A stretch of DNA of 61,732 bases. Origin: Marmoricola sp. Its GTDB lineage: Bacteria; Actinomycetota; Actinomycetes; Propionibacteriales; Nocardioidaceae. Below are positions 1-61,732 of the stretch, piece by piece (the stretch's first letter is position 1; every line of letters starts with the position of its first letter). The translations under genes were made by a program, and so were the position numbers. The notes under the pieces are model-generated. The model was not told the DNA's origin and searched no databases. It saw only the letters and a list, made by a program, of their open reading frames with translations. Location: positions 1 through 61,732 of the forward strand of contig JAOPXK010000018.1 of assembly GCA_025965195.1 (NCBI GenBank), written 5' to 3'.

Positions 1-1
1 C

Positions 2-43
2 GGGCAGATGCTGACCGTCGACTGCGGCGAGTTCCACGACTGA
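2..43 (+). CDS. SDR-family oxidoreductase, C-terminal end only
   Basis: Only the last 13 codons are in the window. They read GQMLTVDCGEFHD and then TGA. The GQ-hydrophobic-x-VD-x-G pattern is the usual C-terminal ending of short-chain dehydrogenases/reductases. The sulfotransferase start lies 24 bp downstream on the same strand, so the two genes are probably co-transcribed. The assignment rests on this short tail alone. Confidence 0.45.
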   Translation, partial: GQMLTVDCGEFHD

Positions 44-67
44 TGGCCACCTCGGTGGTCGAATGAG

Positions 68-1222
68 ATGAGCGACAACGTCATGGTGCGCGAGCGGCCC
101 GACGTCGGGTCGTACGACGACATCGTCGCGGCGGCCGTCCGCACCACCGGCATGAGCGACTTCGGGGGCACCGCCCACGAGGAGGGCCTGCGCGTCCTGG
201 TCGAGGACCTCGCCTCGCCCGAGGCGGGGCTGACCCCGCGCGGCAACTACTTCCAGCGCTCCGAGGTGAAGTCGGCCCTGGTCGGGGTGCTGCTCACCCA
301 GGCTCAGTTCGCCGCCCACCCGGAGCACCGTGACGTGCCCATCGAGCGACCGGTCTTCGTGATGGGGCTCCCCCGCACCGGCACGACTGCCCTGCACCGG
401 CTGCTGCACGCCGACCCGATGGCGCAAGGGCTGGAGATGTGGCTCACGCAGTACCCCCAGCCGCGGCCGCCGCGCGACACCTGGGAGACGGACCCGATCT
501 TCAACGCCATGCAGCAGGCGTTCGCGGCCCACCACGTCGAGAGCCCCGAGTTCATGGGCATCCACTACATGGATGCCACCACGGTCGAGGAGTGCTGGCG
601 GCTGCTGCGCCAGACCGGCAAGTCGAACTCCTACGAGTCGCTCGCCAACCTGCCGCGCTACACCGAGTGGCTCAAGCGGCAGGACTGGACCGACGCCTAC
701 GCGCGGCACAAGCAGAACCTCCAGCTGGTCGGCCTCAACGACCAGGAGAAGCGGTGGGTGCTCAAGAACCCGTCGCACATGACCGCGCTCGACGCGCTGA
801 TGGCGGTCTACCCCGACGCGCTGGTCGTCTACACGCACCGCGACCCGGTCACCTGCATCGCGTCGTCCTGCTCGCTCTCGGCCGAGACGACCGCCGGCCA
901 GTCAACGACGTACGTCGGTGAGGTCATCGGGCGCACGCAGCTCGACCTCTGGGCGCGGGCCTATCACGCGTTCCACGACGCCCGCGGAAAGTACGACCAG
1001 AGCCAGTTCGTCGACGTCGCGTACGGCGACTTCGTGAACGACCCGGTCGAAACGGCGCGAGGGATCTACACCTCCTTCGGGCTCGACTGGACTCCCGAGG
1101 TCGCTGTCGCCGTCCACCACATGGGCGCCGAGTCCCGGGAGGGTGGCAAGCGGCCCTCACACCGCTACGACCTTGCCGACTACGGACTCACCGAGGACCA
1201 GGTCCGCGCGGCCTTCGTCTGA
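68..1222 (+). CDS. Sulfotransferase family protein (Sulfotransfer_3 type)
   Basis: Predicted cytosolic enzyme of 384 residues that would transfer sulfate from PAPS to a hydroxyl acceptor. The PAPS 5'-phosphosulfate loop is clear: PRTGTTALH at residues 102-110, after a hydrophobic strand (VFVMGL). The second PAPS-contact region is near residues 255-270 (VVYTHRDPVTCIASS), with the Arg and Ser expected for 3'-phosphate binding. There is no signal peptide or membrane segment. Length fits the bacterial Sulfotransfer_3 group. A GAATGAG just before the ATG is a modest ribosome site. It follows an SDR gene closely, so the pair may modify a hydroxylated lipid or steroid-like substrate; that role is inference. 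Confidence 0.85.
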   Translation: MSDNVMVRERPDVGSYDDIVAAAVRTTGMSDFGGTAHEEGLRVLVEDLASPEAGLTPRGNYFQRSEVKSALVGVLLTQAQFAAHPEHRDVPIERPVFVMGLPRTGTTALHRLLHADPMAQGLEMWLTQYPQPRPPRDTWETDPIFNAMQQAFAAHHVESPEFMGIHYMDATTVEECWRLLRQTGKSNSYESLANLPRYTEWLKRQDWTDAYARHKQNLQLVGLNDQEKRWVLKNPSHMTALDALMAVYPDALVVYTHRDPVTCIASSCSLSAETTAGQSTTYVGEVIGRTQLDLWARAYHAFHDARGKYDQSQFVDVAYGDFVNDPVETARGIYTSFGLDWTPEVAVAVHHMGAESREGGKRPSHRYDLADYGLTEDQVRAAFV

Positions 1223-1250
1223 CGGTTCGCCGAAGCTCAGCTGCTCGACC

Positions 1251-1943
1251 TCAACCGCTCGGCGGTTTCGGCCGGCACTGGTCGGGGTCGACGAAGCGGT
1301 CCCCACACGCCACCATCACCCAGCGCAGGTCGAGCGTATGGGGCTTGCCGGCAACGCTGTAGTCGATCTGCGCATTCGTGATTCGCGCGCCCGCCCGACT
1401 GACCTTGAGCACGAAGGCGAGCTCCTCGAAGCCGGTCTGGGGCACCTCGCCGCGGGCGATGTCCGTCAGCGCCTGCCTGGTGGCGGCACAGGTGGTGCTG
1501 ACCGGGGCACCCTGCACACCGGCGGCCCACTCGCCCAGCGGCCAGCGGGCGGCATGAGGACCAGCGAAGGCCGGCGGCAGACCGCGCCAGGTGAACCGCG
1601 GAAGCAGCCTCGAGCGCTGAGCTACGGGCGTACGGCGGACCAGGTCCGGGCTCACCTCCCGGCGGAACACCCGGACCTCCAGCGGCTTGAGGTCGGAGGC
1701 AGTGCGCACGCGGTCGAGGACGATGTTGGCGTCGGCCGCTTCGGAACACAGCACGAAGGAGCCGAACCCGGCGTACCAGTGCTCGGCGGCCAGGGGCGCG
1801 GCGAGCTGGCTGTCACCGGAGCTGCGCCCGACCGACAGCGGGCCAGCAGGGTTGTCGGTCGGCTCGACATTGGCGTCCCCGGAGCCGCAGCCGGCGGCCA
1901 GCACGAGCAGCGCGACCAAGGCGCCGGCAAGGGACTGCTTCAT
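1251..1943 (-). CDS. Hypothetical lipoprotein
   Basis: 230 residues. The N-terminus is a lipoprotein signal: MKQ, a hydrophobic stretch, then the lipobox LAAGC with the acylated Cys at residue 19, followed by a Gly/Ser/Asp-rich linker. It should be exported and anchored to the outer face of the membrane. The body has several Cys residues (CSEA, STTCAAT, ACGDRF, DQCRP) that could form disulfides. I do not recognise a family. GGTGGTGAG precedes the ATG as a ribosome site. The gene ends 28 bp from the end of the convergent sulfotransferase gene. Confidence 0.7.
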   Translation of the reverse strand: MKQSLAGALVALLVLAAGCGSGDANVEPTDNPAGPLSVGRSSGDSQLAAPLAAEHWYAGFGSFVLCSEAADANIVLDRVRTASDLKPLEVRVFRREVSPDLVRRTPVAQRSRLLPRFTWRGLPPAFAGPHAARWPLGEWAAGVQGAPVSTTCAATRQALTDIARGEVPQTGFEELAFVLKVSRAGARITNAQIDYSVAGKPHTLDLRWVMVACGDRFVDPDQCRPKPPSG

Positions 1944-2016
1944 CTCACCACCCGCTCGGGATGACTGGGCCAGACCGAGATTACCTGCGACAGCCTGTCA
2001 CATGCATCCCGCGGAG

Positions 2017-2757
2017 TCAGCCGGTCAGTTCACCGCGGTTGCGGCGACTGACCCGGGGGCCCAGGCCAAGGTCGGCTCGCTGACCGGAGGCGTAGCCGTC
2101 GAGGGCGCCACCGCCGCTGAGCCTTCGCCGGGCGCCGGCTCGAAGGTCCGGGTAGGTCTGGTTCATCGCGACCTCGGCGTCGTGCGACCGGTCGGAGAGC
2201 ACCAGCGCGGCCGAGGTGCCGGCTGCGGCGAATCTGGTCTCCGCCTCACGGGCGGCTTTCTCCTCCGACTCGGCGAGACGCCGGGCGATCGCGCTGGTGA
2301 ACCCGGCCCACCAGGTGCGCCGATAGGCGGCGACGTGCTCGCCCCGAGGCACCCGGGTCCGGCCGAGCTCGCGGGCACCCTGCAGCAGCAGGCTGGTGAA
2401 CAGGATCTCGACACAGACCAGATCTGACTCATGGCCGAAGACATGCAGCGACAACTCGGTCCCGTCGACGCTGATCCGGCGTCGGAGGACCGCGCGGCAG
2501 CGCATGCCGGTCGCGATGGCGGCGGCGAGCGAGGCCTTCTCCTGGGCGTAGGGCGCATCCAGCACGACCGCCCGGTCACCGACGATGTCGCGCTCGGGCA
2601 TCGCCTGCGCGAGCAGCGCCTGGTCGATGCCGTAGTCGGCGATCAGCTGGGCGGCCTTCGCGGTGAAGGCCTCGGCCTCGGCGGGAGTGGCAGCAGGGTT
2701 CTCCGCGAGGGCGAGCAGCTTGCGGACCTTCGCGAGCATCGGATCTGTCGGAGTCAT
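2017..2757 (-). CDS. DUF2786 domain-containing protein
   Basis: 246 residues. The N-terminal block (about residues 8-50, MLAKVRKLLALAENPAAT and then an EA-rich helix) is the DUF2786 signature, a short helical domain found in bacterial and phage proteins of unknown function. The middle is alpha-helical with several Arg/Glu pairs and no signal peptide, so it is probably cytoplasmic. A GAGGTGACC sequence precedes the ATG. It is separated from the lipoprotein by 73 bp and is likely a single transcription unit. Function unknown. Confidence 0.75.
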   Translation of the reverse strand: MTPTDPMLAKVRKLLALAENPAATPAEAEAFTAKAAQLIADYGIDQALLAQAMPERDIVGDRAVVLDAPYAQEKASLAAAIATGMRCRAVLRRRISVDGTELSLHVFGHESDLVCVEILFTSLLLQGARELGRTRVPRGEHVAAYRRTWWAGFTSAIARRLAESEEKAAREAETRFAAAGTSAALVLSDRSHDAEVAMNQTYPDLRAGARRRLSGGGALDGYASGQRADLGLGPRVSRRNRGELTG

Positions 2758-2818
2758 CTGGTCACCTCATCCGGGGCTGCCGGGTTGATGGGAAGACCCT
2801 GACACGACGCGCCGACAG

Positions 2819-3037
2819 TCAGGCCTGACGACTCGCCTTGAGGACGCGATATCCCCAGGCGGCAAGGAGAGTCGCGATCAGGAAATTGATCACGATCAGG
2901 ATCCCGTGAGCAACGAAGAAGGCGACCGGCCTGCCTGAGTCGTCGTTGGCGAGCGCGAAGATGAACCGCACCCAGATGACGACGGTCCAGACGGCGATGG
3001 CGATCAGGACCCAGGCGTGCTTGCGTTCCAGCTTCAC
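2819..3037 (-). CDS. SCO4848-family small membrane protein
   Basis: 72 residues starting at GTG, with two transmembrane helices (about 9-29 and 42-64) and a basic tail (KASRQA). The pattern of a Trp/Ile-rich first helix, an FxxxHG motif and a second helix matches the actinobacterial SCO4848 family, whose function is unknown. A TAGGCT -10 hexamer sits seven bases before the GTG and there is no Shine-Dalgarno, so the message should be leaderless. Confidence 0.75.
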   Translation of the reverse strand: MKLERKHAWVLIAIAVWTVVIWVRFIFALANDDSGRPVAFFVAHGILIVINFLIATLLAAWGYRVLKASRQA

Positions 3038-3044
3038 CCCGGGA

Positions 3045-3050
3045 AGCCTA
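3045..3050 (-). promoter_or_regulatory. Leaderless -10 box, SCO4848-family gene
   Basis: On the minus strand TAGGCT is followed by seven bases and the GTG start at 3037. This is the spacing of a -10 hexamer to a transcription start at the start codon. I see no clear -35. Confidence 0.5.
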
Positions 3051-4442
3051 CGGAGTGCGCCTGGTGACGACGATGCGGGCCCCGCGCTTCGGGACGCTGG
3101 TGATGTTGCGGACCTTGGGCTCGTCGCGCGAGCCGGCTGGGATGGCGACGTCGTACGTCGAGAGCACCTCGCGCAGCACCGCCACCCCTTCCATCAGCGA
3201 GAAGCCCGCGCCGATGCAGCGACGTACCCCGCCGCCAAAGGGAATCCAGGTGTTCGTGGCGACGGACCCGTCGACGAACCGCTCCGGCCGGAACTGCGCA
3301 TGAGCCGGATGACTCGTCTCCGATTCGTGGGCGAGGATGATCGACGCAGCCACGTTCGCACCGCGAGGCAGATCGACGCCGCCGATCGTGACGGGCTCCA
3401 TCAGGTGCCGCACCACCATCGGGATCACCGGGTGCAGGCGCATGGCTTCCTTGAGGACCGCCTCCAGGTAGTCGTTGTCGCCGGCCGTCGCGGCCTCACG
3501 AGCCTTTTTCTCCTGGACGGGATCCTTGCCGAGCTCGTAGAGCGTCCACGCCAGCGCGGTCGCGGTCGTCTCGTGACCGGCGAGCAACAACGTCACGAGC
3601 TGGTCGCGCAGCTCCTCGTCCTTCAACGAACCATCGGCGGTGCCATCACCGACCAGCAGCAGCCGGGACAGCACGTCGGACCGCTGCTCGAGGTCTCCGG
3701 CCGCGCGCCTCTCGGCGATCACCTCATAGATCACCCGATCGAAATCGACCTGGTTCTCCATGTTGCGCCGCCATGGTCCGTAGTTCTGGATCTTCGGGAT
3801 TCCCCAGCCCAGGAAGACGATCGGGTGCACATTGACCGCCCGGTTGACCAGCGGGCGGAGCGCGGCCAGCCGGCTCTCGTCGGTGACACCGAAGACGACC
3901 TGGAGGATCACTTCGAGCGTCAGGGCGTTCATCCGCTCGAGCGACTCGAACGGCACGCCTTCGCGCCACGATCCGACCTCGGCCCTGGCCAGGCCCTCGA
4001 CGACGGACTCGTAACCCCGCAGCGCCGCACCGTTGAAGGCGGGCATCAGCAGCTTGCGGGCACGCTTGTGCTCGGAGCCGTCGACGAGCAACAACGAGTG
4101 CTCGCCCATCATCGGGCCGAGGATCGAGTTGCCCTTGCCTGCGTGGAAGATCTCCGGGTCACCGGCGAAGATCTCCTTCACGTGGTCGGGACGGTTGAAC
4201 ACGACCAGCCAGCGCCCCTCCGGCAGCACCTTGATCGAGAAGACGTCGCCGAACCGCCGGTGCATCGCCGGGATGAACTGGTGCCGGAACCGCAGCAGCC
4301 CGATGCTCTGCACGAGAGCCGGCATCCGTGGACCTCGAGGTAGCCGGTCTGCCGGGATGGGTCTCGCGCCGGATCCGGTCGGTCGCATCTTCTGGAAGCG
4401 GGCGGCGGCTCGCTCTGCTGCCTGGTCCTGGGTCACGGTCAC
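3048..4442 (-). CDS. Cytochrome P450
   Basis: 464 residues, soluble heme monooxygenase. All landmarks are present: the I-helix oxygen-activation motif AGHETT (about 287-292), the K-helix ExxR (EAMR), and the heme loop FGGGVRRCIG with the axial Cys at residue 409. The sequence looks more like the class-E-like bacterial groups (CYP110/CYP138 type) than the shorter CYP105-like enzymes; this subfamily guess is weak. No ferredoxin or reductase gene is adjacent, so it must use partners encoded elsewhere. AGGAG lies 5 bases before the GTG start. The end is 10 bp from the start of the SCO4848-family gene, which has its own promoter. Confidence 0.92.
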   Translation of the reverse strand: MTVTQDQAAERAAARFQKMRPTGSGARPIPADRLPRGPRMPALVQSIGLLRFRHQFIPAMHRRFGDVFSIKVLPEGRWLVVFNRPDHVKEIFAGDPEIFHAGKGNSILGPMMGEHSLLLVDGSEHKRARKLLMPAFNGAALRGYESVVEGLARAEVGSWREGVPFESLERMNALTLEVILQVVFGVTDESRLAALRPLVNRAVNVHPIVFLGWGIPKIQNYGPWRRNMENQVDFDRVIYEVIAERRAAGDLEQRSDVLSRLLLVGDGTADGSLKDEELRDQLVTLLLAGHETTATALAWTLYELGKDPVQEKKAREAATAGDNDYLEAVLKEAMRLHPVIPMVVRHLMEPVTIGGVDLPRGANVAASIILAHESETSHPAHAQFRPERFVDGSVATNTWIPFGGGVRRCIGAGFSLMEGVAVLREVLSTYDVAIPAGSRDEPKVRNITSVPKRGARIVVTRRTP

Positions 4443-4614
4443 GACTACTCCTGATGGTGGCTGGCCTCATCGTAGGCGGCTGGCCGGGAACCTGACCGGG
4501 CTGCACGACTACGACGACCCACTCGTTCAGGCCATGGCGCGTGGGCACCTTGAGGGTTCACTCTTGGCAGCAACTGGCGTTCCGCCGTACGGCGTGCCCC
4601 CGAGGAGTCTGCAG

Positions 4615-5073
4615 ATGCGCAAGGTTTCCGTGCTCACCCTGTCCGTGGCAGCCCTGGCCTCCAGCCTCGCCCTCGGAATGCCGTCCGCGACCGCGACCTC
4701 GCCCGCCGGGACCCTCCGGCATGCCCTCGACCACGCCCCGACGTGTGCGGCGCTACGGAAGAACTTCACCTACATCGATGCCAGCAAGGTGCAGCGGATC
4801 TCGGGCAGGACCTACATCACCTATCGACCGGCCAGGCTCGTCTGTGGTGGTGAGGACGACAGCCACTACGTCACCCGGAAGGGCGTGCACCACGTGTACG
4901 TCAATGCCGGCGCGGAGGTGGTCATCGTGCACAACAACGCCAGCGAGCACGCGTCGACCGCGAAGAAGCTGCCCGGGGTGTTCGCTGCCCAGGACGGAGC
5001 GTTCCCGATCTTCGCGGTGCGGCACAGCTCGTTCGGCCACCTCAGCGCGATCGTGCAGCGTTACCACCCCTGA
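4615..5073 (+). CDS. Secreted hypothetical protein
   Basis: 152 residues. I chose the ATG at 4615 because it starts a good Sec signal peptide (MRKVSVLTL, hydrophobic core, cleavage near SATATS) and has GAGGAG about 9 bases upstream. The mature part has two Cys residues (TCAAL, LVCGG) that may pair, and is rich in His and Tyr. I recognise no family. The 172 bp between this gene and the divergent P450 gene hold its ribosome site and a 12-bp palindrome (CGCCGTACGGCG, 4583-4594) of doubtful meaning. Confidence 0.65.
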   Translation: MRKVSVLTLSVAALASSLALGMPSATATSPAGTLRHALDHAPTCAALRKNFTYIDASKVQRISGRTYITYRPARLVCGGEDDSHYVTRKGVHHVYVNAGAEVVIVHNNASEHASTAKKLPGVFAAQDGAFPIFAVRHSSFGHLSAIVQRYHP

Positions 5074-5136
5074 CGAAACCGCGAATAAGCGGAATCACCA
5101 CTGCGCCCGGAGCGGTGTGAACGCGACCATCAGGCC

Positions 5137-7098
5137 ATGGGAAAGCCTGGGGTGCGTCCGCCTGCCCGAAAACACGTTTCCACGCTTGCGGCCCTGCTCA
5201 CTGCGGGGATCGCGCTGTGTCTGCTGCTGACCTCCTGCGGAAGCACGGTGCCTCCGGGCGCCAACCCGTCGGCGGCCCCGACCGGCACGGGTACGTCGAT
5301 GACGGCCGACGACCTCGTCAAGGTCTTCGCGAACGCCGGTGTCGGGACCTTCACGACCGCAGCGGCCAGGACGCCTGAACAGCCGGTCACCGCTGCCGGG
5401 CCCAGCTCGCTGCTGCGCTGGCAGGTCGAGAACATGGCCAGACAGCTGAACACCGGGCGCGGGTTCGTCGGAACCGACCTCGATGACCTCGTCGGCGGCA
5501 AGGTCCCGATCTCGGTGGTTCTCGCTGCCTATCTGAGCCTCGCACCAACCTCGTCGGCGAAGGCGGCCCGGGAGATCATGGGTGACCAGGACTGGGCGCA
5601 TCAGGCAACTCACCTCGTCTATCCCGAGGCCGTGATCACGCTCTTCGTCAACGACCTGGCTCGCGACGCAGCCTCCGGGAGCACCGCCAAACCGGCAGCC
5701 TTCGTCAACGCCGGTTTCCACGCGGTTCCTGCGGTGGCCATGAGGGCCGAGTCGTGCAGCCAGCTCACCAGCATGCTGTCGGGCACCCTCGACAAGATCA
5801 TCAACAACCTCCAGATCGAGGCGACGACGGGCGTCGCCGGTGTCCTCGCAGTCATCTGGAACACCGCGATCACGATCGCGGTCTCCGCGGCCGGCACGGT
5901 GCTGGGAGCGCTCACCGCTCCGGTCGTGAGCATCATCCGCGGGGCGATCACCGTGCTCGCCGTACTCTCCTCGGCCAGCTCGCTGCTCGACCCGTGGACC
6001 CTGACGACCACCGCGAGCCCCAACCCGGCATCGTTCGGGATCCTGCCGGCGGCGGGCACCAAGGTCGTCGTGACGACCAAGGTGAACACAGCCGCCGACT
6101 TCCAGTGGCCCGGCGACCTGAAGAACTGTGCGCAGACGATCACGGGCGTGGAGCTGCCGGACCCGGACAGCACCAAGGACAGCCCGATCACCTGGGACAA
6201 GGCCGACGACGAGAGCCTCACGATCGACGTCGACGAGGATGCGAAGGTCAATGAGACCGGCACCGCGACCAAGTCCTTCCTCACCGGAGCGGAGAGCGCG
6301 GAGGACGCCGAGAAGGGACCCCAGCTCGTCGCTGTCGTCAGCGTCAGGTCGAACGTGACCCGGACCGCGATCGACAAGCTCGGCACCCTCTTGACGGGAC
6401 TGCTCCTCGACCAGCTGCCGGGTCCCGCAGCGGGGATCGCGGCTCAGCTGCTCGGACCCCTGAAGAGCACCGTGCAGACGAAGCTCGAGAAGCTGACCTC
6501 GGTGGAGGGCCACGCGGTGAACGTCTTCGTCATCCACCACGGGCCTGCTCCCAAGAAGGCCGACGACGACCCGCCGCCCGCCGCGGAGGGCTGCGTGCCC
6601 GGGGACGGCCCGAAGCAGATCCCCGACGGCACCTGGTCGGGCCCGATCAGCCTCAACGTCAGGGGTAGCGACGGCAAGGGCAACGAGGACAAGGGATTCA
6701 CCGACTCGGCTGGTTCGGGAACCATGCTCGTCAAGGTGAAGGACGGCAAGGTCGTCAGCGGCACCTGGAACGTGCACTGGATCTCGGTTGGCCACTCGAC
6801 CCTCGACGGCGTGTCCTCGGTGATCAAGGTCTACGGCCTGGTCAAGGGATCGGTGCGCGGGTTCGCCCAGAAGCCTCAGCTCGTCGGGACGTGGAAGATC
6901 CATGGCGCCGCGGTGTTCGAGGTCGGCGGCAGCCATGACCAGATCCCGATCGACGAGACCGGTGCGGCCACCGAGAACATGACGCTCACCCAGGCGGACT
7001 GCAATTTCGTCGGCGGGAAGTTCATCCCGTCCTTCAACGCCAAGGGCAGCGGCGTCTCCTTCACCGGCACCGCCGAGTGGAGCGGCAAGCCCGCGTAG
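5137..7098 (+). CDS. Large hypothetical lipoprotein
   Basis: 653 residues. A long basic n-region is followed by a hydrophobic stretch and the lipobox LLTSC (Cys34), then a Pro/Ser/Ala/Thr linker, so it should be a cell-surface lipoprotein. Residues near 225-280 form a long hydrophobic stretch (ITIAVSAAGTVLGALTAPVVSII) that may be an amphipathic or membrane-inserting segment. The C-terminal third (PDGTWSGPISLNV, GTMLVKVKDGKVVSGTW) looks like a beta-rich domain. Cys pairs are present at the C-terminus. I do not recognise the family. The gene ends 38 bp before the convergent LuxR-family gene. Confidence 0.7.
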   Translation: MGKPGVRPPARKHVSTLAALLTAGIALCLLLTSCGSTVPPGANPSAAPTGTGTSMTADDLVKVFANAGVGTFTTAAARTPEQPVTAAGPSSLLRWQVENMARQLNTGRGFVGTDLDDLVGGKVPISVVLAAYLSLAPTSSAKAAREIMGDQDWAHQATHLVYPEAVITLFVNDLARDAASGSTAKPAAFVNAGFHAVPAVAMRAESCSQLTSMLSGTLDKIINNLQIEATTGVAGVLAVIWNTAITIAVSAAGTVLGALTAPVVSIIRGAITVLAVLSSASSLLDPWTLTTTASPNPASFGILPAAGTKVVVTTKVNTAADFQWPGDLKNCAQTITGVELPDPDSTKDSPITWDKADDESLTIDVDEDAKVNETGTATKSFLTGAESAEDAEKGPQLVAVVSVRSNVTRTAIDKLGTLLTGLLLDQLPGPAAGIAAQLLGPLKSTVQTKLEKLTSVEGHAVNVFVIHHGPAPKKADDDPPPAAEGCVPGDGPKQIPDGTWSGPISLNVRGSDGKGNEDKGFTDSAGSGTMLVKVKDGKVVSGTWNVHWISVGHSTLDGVSSVIKVYGLVKGSVRGFAQKPQLVGTWKIHGAAVFEVGGSHDQIPIDETGAATENMTLTQADCNFVGGKFIPSFNAKGSGVSFTGTAEWSGKPA

Positions 7099-7136
7099 GC
7101 GGTGCTCTGCCGACCGACACGCACGGCTGGGAACAG

Positions 7137-10130
7137 CTACTGGAGCAGGCCGCGGCGACGGGCGATGGCGGCGGCTTCGGTGCGCCCGCTCGCGCCGAGC
7201 TTCGCGAGGATGTTGGAGACGTGCACGCTCACTGTCTTGGTGGCGATGAAGAGCTGCTTGCCGATCTCGCCGTTGCTCCGGCCCGATGCGACGAGCGCGA
7301 GGATCTCGGTCTCGCGTGGCGTCAGGTCATCGGCCTTCTGCTGGGTCGCGCGCGATCGCGACCTCCCCTGGCCGAACGACACCCGCAGCTCGTCGATCAG
7401 CGGCTGCGTCCCGAGGTGCTCGGCGGTGGCGCGCGCCTTGTCAGCGAGGTCGCGAGCTTCGGCGTCCTCACCGACCGCATGGAGTACGGCGGCCAGCCGG
7501 GCCCGGGTCCGGGCGATCTCCCAGACATGGCCATAGGTCTCGAAACGAGCCAGCGCCTCGCGCCAGGCCGCGACGAGCGCCGCTTCGTCCGGGATGTCGA
7601 TCCCGGACAACCAGCGGAACCGCAGCTCCTCGGCGGGTAGCCGGGCTGCCCAGGCAAGGCCCTCCGGGCCCCAGTAGCCCGACTCCTCGCGCTGCAACAC
7701 CCGGGATCGCTGGGCACCTTGGTCGATCCGGGCGACCGTCTCGGCAAGTCCGGCGCGTTCGCCGCCGCTCAGGTTGCCGACGAGCGAAGCGAGCCCTCCG
7801 ATCGTCACCGCCCCGAGTCGCAGCCTCGCGTGGAAGAACTCCCGCCACAGCATGGTCAGGGTCTCGACCACGTCGTCGTGCTCGGCGATCAGGGCCACCG
7901 GGTCGGCTGCCTGCGCGTGCAGCTCGATCGCCGCAGGTCCGACGGTGATCGCGAGCAGGCCGTCCTTGTGCCAGTGCGGCCGCAGCTGCGGCAACACCGT
8001 CAAGGCCGACTGGTCACCGCGCGCAGCCTGCACGACCACGCGGAGCGCGGCGAGAAGGCTTTCCGGGATGGCCGGCGGCGCCTGGCCACTGACGTCGAGG
8101 AGGCCGAGCGCAACGTCGTACTCCCCGGTGATGGTGGCGACCTGGCCCTGCATGAACCGCGCGTCGAAGCCGTACGGCGCCCACGGCTGGCCCATCTCGA
8201 CCGCACGGGACGCGGCTCGTCCGAAGGCCGGCAGCGCCTCCGCGAAGTCCGCGCGGTCCTGGTGCCAGCGGCCCAGGAGATAGAGCGATCGCAGCTCGGC
8301 GGTCTCGGATCCAGCCGCGGCTGCCCGCTGGGCAGCCTCCTCGAGCGCCACCCGGACGTCATCGGACTCGCGCGAGCCGAGTGCTGCGAGCGTGCTGAAC
8401 ACGTCGGTCGCCAGGCGTGGCAGGTCCTGGGTCTCCGCCATCGCGAGCGCTTCCGAACCGAAACGCCGGGCCTGGTCGACGTTGCTGTGGAAGGCATGTG
8501 CGCGGGCGTGAACGGCGAGCGTCCGCGCGCGCAGCGGCGACGGCGCATCGGGCACGAGCTGCATCGCCTCGGTCGTGAACTGCAGCGGATCGAGCCGGGT
8601 CTCGTCGAGCATCACCGCATTGGCCATCGCGCCGAGCAACCGGCCGCGCCAGTCGATCGGGCTGCCCTCGGGCAGGTTGTCGAGCAGCTCCTTGACGACG
8701 GCGATCGCACGAGCCGGCCGCCCGGAAGCGATCAGGGCATCGGCGGCCTTCGAGCCGAGCAGACCGATGTCGACGACGTAGTCGCCGCGCGCGCCCGGGT
8801 CGGAGAGCAGCTCGAGCGCCGTCTCGAAGTGGTGGGCTGCGTCATCGGGTCCGCCGACGCCCATCGCCTCGTCGCCGGCCCGGATGCTGGCGTCGACAGC
8901 GGTGACCAGGTCCCGTGCGGCACGCGCATGGCGGGCCAGCTCGGCGGCGGTGCCGTTGATGTGACCGCCGGCCAGCGCTGCGACGTACGCGGCATGGATA
9001 CGGACGCGCTCACCGGGCAGTAGATCGTCGTAGACCGCCTCGGCCAGGAGCGCGTGCCGGAAGCGGTAGTAGTCGTTGCGGGTCGGGATCAGCACATTGA
9101 GCTCGACAGCTTCCCGGAGTGCCTGCTCGAGCGCGGTGCCGTCGACACCCGCGACCTCGGCCAGCAGCGCGTGCGAGACCCGGCGACCACCGACCGAGGC
9201 GGCGCGGACCACGAGCTGCGAGGGCTCGGCCAGCCGGTCGAGTCGCACCAGCAACAGCTCCGCGAGGTTGTCGGGGAGCCCGTTGCCCGAGGTGGCTCCG
9301 ACGAGCTCTTCGACGAAGAAGGCGTTGCCCTCGGCACGGGCCACGATCCCGGCCAGGTCGCTCTCGCGGATCGGTTCGGGGTGCAGCTGCTTGACGAGTG
9401 TCCGGACGTCGCCCGCCGGGAGGGGGTTGAGCTGCATCCGGCCGACCCCGGGGATCCGCGTCCATTCGGCAGTCGCCCGGCGAAGCGGATGCCTGCGGTG
9501 CAGGTCATCGCTGCGATAGGACGAGACGATCTCGACCGGACCTTCGAACGTCCGGGAGAAGAGGAAGCTCAACAGATCACGCGTTGAGGTGTCCGCCCAG
9601 TGCGCGTCCTCGACCACCACCAGCAAGGGGGCGAGGTGGGCCACTGCTTCGAAGAGGGCGTGCACGGCCTCGAACAGCTCGCCCCGGCCCACCGCCGCCA
9701 TGTCGTCGTGCTCGGCGCCACTGATCGTCCGGCGACCGGGTTGCAACGCACGAAGGGCCGGACGTTCGAGGGCGACCTGCTCGACGACCTGCGGAAGGTC
9801 GGTGTCGAGCCGGCCGAGGATCTCGGAGAACGGCAGGTAGGGCAACGCACTGTCACCGAAGTCGAGGCAGTGGCCGGCAACCACCTGCCAGCCCTCGGTG
9901 AAGGCGACATCGCGGAGCTCGGTGAGCAGCCGCGTCTTTCCGACGCCCGCGTCGCCGGACAGCAGCACCGCCCGGTCGGGCGGCTTGCCGTGGCCGATCC
10001 GGATCGGGCGGACACCGAGCATCGAGGCAAGCTCTGCCAGCTCGGCGCCCCGCCCGATCAGGGCGCGGCTCTCATCGGCTCTAGCGGGGAGAGGCACGCC
10101 ACCCATGATGACGGTTACCGCCGACACCAT
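7137..10130 (-). CDS. LuxR-family transcriptional regulator with AAA ATPase domain (LAL type)
   Basis: 997 residues. The order is an N-terminal ATPase with Walker A GDAGVGKT (59-66) and Walker B LLVVVEDAHWAD (169-180), a long TPR-like helical middle, and a C-terminal LuxR/GerE helix-turn-helix (934-997, LTPRETEILALVASG...NGEIG). It is an ATP-dependent activator of unknown target; the helical middle probably senses a ligand or partner protein. The ATG at 10130 is favoured because AGGAG lies 5 bases upstream. Unusually, that ribosome-binding unit is repeated in tandem (10131-10177). It lies 74 bp downstream of a 48-residue basic protein gene on the same strand and may share its transcript. Confidence 0.93.
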   Translation of the reverse strand: MVSAVTVIMGGVPLPARADESRALIGRGAELAELASMLGVRPIRIGHGKPPDRAVLLSGDAGVGKTRLLTELRDVAFTEGWQVVAGHCLDFGDSALPYLPFSEILGRLDTDLPQVVEQVALERPALRALQPGRRTISGAEHDDMAAVGRGELFEAVHALFEAVAHLAPLLVVVEDAHWADTSTRDLLSFLFSRTFEGPVEIVSSYRSDDLHRRHPLRRATAEWTRIPGVGRMQLNPLPAGDVRTLVKQLHPEPIRESDLAGIVARAEGNAFFVEELVGATSGNGLPDNLAELLLVRLDRLAEPSQLVVRAASVGGRRVSHALLAEVAGVDGTALEQALREAVELNVLIPTRNDYYRFRHALLAEAVYDDLLPGERVRIHAAYVAALAGGHINGTAAELARHARAARDLVTAVDASIRAGDEAMGVGGPDDAAHHFETALELLSDPGARGDYVVDIGLLGSKAADALIASGRPARAIAVVKELLDNLPEGSPIDWRGRLLGAMANAVMLDETRLDPLQFTTEAMQLVPDAPSPLRARTLAVHARAHAFHSNVDQARRFGSEALAMAETQDLPRLATDVFSTLAALGSRESDDVRVALEEAAQRAAAAGSETAELRSLYLLGRWHQDRADFAEALPAFGRAASRAVEMGQPWAPYGFDARFMQGQVATITGEYDVALGLLDVSGQAPPAIPESLLAALRVVVQAARGDQSALTVLPQLRPHWHKDGLLAITVGPAAIELHAQAADPVALIAEHDDVVETLTMLWREFFHARLRLGAVTIGGLASLVGNLSGGERAGLAETVARIDQGAQRSRVLQREESGYWGPEGLAWAARLPAEELRFRWLSGIDIPDEAALVAAWREALARFETYGHVWEIARTRARLAAVLHAVGEDAEARDLADKARATAEHLGTQPLIDELRVSFGQGRSRSRATQQKADDLTPRETEILALVASGRSNGEIGKQLFIATKTVSVHVSNILAKLGASGRTEAAAIARRRGLLQ

Positions 10131-10177
10131 GTCGACTCCTGTGTCGACTCCTGGTCGACTCCTGGGTCGACTCTCGG
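10131..10177 (-). repeat. Tandem Shine-Dalgarno repeat before the LuxR-family gene
   Basis: Four head-to-tail 11-12 bp units lie directly against the ATG at 10130. In mRNA sense each ends in GTCGAC; the three nearest the start read (A/C)CAGGAGTCGAC and the farthest reads CCGAGAGTCGAC. Each of the three near units carries AGGAG. Only the last has correct spacing (5 bases) to the ATG. Confidence 0.85.
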
Positions 10178-10204
10178 GTCGGCGGCTCCGCCCGGGTGGC
10201 GCAC

Positions 10205-10351
10205 TCAGCGGTCCTGGCCCTGCCCGGTCCGGTTGATCGACTCCTTGAGGGCCCGCAGGCGACGACGCTCGCGGATCGGACGCCAGTCACGACGGATCTG
10301 GTCCCGTCGGTAGGCGATCTCGGCCTGTAGCTGGTCGGGGTTGTTGTACAT
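10205..10351 (-). CDS. Small basic protein, 48 residues
   Basis: The frame begins MYNNPDQLQAEIAYRRDQI and ends in TGA at 10205. It is preceded by AAGGAG seven bases before the ATG, a strong ribosome site. The sequence is one charged, Arg-rich helix (RRDQIRRDW, RERRRLRALK) with no membrane segment. I recognise no named family. It lies between hutI and the LuxR-family regulator on the same strand. Its style (short, Arg-rich, one aromatic near the middle) resembles the 35-residue protein at 42109. Confidence 0.65.
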   Translation of the reverse strand: MYNNPDQLQAEIAYRRDQIRRDWRPIRERRRLRALKESINRTGQGQDR

Positions 10352-10439
10352 GATGAGCTCCTTGCATCGCTGGTTCTATGCATTGAGCCTCGCCGTCTGA
10401 GGTAGGCCGGGACATCGGGCGAGTTACCTATATCCGGGA

Positions 10440-11600
10440 CTACCCGGTTCGACCGCCGACATAGGTGCCCGCCACGAGGGGTACGCCGGGTCGGTAGGCC
10501 AGGTGCAGGTACGACGGCGCATCGAGTACGGCGAAGTCGGCGCGACTGCCGATCCCGAGCCTGCCGATGTCCTCTCGCCGAAGGGCCTTCGCACCCCCGG
10601 CGGTGGCCGACCAGAGGGCCTCGGCAGGCGTCATCCCCATCTCCCGGATGGCCAGCGCGATGCAGAACGGCATCGAGCTCGTGTAGCAGGATCCGGGGTT
10701 GCAGTCGCTCGCCAGCGCGACCGTCACTCCGGCCTTGCGGAACCGCCGCACGTCGGGGTACGGCGACCGGGTGCTGAACTCCACTCCGGGGAGCAAGGTC
10801 GCGACCGTGCCGGAATCGGCGAGCGCCGTCAGGTCCCGGTCGGTCACATGTGTGCAGTGATCGGCCGAGGCCGCGCCGAGCTCGCAGGCCAGCTGGACCC
10901 CTGGCCCCTCACTGAGCTGGTTGGCGTGCACCCGCGGGAGCAGCCCCTTTGCCCTTCCTGCGTTGAGGATCGTGCGTGCCTGGTCCTCATCGAAGGCGCC
11001 GTCCTCGACGAAGACGTCGACCCACCGCGCGTAAGGCGCGGCGGCCTCGAGCATCGGACCGGTGACCAGGTCGACGTACTCCTCCGGCGTGACGCCCTCC
11101 GGCACGACATGGGCGCCCAGGAAGGTGGTCTCCTCGGTGAACTGCCGCGCGATCGCGAGCGACCGGGCTTCGTCCCTGGTCGTCAGGCCGTAGCCACTCT
11201 TGATCTCGACGGTCGTCGTGCCTTGGCGAGCCATCTCGCTGACCAGGCGCGCAACGTTGGCCGTCAGGGCCTCGTCGGATGCCGCCCGGGTTGCTGCGAC
11301 CGTCGTACGAATCCCGCCCGCCTCATAGCGGTTGCCGTTCATCCGCGCCTCGAACTCGCCCGCGCGGTCGCCGGCGAAGACCAGGTGGGTGTGCGAGTCG
11401 ACGAAACCGGGCAGCACGGCTCGTCCGCCCAGGTCCCGGGCCAGGTCGGCGGCCGGAGCCTGCGCCGCGGGACCGATCCACGCGATCGTCGTGCCGTCGA
11501 CCACCAGCGCGGCGTCCCTCAGGATCCCGAGCGCGGTGCCGTCGTGCCGCGGGTCATTGGTGACCAGCTCGCCGATGCCGGTGAACAGCGTGGTCGTCAT
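10440..11600 (-). CDS. hutI: Imidazolonepropionase
   Basis: 386 residues. Hydrolyses 4-imidazolone-5-propionate to N-formimidoyl-L-glutamate, the third step of histidine degradation. It is an amidohydrolase-superfamily metal enzyme: the metal-binding HTH is at residues 70-72, followed by LVFAGDR, which is typical of HutI. Later conserved blocks include KSGYGLT, the HANQL metal-histidine segment and ASDCNPGS. Its start overlaps the hutF stop by 4 bp (ATGA), so translation is coupled and hutI is the last gene of the operon M20 amidohydrolase-hutF-hutI. Confidence 0.95.
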
Positions 11601-12943
11601 CTCCAGATCTCCCTGATTGCCCGGTCGAGATCGGCACCCACCTGGGCGACATCGCCGTCGAAGACCACATTGCCATCGACCATCACCCGTCGTACGTCGC
11701 CGGCGGCTGCCGCGAAGACCGCAGCCTCGATCGTCGATCCGGCTCCGGCCGTGCGCGGGCTGGCCAGGTCGAGCGTCACCAGGTCCGCACGGTGTCCGAC
11801 CGCGATCGCGCCCGCGTCGGCAAACCCGAGCGAGGCGTGGCCGGTCGTCGTGGCCGCGTCCATCAGCTCGCCGGCCGACCAGTGCCCGCGCGCCTGAGTC
11901 GCCAGCCTTTCGTCGAGCTCGACCGCCCGCATCTCCTCGAACGGGTCGATCACCGCATGGCTGTCACTGCCCAGGGTCAGCCGAGCGCCCCCGTCATGCA
12001 GCTGCCGGGACGGCCCGATGCCGTCGCCGAGATCGCGCTCGGTGGTGGGGCAGAAACAGGCGTAGGTGCCGGCCCGCCCGAGGGTCTCGACATCCGTCGC
12101 GGTCAGGTGCGTGGCGTGTACGACGCTGGTCTGATCACCGAGCGCGCCAGCCTCCTCGAGGATCTGGGTCGGGGTCAGTCCGTACGCCGCCAGGCACTGC
12201 TCGTTCTCTGCAACCTGCTCCGAGAGATGCACATGCAGCGGGCCACCCAGTGGTCGACCTTGCCCCGGTGGTCGAGCTTGTCGAGACCACTCCGCGATCC
12301 GGCCGAGCTGGTCGCGCGGCACCGCCCGGACCGAGTGAATCGCAGCACCGACCACGACATCCCCCCGGTGATCGAGCTTGTCGAGATCACTCACCCGCCC
12401 GGCCCACGCGTCGGCGTCCCCGTCGGAGAACCGTCGCTGTACTCCCTCGGGCGGCTTGCCGATCCCGGACGCGAGGTAGCAGGTGTCGAGGAGGGCGATC
12501 CGGATCCCGGCGTCCCGGGCGGCCTGGATGAGCGCGCGGCCCATCGCGTTCGGGTCGTCGTAGGGCCTGCCATCGGGCTGATGATGGAGGTAGTGGAACT
12601 CCCCCACGCTGGTGATTCCGGCAGCCACCATCTCGGCGTACGTCGCCCGCGCCAGCCGGTAGTAGCTGTCCGGGTCGAGCCGATCCGCGACGGCGTACAT
12701 CTGCTCGCGCCACGTCCAGAACGACCCCAGCCCAGTTTGAGTTCGACCCCGCAATGCCCGGTGAAAGGCATGGGAGTGGCAGTTCGCGAGGCCGGGGATC
12801 GTGAGCCCGCCGATCCGCTGGCCGGTCCACGGCCCGTCTCCTGCGGGGGCGACGGCGGTCCAACGACCGTCCTCGACGGTGACCAGTACGTCGTCGGCCA
12901 CTCCAGAAGGCAGCAGGGCATGTTCGAGGAGGTAGCTGGTCAT
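11597..12943 (-). CDS. hutF: Formimidoylglutamate deiminase
   Basis: 448 residues. Converts N-formimidoyl-L-glutamate to N-formyl-L-glutamate plus ammonia. It is an amidohydrolase-superfamily enzyme: HSH metal motif at residues 56-58, VHLSEQ, HATHLT and [11 protein letters not shown] follow in order. Two stretches look foreign to the family: about residues 185-194 ([10 protein letters not shown]) and 219-234 ([16 protein letters not shown]). Both are encoded by copies of the dispersed palindromic repeat (12367-12390 and 12267-12290), read in two different frames, and sit in the surface segments before [13 protein letters not shown] and before [10 protein letters not shown]. Start and stop overlap both neighbours by 4 bp. 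Confidence 0.94.
12267..12290 (+). repeat. Dispersed palindromic repeat, copy 1 (inside hutF)
   Basis: Full copy of the 24-bp repeat with core TCGAGCTTGTCGAGACC. It is read by hutF as WSRQARPP. A half copy (TGGTCGA) lies about 20 bp to the left. Confidence 0.85.
12367..12390 (+). repeat. Dispersed palindromic repeat, copy 2 (inside hutF)
   Basis: Same 24-bp repeat with GATC in place of GGTC in the left arm and GATC in place of GACC in the right arm, so the two changes compensate. It is read by hutF as LDKLDHR. Confidence 0.85.
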
Positions 12944-14190
12944 CCGGCGAGCGCTTCGAGGGTGTTGGTGAGGGCTTCGACACCGGCGAGGCAGTCGGCC
13001 ATCTCGGCGAACTCGGCCGGGGAGTGCGAGACGCCCGTCGGGTTGCGGACGAACAGCATCGCGGTCGGGATCCCGGCGGCGCAGAGCACGCCGGCATCGT
13101 GTCCGGCCATGGTCGGGATCACCGGCCAGTCATGGGGATCGGCGATCCGGCGAGCCAGGTCGGGGTCGAAGGCGACCGCGCCCGACACCGACTCGGCGGT
13201 GACGACGAGGGCGGTCCCGTCCCGGCCCGCACGTTCGTGACCGAGTCGGCCGATCTCGGCGATCATCCGGTCGAGCTCTGCGGTCGACTCGCAGCGGGCG
13301 TCGAGCCAGGCCGTCACGCGGGAAGGTACGGCGTTGGTGCCGTTGGGAGCGACGTCGAGGCGGCCGAACGTCGCCCTTCCGGTGGTCGAGCCCCGCGCCT
13401 GCTTGTTGGCGGCGAGCGCCGTCATCGCATAGGTCAGCATCGGGTCGCGCCGGTCCTCCATCCGGGTGCTGCCGGCATGGTTCGCCTCACCGGTGAAGTC
13501 GAACCGATAGCGCCCGTGCGGCCAGATCCCGCTCGCCACTCCGACCGCGACGTCCCGGTCGATCAGGTCCCGGCCCTGCTCGACATGCAGCTCGACGAAG
13601 CAGCCGACGTCCTGGAGCCAGCGGCTCGGGCCGAGCTCGGGCTCGAGGCCGGCGGCCGCCATCGCGTCCAGCAGTGCCACACCGTCGCGGTCCCTCAGCT
13701 CTCTCGCCGCGTCCGGGGACGTCGCTCCCGATGCGAGGCGGGACCCCAAGCAGGCAAGGCCGAACCTCGAACCCTCCTCCTCCGCGAAGGCCGCCACCCC
13801 GATCGGACGTGCCGGAGTGAACCCCCGATCGCGCAGCCGGTCGACCGCTGCCAGCGCAGCCACCACCCCCAGCGGACCGTCGTACGCCCCACCGTCGAGG
13901 ACCGAGTCGAGGTGCGACCCAGTGAGAATTCCCGATAGTCCGAGACGTTCTGGCCCTTCGGAAGCCGGTGGTGGGGCCGAAACGTCTCGGACTATCGGAT
14001 TCCACCAGCCGACAGTGTTGCCGTTGCCGTCGTGCTCGATCTCGAGTCCGCGGTCAAGACACTGCTCGACGAACCAGGTGTGGCACTCACGTTCGGCGCT
14101 CGCAAAGGGTTGCCGGAAGTACCCACCGCTCGAGGCCGACCGGCCAACCGCGGCGAGGTCGTGCCACATCGCCTCGAAGTGGTCAGGCAT
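12940..14190 (-). CDS. M20-family amidohydrolase (allantoate amidohydrolase-like), histidine-pathway associated
   Basis: 416 residues. A binuclear-metal M20 hydrolase: the GSHLDS metal motif has His93, followed by GAYDGPLGV (metal Asp), the catalytic EEEGSRFG block and LHVEQG. Closest in look to allantoate amidohydrolases/N-carbamoyl amino-acid hydrolases. Because it is coupled by a 4-bp overlap to hutF and hutI and no ordinary hutG is present, I infer that it deformylates N-formyl-L-glutamate. I chose the ATG at 14190, which has GGAG six bases upstream; an ATG at 14202 is possible. Residues 65-87 (PIVRDVSAPPP...LGLSG) are encoded by a 67-bp hairpin element and look inserted just before the metal motif. 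Confidence 0.88.
   Translation of the reverse strand: MPDHFEAMWHDLAAVGRSASSGGYFRQPFASAERECHTWFVEQCLDRGLEIEHDGNGNTVGWWNPIVRDVSAPPPASEGPERLGLSGILTGSHLDSVLDGGAYDGPLGVVAALAAVDRLRDRGFTPARPIGVAAFAEEEGSRFGLACLGSRLASGATSPDAARELRDRDGVALLDAMAAAGLEPELGPSRWLQDVGCFVELHVEQGRDLIDRDVAVGVASGIWPHGRYRFDFTGEANHAGSTRMEDRRDPMLTYAMTALAANKQARGSTTGRATFGRLDVAPNGTNAVPSRVTAWLDARCESTAELDRMIAEIGRLGHERAGRDGTALVVTAESVSGAVAFDPDLARRIADPHDWPVIPTMAGHDAGVLCAAGIPTAMLFVRNPTGVSHSPAEFAEMADCLAGVEALTNTLEALAG
13932..13998 (-). repeat. GATAGTCCG hairpin element inside the M20 amidohydrolase gene
   Basis: Perfect 18-bp inverted repeat: CCGATAGTCCGAGACGTT at 13932-13949 and its complement at 13981-13998. A partly paired inner part (GGCCC/GGGCC) surrounds the loop. 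It is read through in frame. The end sequence GATAGTCCG is shared with the hairpin at 18225-18287. Confidence 0.85.
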
Positions 14191-14200
14191 GCTTGGCTCC

Positions 14201-14815
14201 ATGGAGTTCCGAGACGTCGTACGCCGCAGACGGATGATCCGCAACTACGCGGAGACACCGGTCGACCCGGCGATCGTCGACCGGGCGATGGAGCATGCGA
14301 CCCACGCGCCGAGCGCAGGATTCAGTCAGGGCTGGGGGTTCCTCCGGCTCGACACGCCCGAGGACGTACGTCGTTGGTGGCAGTCCTCCACCGATCCGGC
14401 GTCGCTGGCCGACCCCGATGACTGGCTGACCGGGATGATGCGCGCACCTGTCGTGATCGTGCCGTGCTCGAGCAAGGCGGCCTACCTGAGCCGTTATGCC
14501 GAAGCCGACAAGGGCTGGACCGACCAGGACGAGGCCCGCTGGCCGGTCCCGTTCTGGCACATGGATGCGGCGATGGCCTCGCTGTTGATCCTGCAGACGG
14601 CCGTCGACGAAGGCCTGGGCAGCTGCTTCTTCGGGATCCCGCCGGGGAATGTCGCAGGCGTCAAGGCGGAGTTCGGGATCCCTGACGTATTCGATCCGGT
14701 TGGCGTGATCACCATCGGCCACCGGGTGCCGGACCGGGGAGCTGCGGGATCGCCGACCCGGCGCGGACGCAAGGACGTGCAGGACGTCGTACACCGGGGC
14801 AACTGGGGTTCCTGA
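14201..14815 (+). CDS. Nitroreductase family protein
   Basis: 204 residues. A flavin (FMN) oxidoreductase: MEFRDVVRRRRMIRNY is the classic N-terminal FMN-contact block, followed by HAPSAGFSQGW, a central HMDAAMASLLILQTAVDEGLGSCF helix and IGHRVPD near the end. Substrate unknown. The start overlaps the start region of the divergent M20 gene, so both promoters must lie inside the opposite coding sequence or overlap closely. CATGCT lies seven bases before the ATG and might be a weak -10. An ATG at 14189 would add four residues. Confidence 0.88.
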   Translation: MEFRDVVRRRRMIRNYAETPVDPAIVDRAMEHATHAPSAGFSQGWGFLRLDTPEDVRRWWQSSTDPASLADPDDWLTGMMRAPVVIVPCSSKAAYLSRYAEADKGWTDQDEARWPVPFWHMDAAMASLLILQTAVDEGLGSCFFGIPPGNVAGVKAEFGIPDVFDPVGVITIGHRVPDRGAAGSPTRRGRKDVQDVVHRGNWGS

Positions 14816-14959
14816 CACGACCTTCAGTCCACCGCGCCCCGTCTCGCGGGTCAACGCGACCGGCCGCTCAGAAGTCTCGGATCCGAGAGCCGCTGCATGA
14901 CTTGTCCCCTTCGGGGTAGCTGGTGCGGTGTCCCTTTCCCGACACCTCTGGAGCCTGTC

Positions 14960-15103
14960 ATGGTCGTCCTCGGTTTGATTCTCCTGATCATCGGTCTCAT
15001 CGCCAGCATCGGCATCCTCACCACGATCGGCGTCGTGCTGCTGGTCGTTGGACTGATCCTGAACCTGGTCCCGATGGGCGGCACCCGCCGCAGGGTGTTC
15101 TGA
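14960..15103 (+). CDS. DUF6131-family small hydrophobic protein
   Basis: 47 residues: MVVLGLILLIIGLI begins a first transmembrane helix, followed by a second helix (TIGVVLLVVGLILNLV) and a basic end (GGTRRRVF). Two short helices joined by a tight Gly turn and a basic tail are typical of the actinobacterial DUF6131 family, of unknown function. GGAG lies eight bases before the ATG. The 144 bp upstream to the nitroreductase end hold nothing else I can support. Confidence 0.75.
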   Translation: MVVLGLILLIIGLIASIGILTTIGVVLLVVGLILNLVPMGGTRRRVF

Positions 15104-15131
15104 CGCACATGGGACGCACCTAGTCCGTCAG

Positions 15132-15157
15132 CGGCGGCGCTCATCGAGCAGCCGCCG
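15132..15157 (+). terminator. GC-rich hairpin after the DUF6131 gene
   Basis: CGGCGGC and GCTC pair with GAGC and GCCGCCG around a 3-base loop with one bulged A. There is no T-run, so it may be a terminator of the short actinobacterial kind or only an mRNA hairpin. Confidence 0.4.
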
Positions 15158-15218
15158 ACCTGAGCGCTGAACCGGATGCAGTTCGCACGGCCTGCCGAAC
15201 GACGACAGACTGTGCGCA

Positions 15219-16550
15219 ATGTCCGAGAGCAATGAGACGTACAAGACGCTCGACCTCGCGCTCCGGGTCGGCGAGATGCTGCTCTCTTCCGGCGCCGGGG
15301 CGTCTGACGTTGCCGCCCAGATGCTCAACGTGGCGACCGCGTGCGGGATGCGCGCAGTGACTGCGGACGTCACCTTCACCGAACTCGCGATGAGCCATCA
15401 GCCGCAGTTCGACGAGCCGGCTCTGATCCAGATCCGGCACGTTCGCCATCGCGAGATCGACTACGAGCACCTGACCCTCGTCGACCACCTGGTCCGCGAT
15501 CTCGCCACCGGCACGATCGACCGCGACGAGGCCAGGGCACAGCTCAACCGGGTGCTCTCCTCGGGCCACGCCCGAGCGCGCTGGTCCGTCACCGTCGGGT
15601 ACGGCGTGATGGGCAGCGGTGTCGGCCTGATGCTCGGCGGCGACTGGATCGTCACCGCGATCGCGTTCGTTGCGGCCGTCGGGATCGATCTGCTGCAGCG
15701 ACAGCTGACTCGCCGCCGACTCCCGGCGTTCTACCAACAGGTCGCAGGTGGCCTGCTCGCGACGCTGCTCGCCACCGGGGCAGCCGCGGCCGACATCGGC
15801 GTCGAGCCCAGCCGGGTGGTGACCGCGAGCATCATCCTGCTGCTCGCCGGGGTGAACTTCATGGGTGCGATCCAGGACGCCCTCACCGGCTTTCCGCTCA
15901 CGGCCGGTGCCCGGATCCTGGAGGCGATGCTGGCCACGGCCGGCGTGATCGCCGGGGTCAGCGGTGGCCTGAGCGTCGCCCGGGTGCTCGGAGTGGACCT
16001 CGGCCCGCTCAACCCGGGAGCCCAAGCGATCTCACACCTGCCCCTGATGGCGCTCGGCGGCGCGATCACGGCCGCGGCTTTCGCCTTCTCGTCGTACGCC
16101 CCCTATCGCTCGCTCGCCCCGATCGCCGTGATCGCCGCCGGCGCGATGGCCGTCTACTCGACGATCTATCAGCAGGACCTCGGCATTGCCTGGGCGTCTG
16201 CGGTGGCTGCGATCCTGGTCGGGCTGGTGAGCTTCTCCGTCGCGGGGCGGTTCCGGGTTCCGGCACTGATCGTCGTCGTGTCTGCCGTGGTGCCGTTGCT
16301 TCCCGGCCTGTCGATCTATCGCGGGCTGACGCTGCTCTCCGAGGGCGGGCAGGACGGACTGCTGCCGCTGATCAACGCCGCCGCCATCGCGATCGCGCTG
16401 TCCTCGGGCGTGATCCTGGGTGAGTACGTCGCCCAGCCGCTCAAGCGCGAAGCCCGACGTTTCGAGAGCAAGCTCGCCGGTCCGCGGCTCGTCGGGCCGC
16501 TGCACGTGAAGTCCCTGCGCCGGCGCCCTCGCCCGACGCGTTCTGACTGA
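15219..16550 (+). CDS. Threonine/serine exporter family protein (ThrE-like)
   Basis: 443 residues, integral membrane protein. The N-terminal soluble part (about 1-120) carries the ThrE/DUF1212 signature: VGEMLLSSGAGASDVAAQM, then TADVTFTELAMS. The rest has about ten transmembrane helices (from about 125 to 405), ending in a basic cytosolic tail (RRRPRPTRSD). Family members export threonine and serine in Corynebacterium; the substrate here is inferred. No clear Shine-Dalgarno lies before the ATG. Confidence 0.9.
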   Translation: MSESNETYKTLDLALRVGEMLLSSGAGASDVAAQMLNVATACGMRAVTADVTFTELAMSHQPQFDEPALIQIRHVRHREIDYEHLTLVDHLVRDLATGTIDRDEARAQLNRVLSSGHARARWSVTVGYGVMGSGVGLMLGGDWIVTAIAFVAAVGIDLLQRQLTRRRLPAFYQQVAGGLLATLLATGAAAADIGVEPSRVVTASIILLLAGVNFMGAIQDALTGFPLTAGARILEAMLATAGVIAGVSGGLSVARVLGVDLGPLNPGAQAISHLPLMALGGAITAAAFAFSSYAPYRSLAPIAVIAAGAMAVYSTIYQQDLGIAWASAVAAILVGLVSFSVAGRFRVPALIVVVSAVVPLLPGLSIYRGLTLLSEGGQDGLLPLINAAAIAIALSSGVILGEYVAQPLKREARRFESKLAGPRLVGPLHVKSLRRRPRPTRSD

Positions 16551-16589
16551 CGGACCATTCTCGCCATTTGAGTCTCGATCCGTCGAGCG

Positions 16590-16595
16590 TACTTT
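16590..16595 (+). promoter_or_regulatory. Leaderless -10 box, DUF1992 gene
   Basis: TACTTT, six bases (TGACGC), then the GTG start at 16602. No Shine-Dalgarno is present. Confidence 0.55.
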
Positions 16596-16601
16596 TGACG
16601 C

Positions 16602-17090
16602 GTGGACAGCGAGAACCCCGACGAGCACGAGCCCCAGCCCGAACGGCGGGCGCATCGTGAGGCCGAGCGCGACGCTCGCACCGGGCGGAGTGCCGCGAGC
16701 GAACGGATCAGGCATCAGACCCAGTGGGTCGAGCAGCAGATCAGCCAGGCGATGGCGCGCGGTGACTTCGACAACCTCCCCGGTGCCGGCAAGCCGATCA
16801 AGGACCTCGGCTCGAGCCATGACCCTGACTGGTGGGTTAAGAAGCTGATCGAGCGCGAGCAGATCACCGGCGTACTCCCACCGGCGCTGATGCTGCGCAA
16901 GGAGGACGCCGAGCTCGACGGCGTACTCGACCGCGAGAACGTCGAACGGATCGTCCGCGAGATTCTCGAGGACTTCAACAAGCGCGTCATCAGTGCCCGC
17001 CGCCAGCTGCAGGGTGGTCCCCCGGTGATCACCAAGCTCCGCGACGTCGAGGCCGAGGTCACCGCCTGGCGCGACCGGCGGACCCGATAG
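16602..17090 (+). CDS. DUF1992 (DnaJ-homologue-associated) protein
   Basis: 162 residues from a GTG start. After a charged, probably disordered head (about 1-35, EHEPQPERRAHRE), the DUF1992 core is plain: an RHQTQWVEQQISQAMARGDFDNLPGAGKPI-like block, then DPDWWVKKLIEREQ and a long C-terminal helix. The family is linked to DnaJ-like proteins but its role is unknown. The end is ACC CGA TAG, the same nine bases that end hutU. The gene is convergent with the AbiEi-like gene, four bases apart. Confidence 0.85.
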   Translation: MDSENPDEHEPQPERRAHREAERDARTGRSAASERIRHQTQWVEQQISQAMARGDFDNLPGAGKPIKDLGSSHDPDWWVKKLIEREQITGVLPPALMLRKEDAELDGVLDRENVERIVREILEDFNKRVISARRQLQGGPPVITKLRDVEAEVTAWRDRRTR

Positions 17091-17094
17091 TCGG

Positions 17095-18135
17095 CTAGGT
17101 GTGGGTGAGGTGCCGGGCCGCGCCCGTCCGGACCAGGTAGCAGGCGAGAGGCTCTTCAGGCCGGAACCAGGAAGGCATCGTCAGGGTCCAGCGCCGATCC
17201 TCTGCGCGAGTGAACCGAGCACGGGCCCGCGCACTGCAGATCCTCCGGACCGCCCGAGTCCGATCACCGAGGTCGCCGCGCACGAGGTTGACGTATTCGA
17301 GGCCATGGTCCCGGAAGCGCGCCTCTCGTTCTGCGTCCGACCTCCGGCGGTCCCGCTCGAGGTGATCGGCGCCGTCGTACTCACCGACGAGCCCGGCCAC
17401 CGGATCGAACAGATCGGGGTAACCGAGGAGCTGGCCGTCCAGGCTGAAGACCGGCTGGTTGCACAGCGGAGCTGGTAGATCCGCGTCGAGGGTCCACACG
17501 AGGCGCATCCTGGTCTCCTGTGGAGATCGACTGTCCTCACTGGCCAGCAGCAGTGCCCGCCTGACGAGTGGCACGCCTGTCCAGGCCGGACGCTGCGCGA
17601 CGTACTCGCTCATCAGACCCACCGAGATCAACCTGGCTGCTGCCGCCATGTCCAGGCTGACCACGGCATGCCGCAAGGAGAGTCCTCGACGCATCTCGTC
17701 GAACAGGGCTCTCTGCGTCGTCGTGCAGGGCATCCCGGCGACCATCTCGCGTTCGCTGGGCGCGAGCTGCTCCCTGGTGACGGCTGAACCAGGCTGGCTG
17801 CGAATGTTCGCGGCACCACTGATGACCAGCGGGACAGGCAGCTGTTCGGAACCATCTCGCAGCCCGTCGAAGAACGCGGCACCGCGCCATCGGAGCGCTG
17901 CCCAAGCCGTCACGGCACCACAATCGGGCAACCGGACGGACTGCTCGAGGATGCGCTGCTCGACGACCTCCGGGTCCACCTCGGTAGGGAGGTACCAACC
18001 GTGTGCCACCTGTCGCCAACGGGGTCCACGAGCCACGCCTCTCTTGGGCCCGCAGCAACCTGTCGGGTTGATGCGGACGGGCCGCACCAGTCCAGAAGGC
18101 CGCGGGCAAACCGGCTGCCATCGATCGTCATCCAT
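17095..18135 (-). CDS. AbiEi/DUF559-like hypothetical protein
   Basis: 346 residues. The N-terminal part (GPRWRQVAHGWYLPTE) resembles the winged-helix start of AbiEi-type antitoxin proteins. The C-terminal part (GLVGEYDGADHL...R...D...RE..FRDHGLEYVNLVRGD) has the spacing of a PD-(D/E)xK-like endonuclease fold (DUF559/Vsr type), with Glu-Tyr-Asp as candidate active-site residues. Such proteins are common in Nocardioides-type genomes as solitary genes, and there is no toxin gene next to it. Whether it cleaves DNA is unknown. It interrupts the two halves of the histidine-degradation cluster. Confidence 0.6.
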   Translation of the reverse strand: MDDDRWQPVCPRPSGLVRPVRINPTGCCGPKRGVARGPRWRQVAHGWYLPTEVDPEVVEQRILEQSVRLPDCGAVTAWAALRWRGAAFFDGLRDGSEQLPVPLVISGAANIRSQPGSAVTREQLAPSEREMVAGMPCTTTQRALFDEMRRGLSLRHAVVSLDMAAAARLISVGLMSEYVAQRPAWTGVPLVRRALLLASEDSRSPQETRMRLVWTLDADLPAPLCNQPVFSLDGQLLGYPDLFDPVAGLVGEYDGADHLERDRRRSDAEREARFRDHGLEYVNLVRGDLGDRTRAVRRICSARARARFTRAEDRRWTLTMPSWFRPEEPLACYLVRTGAARHLTHT

Positions 18136-18224
18136 GCCACCCGAGCGTCGTGAACCGCGGTCCCGATGGACACCCCGCCTTCACGAACTGTGGACAGCCG
18201 TCGACTTCGGATGGGCTGTGGACG

Positions 18225-18287
18225 GATAGTCCGCCACGAAAAGCACCGTTCCGGCCGGACTATTCAGCCGTTTCGTGGCGGACTATC
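18225..18287 (-). repeat. GATAGTCCG hairpin element at the end of hutU
   Basis: Perfect 17-bp inverted repeat: GATAGTCCGCCACGAAA at 18225-18241 and its complement at 18271-18287, with a 29-base spacer that holds another ATAGTCCGG-type segment. The right arm supplies the hutU stop codon (TAG, 18283-18285). It probably also acts as the hutU transcription terminator. Same ends as the element at 13932-13998. Confidence 0.85.
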
Positions 18288-19947
18288 GGGTCTCCTGCAT
18301 CGGGATGCGGATGCCGCGCTCGGTGGCCACCTCGGACGCGCGGTCGTAGCCCGCATCCACGTGCCTGATGACGCCCATGCCCGGGTCGTTGGTGAGGACG
18401 CGCTCGATCTTCTCCGCGGCCAGGGCGGTGCCGTCGGCGACGCAGACCTGACCGGCGTGGATCGAGCGGCCCATCCCGACGCCACCGCCGTGGTGGATCG
18501 ACACCCAGGTCGCTCCGGAGGCGGTGTTGACCAGCGCGTTGAGCAGCGCCCAGTCCGCGATCGCGTCGGACCCGTCGGCCATCGCCTCCGTCTCGCGGTA
18601 CGGCGAGGCGACCGACCCGCAGTCGAGATGGTCGCGGCCGATGACAAGAGGGGCCTTGAGCTCTCCGGAGGCCACCATCTCGTTAAACTTCAGGCCGGCC
18701 AGGTGTCGCTCGCCGTACCCGAGCCAGCAGATGCGCGCCGGCAGCCCCTGGAACTGGACCTGTTCGCCGGCCATCCTGATCCACTTGTGCAACCGCTCGT
18801 TGTCCGGGAAGAGCTCGAGGATCGCCTTGTCCGTGGCCGCGATGTCGGCCGGGTCGCCGGACAGCGCCGCCCACCGGAACGGGCCCCTGCCTTCGCAGAA
18901 CAGCGGCCGGATGTACGCCGGCACGAAACCCGGGAACTCGAAGGCCCGGTCGTAGCCGCCCTTCCGGGCCTCGTCCCGGATCGAGTTGCCGTAGTCGAAG
19001 ACCTCGGCGCCCCTGTCCTGGAACTCGACCATCGCCCGGACGTGCGCTGCCATCGACGCCCGGGCGTCCTTGGTGAACCCACCCGGGTCCTTCTTCGCCG
19101 CATCGTGCCAGTCGGCGAACGAGACACCGGCGGGCAGATAGGACAGCGGGTCGTGCGCCGACGTCTGGTCGGTCACGATGTCGATCGGGGCACCGGCCTC
19201 CAGCAGGGCGGGGAACATCTCGGCCGCATTGCCCAGAACCCCAATGGACAAAGGGTTTCTGGCATCCCGGGATTCGACGGCGAGCTCGACGGCGTGCCCC
19301 AGCGATTCGGCCTGTACGTCGAGATAGCGGTGCTCGATCCGGCGGGTGATCCGGGACTGGTCGACATCGATGCAGATCGCGACGCCGTCGTTCATCGTGA
19401 CCGCGAGCGGCTGCGCGCCGCCCATCCCGCCGAGTCCGGCCGTCAGGGTGATCGTGCCGGCGAGCGTTCCGCCGTATCTCTTGTCGGCGACGGCGGCGAA
19501 CGTCTCGAAGGTGCCCTGGAGGATCCCCTGGGTGCCGATGTAGATCCACGAGCCCGCGGTCATCTGCCCGTACATGGTGAGGCCGAGGTCCTCGAGTCGA
19601 CGGAACTCCGCCCAGTTCGCCCAGTCACCGACCAGGTTGGAGTTCGCGATCAGCACCCGCGGCGCCCAGGTGTTGGTGCGGAAGACGCCGACGGGCTTGC
19701 CGGACTGGACGAGCAGCGTCTCGTCGTCGGCGAGAGTCGTCAGGGTGCGGACGATCGCGTCGTAGCACTCCCAGTTGCGGGCCGCCTTGCCGGTGCCGCC
19801 GTACACGACCAGGTCCTCCGGCCGCTCGGCCACATCCGGGTCGAGGTTGTTCATCAGCATCCGCAGCGGTGCCTCGGTCTGCCACGACCGGGCGGTCAGC
19901 GTGGTCCCGTGGGCCGCATGGATGGGAAGCCGGGGGTTGGTCGTCAT
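18283..19947 (-). CDS. hutU: Urocanate hydratase
   Basis: 554 residues. Hydrates urocanate to 4-imidazolone-5-propionate using tightly bound NAD+. The N-terminal signature [11 protein letters not shown] is at residues 50-60, and the Rossmann segment [11 protein letters not shown] follows at about 165-175. ICWLGYGER and the C-terminal [13 protein letters not shown] blocks are also conserved. Length is typical (about 550). Its start overlaps the hutH stop by 4 bp (ATGA). The stop codon lies in the right arm of a hairpin element. Confidence 0.96.
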
Positions 19948-21485
19948 GCGAGTTCTCCGATCGCGTCTTCGACAGCAGTGAGTACGGCGCCTGAGCGAAC
20001 CAGCTCGACGGCTGCTTCGATCTCCGGCGAGAGATACCTGTCCGGGCCGGGCCCCTGGATGCCCGAGGAACGAAGCAGTGCGACGACGGCCGCGGTGGCA
20101 GGTGAGGGAACGAGTGGTGCCCGCAGGTCGAGACCACGAGCGGCCGTGAGGACCTCGATGGCGATCACACGGGTGAGCCCGTCGATCGACTTGCGCAGCT
20201 TGCGCGCGGCCGACCAGCCCATCGAGACGTGGTCCTCCTGCATCGCACTCGACGGGATCGAGTCGACGGACGCCGGGTTCGCGAGGCGCTTGAGCTCGGA
20301 GACGATCGCGGCCTGGGTGTACTGCGCGATCATGTGGCCCGAGTCGACACCCGGGTCGTCGGCGAGGAACGGCGGCAGCCCCTGGTTGCGGCTCTTGTCG
20401 AGGAACCGGTCGGTGCGCCGCTCCGAGATCGATGCCACGTCGGCCGCGATGATCGCGGCGAAGTCGAGCACATAGGCCACCGGCGCCCCATGGAAGTTGC
20501 CGTTGGACTCGACCCGCCCATCGGCCAGGACAACCGGGTTGTCCACCGCCGAGGCAAGCTCGCGCTCGGCGACCTGGGCACAGTGCGCCATCGTGTCGCG
20601 GGCGGCGCCGTGCACCTGTGGCGAGCAGCGCAGCGAGTACGCGTCCTGGACCCGGTTGCAGTCGGGGCCCCGGTGCGAGGCCACCACCCCCGAATCGGCC
20701 AGGATGCGGGCGAGGTTCGCGGCCGAGGCCTGCTGACCCGGGTGCGGCCGGATCGCCTGGAGCTCTGGGGCGAACACCCGGTCGGTGCCGAGCAAGCCCT
20801 CGACCGACATCGCCGCCGAGATGTCCGCCGTCTTGAGCAGCAGGTCGAGGTCGGAGATCGCCAGCACCAGCATGCCGAGCATCCCGTCGGTCCCGTTGAT
20901 CAGGGCCAGTCCTTCCTTGGCCTCGAACTCGACCGGGACCAGCCCGACCGCAGCCAGTGCCTCGGCGGCGGGCAGCAAGGCGCCGCTGGCGTCGCGGACC
21001 TCACCCTCGCCCATCAGCGCGAGTGCACAGTGCGCCAGCGGAGCGAGGTCGCCGGAGCAACCGAGCGAGCCGTACTCGCGGACCACCGGTGTGATGCCGT
21101 GCGAAAGCAGTCCGGCCATCAGCTCCGCCGTCTCGAGCCGTACGCCGGTGCGGCCGGTCGCCAACGTGGACAGCCGGAGCAGCATCAGCCCGCGGACGAC
21201 CTCCCGCTCGACCTCGGGCCCCGAGCCGGCGGCGTGCGACCGGACCAGCGACTTCTGCAGCTGGGCCCGCATCTCGACGGGGATGTGCCGGTTGGCGAGC
21301 GCCCCGAACCCGGTCGAGATCCCGTACGCCGGTGTCGGCGCGGCGGCCAGCTCCTCGACGTACGACCTGGCCGTGGTGATCGCCGAACGCGACTCGGCGG
21401 AGAGCCGGACCGGAGCTCCGTAACGGGTCACCGCCACGAGCTCGGCGAAACTGACAGGTCCGACCGAGACAACGACTTCGTCCAT
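19944..21485 (-). CDS. hutH: Histidine ammonia-lyase
   Basis: 513 residues from the ATG at 21485; an in-frame GTG at 21521 would add 12. Deaminates histidine to trans-urocanate, the first step of the pathway. The electrophilic MIO cofactor forms from a tripeptide, here Cys143-Ser144-Gly145 in [14 protein letters not shown], where many homologues have Ala-Ser-Gly. The catalytic Tyr lies in AYGISTGFG (Tyr54). It is the first gene of a coupled hutH-hutU pair. Ribosome-site evidence is weak at both possible starts, and I chose the start by family length. A perfect palindrome lies about 55-70 bp upstream. Confidence 0.95.
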
Positions 21486-21540
21486 GCATCCATCGAACTC
21501 TGCAAACGATTCCCCGGCCACCGGGGAGGACCTGGCCTCG

Positions 21541-21554
21541 TCTCAGATCTGAGA
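21541..21554. promoter_or_regulatory. Palindrome upstream of hutH, possible operator
   Basis: TCTCAGATCTGAGA is a perfect 14-bp palindrome in the 172-bp region between hutH and the divergent MFS gene. Its place suits an operator for hutH or for both genes. The nearby IclR-family gene is a candidate binder. Confidence 0.4.
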
Positions 21555-21645
21555 ACCCTGCCCTGAATCGGGGCGATTCCGGCGTCGTGAGATAGGTCTC
21601 CGCACACTCCCCGAGATTTCCGGCCCTGCGTCGATCGGCCCCGCC

Positions 21646-21651
21646 TACCGT
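21646..21651 (+). promoter_or_regulatory. Leaderless -10 box, MFS transporter gene
   Basis: TACCGT, six bases (GACCCG), then the GTG at 21658. There is no Shine-Dalgarno. Confidence 0.55.
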
Positions 21652-21657
21652 GACCCG

Positions 21658-22878
21658 GTGAGCAGCACCGACATCCCCACGGCCGACCCCGCGGCCGACA
21701 CCGCGACCACCCCGGGCACCAGCCGACGGTGGGCCATGCTCGCCGTGAGTGTCGTCGGCCAGGCGGCGTCCGCGGTGATGATCAACGGACCGGCCTTCCT
21801 GATCCCGACCCTGCACCATCAGCTCGGACTCTCGCTGGCCGAGGCCGGCCTGGTCGCGGCGGCGTCGACGATCGGCGTGATGGTCAGCCTGATCGCGTGG
21901 GGGTACGTCGCCGACCGGTTCGGCGAACGGTTCGCGATGGTCTCCGGCCTCACCGGCACCGCGGCCGCCGGCGTCCTCGCCACCCAGGTGACCTCGACCG
22001 TCGCCCTCGCGGTCGCGTTGTTCCTGGCCGGTTGCTTCGCCGCGAGCACCAGCTCCGCCAGCGGCCGAGTGGTTGTCGGCTGGTTCCCCGCCAACCGTCG
22101 CGGCCTCGCGATGGGGATCCGGCAGATGGCCCAGCCCGTCGGCGTCGGGATCGCGGCCATCACGATTGCCGTCGTCGCGTCGAAGCACGGCATCTCGGCG
22201 GCGCTCTGGATCCCGACGGCTGCAGCTGCCGTTGCCGCGCTCGCCTGCCTGCTGATCGTCATCGACCCGCCACGATCGAACCCGACGAACGGCAGCACCC
22301 CCAACCCCTACAAGCGCAGCGACTTCCTGCTCCGGGTCCACGGCGTCTCGGTCCTGCTGGTCGTGCCGCAGTTCGCTGTCTGGACGTTCGGCCTGGTCTG
22401 GCTCGTCGACGACCGTGGCTGGGGTGCAGGTGCGGCCGGCGCCCTGATCGCGGCTAGCCAGTTTCTCGGCGCGTTCGGCCGGATCGCGGTCGGCCATCTC
22501 TCAGACCTGGTGTCCTCACGGATGCGGCCATTGCGCTGGGTTGCCATCGCCGCAGCGCTCACGATGGGCCTCCTCGCGCTCACCACCGAGCTCGACCTCG
22601 CCGTCGCCGTGTTCTTGCTGGTGGTGGCCACGACCGTGACCGTCGCGGACAACGGGCTGGCCTTCACCTCGGTTGCCGAGCGTGCCGGACCCTCCTGGTC
22701 CGGTCGCGCGCTCGGCGTCCAGAACACCGCGCAGTACCTGGCAGCCTCGGCCGTTGCACCGATCGTCGGAGCGGCGATCAGCTCGTGGGGGTACGCCGTC
22801 GCGTTCGGGCTCGCCGCGCTCTGCCCGGTCGTCTCGATCCCGCTCGTGCCGGTGCGCGACGAGATCAAGGCGGACTGA
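21658..22878 (+). CDS. MFS transporter
   Basis: 406 residues with twelve predicted transmembrane helices in two groups of six separated by a short Pro/Asn loop (about 200-220). The GYVADRFGERFAM segment after helix 2 is the MFS motif A. The substrate is not readable from sequence. Divergent from hutH and followed 39 bp later by an IclR regulator; a role in uptake of histidine, urocanate or a related acid is possible but only inferred from position. Starts at GTG with a leaderless-type promoter. Confidence 0.88.
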   Translation: MSSTDIPTADPAADTATTPGTSRRWAMLAVSVVGQAASAVMINGPAFLIPTLHHQLGLSLAEAGLVAAASTIGVMVSLIAWGYVADRFGERFAMVSGLTGTAAAGVLATQVTSTVALAVALFLAGCFAASTSSASGRVVVGWFPANRRGLAMGIRQMAQPVGVGIAAITIAVVASKHGISAALWIPTAAAAVAALACLLIVIDPPRSNPTNGSTPNPYKRSDFLLRVHGVSVLLVVPQFAVWTFGLVWLVDDRGWGAGAAGALIAASQFLGAFGRIAVGHLSDLVSSRMRPLRWVAIAAALTMGLLALTTELDLAVAVFLLVVATTVTVADNGLAFTSVAERAGPSWSGRALGVQNTAQYLAASAVAPIVGAAISSWGYAVAFGLAALCPVVSIPLVPVRDEIKAD

Positions 22879-22905
22879 TTCTCGTATTCGAGACCTGGTT
22901 CGCCG

Positions 22906-22911
22906 TACGCT
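22906..22911 (+). promoter_or_regulatory. Leaderless -10 box, IclR gene
   Basis: TACGCT, six bases (CCCCGC), then the ATG at 22918. It lies in the 39-bp gap after the MFS gene, so the IclR gene has its own promoter. Confidence 0.55.
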
Positions 22912-22917
22912 CCCCGC

Positions 22918-23673
22918 ATGGGTCAGGTGCCGGCAGCGACGAGAGCGCTGCGTGTGCTGAAGCTGCTCGCCAGGCATCCCGACCCGCTTCCACTCGAACG
23001 GATCATCCGCGAGCTGGCACTGCCGAGGTCCACGGCCTACCACTTGCTCAACGCAATGATCGAGGAAGGCTTCGTCGCCCACATCGGTGAGGAACGCCGT
23101 TACGGGCTTGGGGTCTCGGCGTTCGAAGTGGGCAGCGGGTTCTCACGACAGGAGCCCCTTCAACGGCTCTCCCGGCGACATCTCGCCCTGCTCGTTGATG
23201 ACGTCAAGCAGTCCGCACACCTGGCCGTTCCGCACGGCCGGGACGTGCTGTACGTCGTCGAGGAGCGTGCCCCTGGCCGGCCGCCCCTGGTCACCGATGT
23301 CGGCGTCCGGCTGCCGGCGCACCTCACCGCGAGCGGACGGGCGATCCTGGCAGCGTTGCCGGCCGCGCAGGTCCGGGCGCTCTACCCCGACAGGTCCGCG
23401 TTCGTCGAACGCCACGGCACCGGGCCGCAGTCGCTGACCGCGCTGCGGGCGGTCCTCTCCGACACGCGCCAGCGTGGCCACGCCGTCGAGGACGGCGAGG
23501 TGACTCCGGGTTTCGCGTCGGTGGCGGCGGCGGTGCTCGACCACAACGACCTGCCACTGGCCGGGATAGCGGTGACCTACCCGACCGACCAGCCCGTCGA
23601 CCTCGACCGGATCGTGCCACGGGTGATCGCGACCGCCCGGGCGATCAGTCGCCGGGTCGGCGGGCACGGCTGA
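22918..23673 (+). CDS. IclR-family transcriptional regulator
   Basis: 251 residues. The N-terminal winged helix (about 5-65) has the recognition region PRSTAYHLLNAMIEEGFV, and the C-terminal IclR effector domain (about 75-250) has the typical AHLTASGRAILAALP and DGEVTPGFASVAAAV motifs. IclR proteins usually control nearby catabolic genes through small aromatic or organic acids. Here the candidates are the hut genes, the MFS gene and the convergent penicillin-acylase-like gene. The 3' end overlaps the 3' end of the acylase gene by 29 bp. Confidence 0.92.
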   Translation: MGQVPAATRALRVLKLLARHPDPLPLERIIRELALPRSTAYHLLNAMIEEGFVAHIGEERRYGLGVSAFEVGSGFSRQEPLQRLSRRHLALLVDDVKQSAHLAVPHGRDVLYVVEERAPGRPPLVTDVGVRLPAHLTASGRAILAALPAAQVRALYPDRSAFVERHGTGPQSLTALRAVLSDTRQRGHAVEDGEVTPGFASVAAAVLDHNDLPLAGIAVTYPTDQPVDLDRIVPRVIATARAISRRVGGHG

Positions 23674-25699
23674 GCGGCGGCAACGGGACCAGTCGGCCAT
23701 CGGCGTACAACGCGAGCTGGTCGGACCCGTGCACCGACGCGAGGTCACCGTCCGCACCGAGAGGCACCACCCAGCCACCGGCGCTCCGGTCCGCGAGGTC
23801 CCAGACATAACGGGCCACGGGTCCGCGATGCGCGTGGACGACGCCGGGCAGCGCTCCCGCAGCCAGAACGCAGTCGTAGTCGCCACCCAGTGCCACCTCG
23901 ATCGCGGCATCCGCACTCCGGCCGGTCAGCCCGTGCCACGGCCCGAAGCGGTGCCGCTCCCCGTAGCTGCCGCTGGTCGAGCTGCGCCCGGTGGTCGAGC
24001 TTGTCGAAACCACTTCCATCGCCTCGACAACGAGTGCCTGGGTATCGGTCTTGAGGAGCTCGCCTGCGGACAGCAGCTCGTCCAGGCCCATCAGCACCCG
24101 GCCGGAAAACACGAACCACGCCGCATAGAGGTCGCCGTAGGGTGAGCCAGATCCCAGCCCAGCAAGCGACTCCAGCTCCACGAACCGTTCAACAACGACG
24201 TCGCGTAGTGCGAGAAACGTGCCGGCAGCAGTCGAGTCGGCCTCCATCCGGCCATCCCAGCCGACGAGCTCGGCCTGCAGGCCGATGGCCGCGTCGGACA
24301 GCCCTTCGGCGGATCCGACCAGGTCCAGCAGCACCGAGGCTGGCCGTTGCGTGTCGAGGTGGATCGCGGCGAAGTCTGCCGACGTCAGGCCGGTCCGGCC
24401 GTCGAGGAGGGCGTCGATACGGTCCGCGCGTGCCGACCGGGCGAACTCCGTCCCGATCCGGTCGAAGCCGTCCATCCGCTGGTTCGCCGTCGCGAGCTGG
24501 CCGTCCGGTGCCACCTCCGAGCGCGGCAGGTCGACCCAGCCGGTCCAGGCGGCCTCGGGCGAGGAGCCATCCACGGGAAGCCAGCGGTTCGCCTCGGCGC
24601 GGTCAGGCACCCGTCCGACCACCCGCTGTACGACGGCGCCGGTGTCGTCCGCGACCAGCAGGTTGTTCACCGGCTCGACCCAGCCGGCGAACGCCGCCTC
24701 GACATCGGCGGTCGTGCGGGCACGAAGCAGCGGCAGGAGAGCCGAGAATCCCAGGTCGGACAACGCGAAGCTCGGCGTCCGCAGCGAGTACGCCGCTTCG
24801 CCGGGTCCTCCGACCACCACCGGCCCGTTGGCCGTCTCGATCACCTCGGCCGCCACCGCTGGAGCCGACCGCACCTCGACCGTCGTGATCCGGGACGGCA
24901 CGTCGTACCAGCCGGCCGGCCCGCGAGCCTGCACTCCGGAACCGGTCCGGCGAAGGTCCTCGACGAAGACATCCTGGTAGTCGGCCGAGGCGTTCGTGAT
25001 CCCCCACGCGACCGACCCGGTGTGCGCGAAGTGCTGCACCCCCGGGACGCCCGGGAAGGTCATCCCGGTGACGTCGAAGTCCGGGCAGACCAGCTGCACC
25101 TGCTGGTAGCAGTTCGGAGCCTGGTAGTTGCGGTGCGGGTCGCCGGCCAGCAGCGGCAGACCGCTCGCCGTCCGCTCCCCGCCCACCACCCAGGCGTTGC
25201 TCCCGGCACTCCACAGGCCTTCGTACTGGAAGAGCGCGGCGATCGACGGCCCGACGGTCGAGACCAGGTGCTCGCGCCAGAGCTTCGCGGGAAAGGTCCC
25301 GAAGAGGATGTGGTTCACGAGGAAGATCCCGAGCGGCACGAAGGGCTCCCAGGCCGTCGGCCGCGCGTCCAGCCCGTCCAGCTCCGAGACCGCTCCGATC
25401 CGGGACAGCCCGAGGTTCACGCCGTCGACGTAGGCGTCCACGAAGGCCCGAGTGTCCAGGTCGAGCCGCGCATAGGCAGCCCGGGCCGTCTCCTCGACCA
25501 GCGCGCGCCGCGAGAACACGTCCCAGGAGACCCCGGACGGCCCGAGGACCGCGGCCGTCGTTCCGAGCACCCGCCAGTGATCGAGGGTGATCTGCCAGGT
25601 CCGGTCCTGCGCGACGGCACGGCCTTGTTCATGGGCAACCTCGAGCACGTCTTCGCCCGAGACCCGCGGGATTCCCCACTCGTCGATCGTTGTCGGCAC
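23645..25699 (-). CDS. Penicillin acylase family protein (Ntn hydrolase)
   Basis: 684 residues. Family members are made as one chain that self-cleaves before a Ser, which becomes the N-terminal nucleophile of the beta chain. Here that Ser is Ser167 in GSNAWVVGG, followed by the expected PLLAGDPH block. Later conserved parts include ANQRMDG and RHRFGPWHGLTG. Unlike secreted penicillin acylases there is no signal peptide before MPTTIDEWG, so it may act in the cytosol, for example on acylated metabolites. Residues 563-570 (VVSTSSTT) come from a copy of the dispersed palindromic repeat and extend a loop before the conserved GERHRFGPWHG. Start is GTG; TAGACG lies six bases upstream. Confidence 0.9.
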   Translation of the reverse strand: MPTTIDEWGIPRVSGEDVLEVAHEQGRAVAQDRTWQITLDHWRVLGTTAAVLGPSGVSWDVFSRRALVEETARAAYARLDLDTRAFVDAYVDGVNLGLSRIGAVSELDGLDARPTAWEPFVPLGIFLVNHILFGTFPAKLWREHLVSTVGPSIAALFQYEGLWSAGSNAWVVGGERTASGLPLLAGDPHRNYQAPNCYQQVQLVCPDFDVTGMTFPGVPGVQHFAHTGSVAWGITNASADYQDVFVEDLRRTGSGVQARGPAGWYDVPSRITTVEVRSAPAVAAEVIETANGPVVVGGPGEAAYSLRTPSFALSDLGFSALLPLLRARTTADVEAAFAGWVEPVNNLLVADDTGAVVQRVVGRVPDRAEANRWLPVDGSSPEAAWTGWVDLPRSEVAPDGQLATANQRMDGFDRIGTEFARSARADRIDALLDGRTGLTSADFAAIHLDTQRPASVLLDLVGSAEGLSDAAIGLQAELVGWDGRMEADSTAAGTFLALRDVVVERFVELESLAGLGSGSPYGDLYAAWFVFSGRVLMGLDELLSAGELLKTDTQALVVEAMEVVSTSSTTGRSSTSGSYGERHRFGPWHGLTGRSADAAIEVALGGDYDCVLAAGALPGVVHAHRGPVARYVWDLADRSAGGWVVPLGADGDLASVHGSDQLALYADGRLVPLPPLSRARRPGD
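23990..24013 (+). repeat. Dispersed palindromic repeat, copy 3 (inside penicillin acylase gene)
   Basis: Core TCGAGCTTGTCGAAACC (one G to A change from the common form). Read on the minus strand as VVSTSSTT. A half copy GGTCGAGCTG lies just to the left. Confidence 0.85.
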
Positions 25700-25790
25700 A
25701 GTCCACGTCTACCAGACGCCACGACCGGCCGCGTGACCCGCCGGGTCCGTGCGTCGTTGGAGGCTTCGAACCTCGAGGAGGGTAACGGCC

Positions 25791-28394
25791 ATGGGTGCGA
25801 CCAAATCTGGCCGGTTACGACTGATCTGCGCGGTGGGTGTCTCCGTTGGAGTCGTCGCCGCAGCGATCACCGTGCCGTCGTACGGCGGGCAGGTGGGCGA
25901 CGTACGTGGCGCCGATGCCCTGAAGAAGGCGTACGTCGCCGCGAGCAACACCTCGCGCGCCGTCGCCCTGGGAGACACCGGCACCATCTACCTGCCCGAC
26001 GGCAGCCACCTGCATGCGAACGGGCAGATAGACCCTCCCGGGACGCCGCCGCACAACGACAACGACCCGAGGACGAAGAACTCCGTCTCGCGCACCGCGC
26101 CGGTCACCGACGTCGACACCGCCGACCCGACGACCCCGGGCCAGGCGAAGCGCAACGCTTCGTCGGTGGTCGCGCAGCGCAACCAGGTCGAGCCCAAGCT
26201 CAAGCACGTCCGGGTCGACCAGCCCCGGCGTGCGGTTCCGCAGAACCGCTACGCGATGTTCAACGCCTGTTACGCGATCCAGTCGTCGAAGTCCGGCCAC
26301 TGGCTGACGAACACCGGCACACCCGCGTTCACCGCAAAGAGCCGCTCGCAGGCGACCCCTCTCTACTTCAAGCCGAGCGACCTCGGGACCTACCTCCTCT
26401 ACAGCCACGCACGCACGTTCTTCAACGCGACGCCGGGCACGGTCTCGTACGCCGCTGGTCCGAGCGCCACAGCCAACTGGACCGTGAAGATGCCGAAGTC
26501 CGGCAAGTTCGTGTTCAGCCTTCCTGGCAAGGGGAATCTCGCGGAGTCGACCGGCGGCAAGGCAGTCTTCGGCAGCGCGTCCTCACTCTTCAGGCTGCAT
26601 CTCACGACCGGATGCACGGCGTACCCGGAGATCGGGACGAACGTGGTCGGCAAGCCGATCGCGGGCGTGACGCCGTACCAGGAGACCCGTGGGTTCGTGG
26701 ACGGCCACATGCACGGGATGGCGTTCGAGTTCCTCGGCGGCGACGTGCACTGCGGCAAGCCGTGGGACCCGTACGGCGTGCCCTTCGCCCTCGTTGACTG
26801 CCCCGACCACTACCTGACCGGCGGCAAGGGCGCGGTCCTCGAGGACTTCCTGTCCAATGACTTCGACGGCCACGACCCGATCGGCTGGCCGTCCTTCAAG
26901 GACTGGCCTGCGCCCGACTCACTGACCCACGAAGGCACCTACTACAAGTGGATCGAGCGCTCCTGGCGCGCCGGCCAGCGGATGATGGTCAACCTGCTCG
27001 TCGAGAACAACCAGCTCTGCATGCTCTACCCGCTCAAGCGGAACTCCTGCCACGACATGGACTCGATCCGGCTGCAGGCCTCGGACATGCGCAAGCTCGA
27101 GCGGTACGTCGACGCGCAGCACGGCGGGCCGGGCAAGGGCTGGTACCGCATCGTCACGAACCCCGACCAGGCCCGCAAGGTGATCAACGCCGGCAAGATG
27201 GCCGTGATCATGGGCATCGAGACGTCCGCGGTGTTCGGCTGCGACGAGAGGTTCGGCAAGCCCGTCGCCGGCTGCAACCAGGCGTCGATCGACAACCAGC
27301 TCGCAGAGGTGCAGAAGCTGGGCGTCGTACAGATGGAGCTCGTCAACAAGTTCGACAACGCCCTCGCCGGCGTTGCCGGTGACAGCGGGGCCACGGGTGA
27401 CCTGGTCAACGTTGCGAACTTCCTCGAAACCGGTTCGTTCTGGCAGATGCAGCACTGTGCGGTCCAGGACCCGGAGGTGCATGACCGGGACCAGCTGACC
27501 ACGCCGCTCGCCCCTGCGCAGGACGCGCTGTTCGGCGCGATCGTGAAGCTCAACGTGAACCTGCCGGCACTGCCGCTCTACGGTTCGCCGCACCACTGCA
27601 ACATCCTCGGCCTGACCGACCTGGGCTCCTACACGATCAAGGGCATGGCCAAGCGGCACATGATCTTCGATCCCGACCACATGAGCGTCAAGGCACGGAA
27701 GACCTCGCTCGACGTGATCGACAAGCTCCACTACCCCGGCGTGGTCTCCAGCCACTCGTGGTCGACGCCCGACGCCTACCCCCGGATCTACAAGGAGCAG
27801 GGCTTCATCACGCCGTACGCCGGCGACAGCAACGGCTTCGTCGCCAAGTGGAAACGACACATGACCTGGGCGAACCCCAAGGAGTACTGGGGATTCGGGT
27901 TCGGCTCGGACATCAACGGGCTCGGCGCCCAGGGCAACCCGCGGCCCAACGCGGCCAGGAACCACCCAGTGACCTATCCGTTCACCACCTTGGGCGGTGT
28001 CAAGGTCTACAAGCAGCAGAGCGGCACCCGCGTCTATGACATCAACAAGGACGGCGTCGCCCAGTACGGCCTCTACCCGGACTGGATCCAGGATCTGAAG
28101 ATGCAGGCTGGTCCCGCAATCGTCAAGGACATGGCGCGCGGCCCGGAGGCCTACCTCCAGACCTGGGAGCGGGCGTACGGCGCCAAGCCCAACGCGTGCA
28201 CCAATCCGTCGTACAAGAAGTCCCCGGCGTTCTTCACCAGGCTGCACAAGGGAATCTCCACCTGGCAGACCTTGATGAAGGCCGGCCAGCCCGATCGGCG
28301 GCTCGGCAAGACGTTCACCTACTGCACAACCGGCCACAAGATGAAGGTGACCTTCACCCAGTCCGGCAAGCTGGTGTCCGCCAGGCGGGTGTGA
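25791..28394 (+). CDS. Secreted amidohydrolase-like (peptidase M19-like) protein
   Basis: 867 residues. I chose the ATG at 25791 because GAGGAGGG lies just upstream; an earlier start at 25749 is less likely. A basic n-region and hydrophobic segment (CAVGVSVGVVAAAITV) mark export. Residues about 30-160 form a charged Pro/Asp/Asn-rich region, then a beta-rich segment. The catalytic-looking part begins at FVDGHMHGMAFEF (an HxH metal motif), with IMGIETSAVFG, HHCNILGLTDLG, FDPDHMS and VVSSHSW further on, which resembles membrane dipeptidase/amidohydrolase barrels. The substrate is unknown. The stop codon lies in the left arm of a hairpin at 28389-28422. Confidence 0.7.
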   Translation: MGATKSGRLRLICAVGVSVGVVAAAITVPSYGGQVGDVRGADALKKAYVAASNTSRAVALGDTGTIYLPDGSHLHANGQIDPPGTPPHNDNDPRTKNSVSRTAPVTDVDTADPTTPGQAKRNASSVVAQRNQVEPKLKHVRVDQPRRAVPQNRYAMFNACYAIQSSKSGHWLTNTGTPAFTAKSRSQATPLYFKPSDLGTYLLYSHARTFFNATPGTVSYAAGPSATANWTVKMPKSGKFVFSLPGKGNLAESTGGKAVFGSASSLFRLHLTTGCTAYPEIGTNVVGKPIAGVTPYQETRGFVDGHMHGMAFEFLGGDVHCGKPWDPYGVPFALVDCPDHYLTGGKGAVLEDFLSNDFDGHDPIGWPSFKDWPAPDSLTHEGTYYKWIERSWRAGQRMMVNLLVENNQLCMLYPLKRNSCHDMDSIRLQASDMRKLERYVDAQHGGPGKGWYRIVTNPDQARKVINAGKMAVIMGIETSAVFGCDERFGKPVAGCNQASIDNQLAEVQKLGVVQMELVNKFDNALAGVAGDSGATGDLVNVANFLETGSFWQMQHCAVQDPEVHDRDQLTTPLAPAQDALFGAIVKLNVNLPALPLYGSPHHCNILGLTDLGSYTIKGMAKRHMIFDPDHMSVKARKTSLDVIDKLHYPGVVSSHSWSTPDAYPRIYKEQGFITPYAGDSNGFVAKWKRHMTWANPKEYWGFGFGSDINGLGAQGNPRPNAARNHPVTYPFTTLGGVKVYKQQSGTRVYDINKDGVAQYGLYPDWIQDLKMQAGPAIVKDMARGPEAYLQTWERAYGAKPNACTNPSYKKSPAFFTRLHKGISTWQTLMKAGQPDRRLGKTFTYCTTGHKMKVTFTQSGKLVSARRV

Positions 28395-28422
28395 AGTTAC
28401 CCGAGGGTAATAATTTTCACAC
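28389..28422 (+). terminator. Hairpin terminator with embedded dyad GTTACC-CGAG-GGTAAT
   Basis: GTGTGAA pairs with TTCACAC, and inside it TTACC pairs with GGTAA around the loop CGAG. It contains the stop codon of the upstream gene and is A/T-richer than its surroundings. The inner 16-bp dyad resembles the one at 50899-50914 and may double as an operator for the following EtfD-like gene. Confidence 0.6.
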
Positions 28423-28515
28423 TCCGGCGCGCTGACCCGACGGCGCGATCGACAGTAGTCTCAGCCCGACACATCAGGCACACTCGGCGATCGCGCCGGC
28501 AGGTTGGGAGTGGCA

Positions 28516-31500
28516 GTGACTCTGGTACTGATTCTGGGTCTCGTGATGACCGCGGTGACGATGGTGGTCGCGGGACAGCGGGTCTTGTTCCTGGTCCGGC
28601 TGATCTCCAGCGGCCAGCCCGCTCCGGACCGCATCGAGGGCGTCACGAAGCGGACCGGCACTGCGATCAAGTCGCAGCTGGTGGAGGTCCTCGGCCAGAA
28701 GAAGCTGCTCACCTGGTCGATCCCGGGCCTCGCGCACGCGTTCGTGATGTACGCCTTCCTGATCCTCGGCACGGTCTACCTCGAGGCGTTCGCCGTACTG
28801 ATCTCGCGGAACCCCGAGTGGGACTGGTTCGTCTTCGGCAACTGGTCGGTGCTGGGCTTCCTGCAGGACTTCATCGCAGTGATGTGCTTCCTGGGCATCC
28901 TCACCTTCTCGATCATCCGGTTCAAGAACTCTCCGATGAAGCTCGGCCGGAAGTCCCGGTTCAAGGGGTCGCACCTCAGCGGAGCCTGGATCACGCTGTT
29001 CATGATCTTCAACGTCCTCTGGACGCTCTTTCTGTTCCGTGCGGCCGTCGAGGCCCGCGACATGGGCACCGGACACGGCTACGGCAAGGCCGCCTTCGTC
29101 TCCTACCTGCTCGGCAAGGCGCTGCCCGACAGCACCACCCTCATCGGCATCGGTCTGCTGCTGCACATCGGCGTGATGCTGGTCTTCCTGGTGTTCGTCC
29201 TCCACTCCAAGCACCTGCACATCTTCATCGCTCCGGTGAACATCATGTTCGGCCGCCGGCCGGTTGCCCTCGGTGCGGTCAAGCCGTTGATGTCGGGCGG
29301 CAAGCCGGTCGACCTCGACGACATCGAGGAGATGGACGAAACCACGTTGCTCGGTGTCGGCAACATCCAGGACTTCTCCTGGAAGGGCCTGCTCGACATG
29401 GCCAGCTGCACCGAGTGCGGGCGCTGCCAGTCCCAGTGCCCGGCCTGGAACACCGAGAAGCCGTTGTCACCGAAGCTGCTGATCATGGGCCTGCGCGACC
29501 ACGCGTTCGCCGCTGCGCCGTACCTCCTCGCGGACAGTGAAGAGGAGCGCACCGGGTTGTCGGCCGATGTCCTTGCCGAGGCCCAGCGCCCGCTCGTCGG
29601 CACCTCCGAGGGCGAGAAGTGGCACCCGACCGGCGGCGCGGTGATCGACGACGACGTGCTCTGGTCCTGTACGTCGTGCGGCGCCTGCGTCCAGCAGTGC
29701 CCCGTCGACATCGAGCACGTCGACCACATCATCGACATGCGCCGGCACCAGGTCCTGGTCGAGTCGAACTTCCCTGCTGAGCTCAACGGTCTCTTCAAGG
29801 GGCTGGAGAACAAGGGCAACCCGTGGAACATGGCGCCGACCGCCCGGATGGAATGGGCGGAGGGCCTCGATTTCGAGGTAAAGGTCGTGGGCGAGGACGT
29901 GGAGTCCCTCGACGAGGTGGACTGGCTGTTCTGGGTCGGCTGCGCCGGTGCCTACGAGGACCGCGCGAAGAAGACCACCCGCGCCGTTGCCGAGCTGCTG
30001 AACATGGCAGGCGTCTCGTTCGCCGTACTCGGCAATGGCGAGACCTGCACCGGTGACCCTGCTCGCCGCGCCGGCAACGAGTTCGTCTTCCAGGGACTGG
30101 CGACCCAGAACGCCGAGACGTTCAAGGAGCACAAGGTCAAGAAGGTCGTCTCGACCTGTGCACACTGCTTCAACACCCTGAAGAACGAATACTCCAGCTT
30201 CGGCGTCGAGCTCGAGGTCGTGCACCACACCCAGCTGCTCAACCGCCTGGTGCGCGAGAAGAAGCTGACCCCGGTCGCGTCCGGGCAGAGCGGCACCCGG
30301 TCCATCACGTACCACGACCCGTGCTACCTCGGCCGGCACAACCAGGTCTACTCGCCGCCTCGCGAGCTGCTCGAGATCATCCCTGACGCCACCCTGGTCG
30401 AGATGCCGCGGAACTCCGAGCGGTCCTTCTGCTGCGGCGCCGGTGGCGCCCGGATGTGGATGGAGGAGACCATCGGCGAGCGGATCAACGTCAACCGCAC
30501 CAAGGAAGCTGTCGCGACCGGTGCGGACCAGATCGCGGTCGGCTGCCCGTTCTGCCGGACCATGCTCGACGACGGGCTGACCTCGGAGCAGTCGCAGGGC
30601 AACGCCCGCGAAGAGGTCGAGGTTCTCGACGTCGCGCAGCTGCTCCTCGCGTCCGTGAAGGGTGAGCCGGCGTCGAACCGCAAGGCGGCCGCAGCCACGT
30701 CTGGTTCTTCGGGTGGTACGGCGACCGCGGTCGCCACCAGGCCCGAGGCTCCCGCGCCCACCGAAGCCAAGGCCGCTCCGGCCGAGGCGAAGCCGGCTGC
30801 ACCCGCTTCCGGCGGCGGATCGCTCTTCGACACCCCCGCTCCCGCAGTCGACAAACCGGCCGAGGCAAAGCCGACCGGTGGATCGCTCTTCGACACCCCC
30901 GCTCCCGAGCAGGCGAAGGCAGCCGAGCCGGAGGCCCCGGCGGAGGCACAGGCGGAGGCTCCGGCGGAGAAGCCCGCCGCCGCACCGGCCTCCGAGATCG
31001 GTGGCGGCTCGCTGTTCGACATCGCCACCCCGGAGCCTGCCGCCAAGAAGGCCGAGCCTGTCCCGGCCGAGCCCGAGGCCAGGGAGCCGGCGCCCGCCGC
31101 GGAACCCGAGGCCAGGACGGAGGCAGCCGCGGCAGCACCTGCCGCCGAGATCGGCAGCGGCTCGCTGTTCGACATCGCGGCGCCTGCGGCGGCGGCTCCG
31201 AAGGCAGAGCCTCCACAGGCCGATCCTCCACAGGCAGGGGCGGAAGGTGCCGCACCGGAGGAAGTTGCCTCCGACGCGGCGGACGAGACCACGTCCGAAG
31301 CCGACGACGAGGCCGAGGATGCGTCCTCGGCGAGCGATGCGTCCGCTGACGATGCTGCCGCCGAGACGGCGGTCGAGGCAGACGACGAAGCTGAGTCAGC
31401 GAAGCAGGCGGAGCCCGCATCCGACTCCGAGGTTCGTAGCCTCAAGGACATCAAGGCCGATCTCACCGCAAAGGCAGCCCCAGCCGAGGAAGCCCGAGCC

Positions 31501-31575
31501 GATGCAGCAAAACCGGCTGACCCGCCGGCCGAGCCCAAGAAGTCGATCGGCGAGGGCTCGCTGTTCGACCTCTGA
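28516..31575 (+). CDS. EtfD-like membrane Fe-S oxidoreductase with GSLFD-repeat tail
   Basis: 1019 residues from the GTG at 28516, chosen because GGGAG lies 5 bases upstream; a GTG at 28510 or TTG at 28504 would add 2-4 residues. About five transmembrane helices fill residues 1-235. Two [4Fe-4S] ferredoxin motifs follow (CTECGRCQSQC 298-308, CTSCGACVQQC 385-395). Then come two CCG cysteine-rich domains, ending in ERSFCCGAGGARMW. This order matches actinobacterial EtfD (Rv0338c type), which passes electrons from ETF in fatty-acid oxidation to the respiratory chain. From about residue 715 the protein is an Ala/Pro/Glu-rich disordered tail with five GSLFD motifs (Ser769, 790, 832, 883, 1015), the last at the very C-terminus. 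Confidence 0.88.
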   Translation: MTLVLILGLVMTAVTMVVAGQRVLFLVRLISSGQPAPDRIEGVTKRTGTAIKSQLVEVLGQKKLLTWSIPGLAHAFVMYAFLILGTVYLEAFAVLISRNPEWDWFVFGNWSVLGFLQDFIAVMCFLGILTFSIIRFKNSPMKLGRKSRFKGSHLSGAWITLFMIFNVLWTLFLFRAAVEARDMGTGHGYGKAAFVSYLLGKALPDSTTLIGIGLLLHIGVMLVFLVFVLHSKHLHIFIAPVNIMFGRRPVALGAVKPLMSGGKPVDLDDIEEMDETTLLGVGNIQDFSWKGLLDMASCTECGRCQSQCPAWNTEKPLSPKLLIMGLRDHAFAAAPYLLADSEEERTGLSADVLAEAQRPLVGTSEGEKWHPTGGAVIDDDVLWSCTSCGACVQQCPVDIEHVDHIIDMRRHQVLVESNFPAELNGLFKGLENKGNPWNMAPTARMEWAEGLDFEVKVVGEDVESLDEVDWLFWVGCAGAYEDRAKKTTRAVAELLNMAGVSFAVLGNGETCTGDPARRAGNEFVFQGLATQNAETFKEHKVKKVVSTCAHCFNTLKNEYSSFGVELEVVHHTQLLNRLVREKKLTPVASGQSGTRSITYHDPCYLGRHNQVYSPPRELLEIIPDATLVEMPRNSERSFCCGAGGARMWMEETIGERINVNRTKEAVATGADQIAVGCPFCRTMLDDGLTSEQSQGNAREEVEVLDVAQLLLASVKGEPASNRKAAAATSGSSGGTATAVATRPEAPAPTEAKAAPAEAKPAAPASGGGSLFDTPAPAVDKPAEAKPTGGSLFDTPAPEQAKAAEPEAPAEAQAEAPAEKPAAAPASEIGGGSLFDIATPEPAAKKAEPVPAEPEAREPAPAAEPEARTEAAAAAPAAEIGSGSLFDIAAPAAAAPKAEPPQADPPQAGAEGAAPEEVASDAADETTSEADDEAEDASSASDASADDAAAETAVEADDEAESAKQAEPASDSEVRSLKDIKADLTAKAAPAEEARADAAKPADPPAEPKKSIGEGSLFDL

Positions 31576-31587
31576 CCGAAGCACGCT

Positions 31588-31625
31588 GAGAAGACGGCTG
31601 TCCCATCCGGGGCAGCCGTCTTCTC
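31588..31625. terminator. Bidirectional hairpin terminator
   Basis: Perfect 13-bp stem GAGAAGACGGCTG/CAGCCGTCTTCTC, extended by CCC/GGG in the loop. It lies between the convergent EtfD-like gene and the ABM-like gene. Confidence 0.8.
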
Positions 31626-31640
31626 CCTTCGACCGCTCGG

Positions 31641-31949
31641 TCAGGCGGTCTCGGGCCAGCTGTGGTCCTCGGTGACCTCAAGGTCGTGGAAGCTGGGCGT
31701 GCCGTCGACCAGGGCGACCAGCTCAGTGGCGAACGCTGCCGTCTCGGGGAGGTTCGAGTTCTCCATCGCTGACTCGTAGGAGTCGAAGAACACGACCACG
31801 ACGAACTGCCGCGCATCGCCGCGGTGCCGGGTGGTGATCGACCGCCGTGCGGTCCGCCGGCCTTCGGTCGCCGCCTCCCACTTTCGGCCGAGCTCAGTGA
31901 GCTCGTCGAAGTGGTCGGTGTGACCCTCGATCAACTGGATGAAGGCCAT
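31641..31949 (-). CDS. Small dimeric alpha/beta-barrel-like protein
   Basis: 102 residues with no signal peptide. The pattern FIQLIEGHTDHFDELTELGRKW, then RQFVVVVFFDSYESAMENSNLPET, is that of small ferredoxin-like (ABM/EthD-type) proteins that often form dimeric barrels. Function unknown. It is the last gene of the three-gene unit methyltransferase-SnoaL-like-this gene, seven bases after the preceding stop, so it is co-transcribed. Confidence 0.65.
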   Translation of the reverse strand: MAFIQLIEGHTDHFDELTELGRKWEAATEGRRTARRSITTRHRGDARQFVVVVFFDSYESAMENSNLPETAAFATELVALVDGTPSFHDLEVTEDHSWPETA

Positions 31950-31956
31950 CGTGGGC

Positions 31957-32316
31957 TCACTCGTCCCAGACCTGGACGATGGACTGCTTGGTGATCAGGC
32001 CGTCGTGCAGGTCCGCCGTGCACGCGCACACGACATTCATCCCGTCCGGGTAGCGGCACTCGTTCGTCATCGCCACCCGGTCGGTGCCGACGACCGGGTT
32101 CACCACCTTGTGAGTCATGTCGCGCGAGTAGACGTCTTCGAGCCACGGACGGATCTCGGACACCCCAGTCAGGACCTGGGGCGAGCGCGGGGGGTGGTTG
32201 CGATCGACGATGCGCACCTCGGCGTCATCGGCATAGAAGCCGAGCAGGGTGCCGGCGTCGCGCTCCTCGGTCGCGCGGCCGAACGCCGTCGCGTCGAAGG
32301 CGAGTTGTGTTGTCAT
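31957..32316 (-). CDS. SnoaL/NTF2-like protein
   Basis: 119 residues from the ATG at 32316, which has GGAG eight bases upstream. The N-terminal helix (FGRATEERDAGTLLGFYADDAEVRIVD) and the following beta strands are the NTF2/SnoaL-like fold, used by small isomerases, cyclases and binding proteins. No specific activity can be assigned. It lies between the methyltransferase and the ABM-like gene in one operon, so the three may act on the same small molecule. Confidence 0.75.
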   Translation of the reverse strand: MTTQLAFDATAFGRATEERDAGTLLGFYADDAEVRIVDRNHPPRSPQVLTGVSEIRPWLEDVYSRDMTHKVVNPVVGTDRVAMTNECRYPDGMNVVCACTADLHDGLITKQSIVQVWDE

Positions 32317-32360
32317 GACTGAATCTCCTCTGAATCTTCTTCTGGCTGACCCGGCCGCGA

Positions 32361-33419
32361 TCACGGACGGGCTTCGAGCACGAGGTTGAACGGGGTCTCC
32401 GCAGCACGGCGGAAACTGCTGAATCCGGCTTCGGTGACGACCCTGCGCAGGGCCGGTTCGCCTGCCTGGGCGCCGAGACCGAGACCGACCTCCTGCGACA
32501 GCGAGGCGGGGACGCACAGCATGGTCGAGGCGTTGTAGAAGACTTGCCCGATTGGATTCAGGTTGTCCTCGACGCGGTCCCCCGCAAACGGCTCGACGAG
32601 CAGCAGCGTGCCGTCGTCGGCCAGGGACTGACGAATGTGCGTCGCCGCCCCCACCGGGTCGCCCATGTCGTGGAGACAGTCGAAGAGGGCGACCAGGTCG
32701 TAGCCCTTCCCGGGGTAGGCCGCGGCGCTCGCCACTTCGAACCGACAGCGATCGCCGACACCCGCATCGGCGGCTGCCTTGTCGGCCCACGTGATCGAGG
32801 CTTCGTGATAGTCGAACCCGGCAAACCTCGAGTTCGGGAACGACTGTGCCATCAGGATCGTCGAGGCCCCGTGGCCACAACCCACGTCTGCGACCGACGC
32901 GCCTGCGGTGAGCTTTTCCACGACCCCGTCGAGGGCGGGCAGCCACGAGTCGACGAGGTTCGCGGCGTAGCCAGGCCGGAAGAACCGTTCGGTTCCCTCG
33001 AACAGGTCCGGATTGTGCTCGTGCCAGCCGACTCCTGCGCCTGTGCGAAACGCCTCGGTGATCAGGGGTTCATCCTTGATCGCCGCAGTGGCCAGCTGGA
33101 AGGCGCCGGGAACGAACGCCGGGCTGCCCTCCTGGGCGAGAGTGAAGGACTGGAGCTCCGAGAGCGAGAACTTCTCGCCCGCAGGCTCATAGGTCACGTA
33201 GCCGCTCGCGGCCTGACCGCGGAGCCACTCGCGGACGTAGCGCTCCGCGGTGCCTGTTCGCTCGGCCAGCTCATCCGAAGTGCTGGGGCCGGCTGCGTCG
33301 AGCGCCTTGTAGAGACCCAGCTTGTCCCCGATGACCACCGTCGCGGCGTGGATCGTCGCACCGAGGTCGTTGACGAACTTCCCCATGAAGGCGTCGAGTT
33401 CTGCTTCCTGGATTGCCAT
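32361..33419 (-). CDS. SAM-dependent methyltransferase with N-terminal winged helix
   Basis: 352 residues from the ATG at 33419, with GAGAGG upstream. The N-terminal part (about 20-90, STSDELAERTGTAERYVREWLRG) is a dimerising winged helix as in O-methyltransferases and Rv2258c-like proteins. The C-terminal Rossmann domain has the SAM-binding motif ADVGCGHGAST, an acidic motif (FAGFDYHEAS) and VALFDCLHDMGDP. Family members methylate hydroxylated small molecules, though some may be non-enzymatic. First gene of a three-gene operon and divergent from the SARP-like regulator. Confidence 0.85.
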   Translation of the reverse strand: MAIQEAELDAFMGKFVNDLGATIHAATVVIGDKLGLYKALDAAGPSTSDELAERTGTAERYVREWLRGQAASGYVTYEPAGEKFSLSELQSFTLAQEGSPAFVPGAFQLATAAIKDEPLITEAFRTGAGVGWHEHNPDLFEGTERFFRPGYAANLVDSWLPALDGVVEKLTAGASVADVGCGHGASTILMAQSFPNSRFAGFDYHEASITWADKAAADAGVGDRCRFEVASAAAYPGKGYDLVALFDCLHDMGDPVGAATHIRQSLADDGTLLLVEPFAGDRVEDNLNPIGQVFYNASTMLCVPASLSQEVGLGLGAQAGEPALRRVVTEAGFSSFRRAAETPFNLVLEARP

Positions 33420-33485
33420 GTCTGCCTCTCTTCCGGGCGAGTCCCGATCGACCAGCCGCTGCGATCGACACTGCGCGGTGGAGCG

Positions 33486-33511
33486 TTGACGGCGCGTCAA
33501 TCAGACGTCAA
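33486..33511. promoter_or_regulatory. Candidate SARP operator: 11-bp-spaced repeats and palindrome
   Basis: TTGACG-GCG-CGTCAA (33486-33500) is a perfect palindrome with a 3-bp centre, and CGTCAA recurs exactly 11 bp later (33506-33511). Heptamer direct repeats at 11-bp steps are the known binding form of SARP regulators. It lies 65-90 bp from both divergent starts. Confidence 0.5.
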
Positions 33512-33563
33512 AGCCGGGCCCCCTCTGCGTGAAGGTTGTTGGTCCAGCAGGCCGTTCCGGGCG

Positions 33564-33569
33564 TATCTT
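33564..33569 (+). promoter_or_regulatory. Leaderless -10 box, SARP-like gene
   Basis: TATCTT, six bases (CGGTGC), then the ATG at 33576. There is no Shine-Dalgarno, which supports this start. Confidence 0.6.
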
Positions 33570-33575
33570 CGGTGC

Positions 33576-36500
33576 ATGCTGCGCGTGCAGTTGGTTGGCG
33601 ACATGCTGGTCTGGGTCGACGACGTGGTCATCGACCCACCCGCCAGTCGGCGCGCGTGGTCGCTGCTCGCCTGGTTGGCCCTGCAGCCCGGTCAGCACTC
33701 GCGGAGCGAGGTTGCCGCGGCGTTCTGGCCCGACGTCCTCGACTCGAGCGCGCGAGCCAGCCTGCGCAGCGCGCTGTGGGCGCTCCGCCGAGCCCTCGGC
33801 AACAGTGCAGAGGACTATCTCAGTCTCGAGCGCGAACGACTGGGCCTCCGCTCGGACGCCGACATCCGGGTCGACGTCCGCGAGATCGAGGCGCTTGCGG
33901 CTGCCGGTCGCACCGCGGACGCGGTCGACCTCGGCGCGGCCGTGCTGCTCCCCGGCTTCGACGACGAATGGGTGATCGAGGCGCGAGAGGCCTATCGGCC
34001 GAAGATCATGGCCATGCTCGAGACCCTGGCCATGCGGGCCGATGAGGTCGGCGACGCGGGCGCGGCAGTCGACTGGACTCGCCGGCAGATCGGTCTCGAT
34101 CCACTCGCGGAGGAACCCTTGCAGGCACTGATGCGCCGGCTCGCGGCGTCCGGTGACCGCGCCGCCGCGATGGCGGCGTACAAGCGGTTCCGCGACAAGC
34201 TTTCCCGGGAGCTCCAGATCGCTCCGTCGCAGACGACGTCGAGGCTGGCCGACGAGCTGCACTCCGCCACCCATCCGACCGCGATGCAGGCTGTCGCTCC
34301 GACCCAGGACTGGGCGCTCATCGGCCGCGATCGCGAACTCACCAGCCTGAAGGCGGCCTGGCGCGAGGCGCGCAAGGGTCGTTCGGTCGTCGCGATGGTC
34401 ACCGGGGAGCCGGGCATCGGCAAGACGCGACTCGCATCAGAGCTGCTCGACCTGGCCCGGGCGGCCGGTGCGGTGGTCGCGGATGCCACGGCCGTGGACC
34501 TGGGGATGACCTCGCCCTTCGGGATGTGGGCCGAACTCATCGGCGGCCTGGCGGCCTCCGTGAAAGCACCGCCACCAGAGGCGGTCTGGCCGCATGCCCT
34601 CGCGCCGCTCGCACCAGAACTCGAGGCACGGCTCGGGCGAATGCCCGCCGCTCCGGCTCGCAGCTCGCCCGATCTCGAACGCACCCGGCTCTACGAAGCG
34701 ACCGTCGGACTCTTGCAATGGGCGAGCCACGACCGGCCGGTGGTCCTGCTCATGGACGACGTCCAGAACGCCGACCTGGCCAGCCTCGACCTGATCGGCT
34801 ACGCCTGCCGTCGGCTCGCCCGGTCACCGATCCTGATGATCCTCACCCGCCGGCCGCTGCCACATCGGGTGGATGTCGACACGCTCGAGCAGTCGCTGCG
34901 GGCCCAGCGGATCCTCAGCACCGAGATCGAGCTCGAACCGCTGACCGCGGAACATTCTGCGCACCTGGCTCGTGAGGTCGCGGTCCTCCCCGAAGCCCAG
35001 ATCGACCAGGTCGTGGTGGCTGCCGAGGGAAACGCGCTGCTCACGGTCGAGTGGACGGCGGCGTTGGCCCGGGGCCAGAGTTCGCCGCCGAACAGCCTGC
35101 GGGCCGCCGTCCGCACCGCTCTCGTTCCGCTCCAGGGCGATGCCCGGGAGCTCGCACTCCTTGCGGCGATCGCCGGGCGGACCCTGGAGCGCGACGAGGT
35201 CGAGTCCCTGCCACTGTCCTCGCCTCGTGAGGCGATGACGGCCGCCGCCGAATGCAGCCTGCTGACCACGGCACGGGGCCGGATCGGCTATCGACATGCA
35301 CTGCTGCGCGAGGCCGCGTACGTCGATCTCTCCGAGCCCCTGCGAGAGCGCCTGCACGAACAGTTCGGCCAGCTCCTCGCGGGCATGAACCCGCGGGTCG
35401 CGGCCGAGGCGGCGCGACACCTGCGGCTGGCCGGGCGCAATGACCTGGCCGTCGGCCAGCTGGTTCGGGCCGCCGACCACGCCCGCGCGGTCGCGGCCCT
35501 GGCCGAGGCGGCCGCCATCCTGTCCGAAGCCCTGGCTCTCGAGCCCGGCAACTCCGCGTTGATGGTGGACCTTGCAGAGGTCGAAGCCTTCCGTGGCGAG
35601 GCCAGCGCCTCCGACGACTCCTTCGAACACGCGATCGCCTCGATGGAGGATCCGGCAGAGGTCGCCGAAGCGTGGGTCCGGCGAGCGACCTGGTACGGAA
35701 ACGTGCTCTGCAACCCGCGCAACGCGCTCGACGCCGCGCGGCACGCCGTGCGCGTCATGGACACGGCTGAGATCGAGGCACCGGAACTCAGGATCGAAGC
35801 CCTGGCGATGTGGTCCTGGGCCGAGTCGGTGGCGGGCGACGTGGACCGCGCCAACCTGCTGCTCGAGGAGGTGCACGCCATCCTGGGCCCCCGCCGGGCC
35901 AGCGACCTGCTGATCCCGGCGATCGGGCATGCCCGGTCCTTCGCGCTGTTGCGCCGCGGCCGCTTCCAGGAGAGCTATCCGCCGGAGATCGCCGCCGCAG
36001 AGGCCGCCAAGCGGCTCGGCCGCCCCGATCTCTCCTACGGAGCCTGGGTGAACGCGGCTTGCGCCGCGAGCTGCGCCGGAGAGTTCGACCGAGCCCTGGA
36101 GTTCGTCGACCGCGGCCTGGTCGACGTGGTCGGCACCGGACTGGACTCGCTCGAGTTCCATCTCCTCGCCGGTCGGTCGCACGTGCTGGCTCGGCTCGGA
36201 CGCGAGGAGGATGCGCTCGAAGCGGCTGCCGCTCAGCGAGCAATCGCCGAGCGGCTGGGCAGCAAGCATCTGCTGTCCATAGCTGACCACGACGCTGGGC
36301 TGCTCGCTCTTCGCCTCGATCATCCGGCGCGGGCGGCAGAGCTCCTCGGCGCAGCTCTCGAGCAGGGTGCGGCCGTGAGCCGACCCATCGCGAGGCTGCA
36401 CCGGGCGGAGGCGCTCGTGGCGACCGGACGCCACGACGAGGCCGAGGAGGAGCTGCGGTTGACCGCGCTCGAGCCGATGTCTCCGGGCGACATGCCCGAG

Positions 36501-36755
36501 ACCCTGGTGCCCCGGTTGACCTCGCTGCAGGGTCTGATCGCCCGCGGCCGGGGCGACGAGGATCGTGCCCGGTCCCTGCTCGAGGACGCCGCTGCCGGCT
36601 GGCGCCGGGTCATCGACCGCCGCGCCCAGGGCGAGCAGTTCGTCGCTACGCTGGCCGACTTCGGCCGACCACCGGTCGTCGGGCTGGTCGAGCCGACCCG
36701 CGAGCTCGAACGGGTCCTGGCCAATCTTCAGGCGCCCCAGCCGGCGCCGACGTGA
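33576..36755 (+). CDS. SARP/BTAD-type transcriptional regulator with AAA ATPase and TPR-like repeats
   Basis: 1059 residues. The N-terminus is a winged-helix DNA-binding domain (about 1-90), followed by the bacterial transcriptional activator domain (about 95-230, DVREIEALAAAGRTADAV...). An ATPase domain follows with Walker A GEPGIGKT (277-284) and Walker B VVLLMDDVQNAD (389-400), and then a long helical, TPR-like part to the end. There is no C-terminal LuxR helix-turn-helix, so DNA binding must be through the N-terminal domain. Likely regulates itself and the divergent methyltransferase operon. The SRPBCC gene begins 10 bp after the stop. Confidence 0.9.
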   Translation: MLRVQLVGDMLVWVDDVVIDPPASRRAWSLLAWLALQPGQHSRSEVAAAFWPDVLDSSARASLRSALWALRRALGNSAEDYLSLERERLGLRSDADIRVDVREIEALAAAGRTADAVDLGAAVLLPGFDDEWVIEAREAYRPKIMAMLETLAMRADEVGDAGAAVDWTRRQIGLDPLAEEPLQALMRRLAASGDRAAAMAAYKRFRDKLSRELQIAPSQTTSRLADELHSATHPTAMQAVAPTQDWALIGRDRELTSLKAAWREARKGRSVVAMVTGEPGIGKTRLASELLDLARAAGAVVADATAVDLGMTSPFGMWAELIGGLAASVKAPPPEAVWPHALAPLAPELEARLGRMPAAPARSSPDLERTRLYEATVGLLQWASHDRPVVLLMDDVQNADLASLDLIGYACRRLARSPILMILTRRPLPHRVDVDTLEQSLRAQRILSTEIELEPLTAEHSAHLAREVAVLPEAQIDQVVVAAEGNALLTVEWTAALARGQSSPPNSLRAAVRTALVPLQGDARELALLAAIAGRTLERDEVESLPLSSPREAMTAAAECSLLTTARGRIGYRHALLREAAYVDLSEPLRERLHEQFGQLLAGMNPRVAAEAARHLRLAGRNDLAVGQLVRAADHARAVAALAEAAAILSEALALEPGNSALMVDLAEVEAFRGEASASDDSFEHAIASMEDPAEVAEAWVRRATWYGNVLCNPRNALDAARHAVRVMDTAEIEAPELRIEALAMWSWAESVAGDVDRANLLLEEVHAILGPRRASDLLIPAIGHARSFALLRRGRFQESYPPEIAAAEAAKRLGRPDLSYGAWVNAACAASCAGEFDRALEFVDRGLVDVVGTGLDSLEFHLLAGRSHVLARLGREEDALEAAAAQRAIAERLGSKHLLSIADHDAGLLALRLDHPARAAELLGAALEQGAAVSRPIARLHRAEALVATGRHDEAEEELRLTALEPMSPGDMPETLVPRLTSLQGLIARGRGDEDRARSLLEDAAAGWRRVIDRRAQGEQFVATLADFGRPPVVGLVEPTRELERVLANLQAPQPAPT

Positions 36756-36765
36756 GGAGCTGACG

Positions 36766-37179
36766 ATGCCTTCGTTCGACGACGCGACAGTGAGCGCGGC
36801 CCCTCCGCAGGAGGTCTGGAAGATCCTCTACGACCCGTATCGATTCCCCGAGTGGTGGTCGGGAATCGAGACGGTGGCACCCGCGAAGACGTCCACCGAC
36901 AACACCGACTTCACGATCTATCCAACCGGCTATCCCGACTTCCCGATGCCACAGTCGATGCGGACGGAGAGCTCTCAGCGCCGCATTGTCGTCTCCTGCC
37001 TGGTCTCGGACCTTCGCTTCGAGTGGGCCCTTGAGTCCGAAGCCGGCGGCGCCGCCACCCGGATCAGCGTCCACGTCGACATCCCGGATGCCGAGGCACA
37101 CCGGCTCGACGGCCAGCGCGAGGCGATCAGTGCTGCGCTGACCGGCCTCGCGGATCTGGCCGCGCGTTCAGCCGCCTGA
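36766..37179 (+). CDS. SRPBCC-family protein
   Basis: 137 residues. The sequence SAAPPQEVWKILYDPYRFPEWWSGIETV is the start of the SRPBCC/polyketide-cyclase-like helix-grip fold, which makes a deep hydrophobic ligand pocket. No catalytic residues can be named. GAGGAG lies eight bases before the ATG. The start is ten bases after the SARP-like gene stop, so the two are in one operon; it may bind the ligand that the regulator or the divergent methyltransferase handles. Confidence 0.82.
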   Translation: MPSFDDATVSAAPPQEVWKILYDPYRFPEWWSGIETVAPAKTSTDNTDFTIYPTGYPDFPMPQSMRTESSQRRIVVSCLVSDLRFEWALESEAGGAATRISVHVDIPDAEAHRLDGQREAISAALTGLADLAARSAA

Positions 37180-37264
37180 TCCGGAGCGACCGTCACGGCT
37201 GCGGACCTCGATCGTTCAACAACTGGAACGACGTCTGGCCAGGACCACCGGGAGGACCAACCGC

Positions 37265-39187
37265 ATGCTCATCACCCGTACGGCGCCGCGGCTCGTCGCA
37301 CCGCTGCTCGGCTTCGGGCTCGTGCTCGCAGCGCCGGGCCCGGTCCCGAGTGCATCGGCTGCGCCGCAACCCGCTCGCGCAGTCGTCGCCAGGGCCGTCC
37401 CGGCCACGCCCGCGATGGCGGCTGGCAAGTGGAAGCCGCGCGCTCAGCAGTACCCGAACACGGTCACCCGGACGGACCTTCCGATCAAGATGTCGGACGG
37501 CGTCACCCTGCGCGCCGATCTGACCCTGCCCGCCGATGCGAGCGGCAAGGCGATCCCGGGCAGGTTCCCGGTGATCGTGACGGTCACGCCGTACAACAAG
37601 ACCGTGCTGGGCGCGCCGGGCGCGGCAACCCTGGGCGGTCCGGACGGCAGCTACCTCGTCAAGCGCGGATACGCGAAGCTGCTGGTCGACGTACGCGGGA
37701 CTGGCAGCTCCGAGGGCAGCTGGAACGCCTTCGACGCCCGCGAGGACGCGGACAACGGCGAGATCGTGAACTGGGCGCACAGGCAGCCCTGGAGCAACGG
37801 CAAGAGCGGCATGTCCGGCCCGTCGTACATGGGCATGGCGCAGCTCTTCGGGGCTGCCGCCCACCCCGCCGGCCTCAAGGCGATCTTCCCGCAGGTGCCC
37901 GGCGACGACGTCTATCGCGACGTGGTCGGCTCAGGCGGCCAGCTCGACGTCGGATTCATCCCGCTCTGGCTCGGCCTGATCGGCGGCACCAGCCTGATCC
38001 CGCCGGCCGTGGCCCTCACCGATCCGGTCTCCGGTTTCGGCGCGCTGCTGTCACACCTCTCCGACATCGCGACGTTCACGGTTCCTCTTCTCACCCAGGC
38101 AATGCTCGGCGCAGACCCCGCGTACGCCGGCGCGTTCTACAACGAGCGCTCCCCCGGCCGCGTCATCAACAAGGTCGACGTCCCGACGTTCTTCGTCAGC
38201 GGCGAGTACGACCTGTTCCAGCGCGGCACCCCGCTGCTGTTTGAGAACCTTCGCAACCGAGGCATCAACACCAAGCTGATCATCGGACCCTGGGACCACC
38301 TGCAGGCCTCGGCCGGCACCGACATCGGCCACGCGGGCTACGGCAGCCTCCAGAACCTTCAGCTGCGCTGGTTCGACCACTACGTCAAGGGCGTCCCGGA
38401 CCCGACGCTGAACTCCGACATCCCGCCGCTGACCTACTACGAGCAGGGCTCCGGAGCCTGGCGTACGTCGACCAGGTGGATCGGCCCGCAGCTCCGGGCA
38501 ACGACCTACAAGCTCTCGGGCAGCGCCACCACCGCTGGCTCTCCGGGCGGCCTGACGACCGGGAAGCAGGCCGCGGGCACCGCTGTCGTCCTCCCGATCC
38601 CGGTCTCCGGGCTGTGCACCCGGTCGGCGAACCAGTGGACCGCGGGCATCGAGAACCTGCTCCTTCCGGGCAACCCATGCCTCACCGACAACACCCTCAA
38701 CGACCTCTCGGGTGTGGTCTTCCAGACCGCACCGGTGACGAAGCCGGTCTCGATCCAGGGCCCGATCAACGCCCACCTCTACGTGTCGAGCTCCAGCGGC
38801 GACGGGATGATCGCAGCTTCCGTCGAGGACGTGGCGCCGGACGGCACGGTCAGCAGGTTGACCGGCGGCTGGCAGGTGATCTCGCTGCGCCAGCTCGACA
38901 AGAAGAAGTCGCGCTACCTCGACGGCAAGCTGATCCAGCCGTGGCATCCGTTCACCAAGGCATCACAGCACAGCCTCCCGGCCGGGGCGATCCAGCCCGT
39001 CGACGTGGAGATCTTCCCGACCGGTGCCCGGATCAAGAAAGGCCATCGGCTTCGGATCGCGCTGCAGGAGTACGACGTACCGCACCTCAGTCCGGTCCTT
39101 CCCGAGGCCGGTGGCGCGCTGTCGGTGATCACGATCCACAACGGCTCGAAGTACCCGTCATCGATCTCGCTTCCGACGATCCGGTAG
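37265..39187 (+). CDS. Secreted CocE/NonD-family hydrolase (X-Pro dipeptidyl-peptidase-like)
   Basis: 640 residues with a Sec signal peptide (LVAPLLGFGLVLAAPGPV, cleavage near SASAAP). The alpha/beta-hydrolase core (about 65-390) has VDVRGTGSSEG and the nucleophile motif GPSYMG with Ser187. An Asp (VSGEYDLFQRG) and a His (GPWDHLQAS) complete a catalytic triad as in CocE. The C-terminal third is the jelly-roll X-Pro dipeptidyl-peptidase domain. It cleaves ester or peptide bonds outside the cell; the substrate is unknown. Confidence 0.9.
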   Translation: MLITRTAPRLVAPLLGFGLVLAAPGPVPSASAAPQPARAVVARAVPATPAMAAGKWKPRAQQYPNTVTRTDLPIKMSDGVTLRADLTLPADASGKAIPGRFPVIVTVTPYNKTVLGAPGAATLGGPDGSYLVKRGYAKLLVDVRGTGSSEGSWNAFDAREDADNGEIVNWAHRQPWSNGKSGMSGPSYMGMAQLFGAAAHPAGLKAIFPQVPGDDVYRDVVGSGGQLDVGFIPLWLGLIGGTSLIPPAVALTDPVSGFGALLSHLSDIATFTVPLLTQAMLGADPAYAGAFYNERSPGRVINKVDVPTFFVSGEYDLFQRGTPLLFENLRNRGINTKLIIGPWDHLQASAGTDIGHAGYGSLQNLQLRWFDHYVKGVPDPTLNSDIPPLTYYEQGSGAWRTSTRWIGPQLRATTYKLSGSATTAGSPGGLTTGKQAAGTAVVLPIPVSGLCTRSANQWTAGIENLLLPGNPCLTDNTLNDLSGVVFQTAPVTKPVSIQGPINAHLYVSSSSGDGMIAASVEDVAPDGTVSRLTGGWQVISLRQLDKKKSRYLDGKLIQPWHPFTKASQHSLPAGAIQPVDVEIFPTGARIKKGHRLRIALQEYDVPHLSPVLPEAGGALSVITIHNGSKYPSSISLPTIR

Positions 39188-39319
39188 CCCGCACCAGAAG
39201 AGTTGCATTCTTCTGCACTGCAACGAGTGACCCTCTCGATGGGTGGTCGGACGGCCACCCACGCAGCGAGGGTTGCTCCATGCCCCGCAACTCCGTAGGG
39301 CACAGGTGAGGAGAACCCC

Positions 39320-40516
39320 TTGCGCAAACCAATTCATGGCCTCGGTGTCGCCGGTGCAGTCCTGCTGATCGCAGGCCTCACTGTCGGCACGGCGGGTGCC
39401 ACGTCCGCATCACCCGATCACAGCCGGCACGCCCAGCGGGTGTGCACCGCGACGAAGTCCGCTACGAAGGCTTCCTGCTCGGCGAAGGTCCTGGTCAACA
39501 GCGACGACGCCGTCCCGCACTCCACGACGCCGCCCGGCACCGGGAAGACACCCGCGCAGCTGCGCAGTGCGTACAAGCTGACCGGAGCCACGTCGGGCGG
39601 CCGGACCGTCGCCATCATCGACGCCTACGGCTACCCGAACCTGGAGCGTGACCTCGGCATCTACCGCTCCCAGTTCGGCATCGCTGCCTGTACGTCGGCC
39701 AACGGATGCCTCAAGGTGCTCAACCAGACCGGCGGCACCAGCCTGCCGCAGTTCAACGCCGGCTGGGCCGGCGAGACCGCGCTCGACGTGGACGCCGTGT
39801 CGGCCATCTGTCCGGACTGCAAGATCCTCGTCGTGCAGGCCACGTCCGCCTCGATCGCCAACCTGGGCACCGCCGCGGCGACCGCGGCCCGGCAGTCCGG
39901 CGTCGTGGCGATCAGCAACAGCTACGGCGGCGGCGACCTCTCCGACGCGACGTACGGCGCCTATTACAACCACCCGGGCATCGCGGTCACCGCATCGACC
40001 GGTGACAGCGGCTACCAGGGCGGCAGCTTCCCGGCCTCGTCGGCCTACGTGACCGCAGTCGGCGGTACGACGCTGACGGCGGCCTCGAACACCCGTGGCT
40101 GGACCGAGACCGCCTGGACCGGCGCCGGCAGTGGCTGCTCGACGGTGAACACCGCGCTCGCCGCGGCAGCAGGCGCGGGCACTGGCTGCTCGAAGCGGGC
40201 GATAGCGGACGTCTCCGCAGCGGCCGACCCGAACAACGGCGGCATGTCGGTCTACTACCCGACGAGCCGGACCGCCTCGACGTGGGCCCAGGTCGGCGGG
40301 ACCAGCGAGTCCTCGCCGATCATCGCCTCGGTCTACGCGCTCTCGGGAAACACCTCCGGTTACGCGAACGCGACGCCCTACGCCCATCCGACGTCGCTCT
40401 TCGACGTCACCAGCGGTAGCAACGGCAGCTGCCCAACGACCCAGTGGTGCACCGCCCGCGCCGGCTGGGACGGGCCGACCGGCCTCGGTACGCCGAACGG
40501 CACCGGGGCGTTCTGA
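39320..40516 (+). CDS. Secreted S53-family (sedolisin-like) peptidase
   Basis: 398 residues from a TTG start supported by AGGAG six bases upstream. A Sec signal peptide (GVAGAVLLIAGLTVGTAG) is followed by a short Cys-containing pro-region and then the catalytic domain. Candidate catalytic residues are Glu152 and Asp156 in GETALDVD, Asp229 in TGDSGY and Ser329 in GGTSESS, as in serine-carboxyl peptidases. Several Cys pairs (AACTSANGC, AICPDC, CPTTQWC) suggest disulfides. The long N-terminal pro-domain of many S53 enzymes is mostly absent. Confidence 0.85.
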   Translation: MRKPIHGLGVAGAVLLIAGLTVGTAGATSASPDHSRHAQRVCTATKSATKASCSAKVLVNSDDAVPHSTTPPGTGKTPAQLRSAYKLTGATSGGRTVAIIDAYGYPNLERDLGIYRSQFGIAACTSANGCLKVLNQTGGTSLPQFNAGWAGETALDVDAVSAICPDCKILVVQATSASIANLGTAAATAARQSGVVAISNSYGGGDLSDATYGAYYNHPGIAVTASTGDSGYQGGSFPASSAYVTAVGGTTLTAASNTRGWTETAWTGAGSGCSTVNTALAAAAGAGTGCSKRAIADVSAAADPNNGGMSVYYPTSRTASTWAQVGGTSESSPIIASVYALSGNTSGYANATPYAHPTSLFDVTSGSNGSCPTTQWCTARAGWDGPTGLGTPNGTGAF

Positions 40517-40529
40517 CGCTGACGAGGAA

Positions 40530-40563
40530 CGAAGGGGCCGTCGGCATTCCGGCGGCCCCTTCG
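40530..40563 (+). terminator. Hairpin terminator after the S53 peptidase gene
   Basis: CGAAGGGGCCGTCGG pairs with CCGGCGGCCCCTTCG (one G-T pair) around the loop CATT. Confidence 0.8.
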
Positions 40564-40576
40564 TCCGTGCGTCACG

Positions 40577-40618
40577 TTGACATCACTTGATGCTTGACAT
40601 GACATCATGATGGTGTCA
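40577..40618. promoter_or_regulatory. Candidate operator/promoter of the RHH gene
   Basis: TTGACATCA occurs at 40577, and TGACATCATGATGGTGTCA at 40600-40618, which holds the perfect palindrome CATCATGATG (40603-40612) and outer TGACA/TGTCA arms. Two TTGACA hexamers (40577, 40594) could be -35 elements. The arrangement suits autoregulation by the ribbon-helix-helix protein. Confidence 0.5.
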
Positions 40619-40629
40619 TCGTGGTGCAC

Positions 40630-41169
40630 ATGGACATCACGCCGTACGTCGAACGTCTTCGACACGATCTCGCCCAGGCCGCTGCCTCGGCGAACGACCA
40701 GACCCGTGACGCAGCCGAGCGACTGACCCTTGCCCTCGACCCGGCGATGCGGCTGACGTTGATGGAGGCGCTGTCGCAAGCCACCGCCGAGATCACCACC
40801 GAGATGCGCTCCGGCTCCGTCGAGGTCAGGCTGACCGGCCGCGACCTGGAGTTCGTGGTCGAGCACCCGACGCCCGCGGCCGCGCCGACTCCACCGCCAG
40901 CCGCGGCCGCCACCGACGAGGACGAGTCCGACGTCGCGACCGCGCGGATCACACTTCGCCTTCCCGAGATCGTCAAGACCAGGGCCGAGGAGCTCGCCGC
41001 GAAGGGCGGCCACTCGCTGAACACCTGGATCGTCTCGGTGCTGCGCAATGCGACCCGCGAGAAGAACGCCCTCAACATCGACATCGACCTTTCCAGCATC
41101 CCGTTCCTCGACGAGGGCTTTCCCGGCGGTCGCAACCGGGGCAACCGCCGCATGACCGGCTGGGTGTAA
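40630..41169 (+). CDS. Ribbon-helix-helix domain protein (HicB-antitoxin-like)
   Basis: 179 residues from the ATG at 40630 (GTG at 40621 is possible). The first half is helical; the middle is an Ala/Pro-rich, acidic linker. The C-terminal part (ARITLRLPEIVKTRAEELAAKGGHSLNTWIVSVLRNATRE) is a ribbon-helix-helix DNA-binding domain as in HicB/Arc-type proteins. The N-terminal half may sense a signal or partner. No toxin gene is adjacent; instead a DUF4097 gene follows 98 bp later and a repeat-rich operator-like region precedes the start. Confidence 0.7.
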   Translation: MDITPYVERLRHDLAQAAASANDQTRDAAERLTLALDPAMRLTLMEALSQATAEITTEMRSGSVEVRLTGRDLEFVVEHPTPAAAPTPPPAAAATDEDESDVATARITLRLPEIVKTRAEELAAKGGHSLNTWIVSVLRNATREKNALNIDIDLSSIPFLDEGFPGGRNRGNRRMTGWV

Positions 41170-41267
41170 CCAGCAGGCCCCAACCCCGGCACCAGTCCGG
41201 CACCCGTCAGCTGACCGGCACGACGCCGGCGCGGCTACCGAGCACACCCAAAACCAGGGAGCACCAG

Positions 41268-42089
41268 ATGAACAGGACCTTCAACACCCCCGAGGCCGTC
41301 GAGCTGTACGTCGAGCTCGGCAGCGGCCAGATCGCCACGGACGCGATCGAGACCGACCAGACCACCGTTGCGATCACCGGCCCGCGGGCCGACGAGTTCG
41401 CGGTGGAGCAGAACGGCGACCAGATCAAGGTCACCCCGCCGAAGAGCCGGGTCGGCTTCCTCCACGGCAACGACAGCCACGAGGTCAAGGTCAGCCTGCC
41501 GACCGGCAGCGGCCTCACCGCCAAGGCCGGATCGGCCGACACCGTGGCGACAGGCAGCTATGGCGTGATCAGGCTGAAGACCGGCTCCGGCGACGTCGAG
41601 ATCGAAGAAGCCGAGGGCCCGGTCGTCATCGACAGCGGCTCCGGCGACGTACGCGGTCACCAGATCCGTGGCGAGGTCCGGATCAAGAGCGGTTCCGGCG
41701 ACATCGACCTCGGCGAGGTCCACGGACCGGCCGGCATCTCGACCGGCTCCGGCGACGTCCTGATCGGCCGCGCCCACGCCAGCACCGTGGTGAAGACCGG
41801 GTCGGGCGACCTCGAGGTCAAGCGCGCAGAGAACGATGTGACCTTCGCTGCCGGGAGCGGCGATCTCGTCGTCGGCAACGCCCGCAAGGGCTCGATCACC
41901 GCGAAGAGCGCCTCCGGCGACGTCCGGGTCGGCATTTGTGTCGGTACCCCGGTGTGGACTGACATCACCTCGGTCACCGGCCGCGTGACGTCCCAGCTGC
42001 AGAGCACCGGCAAGCCGGCTGAGGGCCAGGACTACGTCGAGGTCCGTGCCACCACGGTCAGCGGCGACATCTACCTAGAGCAGATCTGA
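41268..42089 (+). CDS. DUF4097 beta-helix protein
   Basis: 273 residues, no signal peptide. A repeated turn, (S/T)GSGD-V/I/L, recurs about every 18-20 residues (TGSGDVEIEE, SGSGDVRGH, SGSGDIDLG, TGSGDVLIG, TGSGDLEVK, AGSGDLVVG, SASGDVRVG, VSGDIYLE). This is the DUF4097 pattern of a right-handed beta-helix or adhesin-like solenoid. Such proteins often sit with regulators or PspC-like proteins, but their role is unknown. GGGAG lies before the ATG. It is followed 19 bp later by a 35-residue protein gene, so the three genes from 40630 may form one unit. Confidence 0.85.
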   Translation: MNRTFNTPEAVELYVELGSGQIATDAIETDQTTVAITGPRADEFAVEQNGDQIKVTPPKSRVGFLHGNDSHEVKVSLPTGSGLTAKAGSADTVATGSYGVIRLKTGSGDVEIEEAEGPVVIDSGSGDVRGHQIRGEVRIKSGSGDIDLGEVHGPAGISTGSGDVLIGRAHASTVVKTGSGDLEVKRAENDVTFAAGSGDLVVGNARKGSITAKSASGDVRVGICVGTPVWTDITSVTGRVTSQLQSTGKPAEGQDYVEVRATTVSGDIYLEQI

Positions 42090-42108
42090 CAAGGAAGGAA
42101 GAGCCCCG

Positions 42109-42216
42109 ATGAACGCCGTCTGGCACACCACAGAAGAGATCAGGATCGCCAACCTCGAGATGCAGGAGCGCATCCGCCGCAACTACGGGCGGCGCAAGCT
42201 GCGCCACAACCGCTGA
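42109..42216 (+). CDS. Small basic protein, 35 residues
   Basis: The frame begins MNAVWHTTEEIRIANLEMQ and ends RRKLRHNR, preceded by AAGGAAG about 11 bases upstream. It is a single amphipathic, Arg-rich helix. It lies 19 bp after the DUF4097 gene and shares the general look of the 48-residue protein at 10205. I recognise no named family. Confidence 0.6.
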   Translation: MNAVWHTTEEIRIANLEMQERIRRNYGRRKLRHNR

Positions 42217-42244
42217 CCGGCCACTCCCTGCAAGTGCAGTCGGT

Positions 42245-42820
42245 TCAGATGCGGGTGCGGTGGAAGTTCGCGTAGGACTTCGACGGTGTCGGGCCACGCT
42301 GGCCCTGATAGCGGGAGCCGTACTTCGTCGAGCCGTACGGGTGCTCCGCAGGCGAGGACAGCCGGAAGAAGCAGAGCTGACCGATCTTCATGCCCGGCCA
42401 CAGCTTGATCGGCAGATTGGCGACATTGGCCAGCTCGAGGGTCACGTGACCGGAGAAGCCCGGGTCGATGAAGCCCGCGGTGGAATGGGTCAGCAGGCCG
42501 AGGCGGCCGAGCGAGGACTTGCCCTCCAGGCGGGCCGCCACGTCGTCGGGCAGCGAGACCACTTCGTACGTCGAGCCCAGCACGAACTCCCCCGGGTGCA
42601 GGATGAACGGCTCCTCGCCGTCGGGCTCGACCTCACGGGTCAGGTCGGCCTGGTCCTCGGCGGGGTCGATGTGCGGGTAGCGATGGTTCTCGAACACCCG
42701 GAAGAACCGGTCGAGGCGTACGTCGATGCTGGACGGCTGCACCATCCCGAGGTCGAGCGGCTCGAGCTTGACGCGGCCGTTGTCGAGCTCGGTCAGGATG
42801 TCGCGGTCAGAGAGAAGCAC
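42245..42820 (-). CDS. dcd: dCTP deaminase
   Basis: 191 residues. Deaminates dCTP toward dUMP/dUTP for thymidylate synthesis. The sequence has the standard blocks: SDRDI near the start, QPSSIDVRL, the ligand loop [31 protein letters not shown] with the catalytic Glu, and the C-terminal [12 protein letters not shown] that closes on the nucleotide. Actinobacterial members can also act as dUTPases. GTG start with a leaderless-type promoter. It is a housekeeping gene convergent with the DUF4097 group. Confidence 0.97.
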
Positions 42821-42826
42821 GGGGTC

Positions 42827-42832
42827 AACTTA
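42827..42832 (-). promoter_or_regulatory. Leaderless -10 box, dcd
   Basis: On the minus strand TAAGTT, six bases (GACCCC), then the GTG at 42820. Confidence 0.6.
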
Positions 42833-42910
42833 CCCACTCTTCGCGCAGACCTCGACAGGTCTCAGCAGCCCTTCGATGTCTGCCAGGAGTCGGCATAGCA
42901 GAATCACGCC

Positions 42911-43741
42911 ATGACTTCTGCCGGGACTTCTGCCGGGACATCTGCCGGGACATCTGTTGGGACCTTCCGCCGCTACGTGGCTCTTGGTGACTCCTTCACC
43001 GAGGGTTGCGGCGATCCCGACCCGTCGCGACCCAACGGTTTGCGCGGCTGGGCGGACCGTTTCGCCGAGGTGCTCTCCACGCAACGCGGTCTCGGCGCCG
43101 ACGGCTTCGGCTATGCCAACCTCGCGATCCGGGGCCGCAAGCTGCAGCAGATCATCGACGAGCAGCTCAACGCCGCGCTGGCCCTCCGACCGGACCTCGT
43201 CACGATCTATGCCGGTGCGAACGACATCATGCGGCCGAAGGTCGACCTGGAGAACCTGGCGTCGTCCTACGACGACGCGATCGGCAACCTCGCCGAGAAC
43301 GGCGCCAAGGTGGTGATGTTCACCGCCTTCGATCCCGGCCATACCCGGGTGCACGGACCGTTCCGGGGCCGGTGGGCGCTCTACACCGAGGCCGTCCGCG
43401 AGATCGCCGATCGGCACGACGCGACCGTCGTCGACTATTGGCGGATGCGCGAGTACCGCTCCTGGGGCCTCTGGGACGAGGACCGGCTGCACATGAACGA
43501 CGCGGGACACCAGCTGATGGCCATCGCCGTACTCGACACGCTCGGCATCGACCACCACCTCACGCGGCTCCCGGAGCAACCTCGCCCGGAGCTGTCGGCC
43601 AAAGAGGCGCGCCGGGCCAACCTCGCCTGGACCCGCACGCACGCGCTCCCCTGGGTGCACCGTCGCCTGACCGGCCGCTCGTCCGGTGACAACATCACCC
43701 CCAAGCGACCCACCCTCGCGCCCATCGCACCACCGGCCTGA
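42911..43741 (+). CDS. SGNH/GDSL-family hydrolase with TSAG-repeat N-terminus
   Basis: 276 residues. The SGNH block I motif VALGDSFTEG has the nucleophile Ser28; GxND is in YAGANDIM and the catalytic Asp/His lie in WDEDRLHMNDAGHQ. There is no signal peptide, so it is a cytosolic esterase/lipase-like enzyme. The first 18 residues, MTSAGTSAGTSAGTSVGT, come from four 12-bp tandem repeats right after the ATG and are absent from the paralogue at 53871, which starts near FSRFVALGDS. Both proteins end in a similar KRPTL.P segment. CAGAAT six bases before the ATG is a weak -10. Confidence 0.9.
   Translation: MTSAGTSAGTSAGTSVGTFRRYVALGDSFTEGCGDPDPSRPNGLRGWADRFAEVLSTQRGLGADGFGYANLAIRGRKLQQIIDEQLNAALALRPDLVTIYAGANDIMRPKVDLENLASSYDDAIGNLAENGAKVVMFTAFDPGHTRVHGPFRGRWALYTEAVREIADRHDATVVDYWRMREYRSWGLWDEDRLHMNDAGHQLMAIAVLDTLGIDHHLTRLPEQPRPELSAKEARRANLAWTRTHALPWVHRRLTGRSSGDNITPKRPTLAPIAPPA
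42914..42961 (+). repeat. 12-bp tandem repeat, four copies, at 5' end of SGNH gene
   Basis: Units ACTTCTGCCGGG (twice), ACATCTGCCGGG and ACATCTGTTGGG in a row. Being 12 bp long, a change of copy number would not shift the frame. Confidence 0.9.
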
Positions 43742-43790
43742 GGCCGTCCGGGCTCGGGTACGATCTGTCCTCGTCGGGCTCGCCCGGCGT

Positions 43791-43866
43791 GCGGATGTAG
43801 CTCAGCTGGTAGAGCGCGACCTTCCCAAGGTCGATGTCGCGAGTTCGAATCTCGTCATCCGCTCCA
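43791..43866 (+). tRNA. tRNA-Gly (anticodon CCC)
   Basis: The acceptor stem GCGGATG pairs with CATCCGC, and CCA is encoded (43864-43866). The D arm is GCTC-AGCTGGTA-GAGC. The anticodon arm CGACC-TTCCCAA-GGTCG gives anticodon CCC at 43824-43826, and the T arm has GTTCGAATC. It reads GGG codons. Confidence 0.95.
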
Positions 43867-43914
43867 CGCACGGTAGTTGTCCTCGTCATCTACCTCACGA
43901 ACCTCAAAAATCCC

Positions 43915-43930
43915 ACTGGTCCCAGTTTTG
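43915..43930 (+). terminator. Possible terminator after tRNA-Gly
   Basis: Short hairpin ACTGG-TC-CCAGT followed by TTTG, about 50 bp downstream of the tRNA. The stem is only five pairs. Confidence 0.3.
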
Positions 43931-43979
43931 CGCCTATGGTGGTCCGGGCGCTCCGGGTCGCGCCCGGGAGGGATCCATC

Positions 43980-45767
43980 GTGAGGACAGCACGAGTCGCA
44001 CTGGTCGCAGGCACCTGCATCACCGTGCTCAGCAGCTCGCTCGCCGTGATCGCCGGGCCGGCTCAGGCCGCTGGCGACACCCGGACGGTCTCCTACGACG
44101 GCGTCACCGCGACCGTCCCGGCCGACTGGCCGGTGACCGATCTGGACGGCAAGACCGGCTGCGTCCGCTACGACCAGCACGCGGTCTACCTCGGCACCCC
44201 GACCGGGTCGAACTGTCCGGCCCAGCTCGTCGGCCATGTCGAGACCCTGCAGCTGACGGGTGGCCATGCCGTGGTCACCTCCGGCGCCGAGGGGCTCGCC
44301 GCTGCCGTGAGGCGGAGCGTCGCCCCTCAGAGTGCGCTCGACGTCGCCCCGGCTCCCGCCGCACGGACCGCGATCGCGGCCCGGACCGTCGCGGGCGGCG
44401 TCTTCCACGGTCTCGGCTTCGACACGTGCGCGGCACCGTCGGCCGCCGCGATGACCGCCTGGCGCACGGCGTCGCCCTACGGCGCAGCCAACATCTACAT
44501 CGGCGGCACCGACAGCGCCTGCGCCCAGGCGAACCTCACGGCGACCTGGGTCGCCGGCGTCTCGGCCCAGGGCTGGACGCTGATCCCGACCTTCGTGGGC
44601 CTGCAGGCGCCGGGCACCGGCATCGGGTCGATGTTCAGCACCAACACGACGACGGCCGCCTCGCAGGGCAAGGTCGCCGCGATCAACGCGGCCCGGATCA
44701 TGGCAGGCCTCGGGATGGCGCCGCACCTGGGCAACCCGGTCTACTTCGACATGGAGGCCTACAACACGACGAAGGCGACCACCGTGGCCGCGGTCAAGGC
44801 GTTCACGAATGCGTGGACCGTCGAGCTGCACGCCGAGGGCTACGTCTCCGGGATCTACGGCAGCTCCGCGTCGATGATGACCAACCTCGTCGAGTGGAAC
44901 GGCACCAGCTACAACTCGCCCGACGACATCTGGTTCGCGCACTGGGGTACGCCGAGCACCCCGGCACACGACTCCTACATTCCGGACGCGATGTGGGCCA
45001 ACCAGCAACGGATCCACCAGTACCAGGGCGGCCACAACGAGACCTACGGGGGCGTCACGATCAACATCGACAACGACGCCCTCAACGGCTCGGTGGGCAA
45101 TGGCGCTCCGCCTCCGGACGTCACACCTCCGAAGGCGAGCACGACCACCCTCCCGACGTACACGATGGGCAGGACGGTGCTGCTCGGCTGGCATGCGACC
45201 GACTCCGGCTCAGGTGTCGCCAGCTACGACGTACGCCTCGCCGACACGACGCGTGCGAAGCACACCTGGGTCCAGCCGACGGCGTGGACGGGGATGACCG
45301 CGACGAGCCTGAGCTTCACGGGCGGCCTCGGGCACAGCTACTGCTTCCAGTCCCGCGCCCGGGACGAGGCCGGCAACGTCTCCGCCTGGTCCGCGATCAC
45401 CTGCACCTCGACCCCCTTCGACGACCACGGCTTCTCGATCAACAAGTCCTGGAAGCGCATCACCGGGACGACGTTCTTCAACGGCACCGCGACGATCACG
45501 AGCAAGCTGAACGCGACTGCGACCAGGCGGGGGGTGCTGCTCGACCGGGTCGGCATCATCGCGACCAGGTGCCCGAAGTGCGGCACGATCGGTGTCTACC
45601 TCAGCGGCAAGCTGCTCAAGAAGATCAACCTCGCCGGCACGCCGGCTGCCCGCCGGGTCCTGTTCACGATGCCCGGGTTCAAGCGGCGTACGGCGACGAT
45701 CAGCGTGAAGGTGTTGACCAGAGGGCGGTCCGTCCAGCTCGATGGGCTTGCGATCAGCAACAATTGA
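43980..45767 (+). CDS. Secreted DUF1906 (glycoside-hydrolase-like) protein
   Basis: 595 residues from a GTG start with GGGAGGG upstream. A Sec signal peptide (VALVAGTCITVLSSSLAVI, cleavage near AQAAG) leads to an N-terminal domain of about 100 residues. Then comes the DUF1906 domain (about 140-370), starting GFDTCAAPSAAAMTAW, with YIGG, VYFDMEAY and YQGGHNETYGGV, as in Rv2525c-like proteins with a glycoside-hydrolase-like barrel. The acidic residues D and E of FDMEAY are candidate catalytic residues. A fibronectin-like module and a C-terminal beta domain follow. Probably acts on cell-wall or extracellular glycans. Confidence 0.85.
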   Translation: MRTARVALVAGTCITVLSSSLAVIAGPAQAAGDTRTVSYDGVTATVPADWPVTDLDGKTGCVRYDQHAVYLGTPTGSNCPAQLVGHVETLQLTGGHAVVTSGAEGLAAAVRRSVAPQSALDVAPAPAARTAIAARTVAGGVFHGLGFDTCAAPSAAAMTAWRTASPYGAANIYIGGTDSACAQANLTATWVAGVSAQGWTLIPTFVGLQAPGTGIGSMFSTNTTTAASQGKVAAINAARIMAGLGMAPHLGNPVYFDMEAYNTTKATTVAAVKAFTNAWTVELHAEGYVSGIYGSSASMMTNLVEWNGTSYNSPDDIWFAHWGTPSTPAHDSYIPDAMWANQQRIHQYQGGHNETYGGVTINIDNDALNGSVGNGAPPPDVTPPKASTTTLPTYTMGRTVLLGWHATDSGSGVASYDVRLADTTRAKHTWVQPTAWTGMTATSLSFTGGLGHSYCFQSRARDEAGNVSAWSAITCTSTPFDDHGFSINKSWKRITGTTFFNGTATITSKLNATATRRGVLLDRVGIIATRCPKCGTIGVYLSGKLLKKINLAGTPAARRVLFTMPGFKRRTATISVKVLTRGRSVQLDGLAISNN

Positions 45768-45795
45768 GGTCGGACGTCCCAACCCCTCATGCTGG

Positions 45796-45801
45796 GATAA
45801 T
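45796..45801 (+). promoter_or_regulatory. -10 box of the acyl carrier protein gene
   Basis: GATAAT lies 37 bp before the ATG at 45838. It is the most TATAAT-like hexamer in the 70-bp gap. No matching -35 is evident. Confidence 0.35.
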
Positions 45802-45837
45802 GTGTCCGCCACCTGACTGAAGGACGGCATCCAACCC

Positions 45838-46092
45838 ATGGCCACCTCTGCGAACACTGCCGAGAACGCGATCCGGGAGTTCCTCCGTCGCACCAAGAAG
45901 ACGGATGACATCGACCTCGACACCCCGTTGTACGGCGATGACGGCATCGGCCTGGACTCGATGGACACCGCCGAGCTGTCGGCCATCCTCGAGGACGAGC
46001 TCGGCTCCGACCCCTACAGCGCCGGCCTGATGCCCCAGACCCTGCGCGAGATCGTCTCCTTCTACAACGACGATCTGGTGTCCGAGTCTTGA
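45838..46092 (+). CDS. Stand-alone acyl carrier protein
   Basis: 84 residues. The phosphopantetheine site is Ser41 in GIGLDSMDT, with the usual acidic helix II (ELSAILEDELG). It is not the fatty-acid-synthase AcpP context (no fab genes nearby). The next gene's TTG start overlaps its TGA stop, so the carrier and the hexapeptide acyltransferase are coupled. Together with the condensation-fold acyltransferase at 46716, it looks like a small dedicated acyl-transfer system. Confidence 0.88.
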   Translation: MATSANTAENAIREFLRRTKKTDDIDLDTPLYGDDGIGLDSMDTAELSAILEDELGSDPYSAGLMPQTLREIVSFYNDDLVSES

Positions 46093-46673
46093 TCGAGAAG
46101 CCGCTCTCGGTGGCGCAGCTCATCCGGGCGGACATCGAGGCGACGACGCACGCGAACTTCCGGCTCTACTCCAACAGGCGGTTCTGGCTGCGCGCGTTCG
46201 CCAAGCTGCTGGTCACGCCTTCGGTCCGGGTGGTCGTCATGTACCGGATCTCGCACTGGCTGACGAAGAAGGGCCTGCTGCCCATCGCGCTGCTCATCCG
46301 GAACCACGGGGTCAACGTCTCGGGCGCCGAGCTCAGCCCGCTCGCGACCGTCGGGCCCGGCCTCTACCTCCCGCACGCGATTGGTGCCGGTTTCGGCGCC
46401 TACGTGACGATCGGGTCCAACTGCACCCTGCAGGCAGGTGCGGCAGTGGGGCCGCAACCGCTCGGCAACGAGGGACCCAAGCAGACGGTGATCGGCGACA
46501 ACGTCTACATCGGGCTGCACGCTGTCGTCATGGGTGGCGTCCACGTCGGCGACGGAGCGGTGATCGGCGCGAACGCGGTGGTGATGCGTGATGTCGAGGC
46601 CTACAGCGTGATTGCGTCGTCGCCCGGCAGGGTCGTGTGGCGGCGCTCCGAGGAGGACGGCCGGCACGGCTGA
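46089..46673 (+). CDS. Serine acetyltransferase-like hexapeptide (LbH) acyltransferase
   Basis: 194 residues from a TTG that overlaps the carrier-protein stop (TTGA). An N-terminal helical part (SVAQLIRADIEATTH) is followed by left-handed beta-helix repeats: VIGDNVYIGLHAVVMGGVHVG and then AVIGANAVVMRDVEAY. It ends as serine acetyltransferases do (SSPGRVVW). Coupling to a stand-alone carrier suggests that it loads or receives an acyl or amino-acyl group through that carrier rather than making O-acetylserine for cysteine; this is inference. Confidence 0.85.
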   Translation: MIEKPLSVAQLIRADIEATTHANFRLYSNRRFWLRAFAKLLVTPSVRVVVMYRISHWLTKKGLLPIALLIRNHGVNVSGAELSPLATVGPGLYLPHAIGAGFGAYVTIGSNCTLQAGAAVGPQPLGNEGPKQTVIGDNVYIGLHAVVMGGVHVGDGAVIGANAVVMRDVEAYSVIASSPGRVVWRRSEEDGRHG

Positions 46674-46680
46674 CGGCTCC

Positions 46681-46704
46681 GGTGGTCGAGCTTGTCGAGA
46701 CCGG
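46681..46704 (+). repeat. Dispersed palindromic repeat, copy 4 (intergenic)
   Basis: Core TCGAGCTTGTCGAGACC in the 42-bp gap between two convergent genes. The last two bases differ from the common form. Confidence 0.85.
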
Positions 46705-46715
46705 GCCGCCTCGCC

Positions 46716-47978
46716 TCAGCTGGCTCCCATGGCGCGCACCACGGCGCCGTACTCCTGAACCATCGCGCTCGCCGCGCCAGCGGGCAGCTGGCTGTCATCG
46801 GTGGTGGCGCTCTGCACCAGGCGGCCGCGGTAACCGACTCCACTGACGAAGGCGATCTGGTTGGGTGCCGGAGCCAGATAGCCGACCATCGCGAGCAGCC
46901 AGTCGGGATCGGAGCCAGGGTCGATGATCCCGAGGTTCGTCACGCTGACCACCGGTGGCGCGGTTGCCAGCGCCTGCGCGACGACCCGCGCTCCCACCTC
47001 CAGGTCCTGGATGCTGTTCGCCCGGGACAGCTGGAAGAACAGCTCCCCCTCGCCCGCGTTCATCGAGGCCTCGAGCTTCGTCCTGACCTCCAGGGCCAGC
47101 TCCCACGGCGACTTCGGATCGACCCGGTAGCGGTTCCCGACGACGCTGACCGCCGGCGACGGCGGGCGCTCCACGTCGGCGCTTGGCACGCCGACATCCA
47201 CCGGGGTCGCCAGATGCAGCGTCGGGGTGTCGCTCTCGCACAGGCGCGCGGCGACCGCGACCAGCCACGAGGCCGCGATGGCCGCGTAGGCCCGGGTCTG
47301 GTGAGTCCGGGCTCCCGCCAGCAACGCATCAGCGTCTGCGTCCGGGACGTTCACCGAGAAGAACCTCGGCGCCCGGGCGATCGTCGGCTGTCTCCAGTCG
47401 GACGGCTCAGGTGGCCCGGCCGCTTCGTTGCGGGCAGCAATGCTCCGCATCAGCGCGAAGAGCTGCTCCCGGTCGGCCTGCCAGGGGAACTGCCGCTGCG
47501 CCGGACTCGGGAGTGACCCGAGCGGCTGGGCGGGGACAGCCTGGCCGTCGAGTCCACGGACGAACGCCTGCAGGTCGACGATCCCGGCTCGTCCGTCGAA
47601 GACCGAGTGATGCCCGATGAAGACCAGCCGCGAACGGCCCTCGTCCGGGCTGCTCAGGTAGCGGCAGCGCATCGGCCGGTCCAGCCCGAACGGCTCGCGC
47701 GACTCGATGCCCAGCTGCTCGTTCCACTCACTGCTGGGAAGCTCCAGCCCCTTGAAGTCGAGGTCCGACGTACCGCCGTCGCTCAGCGTCAGATCGGCCT
47801 GGACCCGGATCCGCGGTGTCGACCGGAGCGACACGAAGGAGGTCCAGTGCTCGCCGACCTGGTCGATGGGGAAGCACCGACCCAGCTCGGCGGTCATGAT
47901 CAGGTTCATCGGCGAGACCGCATCGAGGAACGCGTAGTACTTCTCCGCCGGGGACATGGGCCGAGAAGCGATCGTCAT
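46716..47978 (-). CDS. Condensation-fold (PapA/wax-ester-synthase-like) acyltransferase
   Basis: 420 residues. The catalytic motif HHSVFDG at residues 123-129 fits HHxxxDG of the condensation/PapA/carnitine-acyltransferase-like fold. Later blocks (RAYAAIAASWLVA, TPVDVG, PPVVSVTNLG) fit the second half of that fold. It lacks a fused carrier domain. It is convergent with the acyl carrier protein and hexapeptide acyltransferase genes, so it may take the acyl group from that carrier and pass it to a small alcohol or amine. ATG at 47978 with a leaderless-type promoter. Confidence 0.75.
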   Translation of the reverse strand: MTIASRPMSPAEKYYAFLDAVSPMNLIMTAELGRCFPIDQVGEHWTSFVSLRSTPRIRVQADLTLSDGGTSDLDFKGLELPSSEWNEQLGIESREPFGLDRPMRCRYLSSPDEGRSRLVFIGHHSVFDGRAGIVDLQAFVRGLDGQAVPAQPLGSLPSPAQRQFPWQADREQLFALMRSIAARNEAAGPPEPSDWRQPTIARAPRFFSVNVPDADADALLAGARTHQTRAYAAIAASWLVAVAARLCESDTPTLHLATPVDVGVPSADVERPPSPAVSVVGNRYRVDPKSPWELALEVRTKLEASMNAGEGELFFQLSRANSIQDLEVGARVVAQALATAPPVVSVTNLGIIDPGSDPDWLLAMVGYLAPAPNQIAFVSGVGYRGRLVQSATTDDSQLPAGAASAMVQEYGAVVRAMGAS

Positions 47979-47984
47979 GGCCGA

Positions 47985-47990
47985 ATGCTA
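47985..47990 (-). promoter_or_regulatory. Leaderless -10 box, condensation-fold gene
   Basis: On the minus strand TAGCAT, six bases (TCGGCC), then the ATG at 47978. Confidence 0.6.
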
Positions 47991-48025
47991 GCCAGCGGCG
48001 GCGGAGGAGGGTGTCGGCATCCGGT

Positions 48026-48031
48026 TAGGCT
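48026..48031 (+). promoter_or_regulatory. Leaderless -10 box, DUF2461 gene
   Basis: TAGGCT, seven bases (CGCCAGC), then the GTG at 48039. It lies 36 bp from the divergent leaderless -10 of the condensation-fold gene. Confidence 0.55.
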
Positions 48032-48038
48032 CGCCAGC

Positions 48039-48683
48039 GTGACTGAGTTCGCCGGATTTCCTGAAGCAGCGCTCGACTTCTACGACGACCTGGAGATGGA
48101 CAACACCAAGTCGTTCTGGGAGGCCCACAAGGGGATCTACAAGGAGCAGGTGCTGGCGCCGATGACCGCGCTCACCGATGCGCTGGCCACCGAGTTCGGC
48201 AAGGCGAAGGTCTTCCGTCCCTATCGCGACGTCCGGTTCGCAAAGGACAAGACGCCGTACAAGACCGGGCAGGGTGCGTTCGTCTCGGCTGGTCGCGCCA
48301 CCGGTTGGTACGTCGAGGTGTCGTCGCCCGGCGTACGCGTCGGCGCAGGGTTCTACGACGCGACCGGTCCTGACCTCTCCCGGATCCGTGAGTCAATCCT
48401 CAACGACGCAACGGGAAAGTTGCTTGAGACGATCCTCGCCGACCTGGAGGCCAACGGCTTCACCATCGGCGGCGACAAGCTCAAGACCTCACCGCGTGGG
48501 TACGACGCGGACCACCCGCGCATCGACCTGCTCCGGCACAAGTCGCTCGTGCTCGGGAAGTCCTACGGCTTCGACAAGGTGATCCACTCCCCGAAGCTGC
48601 TCGACAAGGTCCGCGCCGACTGGCAGGCCTTGCGGCCGCTCGTCGAGTGGGTCGCCGACCGGGTCGAGGACCTCGGCTCCTGA
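48039..48683 (+). CDS. DUF2461 domain-containing protein
   Basis: 214 residues from a GTG start. The N-terminal FPEAALDFYDDLEMDNTKSFW, then VFRPYRDVRFAKDKTPYKT, and GWYVEVSSPGVRVGAGFYDA are the DUF2461 hallmarks. The family is widespread in bacteria and has no assigned biochemical role. No signal peptide, so cytosolic. It is convergent with the NTF2-like gene, eight bases apart, so the two must share terminator space. Confidence 0.88.
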   Translation: MTEFAGFPEAALDFYDDLEMDNTKSFWEAHKGIYKEQVLAPMTALTDALATEFGKAKVFRPYRDVRFAKDKTPYKTGQGAFVSAGRATGWYVEVSSPGVRVGAGFYDATGPDLSRIRESILNDATGKLLETILADLEANGFTIGGDKLKTSPRGYDADHPRIDLLRHKSLVLGKSYGFDKVIHSPKLLDKVRADWQALRPLVEWVADRVEDLGS

Positions 48684-48691
48684 CCGCCGAG

Positions 48692-49141
48692 CTACTCGGG
48701 TTTGCGGAGGCTCGCCATCGTGCGGTCGACCTCCCAGTGCGCGCACATCGACTGGATCAGGCCGTCGTCGGTGATCCGGTAGACCGCGATCAGATCGGTG
48801 TCGGCGAGCGTGCCGTCCTCCAGCACGGTGCTGAACGTGCCGATGTTGGCGCAGGCGTTGCCGTTCGCGAACGAGTCGCGGATGGTGAACCGGAACTCCC
48901 GGATCGGCGCGATCGCCATGTCCCAGAAGGCACTGATCCCGTCCTGGCCCTTGTGGCCCTTGCCCTCGGTGTCGAAGAACGACGGTCCGACCGGGTCCTC
49001 GAGCACGGCATCGTCGGCGAAGAGCGTCAGCCAGGTGGCCTTGTCCTTGCGCGAGACGGCGTCATAGGACAGCTGCGAGAGCCGACGCGCGGGGTGGTCG
49101 CCGTCAGGGGCTTCCCAGTTGATGAACTCAGACTCGATCAT
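48692..49141 (-). CDS. NTF2/ketosteroid-isomerase-like protein with KstR-type operator
   Basis: 149 residues. The pattern LSYDAVSRKDKATWLTLFADDAVLEDPVGPS, then a string of beta strands ending FRFTIRDSFANG and AVYRITDDGLI, is the SnoaL/NTF2-like fold that includes ketosteroid isomerases. Its leaderless -10 overlaps a KstR-type box, so it should be induced by steroid breakdown products. A role in steroid or side-chain metabolism is therefore inferred. No steroid genes are directly next to it. Confidence 0.8.
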   Translation of the reverse strand: MIESEFINWEAPDGDHPARRLSQLSYDAVSRKDKATWLTLFADDAVLEDPVGPSFFDTEGKGHKGQDGISAFWDMAIAPIREFRFTIRDSFANGNACANIGTFSTVLEDGTLADTDLIAVYRITDDGLIQSMCAHWEVDRTMASLRKPE

Positions 49142-49148
49142 GGTCGAA

Positions 49149-49154
49149 ACTGTA
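49149..49154 (-). promoter_or_regulatory. Leaderless -10 box, NTF2-like gene
   Basis: On the minus strand TACAGT, seven bases (TTCGACC), then the ATG at 49141. It overlaps the KstR-type box. Confidence 0.55.
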
Positions 49155-49164
49155 ACTTGTTCTA
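49151..49164. promoter_or_regulatory. KstR-type operator, NTF2-like gene
   Basis: TGTAACTTGTTCTA fits the KstR pattern TNNAACNNGTTNNA. It sits over the -10 box, where a repressor would block transcription. Confidence 0.55.
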
Positions 49165-49284
49165 GAAATCTGGACCAGAGCCGGACCCGGCCTTTGCGGT
49201 GGTGCGACCCGGATCACGCCCATCGGCCACAATCGGACGCGTCTCGTTCATCTTGCGTACGCCGTGCCCGGTCACGCTCAGGTC

Positions 49285-50223
49285 ATGGCTAAACGAAAGG
49301 TGTTCTGGCACATCGGTCCGGCCGACCTCGGTACGGCGTTCCTGGCGGAGGCTCTCGAAGCACGCACGACCGACTTCGCCGACCTCGGGATCCTGGTGCC
49401 CGGCACCGCGGCAGAGATGCGCGATGCCGGCCTCGAGCTCCGACGCGCGCACCAGGACGGCGGCCGCACCCGCGCGGACGTCGAAGGCACCTGGGCGCGG
49501 ATCGAGCGGCGCATCTGGGCGAACAAGGGGATCACGCTGCTCAACACACCTGACCTGAGCAAGGCCGAGCGCGCGCAGATCAGGCTCGCGCTCGACGGCA
49601 TCCGCGGCGTCGAACTGCACCCGGTGCTGCTGGTTCGTGACCTGCCTTCGCAGGTGCAGGCCGGCTGGCAGTCCGAGCTCGAGAAGGGCCAGACGATCTC
49701 GCCCACGACGTACGCCGAGCGGGTGCTCGACCCGCTGCGGGACCACCCGCACGCGGTGTCGTTCTGGGCCGGCCACGATCTGAGCGGGATCCTCGATCGC
49801 TGGACGCGGACGTTGCACGCCGAGCGGGTGCACGTCATCGCCGTTCCCGACCAGCCGGACCCGATCTGGGACGCCTTCCTCCGCACCGCAGGCATCGAGG
49901 GCATCACCCGGCCCGACGTACCTCTCCCATGGAGCGTCCCCGGGCGCCCCGCCCTCGACGCAGACCGCGTCGCGGAGATCGCCGCCGGCTGGACCAAGCG
50001 CATCAATGACGGAGGTTTCGACATGCAGGGCTCACTGACGGCCAGCACCGGGACGACGTACGCCGGCACGACCGACCACCTCGATGCCCTTGCGACGGCG
50101 GCGACCGAGATCGCCCGGCTCAAGGCGCAGGTGGCCGCACTCCAGGCCGAGAACCAGCATCTGGACCGCAAGCGCCGCAAGCACAAGCGCCGACTTCAGA
50201 CATTCACCGGCCAGGCCGCGTAG
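49285..50223 (+). CDS. Degenerate sulfotransferase-like protein
   Basis: 312 residues from the ATG at 49285 (a GTG at 49264 would add 7). The layout matches sulfotransferase-like P-loop proteins that begin with a short strand and a PKTGTT loop, but here the loop reads WHIGPADLGTAFL, with the Lys, Thr and Thr lost. VLLVRDLPSQVQAGWQSELEKGQTIS fits the family's second region. The end (about 275-312) is a helix with basic residues (QHLDRKRRKHKRRLQ). The protein is probably not a PAPS enzyme; it may have kept a binding or structural role. Confidence 0.65.
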   Translation: MAKRKVFWHIGPADLGTAFLAEALEARTTDFADLGILVPGTAAEMRDAGLELRRAHQDGGRTRADVEGTWARIERRIWANKGITLLNTPDLSKAERAQIRLALDGIRGVELHPVLLVRDLPSQVQAGWQSELEKGQTISPTTYAERVLDPLRDHPHAVSFWAGHDLSGILDRWTRTLHAERVHVIAVPDQPDPIWDAFLRTAGIEGITRPDVPLPWSVPGRPALDADRVAEIAAGWTKRINDGGFDMQGSLTASTGTTYAGTTDHLDALATAATEIARLKAQVAALQAENQHLDRKRRKHKRRLQTFTGQAA

Positions 50224-50336
50224 TTGCCCGTCGGTCGATCCGGCGTACGACTTCCCGTTGGCTCCACGCTTCCCGCGCGAAACTTCGGCCGGGGAGTGTG
50301 CAATTCGCACGGTACCCAGTGAATTCGCGGCACAAC

Positions 50337-50795
50337 TCAGTGCGGCTTCCAGGCCTCTTCGTCCTTGGTGCGAGCGGCGACATCACGGGGTAGCTTGCGG
50401 TTGGCGAGTGCGTCGATGCTGACCTTCTCGAAGACGTCGCGCAGGCTGCTGCGGGCCGCGATCCAGACCAGCTGGAGCACCTCGGCGGACTCGTTGTAGG
50501 TGACGGCCTCGGGCCGCAGCCCGTAGACGCTGACCAGCGGCCCGTCGACGGCCCGGATCACATCGGCCACCGAGACGTCCGTGGACTTCTTCGCGAGCCG
50601 CCAGCCACCGGACTGGCCGCGCTGGCTGACCACGATCCCGGCACGACGCATGTCGGCAAGAATCGCCTGCAGGAACCCGTGCGGGATGTCCTGGAGCTTG
50701 CCGAGTTCCTCGGCGCTGACGGCAAGACCGTCGTCACGACCCGCGATCTCGATGAGGGCTCGCAGGGCGTAGTCGGACTTGGCGGATACGCGCAT
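50337..50795 (-). CDS. Rrf2-family transcriptional regulator without cluster cysteines
   Basis: 152 residues. The N-terminal winged helix starts MRVSAKSDYALRALIEIA and has the Rrf2 block DIPHGFLQAILADMRRAGIVVSQRG, then GGWRLAKKSTDVSVADVIRAVDGPL. There is no Cys at all, so it cannot bind an IscR- or NsrR-type cluster and is more like the CymR group, which controls sulfur metabolism. A motif next to its ATG also occurs at the sfnB-like promoter. Divergent from the FadE5-like gene. Confidence 0.88.
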   Translation of the reverse strand: MRVSAKSDYALRALIEIAGRDDGLAVSAEELGKLQDIPHGFLQAILADMRRAGIVVSQRGQSGGWRLAKKSTDVSVADVIRAVDGPLVSVYGLRPEAVTYNESAEVLQLVWIAARSSLRDVFEKVSIDALANRKLPRDVAARTKDEEAWKPH

Positions 50796-50809
50796 GTAGC
50801 AAGTTTGTC
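50796..50809. promoter_or_regulatory. Shared motif GTAGCAAGTTTGTC at the Rrf2 start
   Basis: It lies against the Rrf2 ATG and matches 12 of 14 bases of GTAGCAACTTTATC at 59512-59525. Candidate autoregulatory site. Confidence 0.4.
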
Positions 50810-50898
50810 AGATCAATCGACAATGGGTGTCGGCAGCGTGTTTCGCGCCACTCCGGCCTGTTCGGCTTGCACCACCCGGCGGCACGGAAGATAATAAA

Positions 50899-50914
50899 GT
50901 TACCGGCGAGTAGC
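50899..50914. promoter_or_regulatory. Dyad GTTACC-GGCG-AGTAGC upstream of the FadE5-like gene
   Basis: GTTAC and GTAGC are imperfect inverted halves. The same 16-bp layout (GTTACC-CGAG-GGTAAT) lies upstream of the EtfD-like gene at 28396-28411. Confidence 0.4.
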
Positions 50915-50967
50915 AAGCCGGTCCGGTGCGTTCAGCCCGGTTACCGATACCTGAAAAGGGTGGGTCA

Positions 50968-52830
50968 GTGAGCCACTACAAGAGCAACATCCGCGACATC
51001 GAGTTCAACCTGTTCGAGGTGCTCGGCCGTGACGAGATCCTCGGCACCGGCCCCTTCGCCGAGGTCGACCTCGAGACGGCCAAGGCGATCCTCGCCGAGG
51101 TGGACCGGATGGCCCGCGGAGAACTTGCGGAGTCCTTCGTCGACGGCGACCGCAATCCGCCCGTCTTCGACCCGGAGACGAGCACCGCGCCCGTGCCGGC
51201 GTCGTTCAAGAAGAGCTATGACGCCTGGATGGCCGCGGAGTACTGGCGGCTGGGCACGCTGGCCGAGCTCGGCGGCACCCCGGCCCCGTCCAGCTTCAAC
51301 TGGGCGATGGGCGAGCTCGTCCTGGGCGCCAACCCCGCCCTCTGGATGTACGGCGCAGGCCCGATGTTCGCCGGCGTCCTGCACCGCAACGGCAACGACC
51401 GGGACAAGCGGATCGCCCAGCACATCGTCGACCGCAACTGGAACACCACGATGGTGCTCACCGAGCCCGACGCTGGTTCCGACGTCGGCGCCGGTCGCGC
51501 GAAGGCCACGCCGAACGCTGACGGCACCTGGAACATCGAGGGCGTCAAGCGCTTCATCACCTCGGCCGAGAGCGACCTCACCGAGAACATCATCCACATG
51601 GTGCTGGCGCGTCCGTCGGGCGTCGAGGGCGCCGGCGGCCCGGGCACCAAGGGCCTCTCGCTCTTCATCGTGCCGAAGTACAACTTCGACCTCGAGACCG
51701 GTGAGCTGACCGGCGAGCGCAACGGCGCCTATGTCACCAACGTCGAGCACAAGATGGGCATCAAGGTCTCCAACACCTGCGAGCTGACCTTCGGCGAGAA
51801 GGAGCCTGCCGTCGGCTACCTGCTCGGCGAGGTGCACGACGGAATCGCGCAGATGTTCCAGGTCATCGAGAACGCCCGGATGATGGTTGGCACGAAGGCC
51901 ATCGCCACGCTCTCCACGGGCTACCTCAACGCCCTCGAGTACGCCAAGACGCGTGAGCAGGGTGCGGACCTCACCGAGGCGTCGAACAAGACCGCTCCCC
52001 GCGTGACGATCACCCACCACCCCGACGTACGTCGGTCGCTGATGGTGCAGAAGTCGTTCTCCGAAGCGATGCGCGCACTGGTGCTCTACACCGCTTCCTG
52101 GCAGGACAAGGTGATGATCGCCGAGCACAACGGCGAGACCGACAAGCAGGCCGAGGGCATCAACGACCTGCTGCTCCCGATCGTCAAGGGCTACGGCTCG
52201 GAGCGGTCGTGGGTGCTGCTCGGCACCGAGTCGCTGCAGACCTTCGGTGGCTCCGGCTTCCTGCAGGAGTACCCCATTGAGCAGTACGTCCGCGACGCCA
52301 AGATCGACACGCTCTACGAAGGCACCACGGCGATCCAGGGCCAGGACTTCTTCTTCCGAAAGATCGTGAAGGACCAGGCGAAGGCGCTCGGGTACCTCGC
52401 AGGAGAGATCGACACCTTCGTGAAGTCGGAGGCCGGAAATGGCCGGCTCAAGATCGAGCGCGAGCTCCTCGCCAAGGGCCTCGAGGACGGTCAGGCGCTG
52501 GTCAGCGAGATGATCACCGTGCTGATGAGCGCCGACGAGTCGGCCGAGGGCGGCGACATCCGCAACATCTACAAGGTCGGGCTGAACACCTCCCGCCTGC
52601 TGATGATGCTCGGTGACATCGTCTGTTCGTGGCTGCTGCTGCGTCAGGCCGAGGTCGCACTGAACGCACTCGCCGGTGAGGTCTCTGCCGACGACAAGGC
52701 GTTCTACGAGGGCAAGGTCGCTGCCGCGCAGTTCTTCGCGCGCAACAACCTGCCGAAGCTCACCGCCGAGCTCGCCATCGCACAGGCCACCGACCTGTCG
52801 CTGATGGACCTCGACGAGGCCGCTTTCTGA
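50968..52830 (+). CDS. Acyl-CoA dehydrogenase (FadE5-like, long form)
   Basis: 620 residues from the GTG at 50968, which has AAGGGTGG upstream. It oxidises acyl-CoA to enoyl-CoA using FAD and passes electrons to ETF. The FAD/substrate block [19 protein letters not shown] is clear, and the catalytic base lies in a conserved [18 protein letters not shown] segment. The extra C-terminal domain and the length (about 600) match the mycobacterial FadE5 group rather than the usual 380-residue enzymes. Its electron acceptor chain would end at the EtfD-like protein encoded at 28516, which has a similar upstream dyad. Confidence 0.93.
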
Positions 52831-52843
52831 TCCAGCTCGACCC

Positions 52844-52891
52844 GGACGTCATACGAAGTGGTTGCTCCGGCGACCAGCTCGTATGACGTCC
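52844..52891 (+). terminator. Long hairpin between the FadE5-like and F420 oxidoreductase genes
   Basis: GGACGTCATACGA pairs with TCGTATGACGTCC (13 bp), with an inner part in which TGGT pairs with ACCA around GCTCCGGC-like sequence. It lies between convergent genes and is followed by a second GACGTC-GCCGCTTTC copy. Confidence 0.65.
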
Positions 52892-52920
52892 GCCGCTTTC
52901 CAGGGGACGTCAGCCGCTTT

Positions 52921-53784
52921 CTAGAGGGCGGAGAGGGGGCGGATGACGTCCTCGCGGAAGCGGCGCAGCCCGTCGAGCTTCTGGTCGAGGTTTGCCTCAA
53001 GGCCGGTGTAGAACGCCCACGGCATCGTCATCACGTCGGTGACCCCGCCGGCCTCGGCGCGTCGGTAGTCCTCTGGAGCGATCGCATCGGTCAGCGCCAC
53101 GAACACGGAGAACGGCCGCTCCGCGCCGGCCCCCTTCGCGCGCAGCCGGTCGACCCAGGAGATCGCTTCGTCGGTGGTGAACATGTCGCCGACCCAGCCG
53201 TCGTGGCGAGCCGCCCTGGCCAGACCGGTCTCGGAGAGCCCACCGACGTAGATCGGCACCTGCTGGGTCGGGGTCGGCTCCATCGTCAGCCGGGGCGCCG
53301 AGTAGAAGGCGCCCTTGAACTCGGTGACACCCGGTTCCCAGAGGCGGCTCAGCAGCTCGAGCACCTCGTCGGTACGCCGGCCACGGCCGCGGAAGTCCTG
53401 CCCCATCAGCTCGAACTCCTCGGCACACCAGCCAACGCCCACACCGAGCGCCACCCGGTTGCCGGAGAGCACGGCGGCCGTGCCGACGGACTTCGCCACC
53501 TGGAACGGGTTGCGCAGCGCCGGCACGTAGACCGAGGTGACGAAGCGCAGCCGGGTGGTGACGGCGGCAAGGCTGCCGGCGAGGACCCACGGGTCCGGCC
53601 AGTGCGCCGAGCTGGTCCAGCGTCGGGAGCCGTCCCGGGTGTAGGGGTACGGCGTCTGGATCTCCTCGAGGTCCACCACATGATCCGGGATCGTCATGCT
53701 GTCGTAGCCGAGCTCGTCGGCAGCCCGCGCGATGGGGGTCAGCTCATCGACGGGAAGAAAGGCTGAGCTGATGGAGAAGCGCAC
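52921..53784 (-). CDS. LLM-class F420-dependent oxidoreductase
   Basis: 287 residues from a GTG start. The fold is luciferase-like (TIM barrel): AADELGYDSMTIPDHV near the start, RLRFVTSVYVPALRNPFQVAKSVGTAAVLSGNRVALGVGVGW in the middle, then PIYVGGLSETGLARAARHDGWVG. These blocks fit the F420-dependent group. Substrate unknown. A perfect KstR-type palindrome overlaps its -10, so it should belong to the steroid-degradation regulon. Confidence 0.92.
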   Translation of the reverse strand: MRFSISSAFLPVDELTPIARAADELGYDSMTIPDHVVDLEEIQTPYPYTRDGSRRWTSSAHWPDPWVLAGSLAAVTTRLRFVTSVYVPALRNPFQVAKSVGTAAVLSGNRVALGVGVGWCAEEFELMGQDFRGRGRRTDEVLELLSRLWEPGVTEFKGAFYSAPRLTMEPTPTQQVPIYVGGLSETGLARAARHDGWVGDMFTTDEAISWVDRLRAKGAGAERPFSVFVALTDAIAPEDYRRAEAGGVTDVMTMPWAFYTGLEANLDQKLDGLRRFREDVIRPLSAL

Positions 53785-53790
53785 CCGGCC

Positions 53791-53796
53791 ATACTA
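53791..53796 (-). promoter_or_regulatory. Leaderless -10 box, F420 oxidoreductase gene
   Basis: On the minus strand TAGTAT, six bases (GGCCGG), then the GTG at 53784. It overlaps the end of the KstR-type box. Confidence 0.65.
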
Positions 53797-53810
53797 GAAC
53801 CTGTTCTAGT
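53793..53810. promoter_or_regulatory. KstR-type operator, perfect 18-bp palindrome
   Basis: ACTAGAACCTGTTCTAGT contains TAGAAC-CT-GTTCTA, the exact KstR consensus of mycobacteria and rhodococci. It overlaps the -10 box of the F420 oxidoreductase gene. Confidence 0.8.
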
Positions 53811-53870
53811 GTTCCGGTCCAGTCGCCGGTCCAGTCGCCGGCCAGTCGCCAGTCAGCGCCGGGTCCGGCG

Positions 53871-54671
53871 TTACGGCCCGGCCGGCCGGTTCGCGGTCAC
53901 ATCGGCCCGGACCGGAAGCAGCGTCGGCCGCTTCGGCGTACGCGCCTCCTGGGCGTTGCGGCCGAGCAGCTGGCGGGTGAGCCACGGCGCCATGAAGGTC
54001 GCGACCCAGCGCACGTCGCGGGCGGCCGCCTTCCACACGGCCCCACGATTCGGAGGTGGTACGTCGGACCAGCTGGGATCGGCGCCCGGGAGACCCATCA
54101 CGTACGCCGCACCGGCGGCGATCCGGGTGTGGCCCTCGGTGCTGCCATGGATCCGGTCGTGGCTCCACATCCGCGGGTCGGCGACCATCGCGAGGCCGGA
54201 CAGCTCCAGGAGCGGCACCTCGTGCCGGGCCGCGATCTCGCGAACCCGGACGTTGAGTGCGCGCTGACGCGGAGCCAGCCAGCGCATCACCGGCAACATC
54301 TGGTCTATGTCGGGGAAGGTCATCGTGACCACGTGCGCCCCAGCCGCCTGCAGCGCGACGATGGTGTCCTCGATGTCGCGCGCGGTCTGCTCGGGGTCGT
54401 AGTCATGGCGGAGCATGTCGTTCATCCCGACCACGACGGTGGCCAGGTCCGGCTCGAGAGCGAGCGCCGCGTCGAGCTGGGTCGTCCGGACGTGCCGGGC
54501 ACGGCAGCCACTGATCGCCAGGTTGGCGTAGAGGAGGTCGGGGTTGACCTCGGCCAGCTTCTCCGCGAGGCGGTCCGCCCACCCCCGCACGCCGGTCGTC
54601 TCGTCGCCGTCGTTGAGGCCCTCGGTCTGGCTGTCGCCCAGCGCCACGAAGCGCGAGAACCGGGTAGTCAT
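53871..54671 (-). CDS. SGNH/GDSL-family hydrolase
   Basis: 266 residues. Motif VALGDSQTEG with nucleophile Ser14; GMNDML supplies the GxND Asn, and the catalytic Asp/His lie in SHDRIHGSTEGH. No signal peptide. It is a clear paralogue of the enzyme at 42911: both have GVRGWADRL/GLRGWADRF after block I and a C-terminal TPKRPTL segment. ATG at 54671 with a leaderless-type promoter. Substrate unknown; probably an esterase or lipase acting on acyl esters. Confidence 0.92.
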   Translation of the reverse strand: MTTRFSRFVALGDSQTEGLNDGDETTGVRGWADRLAEKLAEVNPDLLYANLAISGCRARHVRTTQLDAALALEPDLATVVVGMNDMLRHDYDPEQTARDIEDTIVALQAAGAHVVTMTFPDIDQMLPVMRWLAPRQRALNVRVREIAARHEVPLLELSGLAMVADPRMWSHDRIHGSTEGHTRIAAGAAYVMGLPGADPSWSDVPPPNRGAVWKAAARDVRWVATFMAPWLTRQLLGRNAQEARTPKRPTLLPVRADVTANRPAGP

Positions 54672-54677
54672 TGCGCA

Positions 54678-54683
54678 ATCCTA
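54678..54683 (-). promoter_or_regulatory. Leaderless -10 box, SGNH hydrolase gene
   Basis: On the minus strand TAGGAT, six bases (TGCGCA), then the ATG at 54671. Confidence 0.6.
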
Positions 54684-54818
54684 CCCAGGCAAGGTAGTTG
54701 CGAACCACATGCAGTCGGGGACGGACCGGGTTGGACCGGGGTTGCAACAGAGGTTTGCAACACCCGCAGCCGGGCACCTGAGACCAGACAGTTTCCCGAA
54801 CAGCACCTGGAGGACCCC

Positions 54819-55043
54819 ATGGCACTCGGACTCGGCATCGTCTTGCTCGTCGCCGGCTTGATCCTCGGACTCAACGTGGTGAACCTGCCCGCCAGCTGGG
54901 ACCAGAACGTCGACTCGAACACGCTCGGCTGGATTCTGGTCGCGGTCGGCGCCCTCGCCATCCTGCTCACGCTCGTGATCAGCCAGCAACGCAGCCGGAC
55001 CACTGTCGTCGAGCGCCGGACGGACGTTCCTCCCACGCGCTGA
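54819..55043 (+). CDS. DUF6458-family small membrane protein
   Basis: 74 residues. Two transmembrane helices (about 4-22, IVLLVAGLILGLNVV, and 36-54, LGWILVAVGALAILLTLVI) are joined by NLPASWDQNVDSNT and followed by a charged cytosolic tail (QQRSRTTVVERRTD). This layout is the DUF6458 family, found in Actinobacteria and of unknown function. GGAGG lies before the ATG. Confidence 0.78.
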   Translation: MALGLGIVLLVAGLILGLNVVNLPASWDQNVDSNTLGWILVAVGALAILLTLVISQQRSRTTVVERRTDVPPTR

Positions 55044-55080
55044 GCCCTATGCTTCGGGCTACACGCCAGAGGGGGACAGC

Positions 55081-57681
55081 ATGCTTCGGCTTGGTCTAGG
55101 GGCTGTACTCACTGCCGCGACGCTCGTCACGCTTCCGCACGCTCCGGTTTCGGCGGGTGAGCCCACGCCCGATCCGCCGGGGGCGCGGGTTTCGGTGCAC
55201 AACGCAAACCTGACGGATGCGGCGCTGAGCTTCCTGACCCGGCGCAAGGGCAGGTACCGGATCGCCGACCCGTCCCGCGACCTCAGGCCGGCCGGGTCGA
55301 GCCGAACCGGAGCAATGGTCGCCGAGCGGTTCGACCAGCGCTACAACGGCATCCCGGTGCTGGGCAGCCAGTACGTCGTCCGTCTCACCGACCAGGGCAG
55401 CTCGGCCGTCGTCACCGGCACCAGCGGCAAGTACTTCAGCGGCCTCGACGTCGCCACGGACGCAGGCGTATCGGCCAGCCTCTCCCGGGTGGTCGCCCTG
55501 CACGCCCTGCCGCGGCCCTCGCGCCACGGCCCGGCGCAGACGACCGACCACGGACTCGTCATCGTCCCGTTCGGCCACGGCATCCTGACCCGGCACATCA
55601 CCGTCGCGACGTACGACGACCAGCGCAACCTCCCGGTCCGGATGGAGATGTACGTCGGAGCCGGCCGAACCCGACCGGTGCTGTCCTACGACTCCATCAG
55701 CTACGACGGACCCACCACCACGACCGGCGTCGCGAATCACTCCCCGACGCTGCCGCTCCAGGTACTGCAGACCGGGTCGACGTACACCCTGCAGGACCAG
55801 ACGAAGCCAATGTTCGCCTCGACCGGCGGCACGATCCGCACCTACGACGCCCACGGCATGGACGCCAGCGACTTCGGCCTCGAGCCCGGCCTCACCCCCG
55901 GGCCGGTGCTGGTCGGCTCCGGCGTCATCCCGTTCCCCGCGAGCCTGAACAAGCAGGGTGCTCTCGATGCGCACTGGGGCGCCGGCAAGGTCTACGACTT
56001 CTATGCGAACCTCGGTCGCGACAGTCTCGACGGCAAGGGCGGATCGATCGTCTCCGTCGTCGGCGCGACCGATGACGGCGGCCCGTTCCCGAATGCGTTC
56101 TGGGACGGCAGCGAGATGGTCTACGGCGCCGGTGGCTACGGCTACAAGCCGTTCTCCGCTGCACTCGACGTCGTCGGTCACGAGATGACCCATGCCGTCG
56201 TCCAGCACTCCGCCGGGCTGCTCTTCTTCGGCCAGGAGGGGGCACTCAACGAAGCCCTCGCCGACTACTTCGGCAACGCCATCGAGGACAACACCCTGAA
56301 CATCTCGATGTCGTCGCCCCTCGGCGGCCTGATGGGCCAGGACCTCTGCGTCAAGAAGGTCGGCGCGGCGTGCGCCGACCGCAACCTCGACAAGCTCAAC
56401 ACCACCTCGCACTTCGACGGCAGCGGCTTCGACGACGGCGGCGTGCACGCCAACTCGACGATCGTCTCGGGGGCGTTCTGGGAGACCCGAAAGATCCTCG
56501 GCGCCGCCCTCGGCGACAAGGTCATGTACGCCGTGATGACGCAGTACCTGACTCCGATGTCGGAGTTCATGGACGCTCGCCGCGCGACTCTTGAGGCCGC
56601 GCAGAGCCTGGGCGCGACGGCGGCACAGGTGACCGCGATCGGGCACGCGTTCGACAAGCGCGGCGTCGTGCAGGGCTGGGAGAAGAAGTTCCTGCACCTC
56701 GACGGCCGGACGCTGATGTCGAACCTCACCTACGGCGGCGCTCCTGCGGCTGGCGACGGGCGCTGGGTGATCGCAGACACCGGCCCGAACGCCGAACACT
56801 CCCCGGAGATCTTCGCCGGCACCGTTACCGGTGGCGGTCCGAAACGGATCTCGCCGTCGAACCCTGACGTCATCTACGACACGCCTGCGACCGACGGGCG
56901 CACCGTGATCTGGACGGCCACCTGGTTGCGGGCGAACTCCACGACCACCCGCGTACAGACCCGGTCGTTGTCCGGTGGACCGGTGCGCACGTTGGCGACG
57001 TACCGGAACGGGCTGATCTTCGGCACCGGGATCAGCGGGCATGTCGCCACCTGGAGCGGCTTCACCGGCCACAGCGAGGCGGTCTGGGTGAAGCGACCGG
57101 GAGGCCGGATCGTCAAGCTTCAGCACAGCCGTCACCGACAGCCCACTCAGCCGACGGTGCGCGGCAACCAGGTGGTGTACGTCGACACGGACGCCAGGTT
57201 CAAGCCGCGTACGACCGCGAAGCTGATGTCCTACGACGCCGGGAGCGGAGTCCAAAAGGTGCTCGCCGCGGTGAAGGGCATCGGCCACAGCGACGGTGAG
57301 CTCTGGAGTCCGCAGATCACGCCGTCCTACGTCGTGTTCCTCGCCGATGCCAGGATCGGTGGCAAGGAAGGACTGTTGCGCGTGGACCGCAACGGCCACC
57401 ATCTGCGGACGCTGATCCCGGAGCGGTCGAAGCTGGCCACCAGCGGTTACGGCATCGCTGCTTCGGACCGGGCCGTCACCTACCAGACCTTCTCCTTCGG
57501 GACCGGGCTGGTGCATCTGTTGCAGCTGACGACCCGCGGTGGCGGGCCGGTCAGGGTCAGCTGTGCCCGTGGGTCGCAGCCCGTTGCCGTGGCGGGCCGC
57601 CAGCGCCGGGTCCTGTGGGTCGATCTCAGCGCGGGCCGGGCTGATCTCGTCACCCGGGCCAACCCCGTCGGCAGCTGCTGA
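55081..57681 (+). CDS. Secreted M4-family (thermolysin-like) metalloprotease
   Basis: 866 residues. A Sec signal peptide (LGAVLTAATLVTLPHAPVSAG) is followed by an inhibitory FTP/PepSY-like propeptide (about 40-210) that includes YNGIPVLGSQYVV. The catalytic domain has the zinc motif HEMTH (His367, Glu368, His371) and the third ligand Glu391 in ALNEALADYFG. The last 300 residues are beta-rich with repeated strands (TolB/propeller-like), which may be a substrate- or wall-binding domain. GAGGGGG lies before the ATG. TATGCT upstream may be the -10. Confidence 0.93.
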   Translation: MLRLGLGAVLTAATLVTLPHAPVSAGEPTPDPPGARVSVHNANLTDAALSFLTRRKGRYRIADPSRDLRPAGSSRTGAMVAERFDQRYNGIPVLGSQYVVRLTDQGSSAVVTGTSGKYFSGLDVATDAGVSASLSRVVALHALPRPSRHGPAQTTDHGLVIVPFGHGILTRHITVATYDDQRNLPVRMEMYVGAGRTRPVLSYDSISYDGPTTTTGVANHSPTLPLQVLQTGSTYTLQDQTKPMFASTGGTIRTYDAHGMDASDFGLEPGLTPGPVLVGSGVIPFPASLNKQGALDAHWGAGKVYDFYANLGRDSLDGKGGSIVSVVGATDDGGPFPNAFWDGSEMVYGAGGYGYKPFSAALDVVGHEMTHAVVQHSAGLLFFGQEGALNEALADYFGNAIEDNTLNISMSSPLGGLMGQDLCVKKVGAACADRNLDKLNTTSHFDGSGFDDGGVHANSTIVSGAFWETRKILGAALGDKVMYAVMTQYLTPMSEFMDARRATLEAAQSLGATAAQVTAIGHAFDKRGVVQGWEKKFLHLDGRTLMSNLTYGGAPAAGDGRWVIADTGPNAEHSPEIFAGTVTGGGPKRISPSNPDVIYDTPATDGRTVIWTATWLRANSTTTRVQTRSLSGGPVRTLATYRNGLIFGTGISGHVATWSGFTGHSEAVWVKRPGGRIVKLQHSRHRQPTQPTVRGNQVVYVDTDARFKPRTTAKLMSYDAGSGVQKVLAAVKGIGHSDGELWSPQITPSYVVFLADARIGGKEGLLRVDRNGHHLRTLIPERSKLATSGYGIAASDRAVTYQTFSFGTGLVHLLQLTTRGGGPVRVSCARGSQPVAVAGRQRRVLWVDLSAGRADLVTRANPVGSC

Positions 57682-57690
57682 GCCCGCTGG

Positions 57691-58257
57691 TCAGGCCGCG
57701 AAGCGGGTGCCCTGCAGGCTGTCGAGGAAGCCTTCTACAACCTTGATCAACGCAGGCTCGGCGTCGGCGTGGATGTTCACCGGCGCTTCGATCGGCGACG
57801 GCTCGACCGGGGTCGGCGCCTCGATGTAGCGGTCGAGGACCAGGAAGCCGTTGACCACGTGACGGGCATCCATGCTGGTCAGCACTGGGCGCAGTGCGTA
57901 GTCGAGGGCGAGTGCATGGGCCACGCTGCCGCCGGTCGCGAGGGGCAGGACGCACTTCCCGGTCAGCCCGAACTGTGGCTGCAGGTCGAGCCAAGCCTTC
58001 AGCAGGCCCGAGAACGCGGCCTTGTAGACCGGCGTCGCGAAGACCACCCCATCGGCCTTCTCGAGCCGGGCGCTCGAGTCCACCAACGCCGGGTTGCCGA
58101 AGTCGGCGTGCAGCAGCGCTTGTGCTGGAAGGTCGCGGATCCGGAGGGTGTCCACGGTGTGCCCACGGGACTCGAGGATCGAGGACACATGTCCGAGGAG
58201 CACGTTGCTCCGCGAGATCTCCATCGGGCTACCGGAAACTGCAAGGACGTGTGCCAT
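57691..58257 (-). CDS. NADPH-dependent FMN reductase (MsuE/SsuE-like)
   Basis: 188 residues. The flavodoxin-like fold has SGSPMEISRSNVLL (phosphate-binding loop), then ATPVYKAAFSGLLKAWLD and LPLATGGS, as in SsuE/MsuE. It would supply reduced FMN to a two-component monooxygenase for organosulfur use. AGGAG lies eight bases before the ATG and 12 bp separate it from the sfnB-like gene, so the two are one operon. The C-terminal part has a Pro/Glu-rich segment (YIEAPTPVEPSPIEAPV). Confidence 0.88.
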   Translation of the reverse strand: MAHVLAVSGSPMEISRSNVLLGHVSSILESRGHTVDTLRIRDLPAQALLHADFGNPALVDSSARLEKADGVVFATPVYKAAFSGLLKAWLDLQPQFGLTGKCVLPLATGGSVAHALALDYALRPVLTSMDARHVVNGFLVLDRYIEAPTPVEPSPIEAPVNIHADAEPALIKVVEGFLDSLQGTRFAA

Positions 58258-58269
58258 GGGAGGTTCTCC

Positions 58270-59502
58270 TTAGATGGTTCCGTGGCGCGGCGGAGTCTGT
58301 CCGGTCAGGACGAAGCGGCCGAGGTGCTGGTACTTCCAGCGGATGGGGTCGTGCAGGGTGTGGGTGCGCGCGTTGCGCCAGTGCCGGTCGAGGTGCTCAC
58401 AGCTGGCCGCGGACCGAGTGCCGGAGACCTCGAAGAGCGCACTCGCGAGCTCGACCGAGGCCCGCTCGCCCAGCACCTTGGCGGCGGCGACGTCGAGCGA
58501 TGCCCGGGCCGCGGTCTGGTCCGCAGGGTTTGCGAAGACCTCGTCGACCGAGCGGCCGGCCAGCTCCAGCACGGCCTCGGCGGCCGTCAACGTGACGCTG
58601 AGCTCGCCGAAGCGCTGGATCACGAGCGGGTCGTCGACGGCCTGGCCGACCTCGGCCTCGAACCACGGCCGGCTCTTGGTGCGGACGAACTCGGCCGCGT
58701 CTTCGAGCGCCGCGCGCGCGATGCCGACATCGATGCTCGCGTGCAACAGCTGGGCGAAGGCGCCGTAGCCGTTGGGCTGGTCGAACGCCTCGTGCCGCGC
58801 GACGACCCAGTCCGGGTCGACGTCGATCTGGTCGAAGAGGATCGTGCCACTCGCGGTCAGCCGCTGGCCGACACCGTCCCAGTCGTCAAGGATGCTGACG
58901 CCGTCGCTGATCGCCGGGATGAACACGATCTGCTCACCCTCGCGAAGGCCACTGGTGCCGCGAGGGTCCTCGAGCCTCGCAAGGACCGGGATGATGTCGG
59001 CGAAGAGCGTGCCGGTGCAGTAGTACTTGGCTCCGGTCAGGCTGAGACGACCCTCGGGCGTGGCCGTCAGCGTCGTCGAGATGTCCTTGATGGTCTTGCC
59101 GCCGCGCTCCGACTGGGCATTGGCGAACAGCTTGCCCTCGAGCACCTTGCCGAAGAGATCGGCCTGTTGCTGCGGGCTCGCGGCCACCCGGACGAGGTTT
59201 GCGTAGACGAAGTGGCTGTGCGGGATCTGGGCGATGTTCGGGTCGGCCCGGGCGATCCGGCGGAACACCTCGGCGACGACGCTCGGCGGGAGCCCGGGAC
59301 CGCCGTACTCCCTGGGCACGGTGATCGTCAGAAGACCGGAGTTCGCGAGCCGGCGGATCTCGTCGTAGGGCAGCCGCCTGTCGCGGTCACGCTTCCCTGC
59401 CCCGCGGGCGAATTCCCGGGCCAGCTCCTCGGCAGTCTGTAGGGCGTGGGCAGCATCGCGGATCGTCGCGACGCGTGCCGGCGCCAGGTGCTCGATCGTC
59501 AT
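58270..59502 (-). CDS. SfnB-family sulfur-acquisition oxidoreductase
   Basis: 410 residues. It has the acyl-CoA-dehydrogenase fold of flavin-dependent monooxygenases such as SfnB/DszC: VPREYGGPGLPPSVVAEVFRRIARADPN, GKLFANAQSERGGKTIKD, LTGAKYYCTGTLFADIIPV. These enzymes help oxidise sulfones or related organosulfur compounds when sulfate is scarce. It is the first gene of a two-gene operon with the FMN reductase. The ATG at 59502 has a TACTAT -10 six bases upstream and no ribosome site. A motif shared with the Rrf2 promoter overlaps the -10. Confidence 0.88.
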   Translation of the reverse strand: MTIEHLAPARVATIRDAAHALQTAEELAREFARGAGKRDRDRRLPYDEIRRLANSGLLTITVPREYGGPGLPPSVVAEVFRRIARADPNIAQIPHSHFVYANLVRVAASPQQQADLFGKVLEGKLFANAQSERGGKTIKDISTTLTATPEGRLSLTGAKYYCTGTLFADIIPVLARLEDPRGTSGLREGEQIVFIPAISDGVSILDDWDGVGQRLTASGTILFDQIDVDPDWVVARHEAFDQPNGYGAFAQLLHASIDVGIARAALEDAAEFVRTKSRPWFEAEVGQAVDDPLVIQRFGELSVTLTAAEAVLELAGRSVDEVFANPADQTAARASLDVAAAKVLGERASVELASALFEVSGTRSAASCEHLDRHWRNARTHTLHDPIRWKYQHLGRFVLTGQTPPRHGTI

Positions 59503-59508
59503 AAAGTA

Positions 59509-59514
59509 ATAGTA
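59509..59514 (-). promoter_or_regulatory. Leaderless -10 box, sfnB-like gene
   Basis: On the minus strand TACTAT, six bases (TACTTT), then the ATG at 59502. Confidence 0.65.
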
Positions 59515-59525
59515 GCAACTTTATC
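59512..59525. promoter_or_regulatory. Shared motif GTAGCAACTTTATC at the sfnB-like promoter
   Basis: It overlaps the -10 box, matches the Rrf2-promoter motif at 12 of 14 bases and lies between inverted arms ATAAAGT and ACTTTAT. Confidence 0.45.
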
Positions 59526-59558
59526 GACTTACCTAACCATCGGCCCACGAGCTGCGTG

Positions 59559-61367
59559 TCAGGAAACGCCTCCCAGGGGCAACGTGAGGGTTCCGGCGCC
59601 GTCTCTCGAAACCCGGATCGGGACACCCCAGTCCTGCTGGTGCAGGTGGCAGGCAGCGCCCTCGCCCTCGGTCGCGTCGCACGATGCCGCGCGTGCCGCG
59701 ATGTGCAGTACGCCGTCCCCGACCGCCTCGTCGATGAGCAGCACCCGGGTCAGGTCGGTGCCGACTCCGTCGCCCGCCTTGAGCAGGGCCGGCGGCGTGG
59801 CGCTCACGTGCAGCTGGGTCGCCGGCCCGAAACGGTCGTCCACCTTCTGCCCCGGTGGCGGCCTGAAGGTGACCTCGAGTCGCAGCTCGCCGGGGAGTAC
59901 GTCGGTCGGTGGGCGCCGGGTGCGACCGATCACCCCGTCCGCGACCGCCAACCCGTCCCCGGTGGTCGAGCGGTCGTCGGTGGTCGAGCCTGTCGAGACC
60001 GCGGCGAGCCGGTGCGCTCCGGACTCGACGACGATCACGGCGGTCGAGCTGTCCCCGGTGGTCGAGCTTGTCGAGACCACGAACCCACTCGGCTCCTGCA
60101 GCCCGGTCGCAACCGTGCTCAGCTGCTTGGTTGCCGGGTCGTAGCGACGAACCGCGCCGTTGTACGTGTCGGCGACCAGTACGGCGCCATCGGGAAGGAC
60201 GGCCACTCCGAGCGGATGCTGCAGCCGAGCCTCCTCACGGGCGCCGTCGCGGAAGCCGAAGTCGAAGAGCCCTTCGCCGATGACGGTGTGGACCTCGCCC
60301 GCCTCGACGTACCGCAACGACGAGGTCTCCGAGTCCGCCAGCCACAGCCGGTCGCCGTCGGCGGCGAGACCGGACGTCTGGGCGAACCAGGCGTCCTCGA
60401 GCGATCCGTCGAGCAGTCCCTCGTTGGTCGTGCCTGCCGCGACGGCGACCTCACCGGTCTGCGGATCGAAGGTCCAGAGCTGGTGGATGCCGGCCATCGC
60501 GATCCAGACCTTGTCCTGCCACCAGGTCACGTCCCATGGGCTCGAGAGGGCGGCCGTGCCGTCTCCTTGCATCAACTGGTGGCCGGTGCCCGCGAGGTTG
60601 CGCACCTGGCCCGTCGCGAGCTCGACGCCTGCGAGCCGGTGGCCGACGGTGTCCGCCACCACGACGTCGTAGCCAACGGCGTTCGCGACCTCGGCCGGCA
60701 GCAGGCAGAGCCCGTTCGGCTCCTTGAACTGTCCCTCACCCAGCACCCGGACGACGGTCTCACCATCGGGTGCGAGCTCGACGAGGCGGTTGTGGCCCGC
60801 GTCGGCCACGAGAATCCCATTGTTTTCAAGGCGAATCGCCTTCGCGGGGAACCGGAGGTCGGTCGGCTCGACCACCGGCGGGACATAGGGCGAGTCCCCC
60901 GGCTGCAGGGTGCCCTTCCGGAGGTGGACCTTTCGGAGCTCGGCGATCAGGGCGTCGATCGCATGGGCGTGACCCTCACCGGCGTACTGCGCGACCACGT
61001 ACCCCTCGGGGTCGATCAGCACCAGCGTCGGCCAGGCCCGCGCGGTGTACGCCTGCCAGGTGATCAGCTCGGGATCGTCGAGCACGGGATGGCGTACGTC
61101 GTATCTCTCGATCGCCTGGGCGAGCGCGACCGGATCGGCCTCGTGAAGGAACTTCGGGCTGTGCGCACCGATGACCACCAGCTCCCCGGCGTACTTCTCC
61201 TCGAGCTCGCGCATCTCATCGAGGACGTGCAGGCAGTTGATGCAGCAGAACGTCCAGAAGTCGAGCAGCACGAACCGGCCGCGCAGGTCACCGAGCCGGA
61301 TCGGCTCTCCACCGGTGTTCAGCCAGCCTCGGCCGATCAGCTCTGGGGCACGCACGCGAGGAGTCAC
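59559..61367 (-). CDS. Thioredoxin-fold/NHL-repeat protein
   Basis: 602 residues from the GTG at 61367 (GGGGAG upstream). The N-terminal thioredoxin-like domain (about 1-150) has the redox pair Cys42-x-x-Cys45 in FWTFCCINCLH. NHL beta-propeller repeats follow (about 180-430; LRFPAKAIRLENNGILVADAGHNRLVEL is the first). The rest is a beta domain. No signal peptide or membrane segment, so it is probably cytosolic. Residues 430-437 (VVSTSSTT) and 457-463 (VSTGSTT) come from two copies of the dispersed palindromic repeat, in the linker after the propeller. Confidence 0.9.
   Translation of the reverse strand: MTPRVRAPELIGRGWLNTGGEPIRLGDLRGRFVLLDFWTFCCINCLHVLDEMRELEEKYAGELVVIGAHSPKFLHEADPVALAQAIERYDVRHPVLDDPELITWQAYTARAWPTLVLIDPEGYVVAQYAGEGHAHAIDALIAELRKVHLRKGTLQPGDSPYVPPVVEPTDLRFPAKAIRLENNGILVADAGHNRLVELAPDGETVVRVLGEGQFKEPNGLCLLPAEVANAVGYDVVVADTVGHRLAGVELATGQVRNLAGTGHQLMQGDGTAALSSPWDVTWWQDKVWIAMAGIHQLWTFDPQTGEVAVAAGTTNEGLLDGSLEDAWFAQTSGLAADGDRLWLADSETSSLRYVEAGEVHTVIGEGLFDFGFRDGAREEARLQHPLGVAVLPDGAVLVADTYNGAVRRYDPATKQLSTVATGLQEPSGFVVSTSSTTGDSSTAVIVVESGAHRLAAVSTGSTTDDRSTTGDGLAVADGVIGRTRRPPTDVLPGELRLEVTFRPPPGQKVDDRFGPATQLHVSATPPALLKAGDGVGTDLTRVLLIDEAVGDGVLHIAARAASCDATEGEGAACHLHQQDWGVPIRVSRDGAGTLTLPLGGVS
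59979..60000 (+). repeat. Dispersed palindromic repeat, copy 5 (inside thioredoxin/NHL gene)
   Basis: Core TCGAGCCTGTCGAGACC (one T to C change). Read as VSTGSTT. A half copy (GGTGGTCGAG) lies at 59961-59970. Confidence 0.8.
60057..60080 (+). repeat. Dispersed palindromic repeat, copy 6 (inside thioredoxin/NHL gene)
   Basis: Full copy with the common core TCGAGCTTGTCGAGACC. Read as VVSTSSTT. A half copy GGTCGAGCTG lies about 15 bp to the left. Confidence 0.85.
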
Positions 61368-61447
61368 GAGTCCATTCTCCCCACTGGCCCGAACGATCCC
61401 GGACTCCCGGCGGTCGCGCTGCAACCCGGCGGACGCGCTGCGTCTTC

Positions 61448-61471
61448 GGTGGTCGAGCTTGTCGAGACCAC
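61448..61471 (+). repeat. Dispersed palindromic repeat, copy 7 (intergenic)
   Basis: Full copy with the common core, in the 190-bp gap between the divergent thioredoxin/NHL and DUF222 genes. Confidence 0.85.
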
Positions 61472-61510
61472 TTTCCCCTTGTTGCGGTGACAACAACCAC
61501 CTCAACATAC

Positions 61511-61526
61511 TCGAATACATGTTTGA
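61511..61526. promoter_or_regulatory. LexA-like SOS box upstream of the DUF222 gene
   Basis: TCGAATACATGTTTGA differs from the actinobacterial SOS consensus TCGAAC-N4-GTTCGA at one base in each half. It lies 20 bp before the -10 box. Confidence 0.55.
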
Positions 61527-61545
61527 ATAGCACGGCACAATGAGG

Positions 61546-61551
61546 TAAAGT
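61546..61551 (+). promoter_or_regulatory. Leaderless -10 box, DUF222 gene
   Basis: TAAAGT, six bases (CGATCC), then the ATG at 61558. Confidence 0.55.
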
Positions 61552-61557
61552 CGATCC

Positions 61558-61732
61558 ATGAACGGCACCACCGAAACCCAGGCACACCCGATCCTCGGGT
61601 TCCTCAGCGCCTTGGACGGTGCGCTGGACAAGGTCCAGGGGATCGAACCGGTCTTCATGAGTGCCGATCAGAAACGTCTGGCGTTGGTGGAGCTGACCCG
61701 CGAACAGGCCCGGTTGGAGTCGTTGACCCTGC
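61558..61732 (+). CDS. DUF222/HNH-endonuclease family protein, N-terminal part
   Basis: 58 codons before the window ends. The start MNGTTETQAHPILGFL, then a helix ALDKVQGIEPVFMSADQ and LVELTREQARLE, is the usual beginning of DUF222 proteins, which normally end in an HNH nuclease domain (13E12-type repeat proteins of mycobacteria). The rest of the gene is beyond the window, so the nuclease domain is not seen. It has a leaderless-type promoter and a LexA-like box upstream. Confidence 0.75.
   Translation, partial: MNGTTETQAHPILGFLSALDGALDKVQGIEPVFMSADQKRLALVELTREQARLESLTL

Follow-up and report, generated by a model that had tools for sequence, protein, structure and literature searches.

A short palindromic repeat recurs in the window, by which we mean the whole 61,732-nt stretch of Marmoricola sp. 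DNA analysed here, and it is probably a REP system whose mobilising enzyme is a GIY-YIG nuclease (we put the probability at roughly 0.7). The association of the repeat with small GIY-YIG genes was observed; from it we infer cleavage and movement by the enzyme. REPs are common bacterial repeats. Of the tagged families described in PMC3733652, the GTAG group alone comes with a partner enzyme.

Repeat copies in the window

The initial annotation had listed seven copies, five of them within genes. All seven were recovered as a 17-bp core, four exact and three with one mismatch, and the gene assignments held as well. The cores at 12272 and 12372 lie in the HutF gene, that at 23995 in the penicillin acylase gene, and those at 59984 and 60062 in the thioredoxin/NHL gene (Table 1). 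The gene caller placed the other two, at 46686 and 61453, between genes; for the latter, the open frame continues to 61658 and the thioredoxin/NHL start codon is uncertain. With up to three mismatches, the window contained 11 core matches against 0.43 expected, a number reached in none of 100 shuffles. Rfam gave no match in the window besides a tRNA.

Table 1. Positions of the repeats and their host genes in the window.
Positions	Strand	Feature	Description
11597..12943	-	hutF-like amidohydrolase gene	448 aa; two translated repeats, both missing from 18 aligned homologues
12247..12290	-	repeat	hairpin head and one half-unit (period 18) inside hutF; 15-aa in-frame reading
12365..12390	-	repeat	within hutF, hairpin head of the GATC/GATC stem subtype; in-frame reading DLDKLDHRG
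23645..25699	-	penicillin amidase gene	684 aa; one repeat; homologues found are distant only
23970..24013	-	repeat	hairpin head and half-unit inside penicillin acylase gene; 15-aa in-frame reading
46679..46704	-	repeat	hairpin head flanked by the 3' ends of two convergent genes, at distances of 5 and 11 nt
59559..61358	-	thioredoxin-like/NHL-repeat protein gene	two translated repeats; start codon uncertain
59959..60002	-	repeat	hairpin head (CAGGC loop) and half-unit inside thioredoxin/NHL gene; read VSTGSTTDDRSTTG
60037..60080	-	repeat	hairpin head and half-unit inside thioredoxin/NHL gene; 13-aa in-frame reading
61407..61471	-	repeat	hairpin head followed by two half-units with periods of 20 and 19; probable position upstream of thioredoxin/NHL gene

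Structure of the repeat unit

The unit proved larger than the ~24 bp first described. It consists of a 26-bp hairpin, GTGGTCTCGACAAGCTCGACCACCGG, with zero to three half-units (N5 followed by GCTCGACCACCGG) at a usual spacing of 18 bp; a half-unit trails the hairpin in about half of the copies. The repeat is palindromic, as annotated, only imperfectly so, with a short covarying stem. Among 109 distinct cores that were not chosen by the scan pattern, stem pairs 1-4 covary and pairs 5-8 do not. The window repeat represents one subtype within a family that spans several phyla and has a CGGT tag, a 4-bp covarying stem and the invariant core GAGCYTGTCGA. A 2-nt bulge is predicted in the GGTC and GATC subtypes. 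In isolation the hairpin is weak (-2.3 to -5.0 kcal/mol); of 200 shuffles, between 9 and 34 match its folding.

Hairpin dimers occur in Micrococcaceae. The initial annotation mentioned no half-units, no cross-phylum family and no GIY-YIG partner.

Translated copies and insertion into proteins

The proposed in-frame invasion of protein genes by a palindromic repeat was borne out. To judge from their reading frames, the genic copies are translated; the spacing of the first half-unit is a multiple of three in 47 of 47 cases within genes, versus 8 of 18 between genes. Three reading frames do occur, as had been claimed, with strongly biased rather than even use: VSTSSTT was found 41 times, LDKLDHR 12 times and SRQARPP once, the last being a single case among the 68 genic copies in the catalogued part of the genome.

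Both HutF peptides are missing from all 18 aligned homologues of the genus, and both thioredoxin/NHL peptides from the two close orthologues found. Repeat-free homologues carrying the same peptides, against which the initial annotation had cautioned, were not encountered for either protein. The penicillin acylase homologues are all distant (31-36% identity), too remote to judge insertion. The HutF peptides would occupy a loop, as placed by alignment to the closest solved HutF, 3MDU. Across 11 aligned sites, eight show gaps of 3 to ~12 aa and three a difference of zero or one residue; the net insert length is variable, and no target duplication was established at these sites, whose presence along with terminal inverted repeats would mark a MITE of a DDE transposon. 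Template switching, in which empty sites would resemble the element, was considered at eight sites and is unsupported (Fisher p=0.22).

The peptides could instead be ordinary conserved or convergent low-complexity segments, with the DNA repeat as a by-product of codon use. The commonest frame does encode a Ser/Thr/Gly linker of the kind seen in disordered segments, and three of the 11 aligned sites lack a length change. However, the repeat DNA is also found in intergenic sequence and uses five of the six frames, its stems covary, and the HutF and NHL relatives are without the peptides. We give this explanation almost no weight.

Copy number and distribution

The whole-genome motif search that had been recommended yielded 167 copies at up to two mismatches, whereas the reversed pattern gave 4. 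Copy number is patchy, from 0 to 186 among 100 family genomes, and is erratic inside one genus. The supposed restriction to actinobacteria did not survive, and the hairpin family was found in several bacterial phyla: Treponema bryantii carries 119 hairpin copies, another genome of its phylum 109, and compensated stem types are present in the phylum of a Bacteroidia metagenome-assembled genome (MAG). Searches for phage carriage gave no match in phages, one contig in IMG/VR and one Arthrobacter plasmid record.

Of the 26 intergenic copies with called genes at both sides, nine are no more than 11 nt from a gene 3' end. This would suit copies kept for a host role, such as transcription end, mRNA stability or nucleoid binding, instead of mobility. 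Such a role is highly unlikely to explain the repeat, given the many genic copies and the erratic copy number within one genus; moreover, the one intergenic dimer examined, in Arthrobacter, is intact in none of 28 aligned orthologous loci, with look-alikes in three. The same dimer was considered as a clean empty site. The core is missing from the 28 aligned loci, but the surrounding intergenic sequence varies too much for an insertion to be delimited.

GIY-YIG genes beside the CGGT hairpins

When the open reading frames near hairpins in 139 loci were clustered blind to function, the largest cross-genome cluster was GIY-YIG. A tblastn search over 3.67 Mb of sequence located a small GIY-YIG endonuclease gene beside hairpins in 10 genomes, nine of which, the window's own included, were reached through stretches selected for hairpins. 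The core lies within ~100 bp of the GIY-YIG match in nine of the 10, and 483 bp away in the tenth. Seven loci from these genomes were tested for flanking cores; six had cores within 150 bp on both sides, which random placement in the same locus achieved in 0-3.7%. The gene sits between inverted hairpins in Arthrobacter, in a repeat-poor relative and in the Bacteroidia MAG. Inverted flanks exceeded shuffles in L184, L426, L207, L118 and L185, and weakly in L243; L426 comes from the repeat-poor relative (G475), where the stretch was taken irrespective of hairpins. The GIY-YIG gene of L184, intact in Arthrobacter sp. P2b, is at 7386-7679 of that locus, and that of L426 is at 15797-16081. At the Spirochaetota loci L453 and L468, the flanks were not inverted above shuffles, though cores were present on both sides. 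No GIY-YIG gene was confirmed in viral contigs.

In the window's own genome, of which ~1.07 of 3.97 Mb was covered, the only GIY-YIG gene found is a broken, decayed remnant. Only two called genes in these stretches have copies on both sides, and the remnant was overlooked in that scan because it is broken. The partner gene seen there being decayed, the copies would be relics unless an intact gene outside the sequence seen still serves them.

The hairpins might also be ordinary RAYT-type REPs whose HUH Y1 transposase has been lost or missed. The tagged imperfect hairpin, the Micrococcaceae dimers and the position of some copies near gene 3' ends are all REP-like, and four of the 24 repeat-bearing genomes tested do have Y1 genes. 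However, these four are all non-actinobacterial (0 of 15 actinobacterial genomes in that set). Y1_Tnp was not found in the own genome, and it occurs in two of the 100 family genomes, both without repeat copies. The core is absent from all 27 Y1 loci fetched (24 and 3, ~3 kb each), and the tag is CGGT, not GTAG. No Y1 gene turned up next to the hairpins. A RAYT origin is unsupported, and we regard it as very improbable.

GIY-YIG genes at other REPs

GIY-YIG genes obtained by protein search also lie between inverted repeats, mostly CGTC-type REPs, including 12 of the 14 picked in the second search. Inverted flanking repeats scored at least 17 in 16 of 26 plasmid loci and at least 20 in 13, the loci having been picked by hand (12 from 37 records and 14 from 35) with a preference for alphaproteobacteria and for known CGTC hosts. 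Control windows from four of those replicons, matched in geometry and not for intergenic position, reached 17 once in 1,284 and 20 never. Flanking repeats accompany 15 of 19 W-motif GIY-YIG genes and one of seven others, a frameshifted gene (p=0.005). The W-motif genes L483, L484, L494 and L500 are unflanked by the inverted-repeat test. PF01541 was assigned to all eight proteins tested, and every one of 20 aligned proteins keeps the Tyr, Tyr, Arg, His and Glu residues of the GIY-YIG site.

An association does not by itself prove action, and many genes have REPs nearby. GIY-YIG genes could be merely frequent landing sites for REPs, or both could be linked to repair, with no mobilising role for the enzyme; the unflanked W-motif genes and the non-random sampling of loci fit this explanation. 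Nevertheless, inverted repeats stand on both sides of the gene in several unrelated REP families and phyla, control windows are seldom flanked, and flanking is enriched in the W-motif genes. We consider the landing-site explanation unlikely, and favour mobilisation by the GIY-YIG nuclease.

Proposed mechanism and significance

The repeat would be a non-autonomous REP-type element, comprising a short hairpin with an invariant core and, at its end, the tag CGGT. A small GIY-YIG endonuclease, whose gene sits among, and typically between, hairpin copies, would spread it. The nuclease may recognise and bind the hairpin extruded from single-stranded DNA and nick near the tag, after which host repair would copy or capture the hairpin-bearing strand at new sites. 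Local re-copying beside the hairpin might leave the tandem half-units, and genic copies would survive if the frame is kept and the loop peptides are harmless.

We consider it reasonably probable that a second REP class exists across phyla, in which tagged hairpins are spread by a W-motif GIY-YIG nuclease instead of an HUH transposase. This class would account for the CGTC REPs (dRS3, RPE-4, RPE-6 and kin) and for the CGGT family, which adds in-frame loops to actinobacterial proteins. It has, we think with similar confidence, gone unrecognised; a literature search covering sources other than bioRxiv found no paper linking a GIY-YIG nuclease to REPs. Such a partner would explain the spread of large orphan REP families, possibly including those of Neisseria and Rickettsia, and would reveal one origin of new in-frame loops in actinobacterial proteins. 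The nuclease and the hairpin would constitute a directly testable enzyme-substrate pair.

Comparison with known systems

GIY-YIG homing endonucleases such as I-TevI resemble the proposed system in that a GIY-YIG nuclease serves a selfish element. They have long target-binding domains and are not known to carry hairpin repeats. The UPF0213 proteins (PDB 1ZG2 and 1YWL), the only solved structures matched, share the single GIY-YIG domain of ~95 aa; against this likeness, the seven fetched genes without a readable W motif showed flanking repeats only in the one frameshifted case.

The GTAG REPs with RAYT/TnpA-REP (REPtrons) likewise combine a tag, an imperfect hairpin, many copies and a nuclease gene inside inverted copies. 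The window repeat is an imperfect hairpin in many copies, with neither a GTAG tag nor, in the genomes and loci searched, a Y1 gene bracketed by repeats: the REPtron nuclease is HUH Y1, whereas the window-repeat family has GIY-YIG.

Comparison with the Rickettsia palindromic elements, which the initial annotation had drawn, is apt. Like them, the window repeat is read as in-frame peptides in protein genes, and two of the elements, RPE-4 and RPE-6, are counterparts of CGTC REPs (PMC3733652, section 4). The hosts differ, and RPE-1 is a longer palindrome (PMC3733652).

CGTC REPs, which include Neisseria dRS3, RPE-4 and RPE-6, are also short tagged hairpins of several phyla, often dimeric, and are also found inside genes (PMC3733652). 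They have a CGTC tag, an 8-9 bp stem starting AT and a 4-5 nt loop (PMC3733652). The window repeat differs in its tag, which is CGGT and not CGTC, TGTC or CCTC, its 4-bp variable stem and its 11-nt fixed core, and it does not fit the stem and loop pattern of 8-9 bp, A-T first pairs and 4-5 nt. CGTC REPs were reported without a transposase in 2013 (PMC3733652), and are defined as having no associated transposase gene (PMC3733652, section 16); as to the Y1 class, the same was found for the window repeat. In the loci fetched here, CGTC REPs bracket GIY-YIG genes. The arrangement that we propose as diagnostic, a GIY-YIG gene between inverted copies of one repeat, was likewise found for the window repeat's family, the own-genome gene being decayed.

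The repeat unit and its variants

The CGGT-tagged hairpin is a repeat that is translated inside genes and is associated with a GIY-YIG nuclease gene. All seven copies of the 17-bp core that the initial annotation had placed in the window were recovered, each with at most one mismatch. The strain's own genome held 167 core copies at up to two mismatches, against 4 for the reversed pattern. Fifty-nine stretches of this genome were taken around places from a genome-wide pattern search, and these 1.07 Mb, window included, yielded 161 distinct copies at up to three mismatches. Alignment revealed a unit larger than the core, in which a head, GTGGTCTCGACAAGCTCGACCACCGG, was followed in 69/133 copies (at most two mismatches) by one to three half-units of about 5 nt plus GCTCGACCACCGG; the same test at shifted positions was positive in 17/650. 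The head stems fell into the subtypes GGTC/GACC, GATC/GATC and GGTT/AACC, and the half-units behind GATC heads often carried matching letters. Half-unit spacers varied from locus to locus, and within a locus consecutive spacers were identical in 6/13 pairs. The last spacer also resembled the DNA past the half-unit (50 loci; 107 matches versus 80.7 permuted, 0/5000). These patterns are most simply explained by local tandem duplication.

Parts of a flank, TTTGTCACCGCAACAAGGGGAAAGT, were common to several copies, including L098, L075 and L081 near contig ends, and this sharing suggests a second repeated segment adjoining the hairpin. Arthrobacter relatives often carry an inverted dimer, which differs in arrangement from the head and half-units of the own genome.

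Coordinates of features in the window and in fetched loci
Feature	Locus	Position	Strand	Remark
tRNA gene	window	43791-43863	+	sole Rfam match in window at gathering threshold
TTTGTCACCGCAACAAGGGGAAAGT flank	window	about 61470-61500		parts common to several copies
Inverted dimer	L222 (Micrococcaceae)	6046/6067		cores about 21 bp apart; seen at further Micrococcaceae loci
TTCGACTTCGCTCAG-type hairpins	L483 (Sphingomonas parapaucimobilis plasmid)	1300-1900		around GIY-YIG gene

Family definition and distribution

Hairpin folding alone was weak and not far from that of shuffles. Stem pairing was assessed in 109 distinct cores that the scan pattern had not called for. The four pairs adjoining the core were paired in 99, 104, 106 and 96 of the 109, versus shuffled means of 78.5, 91.6, 64.0 and 69.2, and pairs 5-8 showed no coupling in this set. 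The family is defined as 5'-CGGT, a variable 4-bp stem, GAGCYTGTCGA and the returning stem. Hairpins with CCTT/AAGG stems formed dense arrays in Propionicicella superfundia (L169).

By pattern search, 64/100 genomes of the family had at least one match, with 0 to 186 copies distributed erratically inside one genus, and 41/396 genomes of a phylum sample matched, mostly once or twice apiece. Among the matches listed, named genomes included Arthrobacter, Pseudarthrobacter, Cryobacterium, Microbacterium, Nocardioides and others, and, outside the actinobacteria, Treponema bryantii isolates, Cyclobacterium and MAGs of Bacteroidia, Flavobacteriales, Akkermansiaceae and Anaerolineales, the MAG placements being ones that may include contamination. 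In the phylum of the Bacteroidia MAG 6/247 genomes matched, and in one of the six the stems were poorly paired. In that of Treponema 8/149 matched, two of which carried 119 and 109 copies; the reversed pattern had no match.

Copies inside genes

Genes were called with a purpose-made codon-model caller (89% coding). Of 100 copies at up to one mismatch, 68 were genic, 25 intergenic and 7 at edges. The spacing from head to first half-unit was a multiple of 3 in 47/47 genic and 8/18 intergenic copies, so selection acts on the frame of genic copies. The initial annotation held that all three frames are used; they do occur, but unevenly, the 68 genic copies reading VSTSSTT in 41, LDKLDHR in 12 and SRQARPP in 1, with VELVETT in 13 and one other on the opposite strand. 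In other genomes (80 loci) most cores lay outside called genes (40 in versus 182 out). Single genes with several copies, encoding VVEPVETP or VSTGSTTGDRACRDQ, were seen in Arthrobacter, Pseudarthrobacter and Specibacter (L181, L189, L197, L164).

Both HutF peptides were absent from 18/18 genus homologues aligned, and neither thioredoxin/NHL peptide occurred in either of the two close orthologues identified. The homologues found for the penicillin acylase gene were all distant, leaving its peptide a candidate insertion. We queried 85 genic copies against 0.8 Mb of G475, a repeat-poor relative, plus the HutF and NHL loci; 11 were alignable, 4 of them the window's own. In 8/11 the relative lacked between 3 and about 12 residues (one gap prints as 14 through overlap with a neighbour's gap, and one relative is only 44% identical); in 3/11 the gap was zero or one residue. 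The HutF of G422, a genome without the repeat (L133), has tandem GTIPIPA peptides in a different loop, perhaps another gene-invading repeat.

A GIY-YIG gene beside the hairpins

When 498 ORFs near hairpins (139 loci) were clustered, the largest cross-genome cluster was a small GIY-YIG nuclease, whose 12 ORFs represented 6 genomes, several loci having a genome in common; the runner-up covered 4 genomes. GIY-YIG matches occurred in 10 genomes (3.67 Mb searched), with a core within about 100 bp in 9/10. Intact genes with hairpins on either side were found in Arthrobacter sp. P2b, Cyclobacterium and G475, the last being informative because its stretches were chosen without regard to hairpins. The own genome had, at L118, a remnant between inverted copies, with stops and without its C-terminal half. 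Cores lay on both sides of the gene in 6/7 loci tested, versus 0 to 3.7% for random placement within the same locus. Inverted flank-to-flank scores exceeded the shuffle maximum at L184, L426, L207, L118 and L185, and slightly at L243; those of the Spirochaetota loci L453 and L468 did not.

A RAYT-type Y1 transposase, considered as the partner, was not found beside the repeat. None occurred in the own genome; 2/100 family genomes had one, both without repeat copies, as did 4/24 repeat-bearing genomes tested, none of the 4 being actinobacterial; the core was absent from 27/27 Y1 loci fetched.

GIY-YIG genes on plasmids

Plasmid loci were found by GIY-YIG protein queries only and selected from match lists by organism, not randomly, favouring alphaproteobacteria; the second set also sought variety, including CGTC-repeat hosts named in PMC3733652. 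The first query (37 records, 12 fetched) gave inverted flanking repeats in 4 loci (Methylobacterium twice, Sphingobium, Sinorhizobium) and none by this test in 8/12. In the second (35 records, 14 fetched) the flank score was at least 17 in 12/14 and at least 20 in 9/14. The score varies with the gene bound chosen (L481: 35 versus 22), and the plasmid loci include near-duplicates, a Sinorhizobium pair and a Sphingobium pair. Control windows of the same geometry reached 20 in 1/1,720 for G475 (11 scored at least 16), 17 in 1/1,284 for 49-kb segments taken from four of these replicons (0 at 20) and 17 in 3/2,154 for own-genome stretches (1 at 20).

In this second set the gene was bracketed by CGTC-type hairpins in Neisseria gonorrhoeae, Azospirillum, Neorhizobium, Shinella, Aeromonas, Novosphingobium and Sphingobium; those of N. 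gonorrhoeae we take to be dRS3, the identity that PMC3733652 gives for CGTC-1 of Neisseriae. Rhizobium sp. K1/93 and Photobacterium, from the same query, had no flanking repeats. All 8/8 tested ORFs were PF01541. The flanked proteins commonly had the motif W.R..K..L(I/V), once with Y for W, and flanking repeats accompanied 15/19 proteins with the motif versus 1/7 without, that one frameshifted (p=0.005).

On the Methylobacterium plasmids (L481, L482), inverted CCTCCTTCGAGG...CACCTCAGGATGAGG repeats of a further hairpin family enclose the GIY-YIG genes, that of L482 being frameshifted by appearance. The TTCGACTTCGCTCAG-type core of L483 is possibly a sister of TCGACARGCTC.

Comparison with known REP families

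Among the matches listed, literature searches with the repeat's sequence strings gave no paper on such repeats by title, and looser searches for a GIY-YIG/REP link nothing relevant by title. No paper was found joining GIY-YIG with 'repetitive extragenic palindromic' in a search whose scope excluded bioRxiv and most subscription journals, so the link may be in print. The main text of PMC3733652, whose consensus sequences sit in figures beyond a text search, contains neither 'actinobacteria' nor TGTCGA. That text defines GTAG and CGTC REPs and describes the latter in 5 phyla, as dRS3 in Neisseriae (CGTC-1) and RPE-6 and RPE-4 in R. conorii, with no association with transposase genes (PMC3733652). 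By analogy with RAYT REPtrons, we infer that the GIY-YIG nuclease would bind, nick and spread the hairpin.
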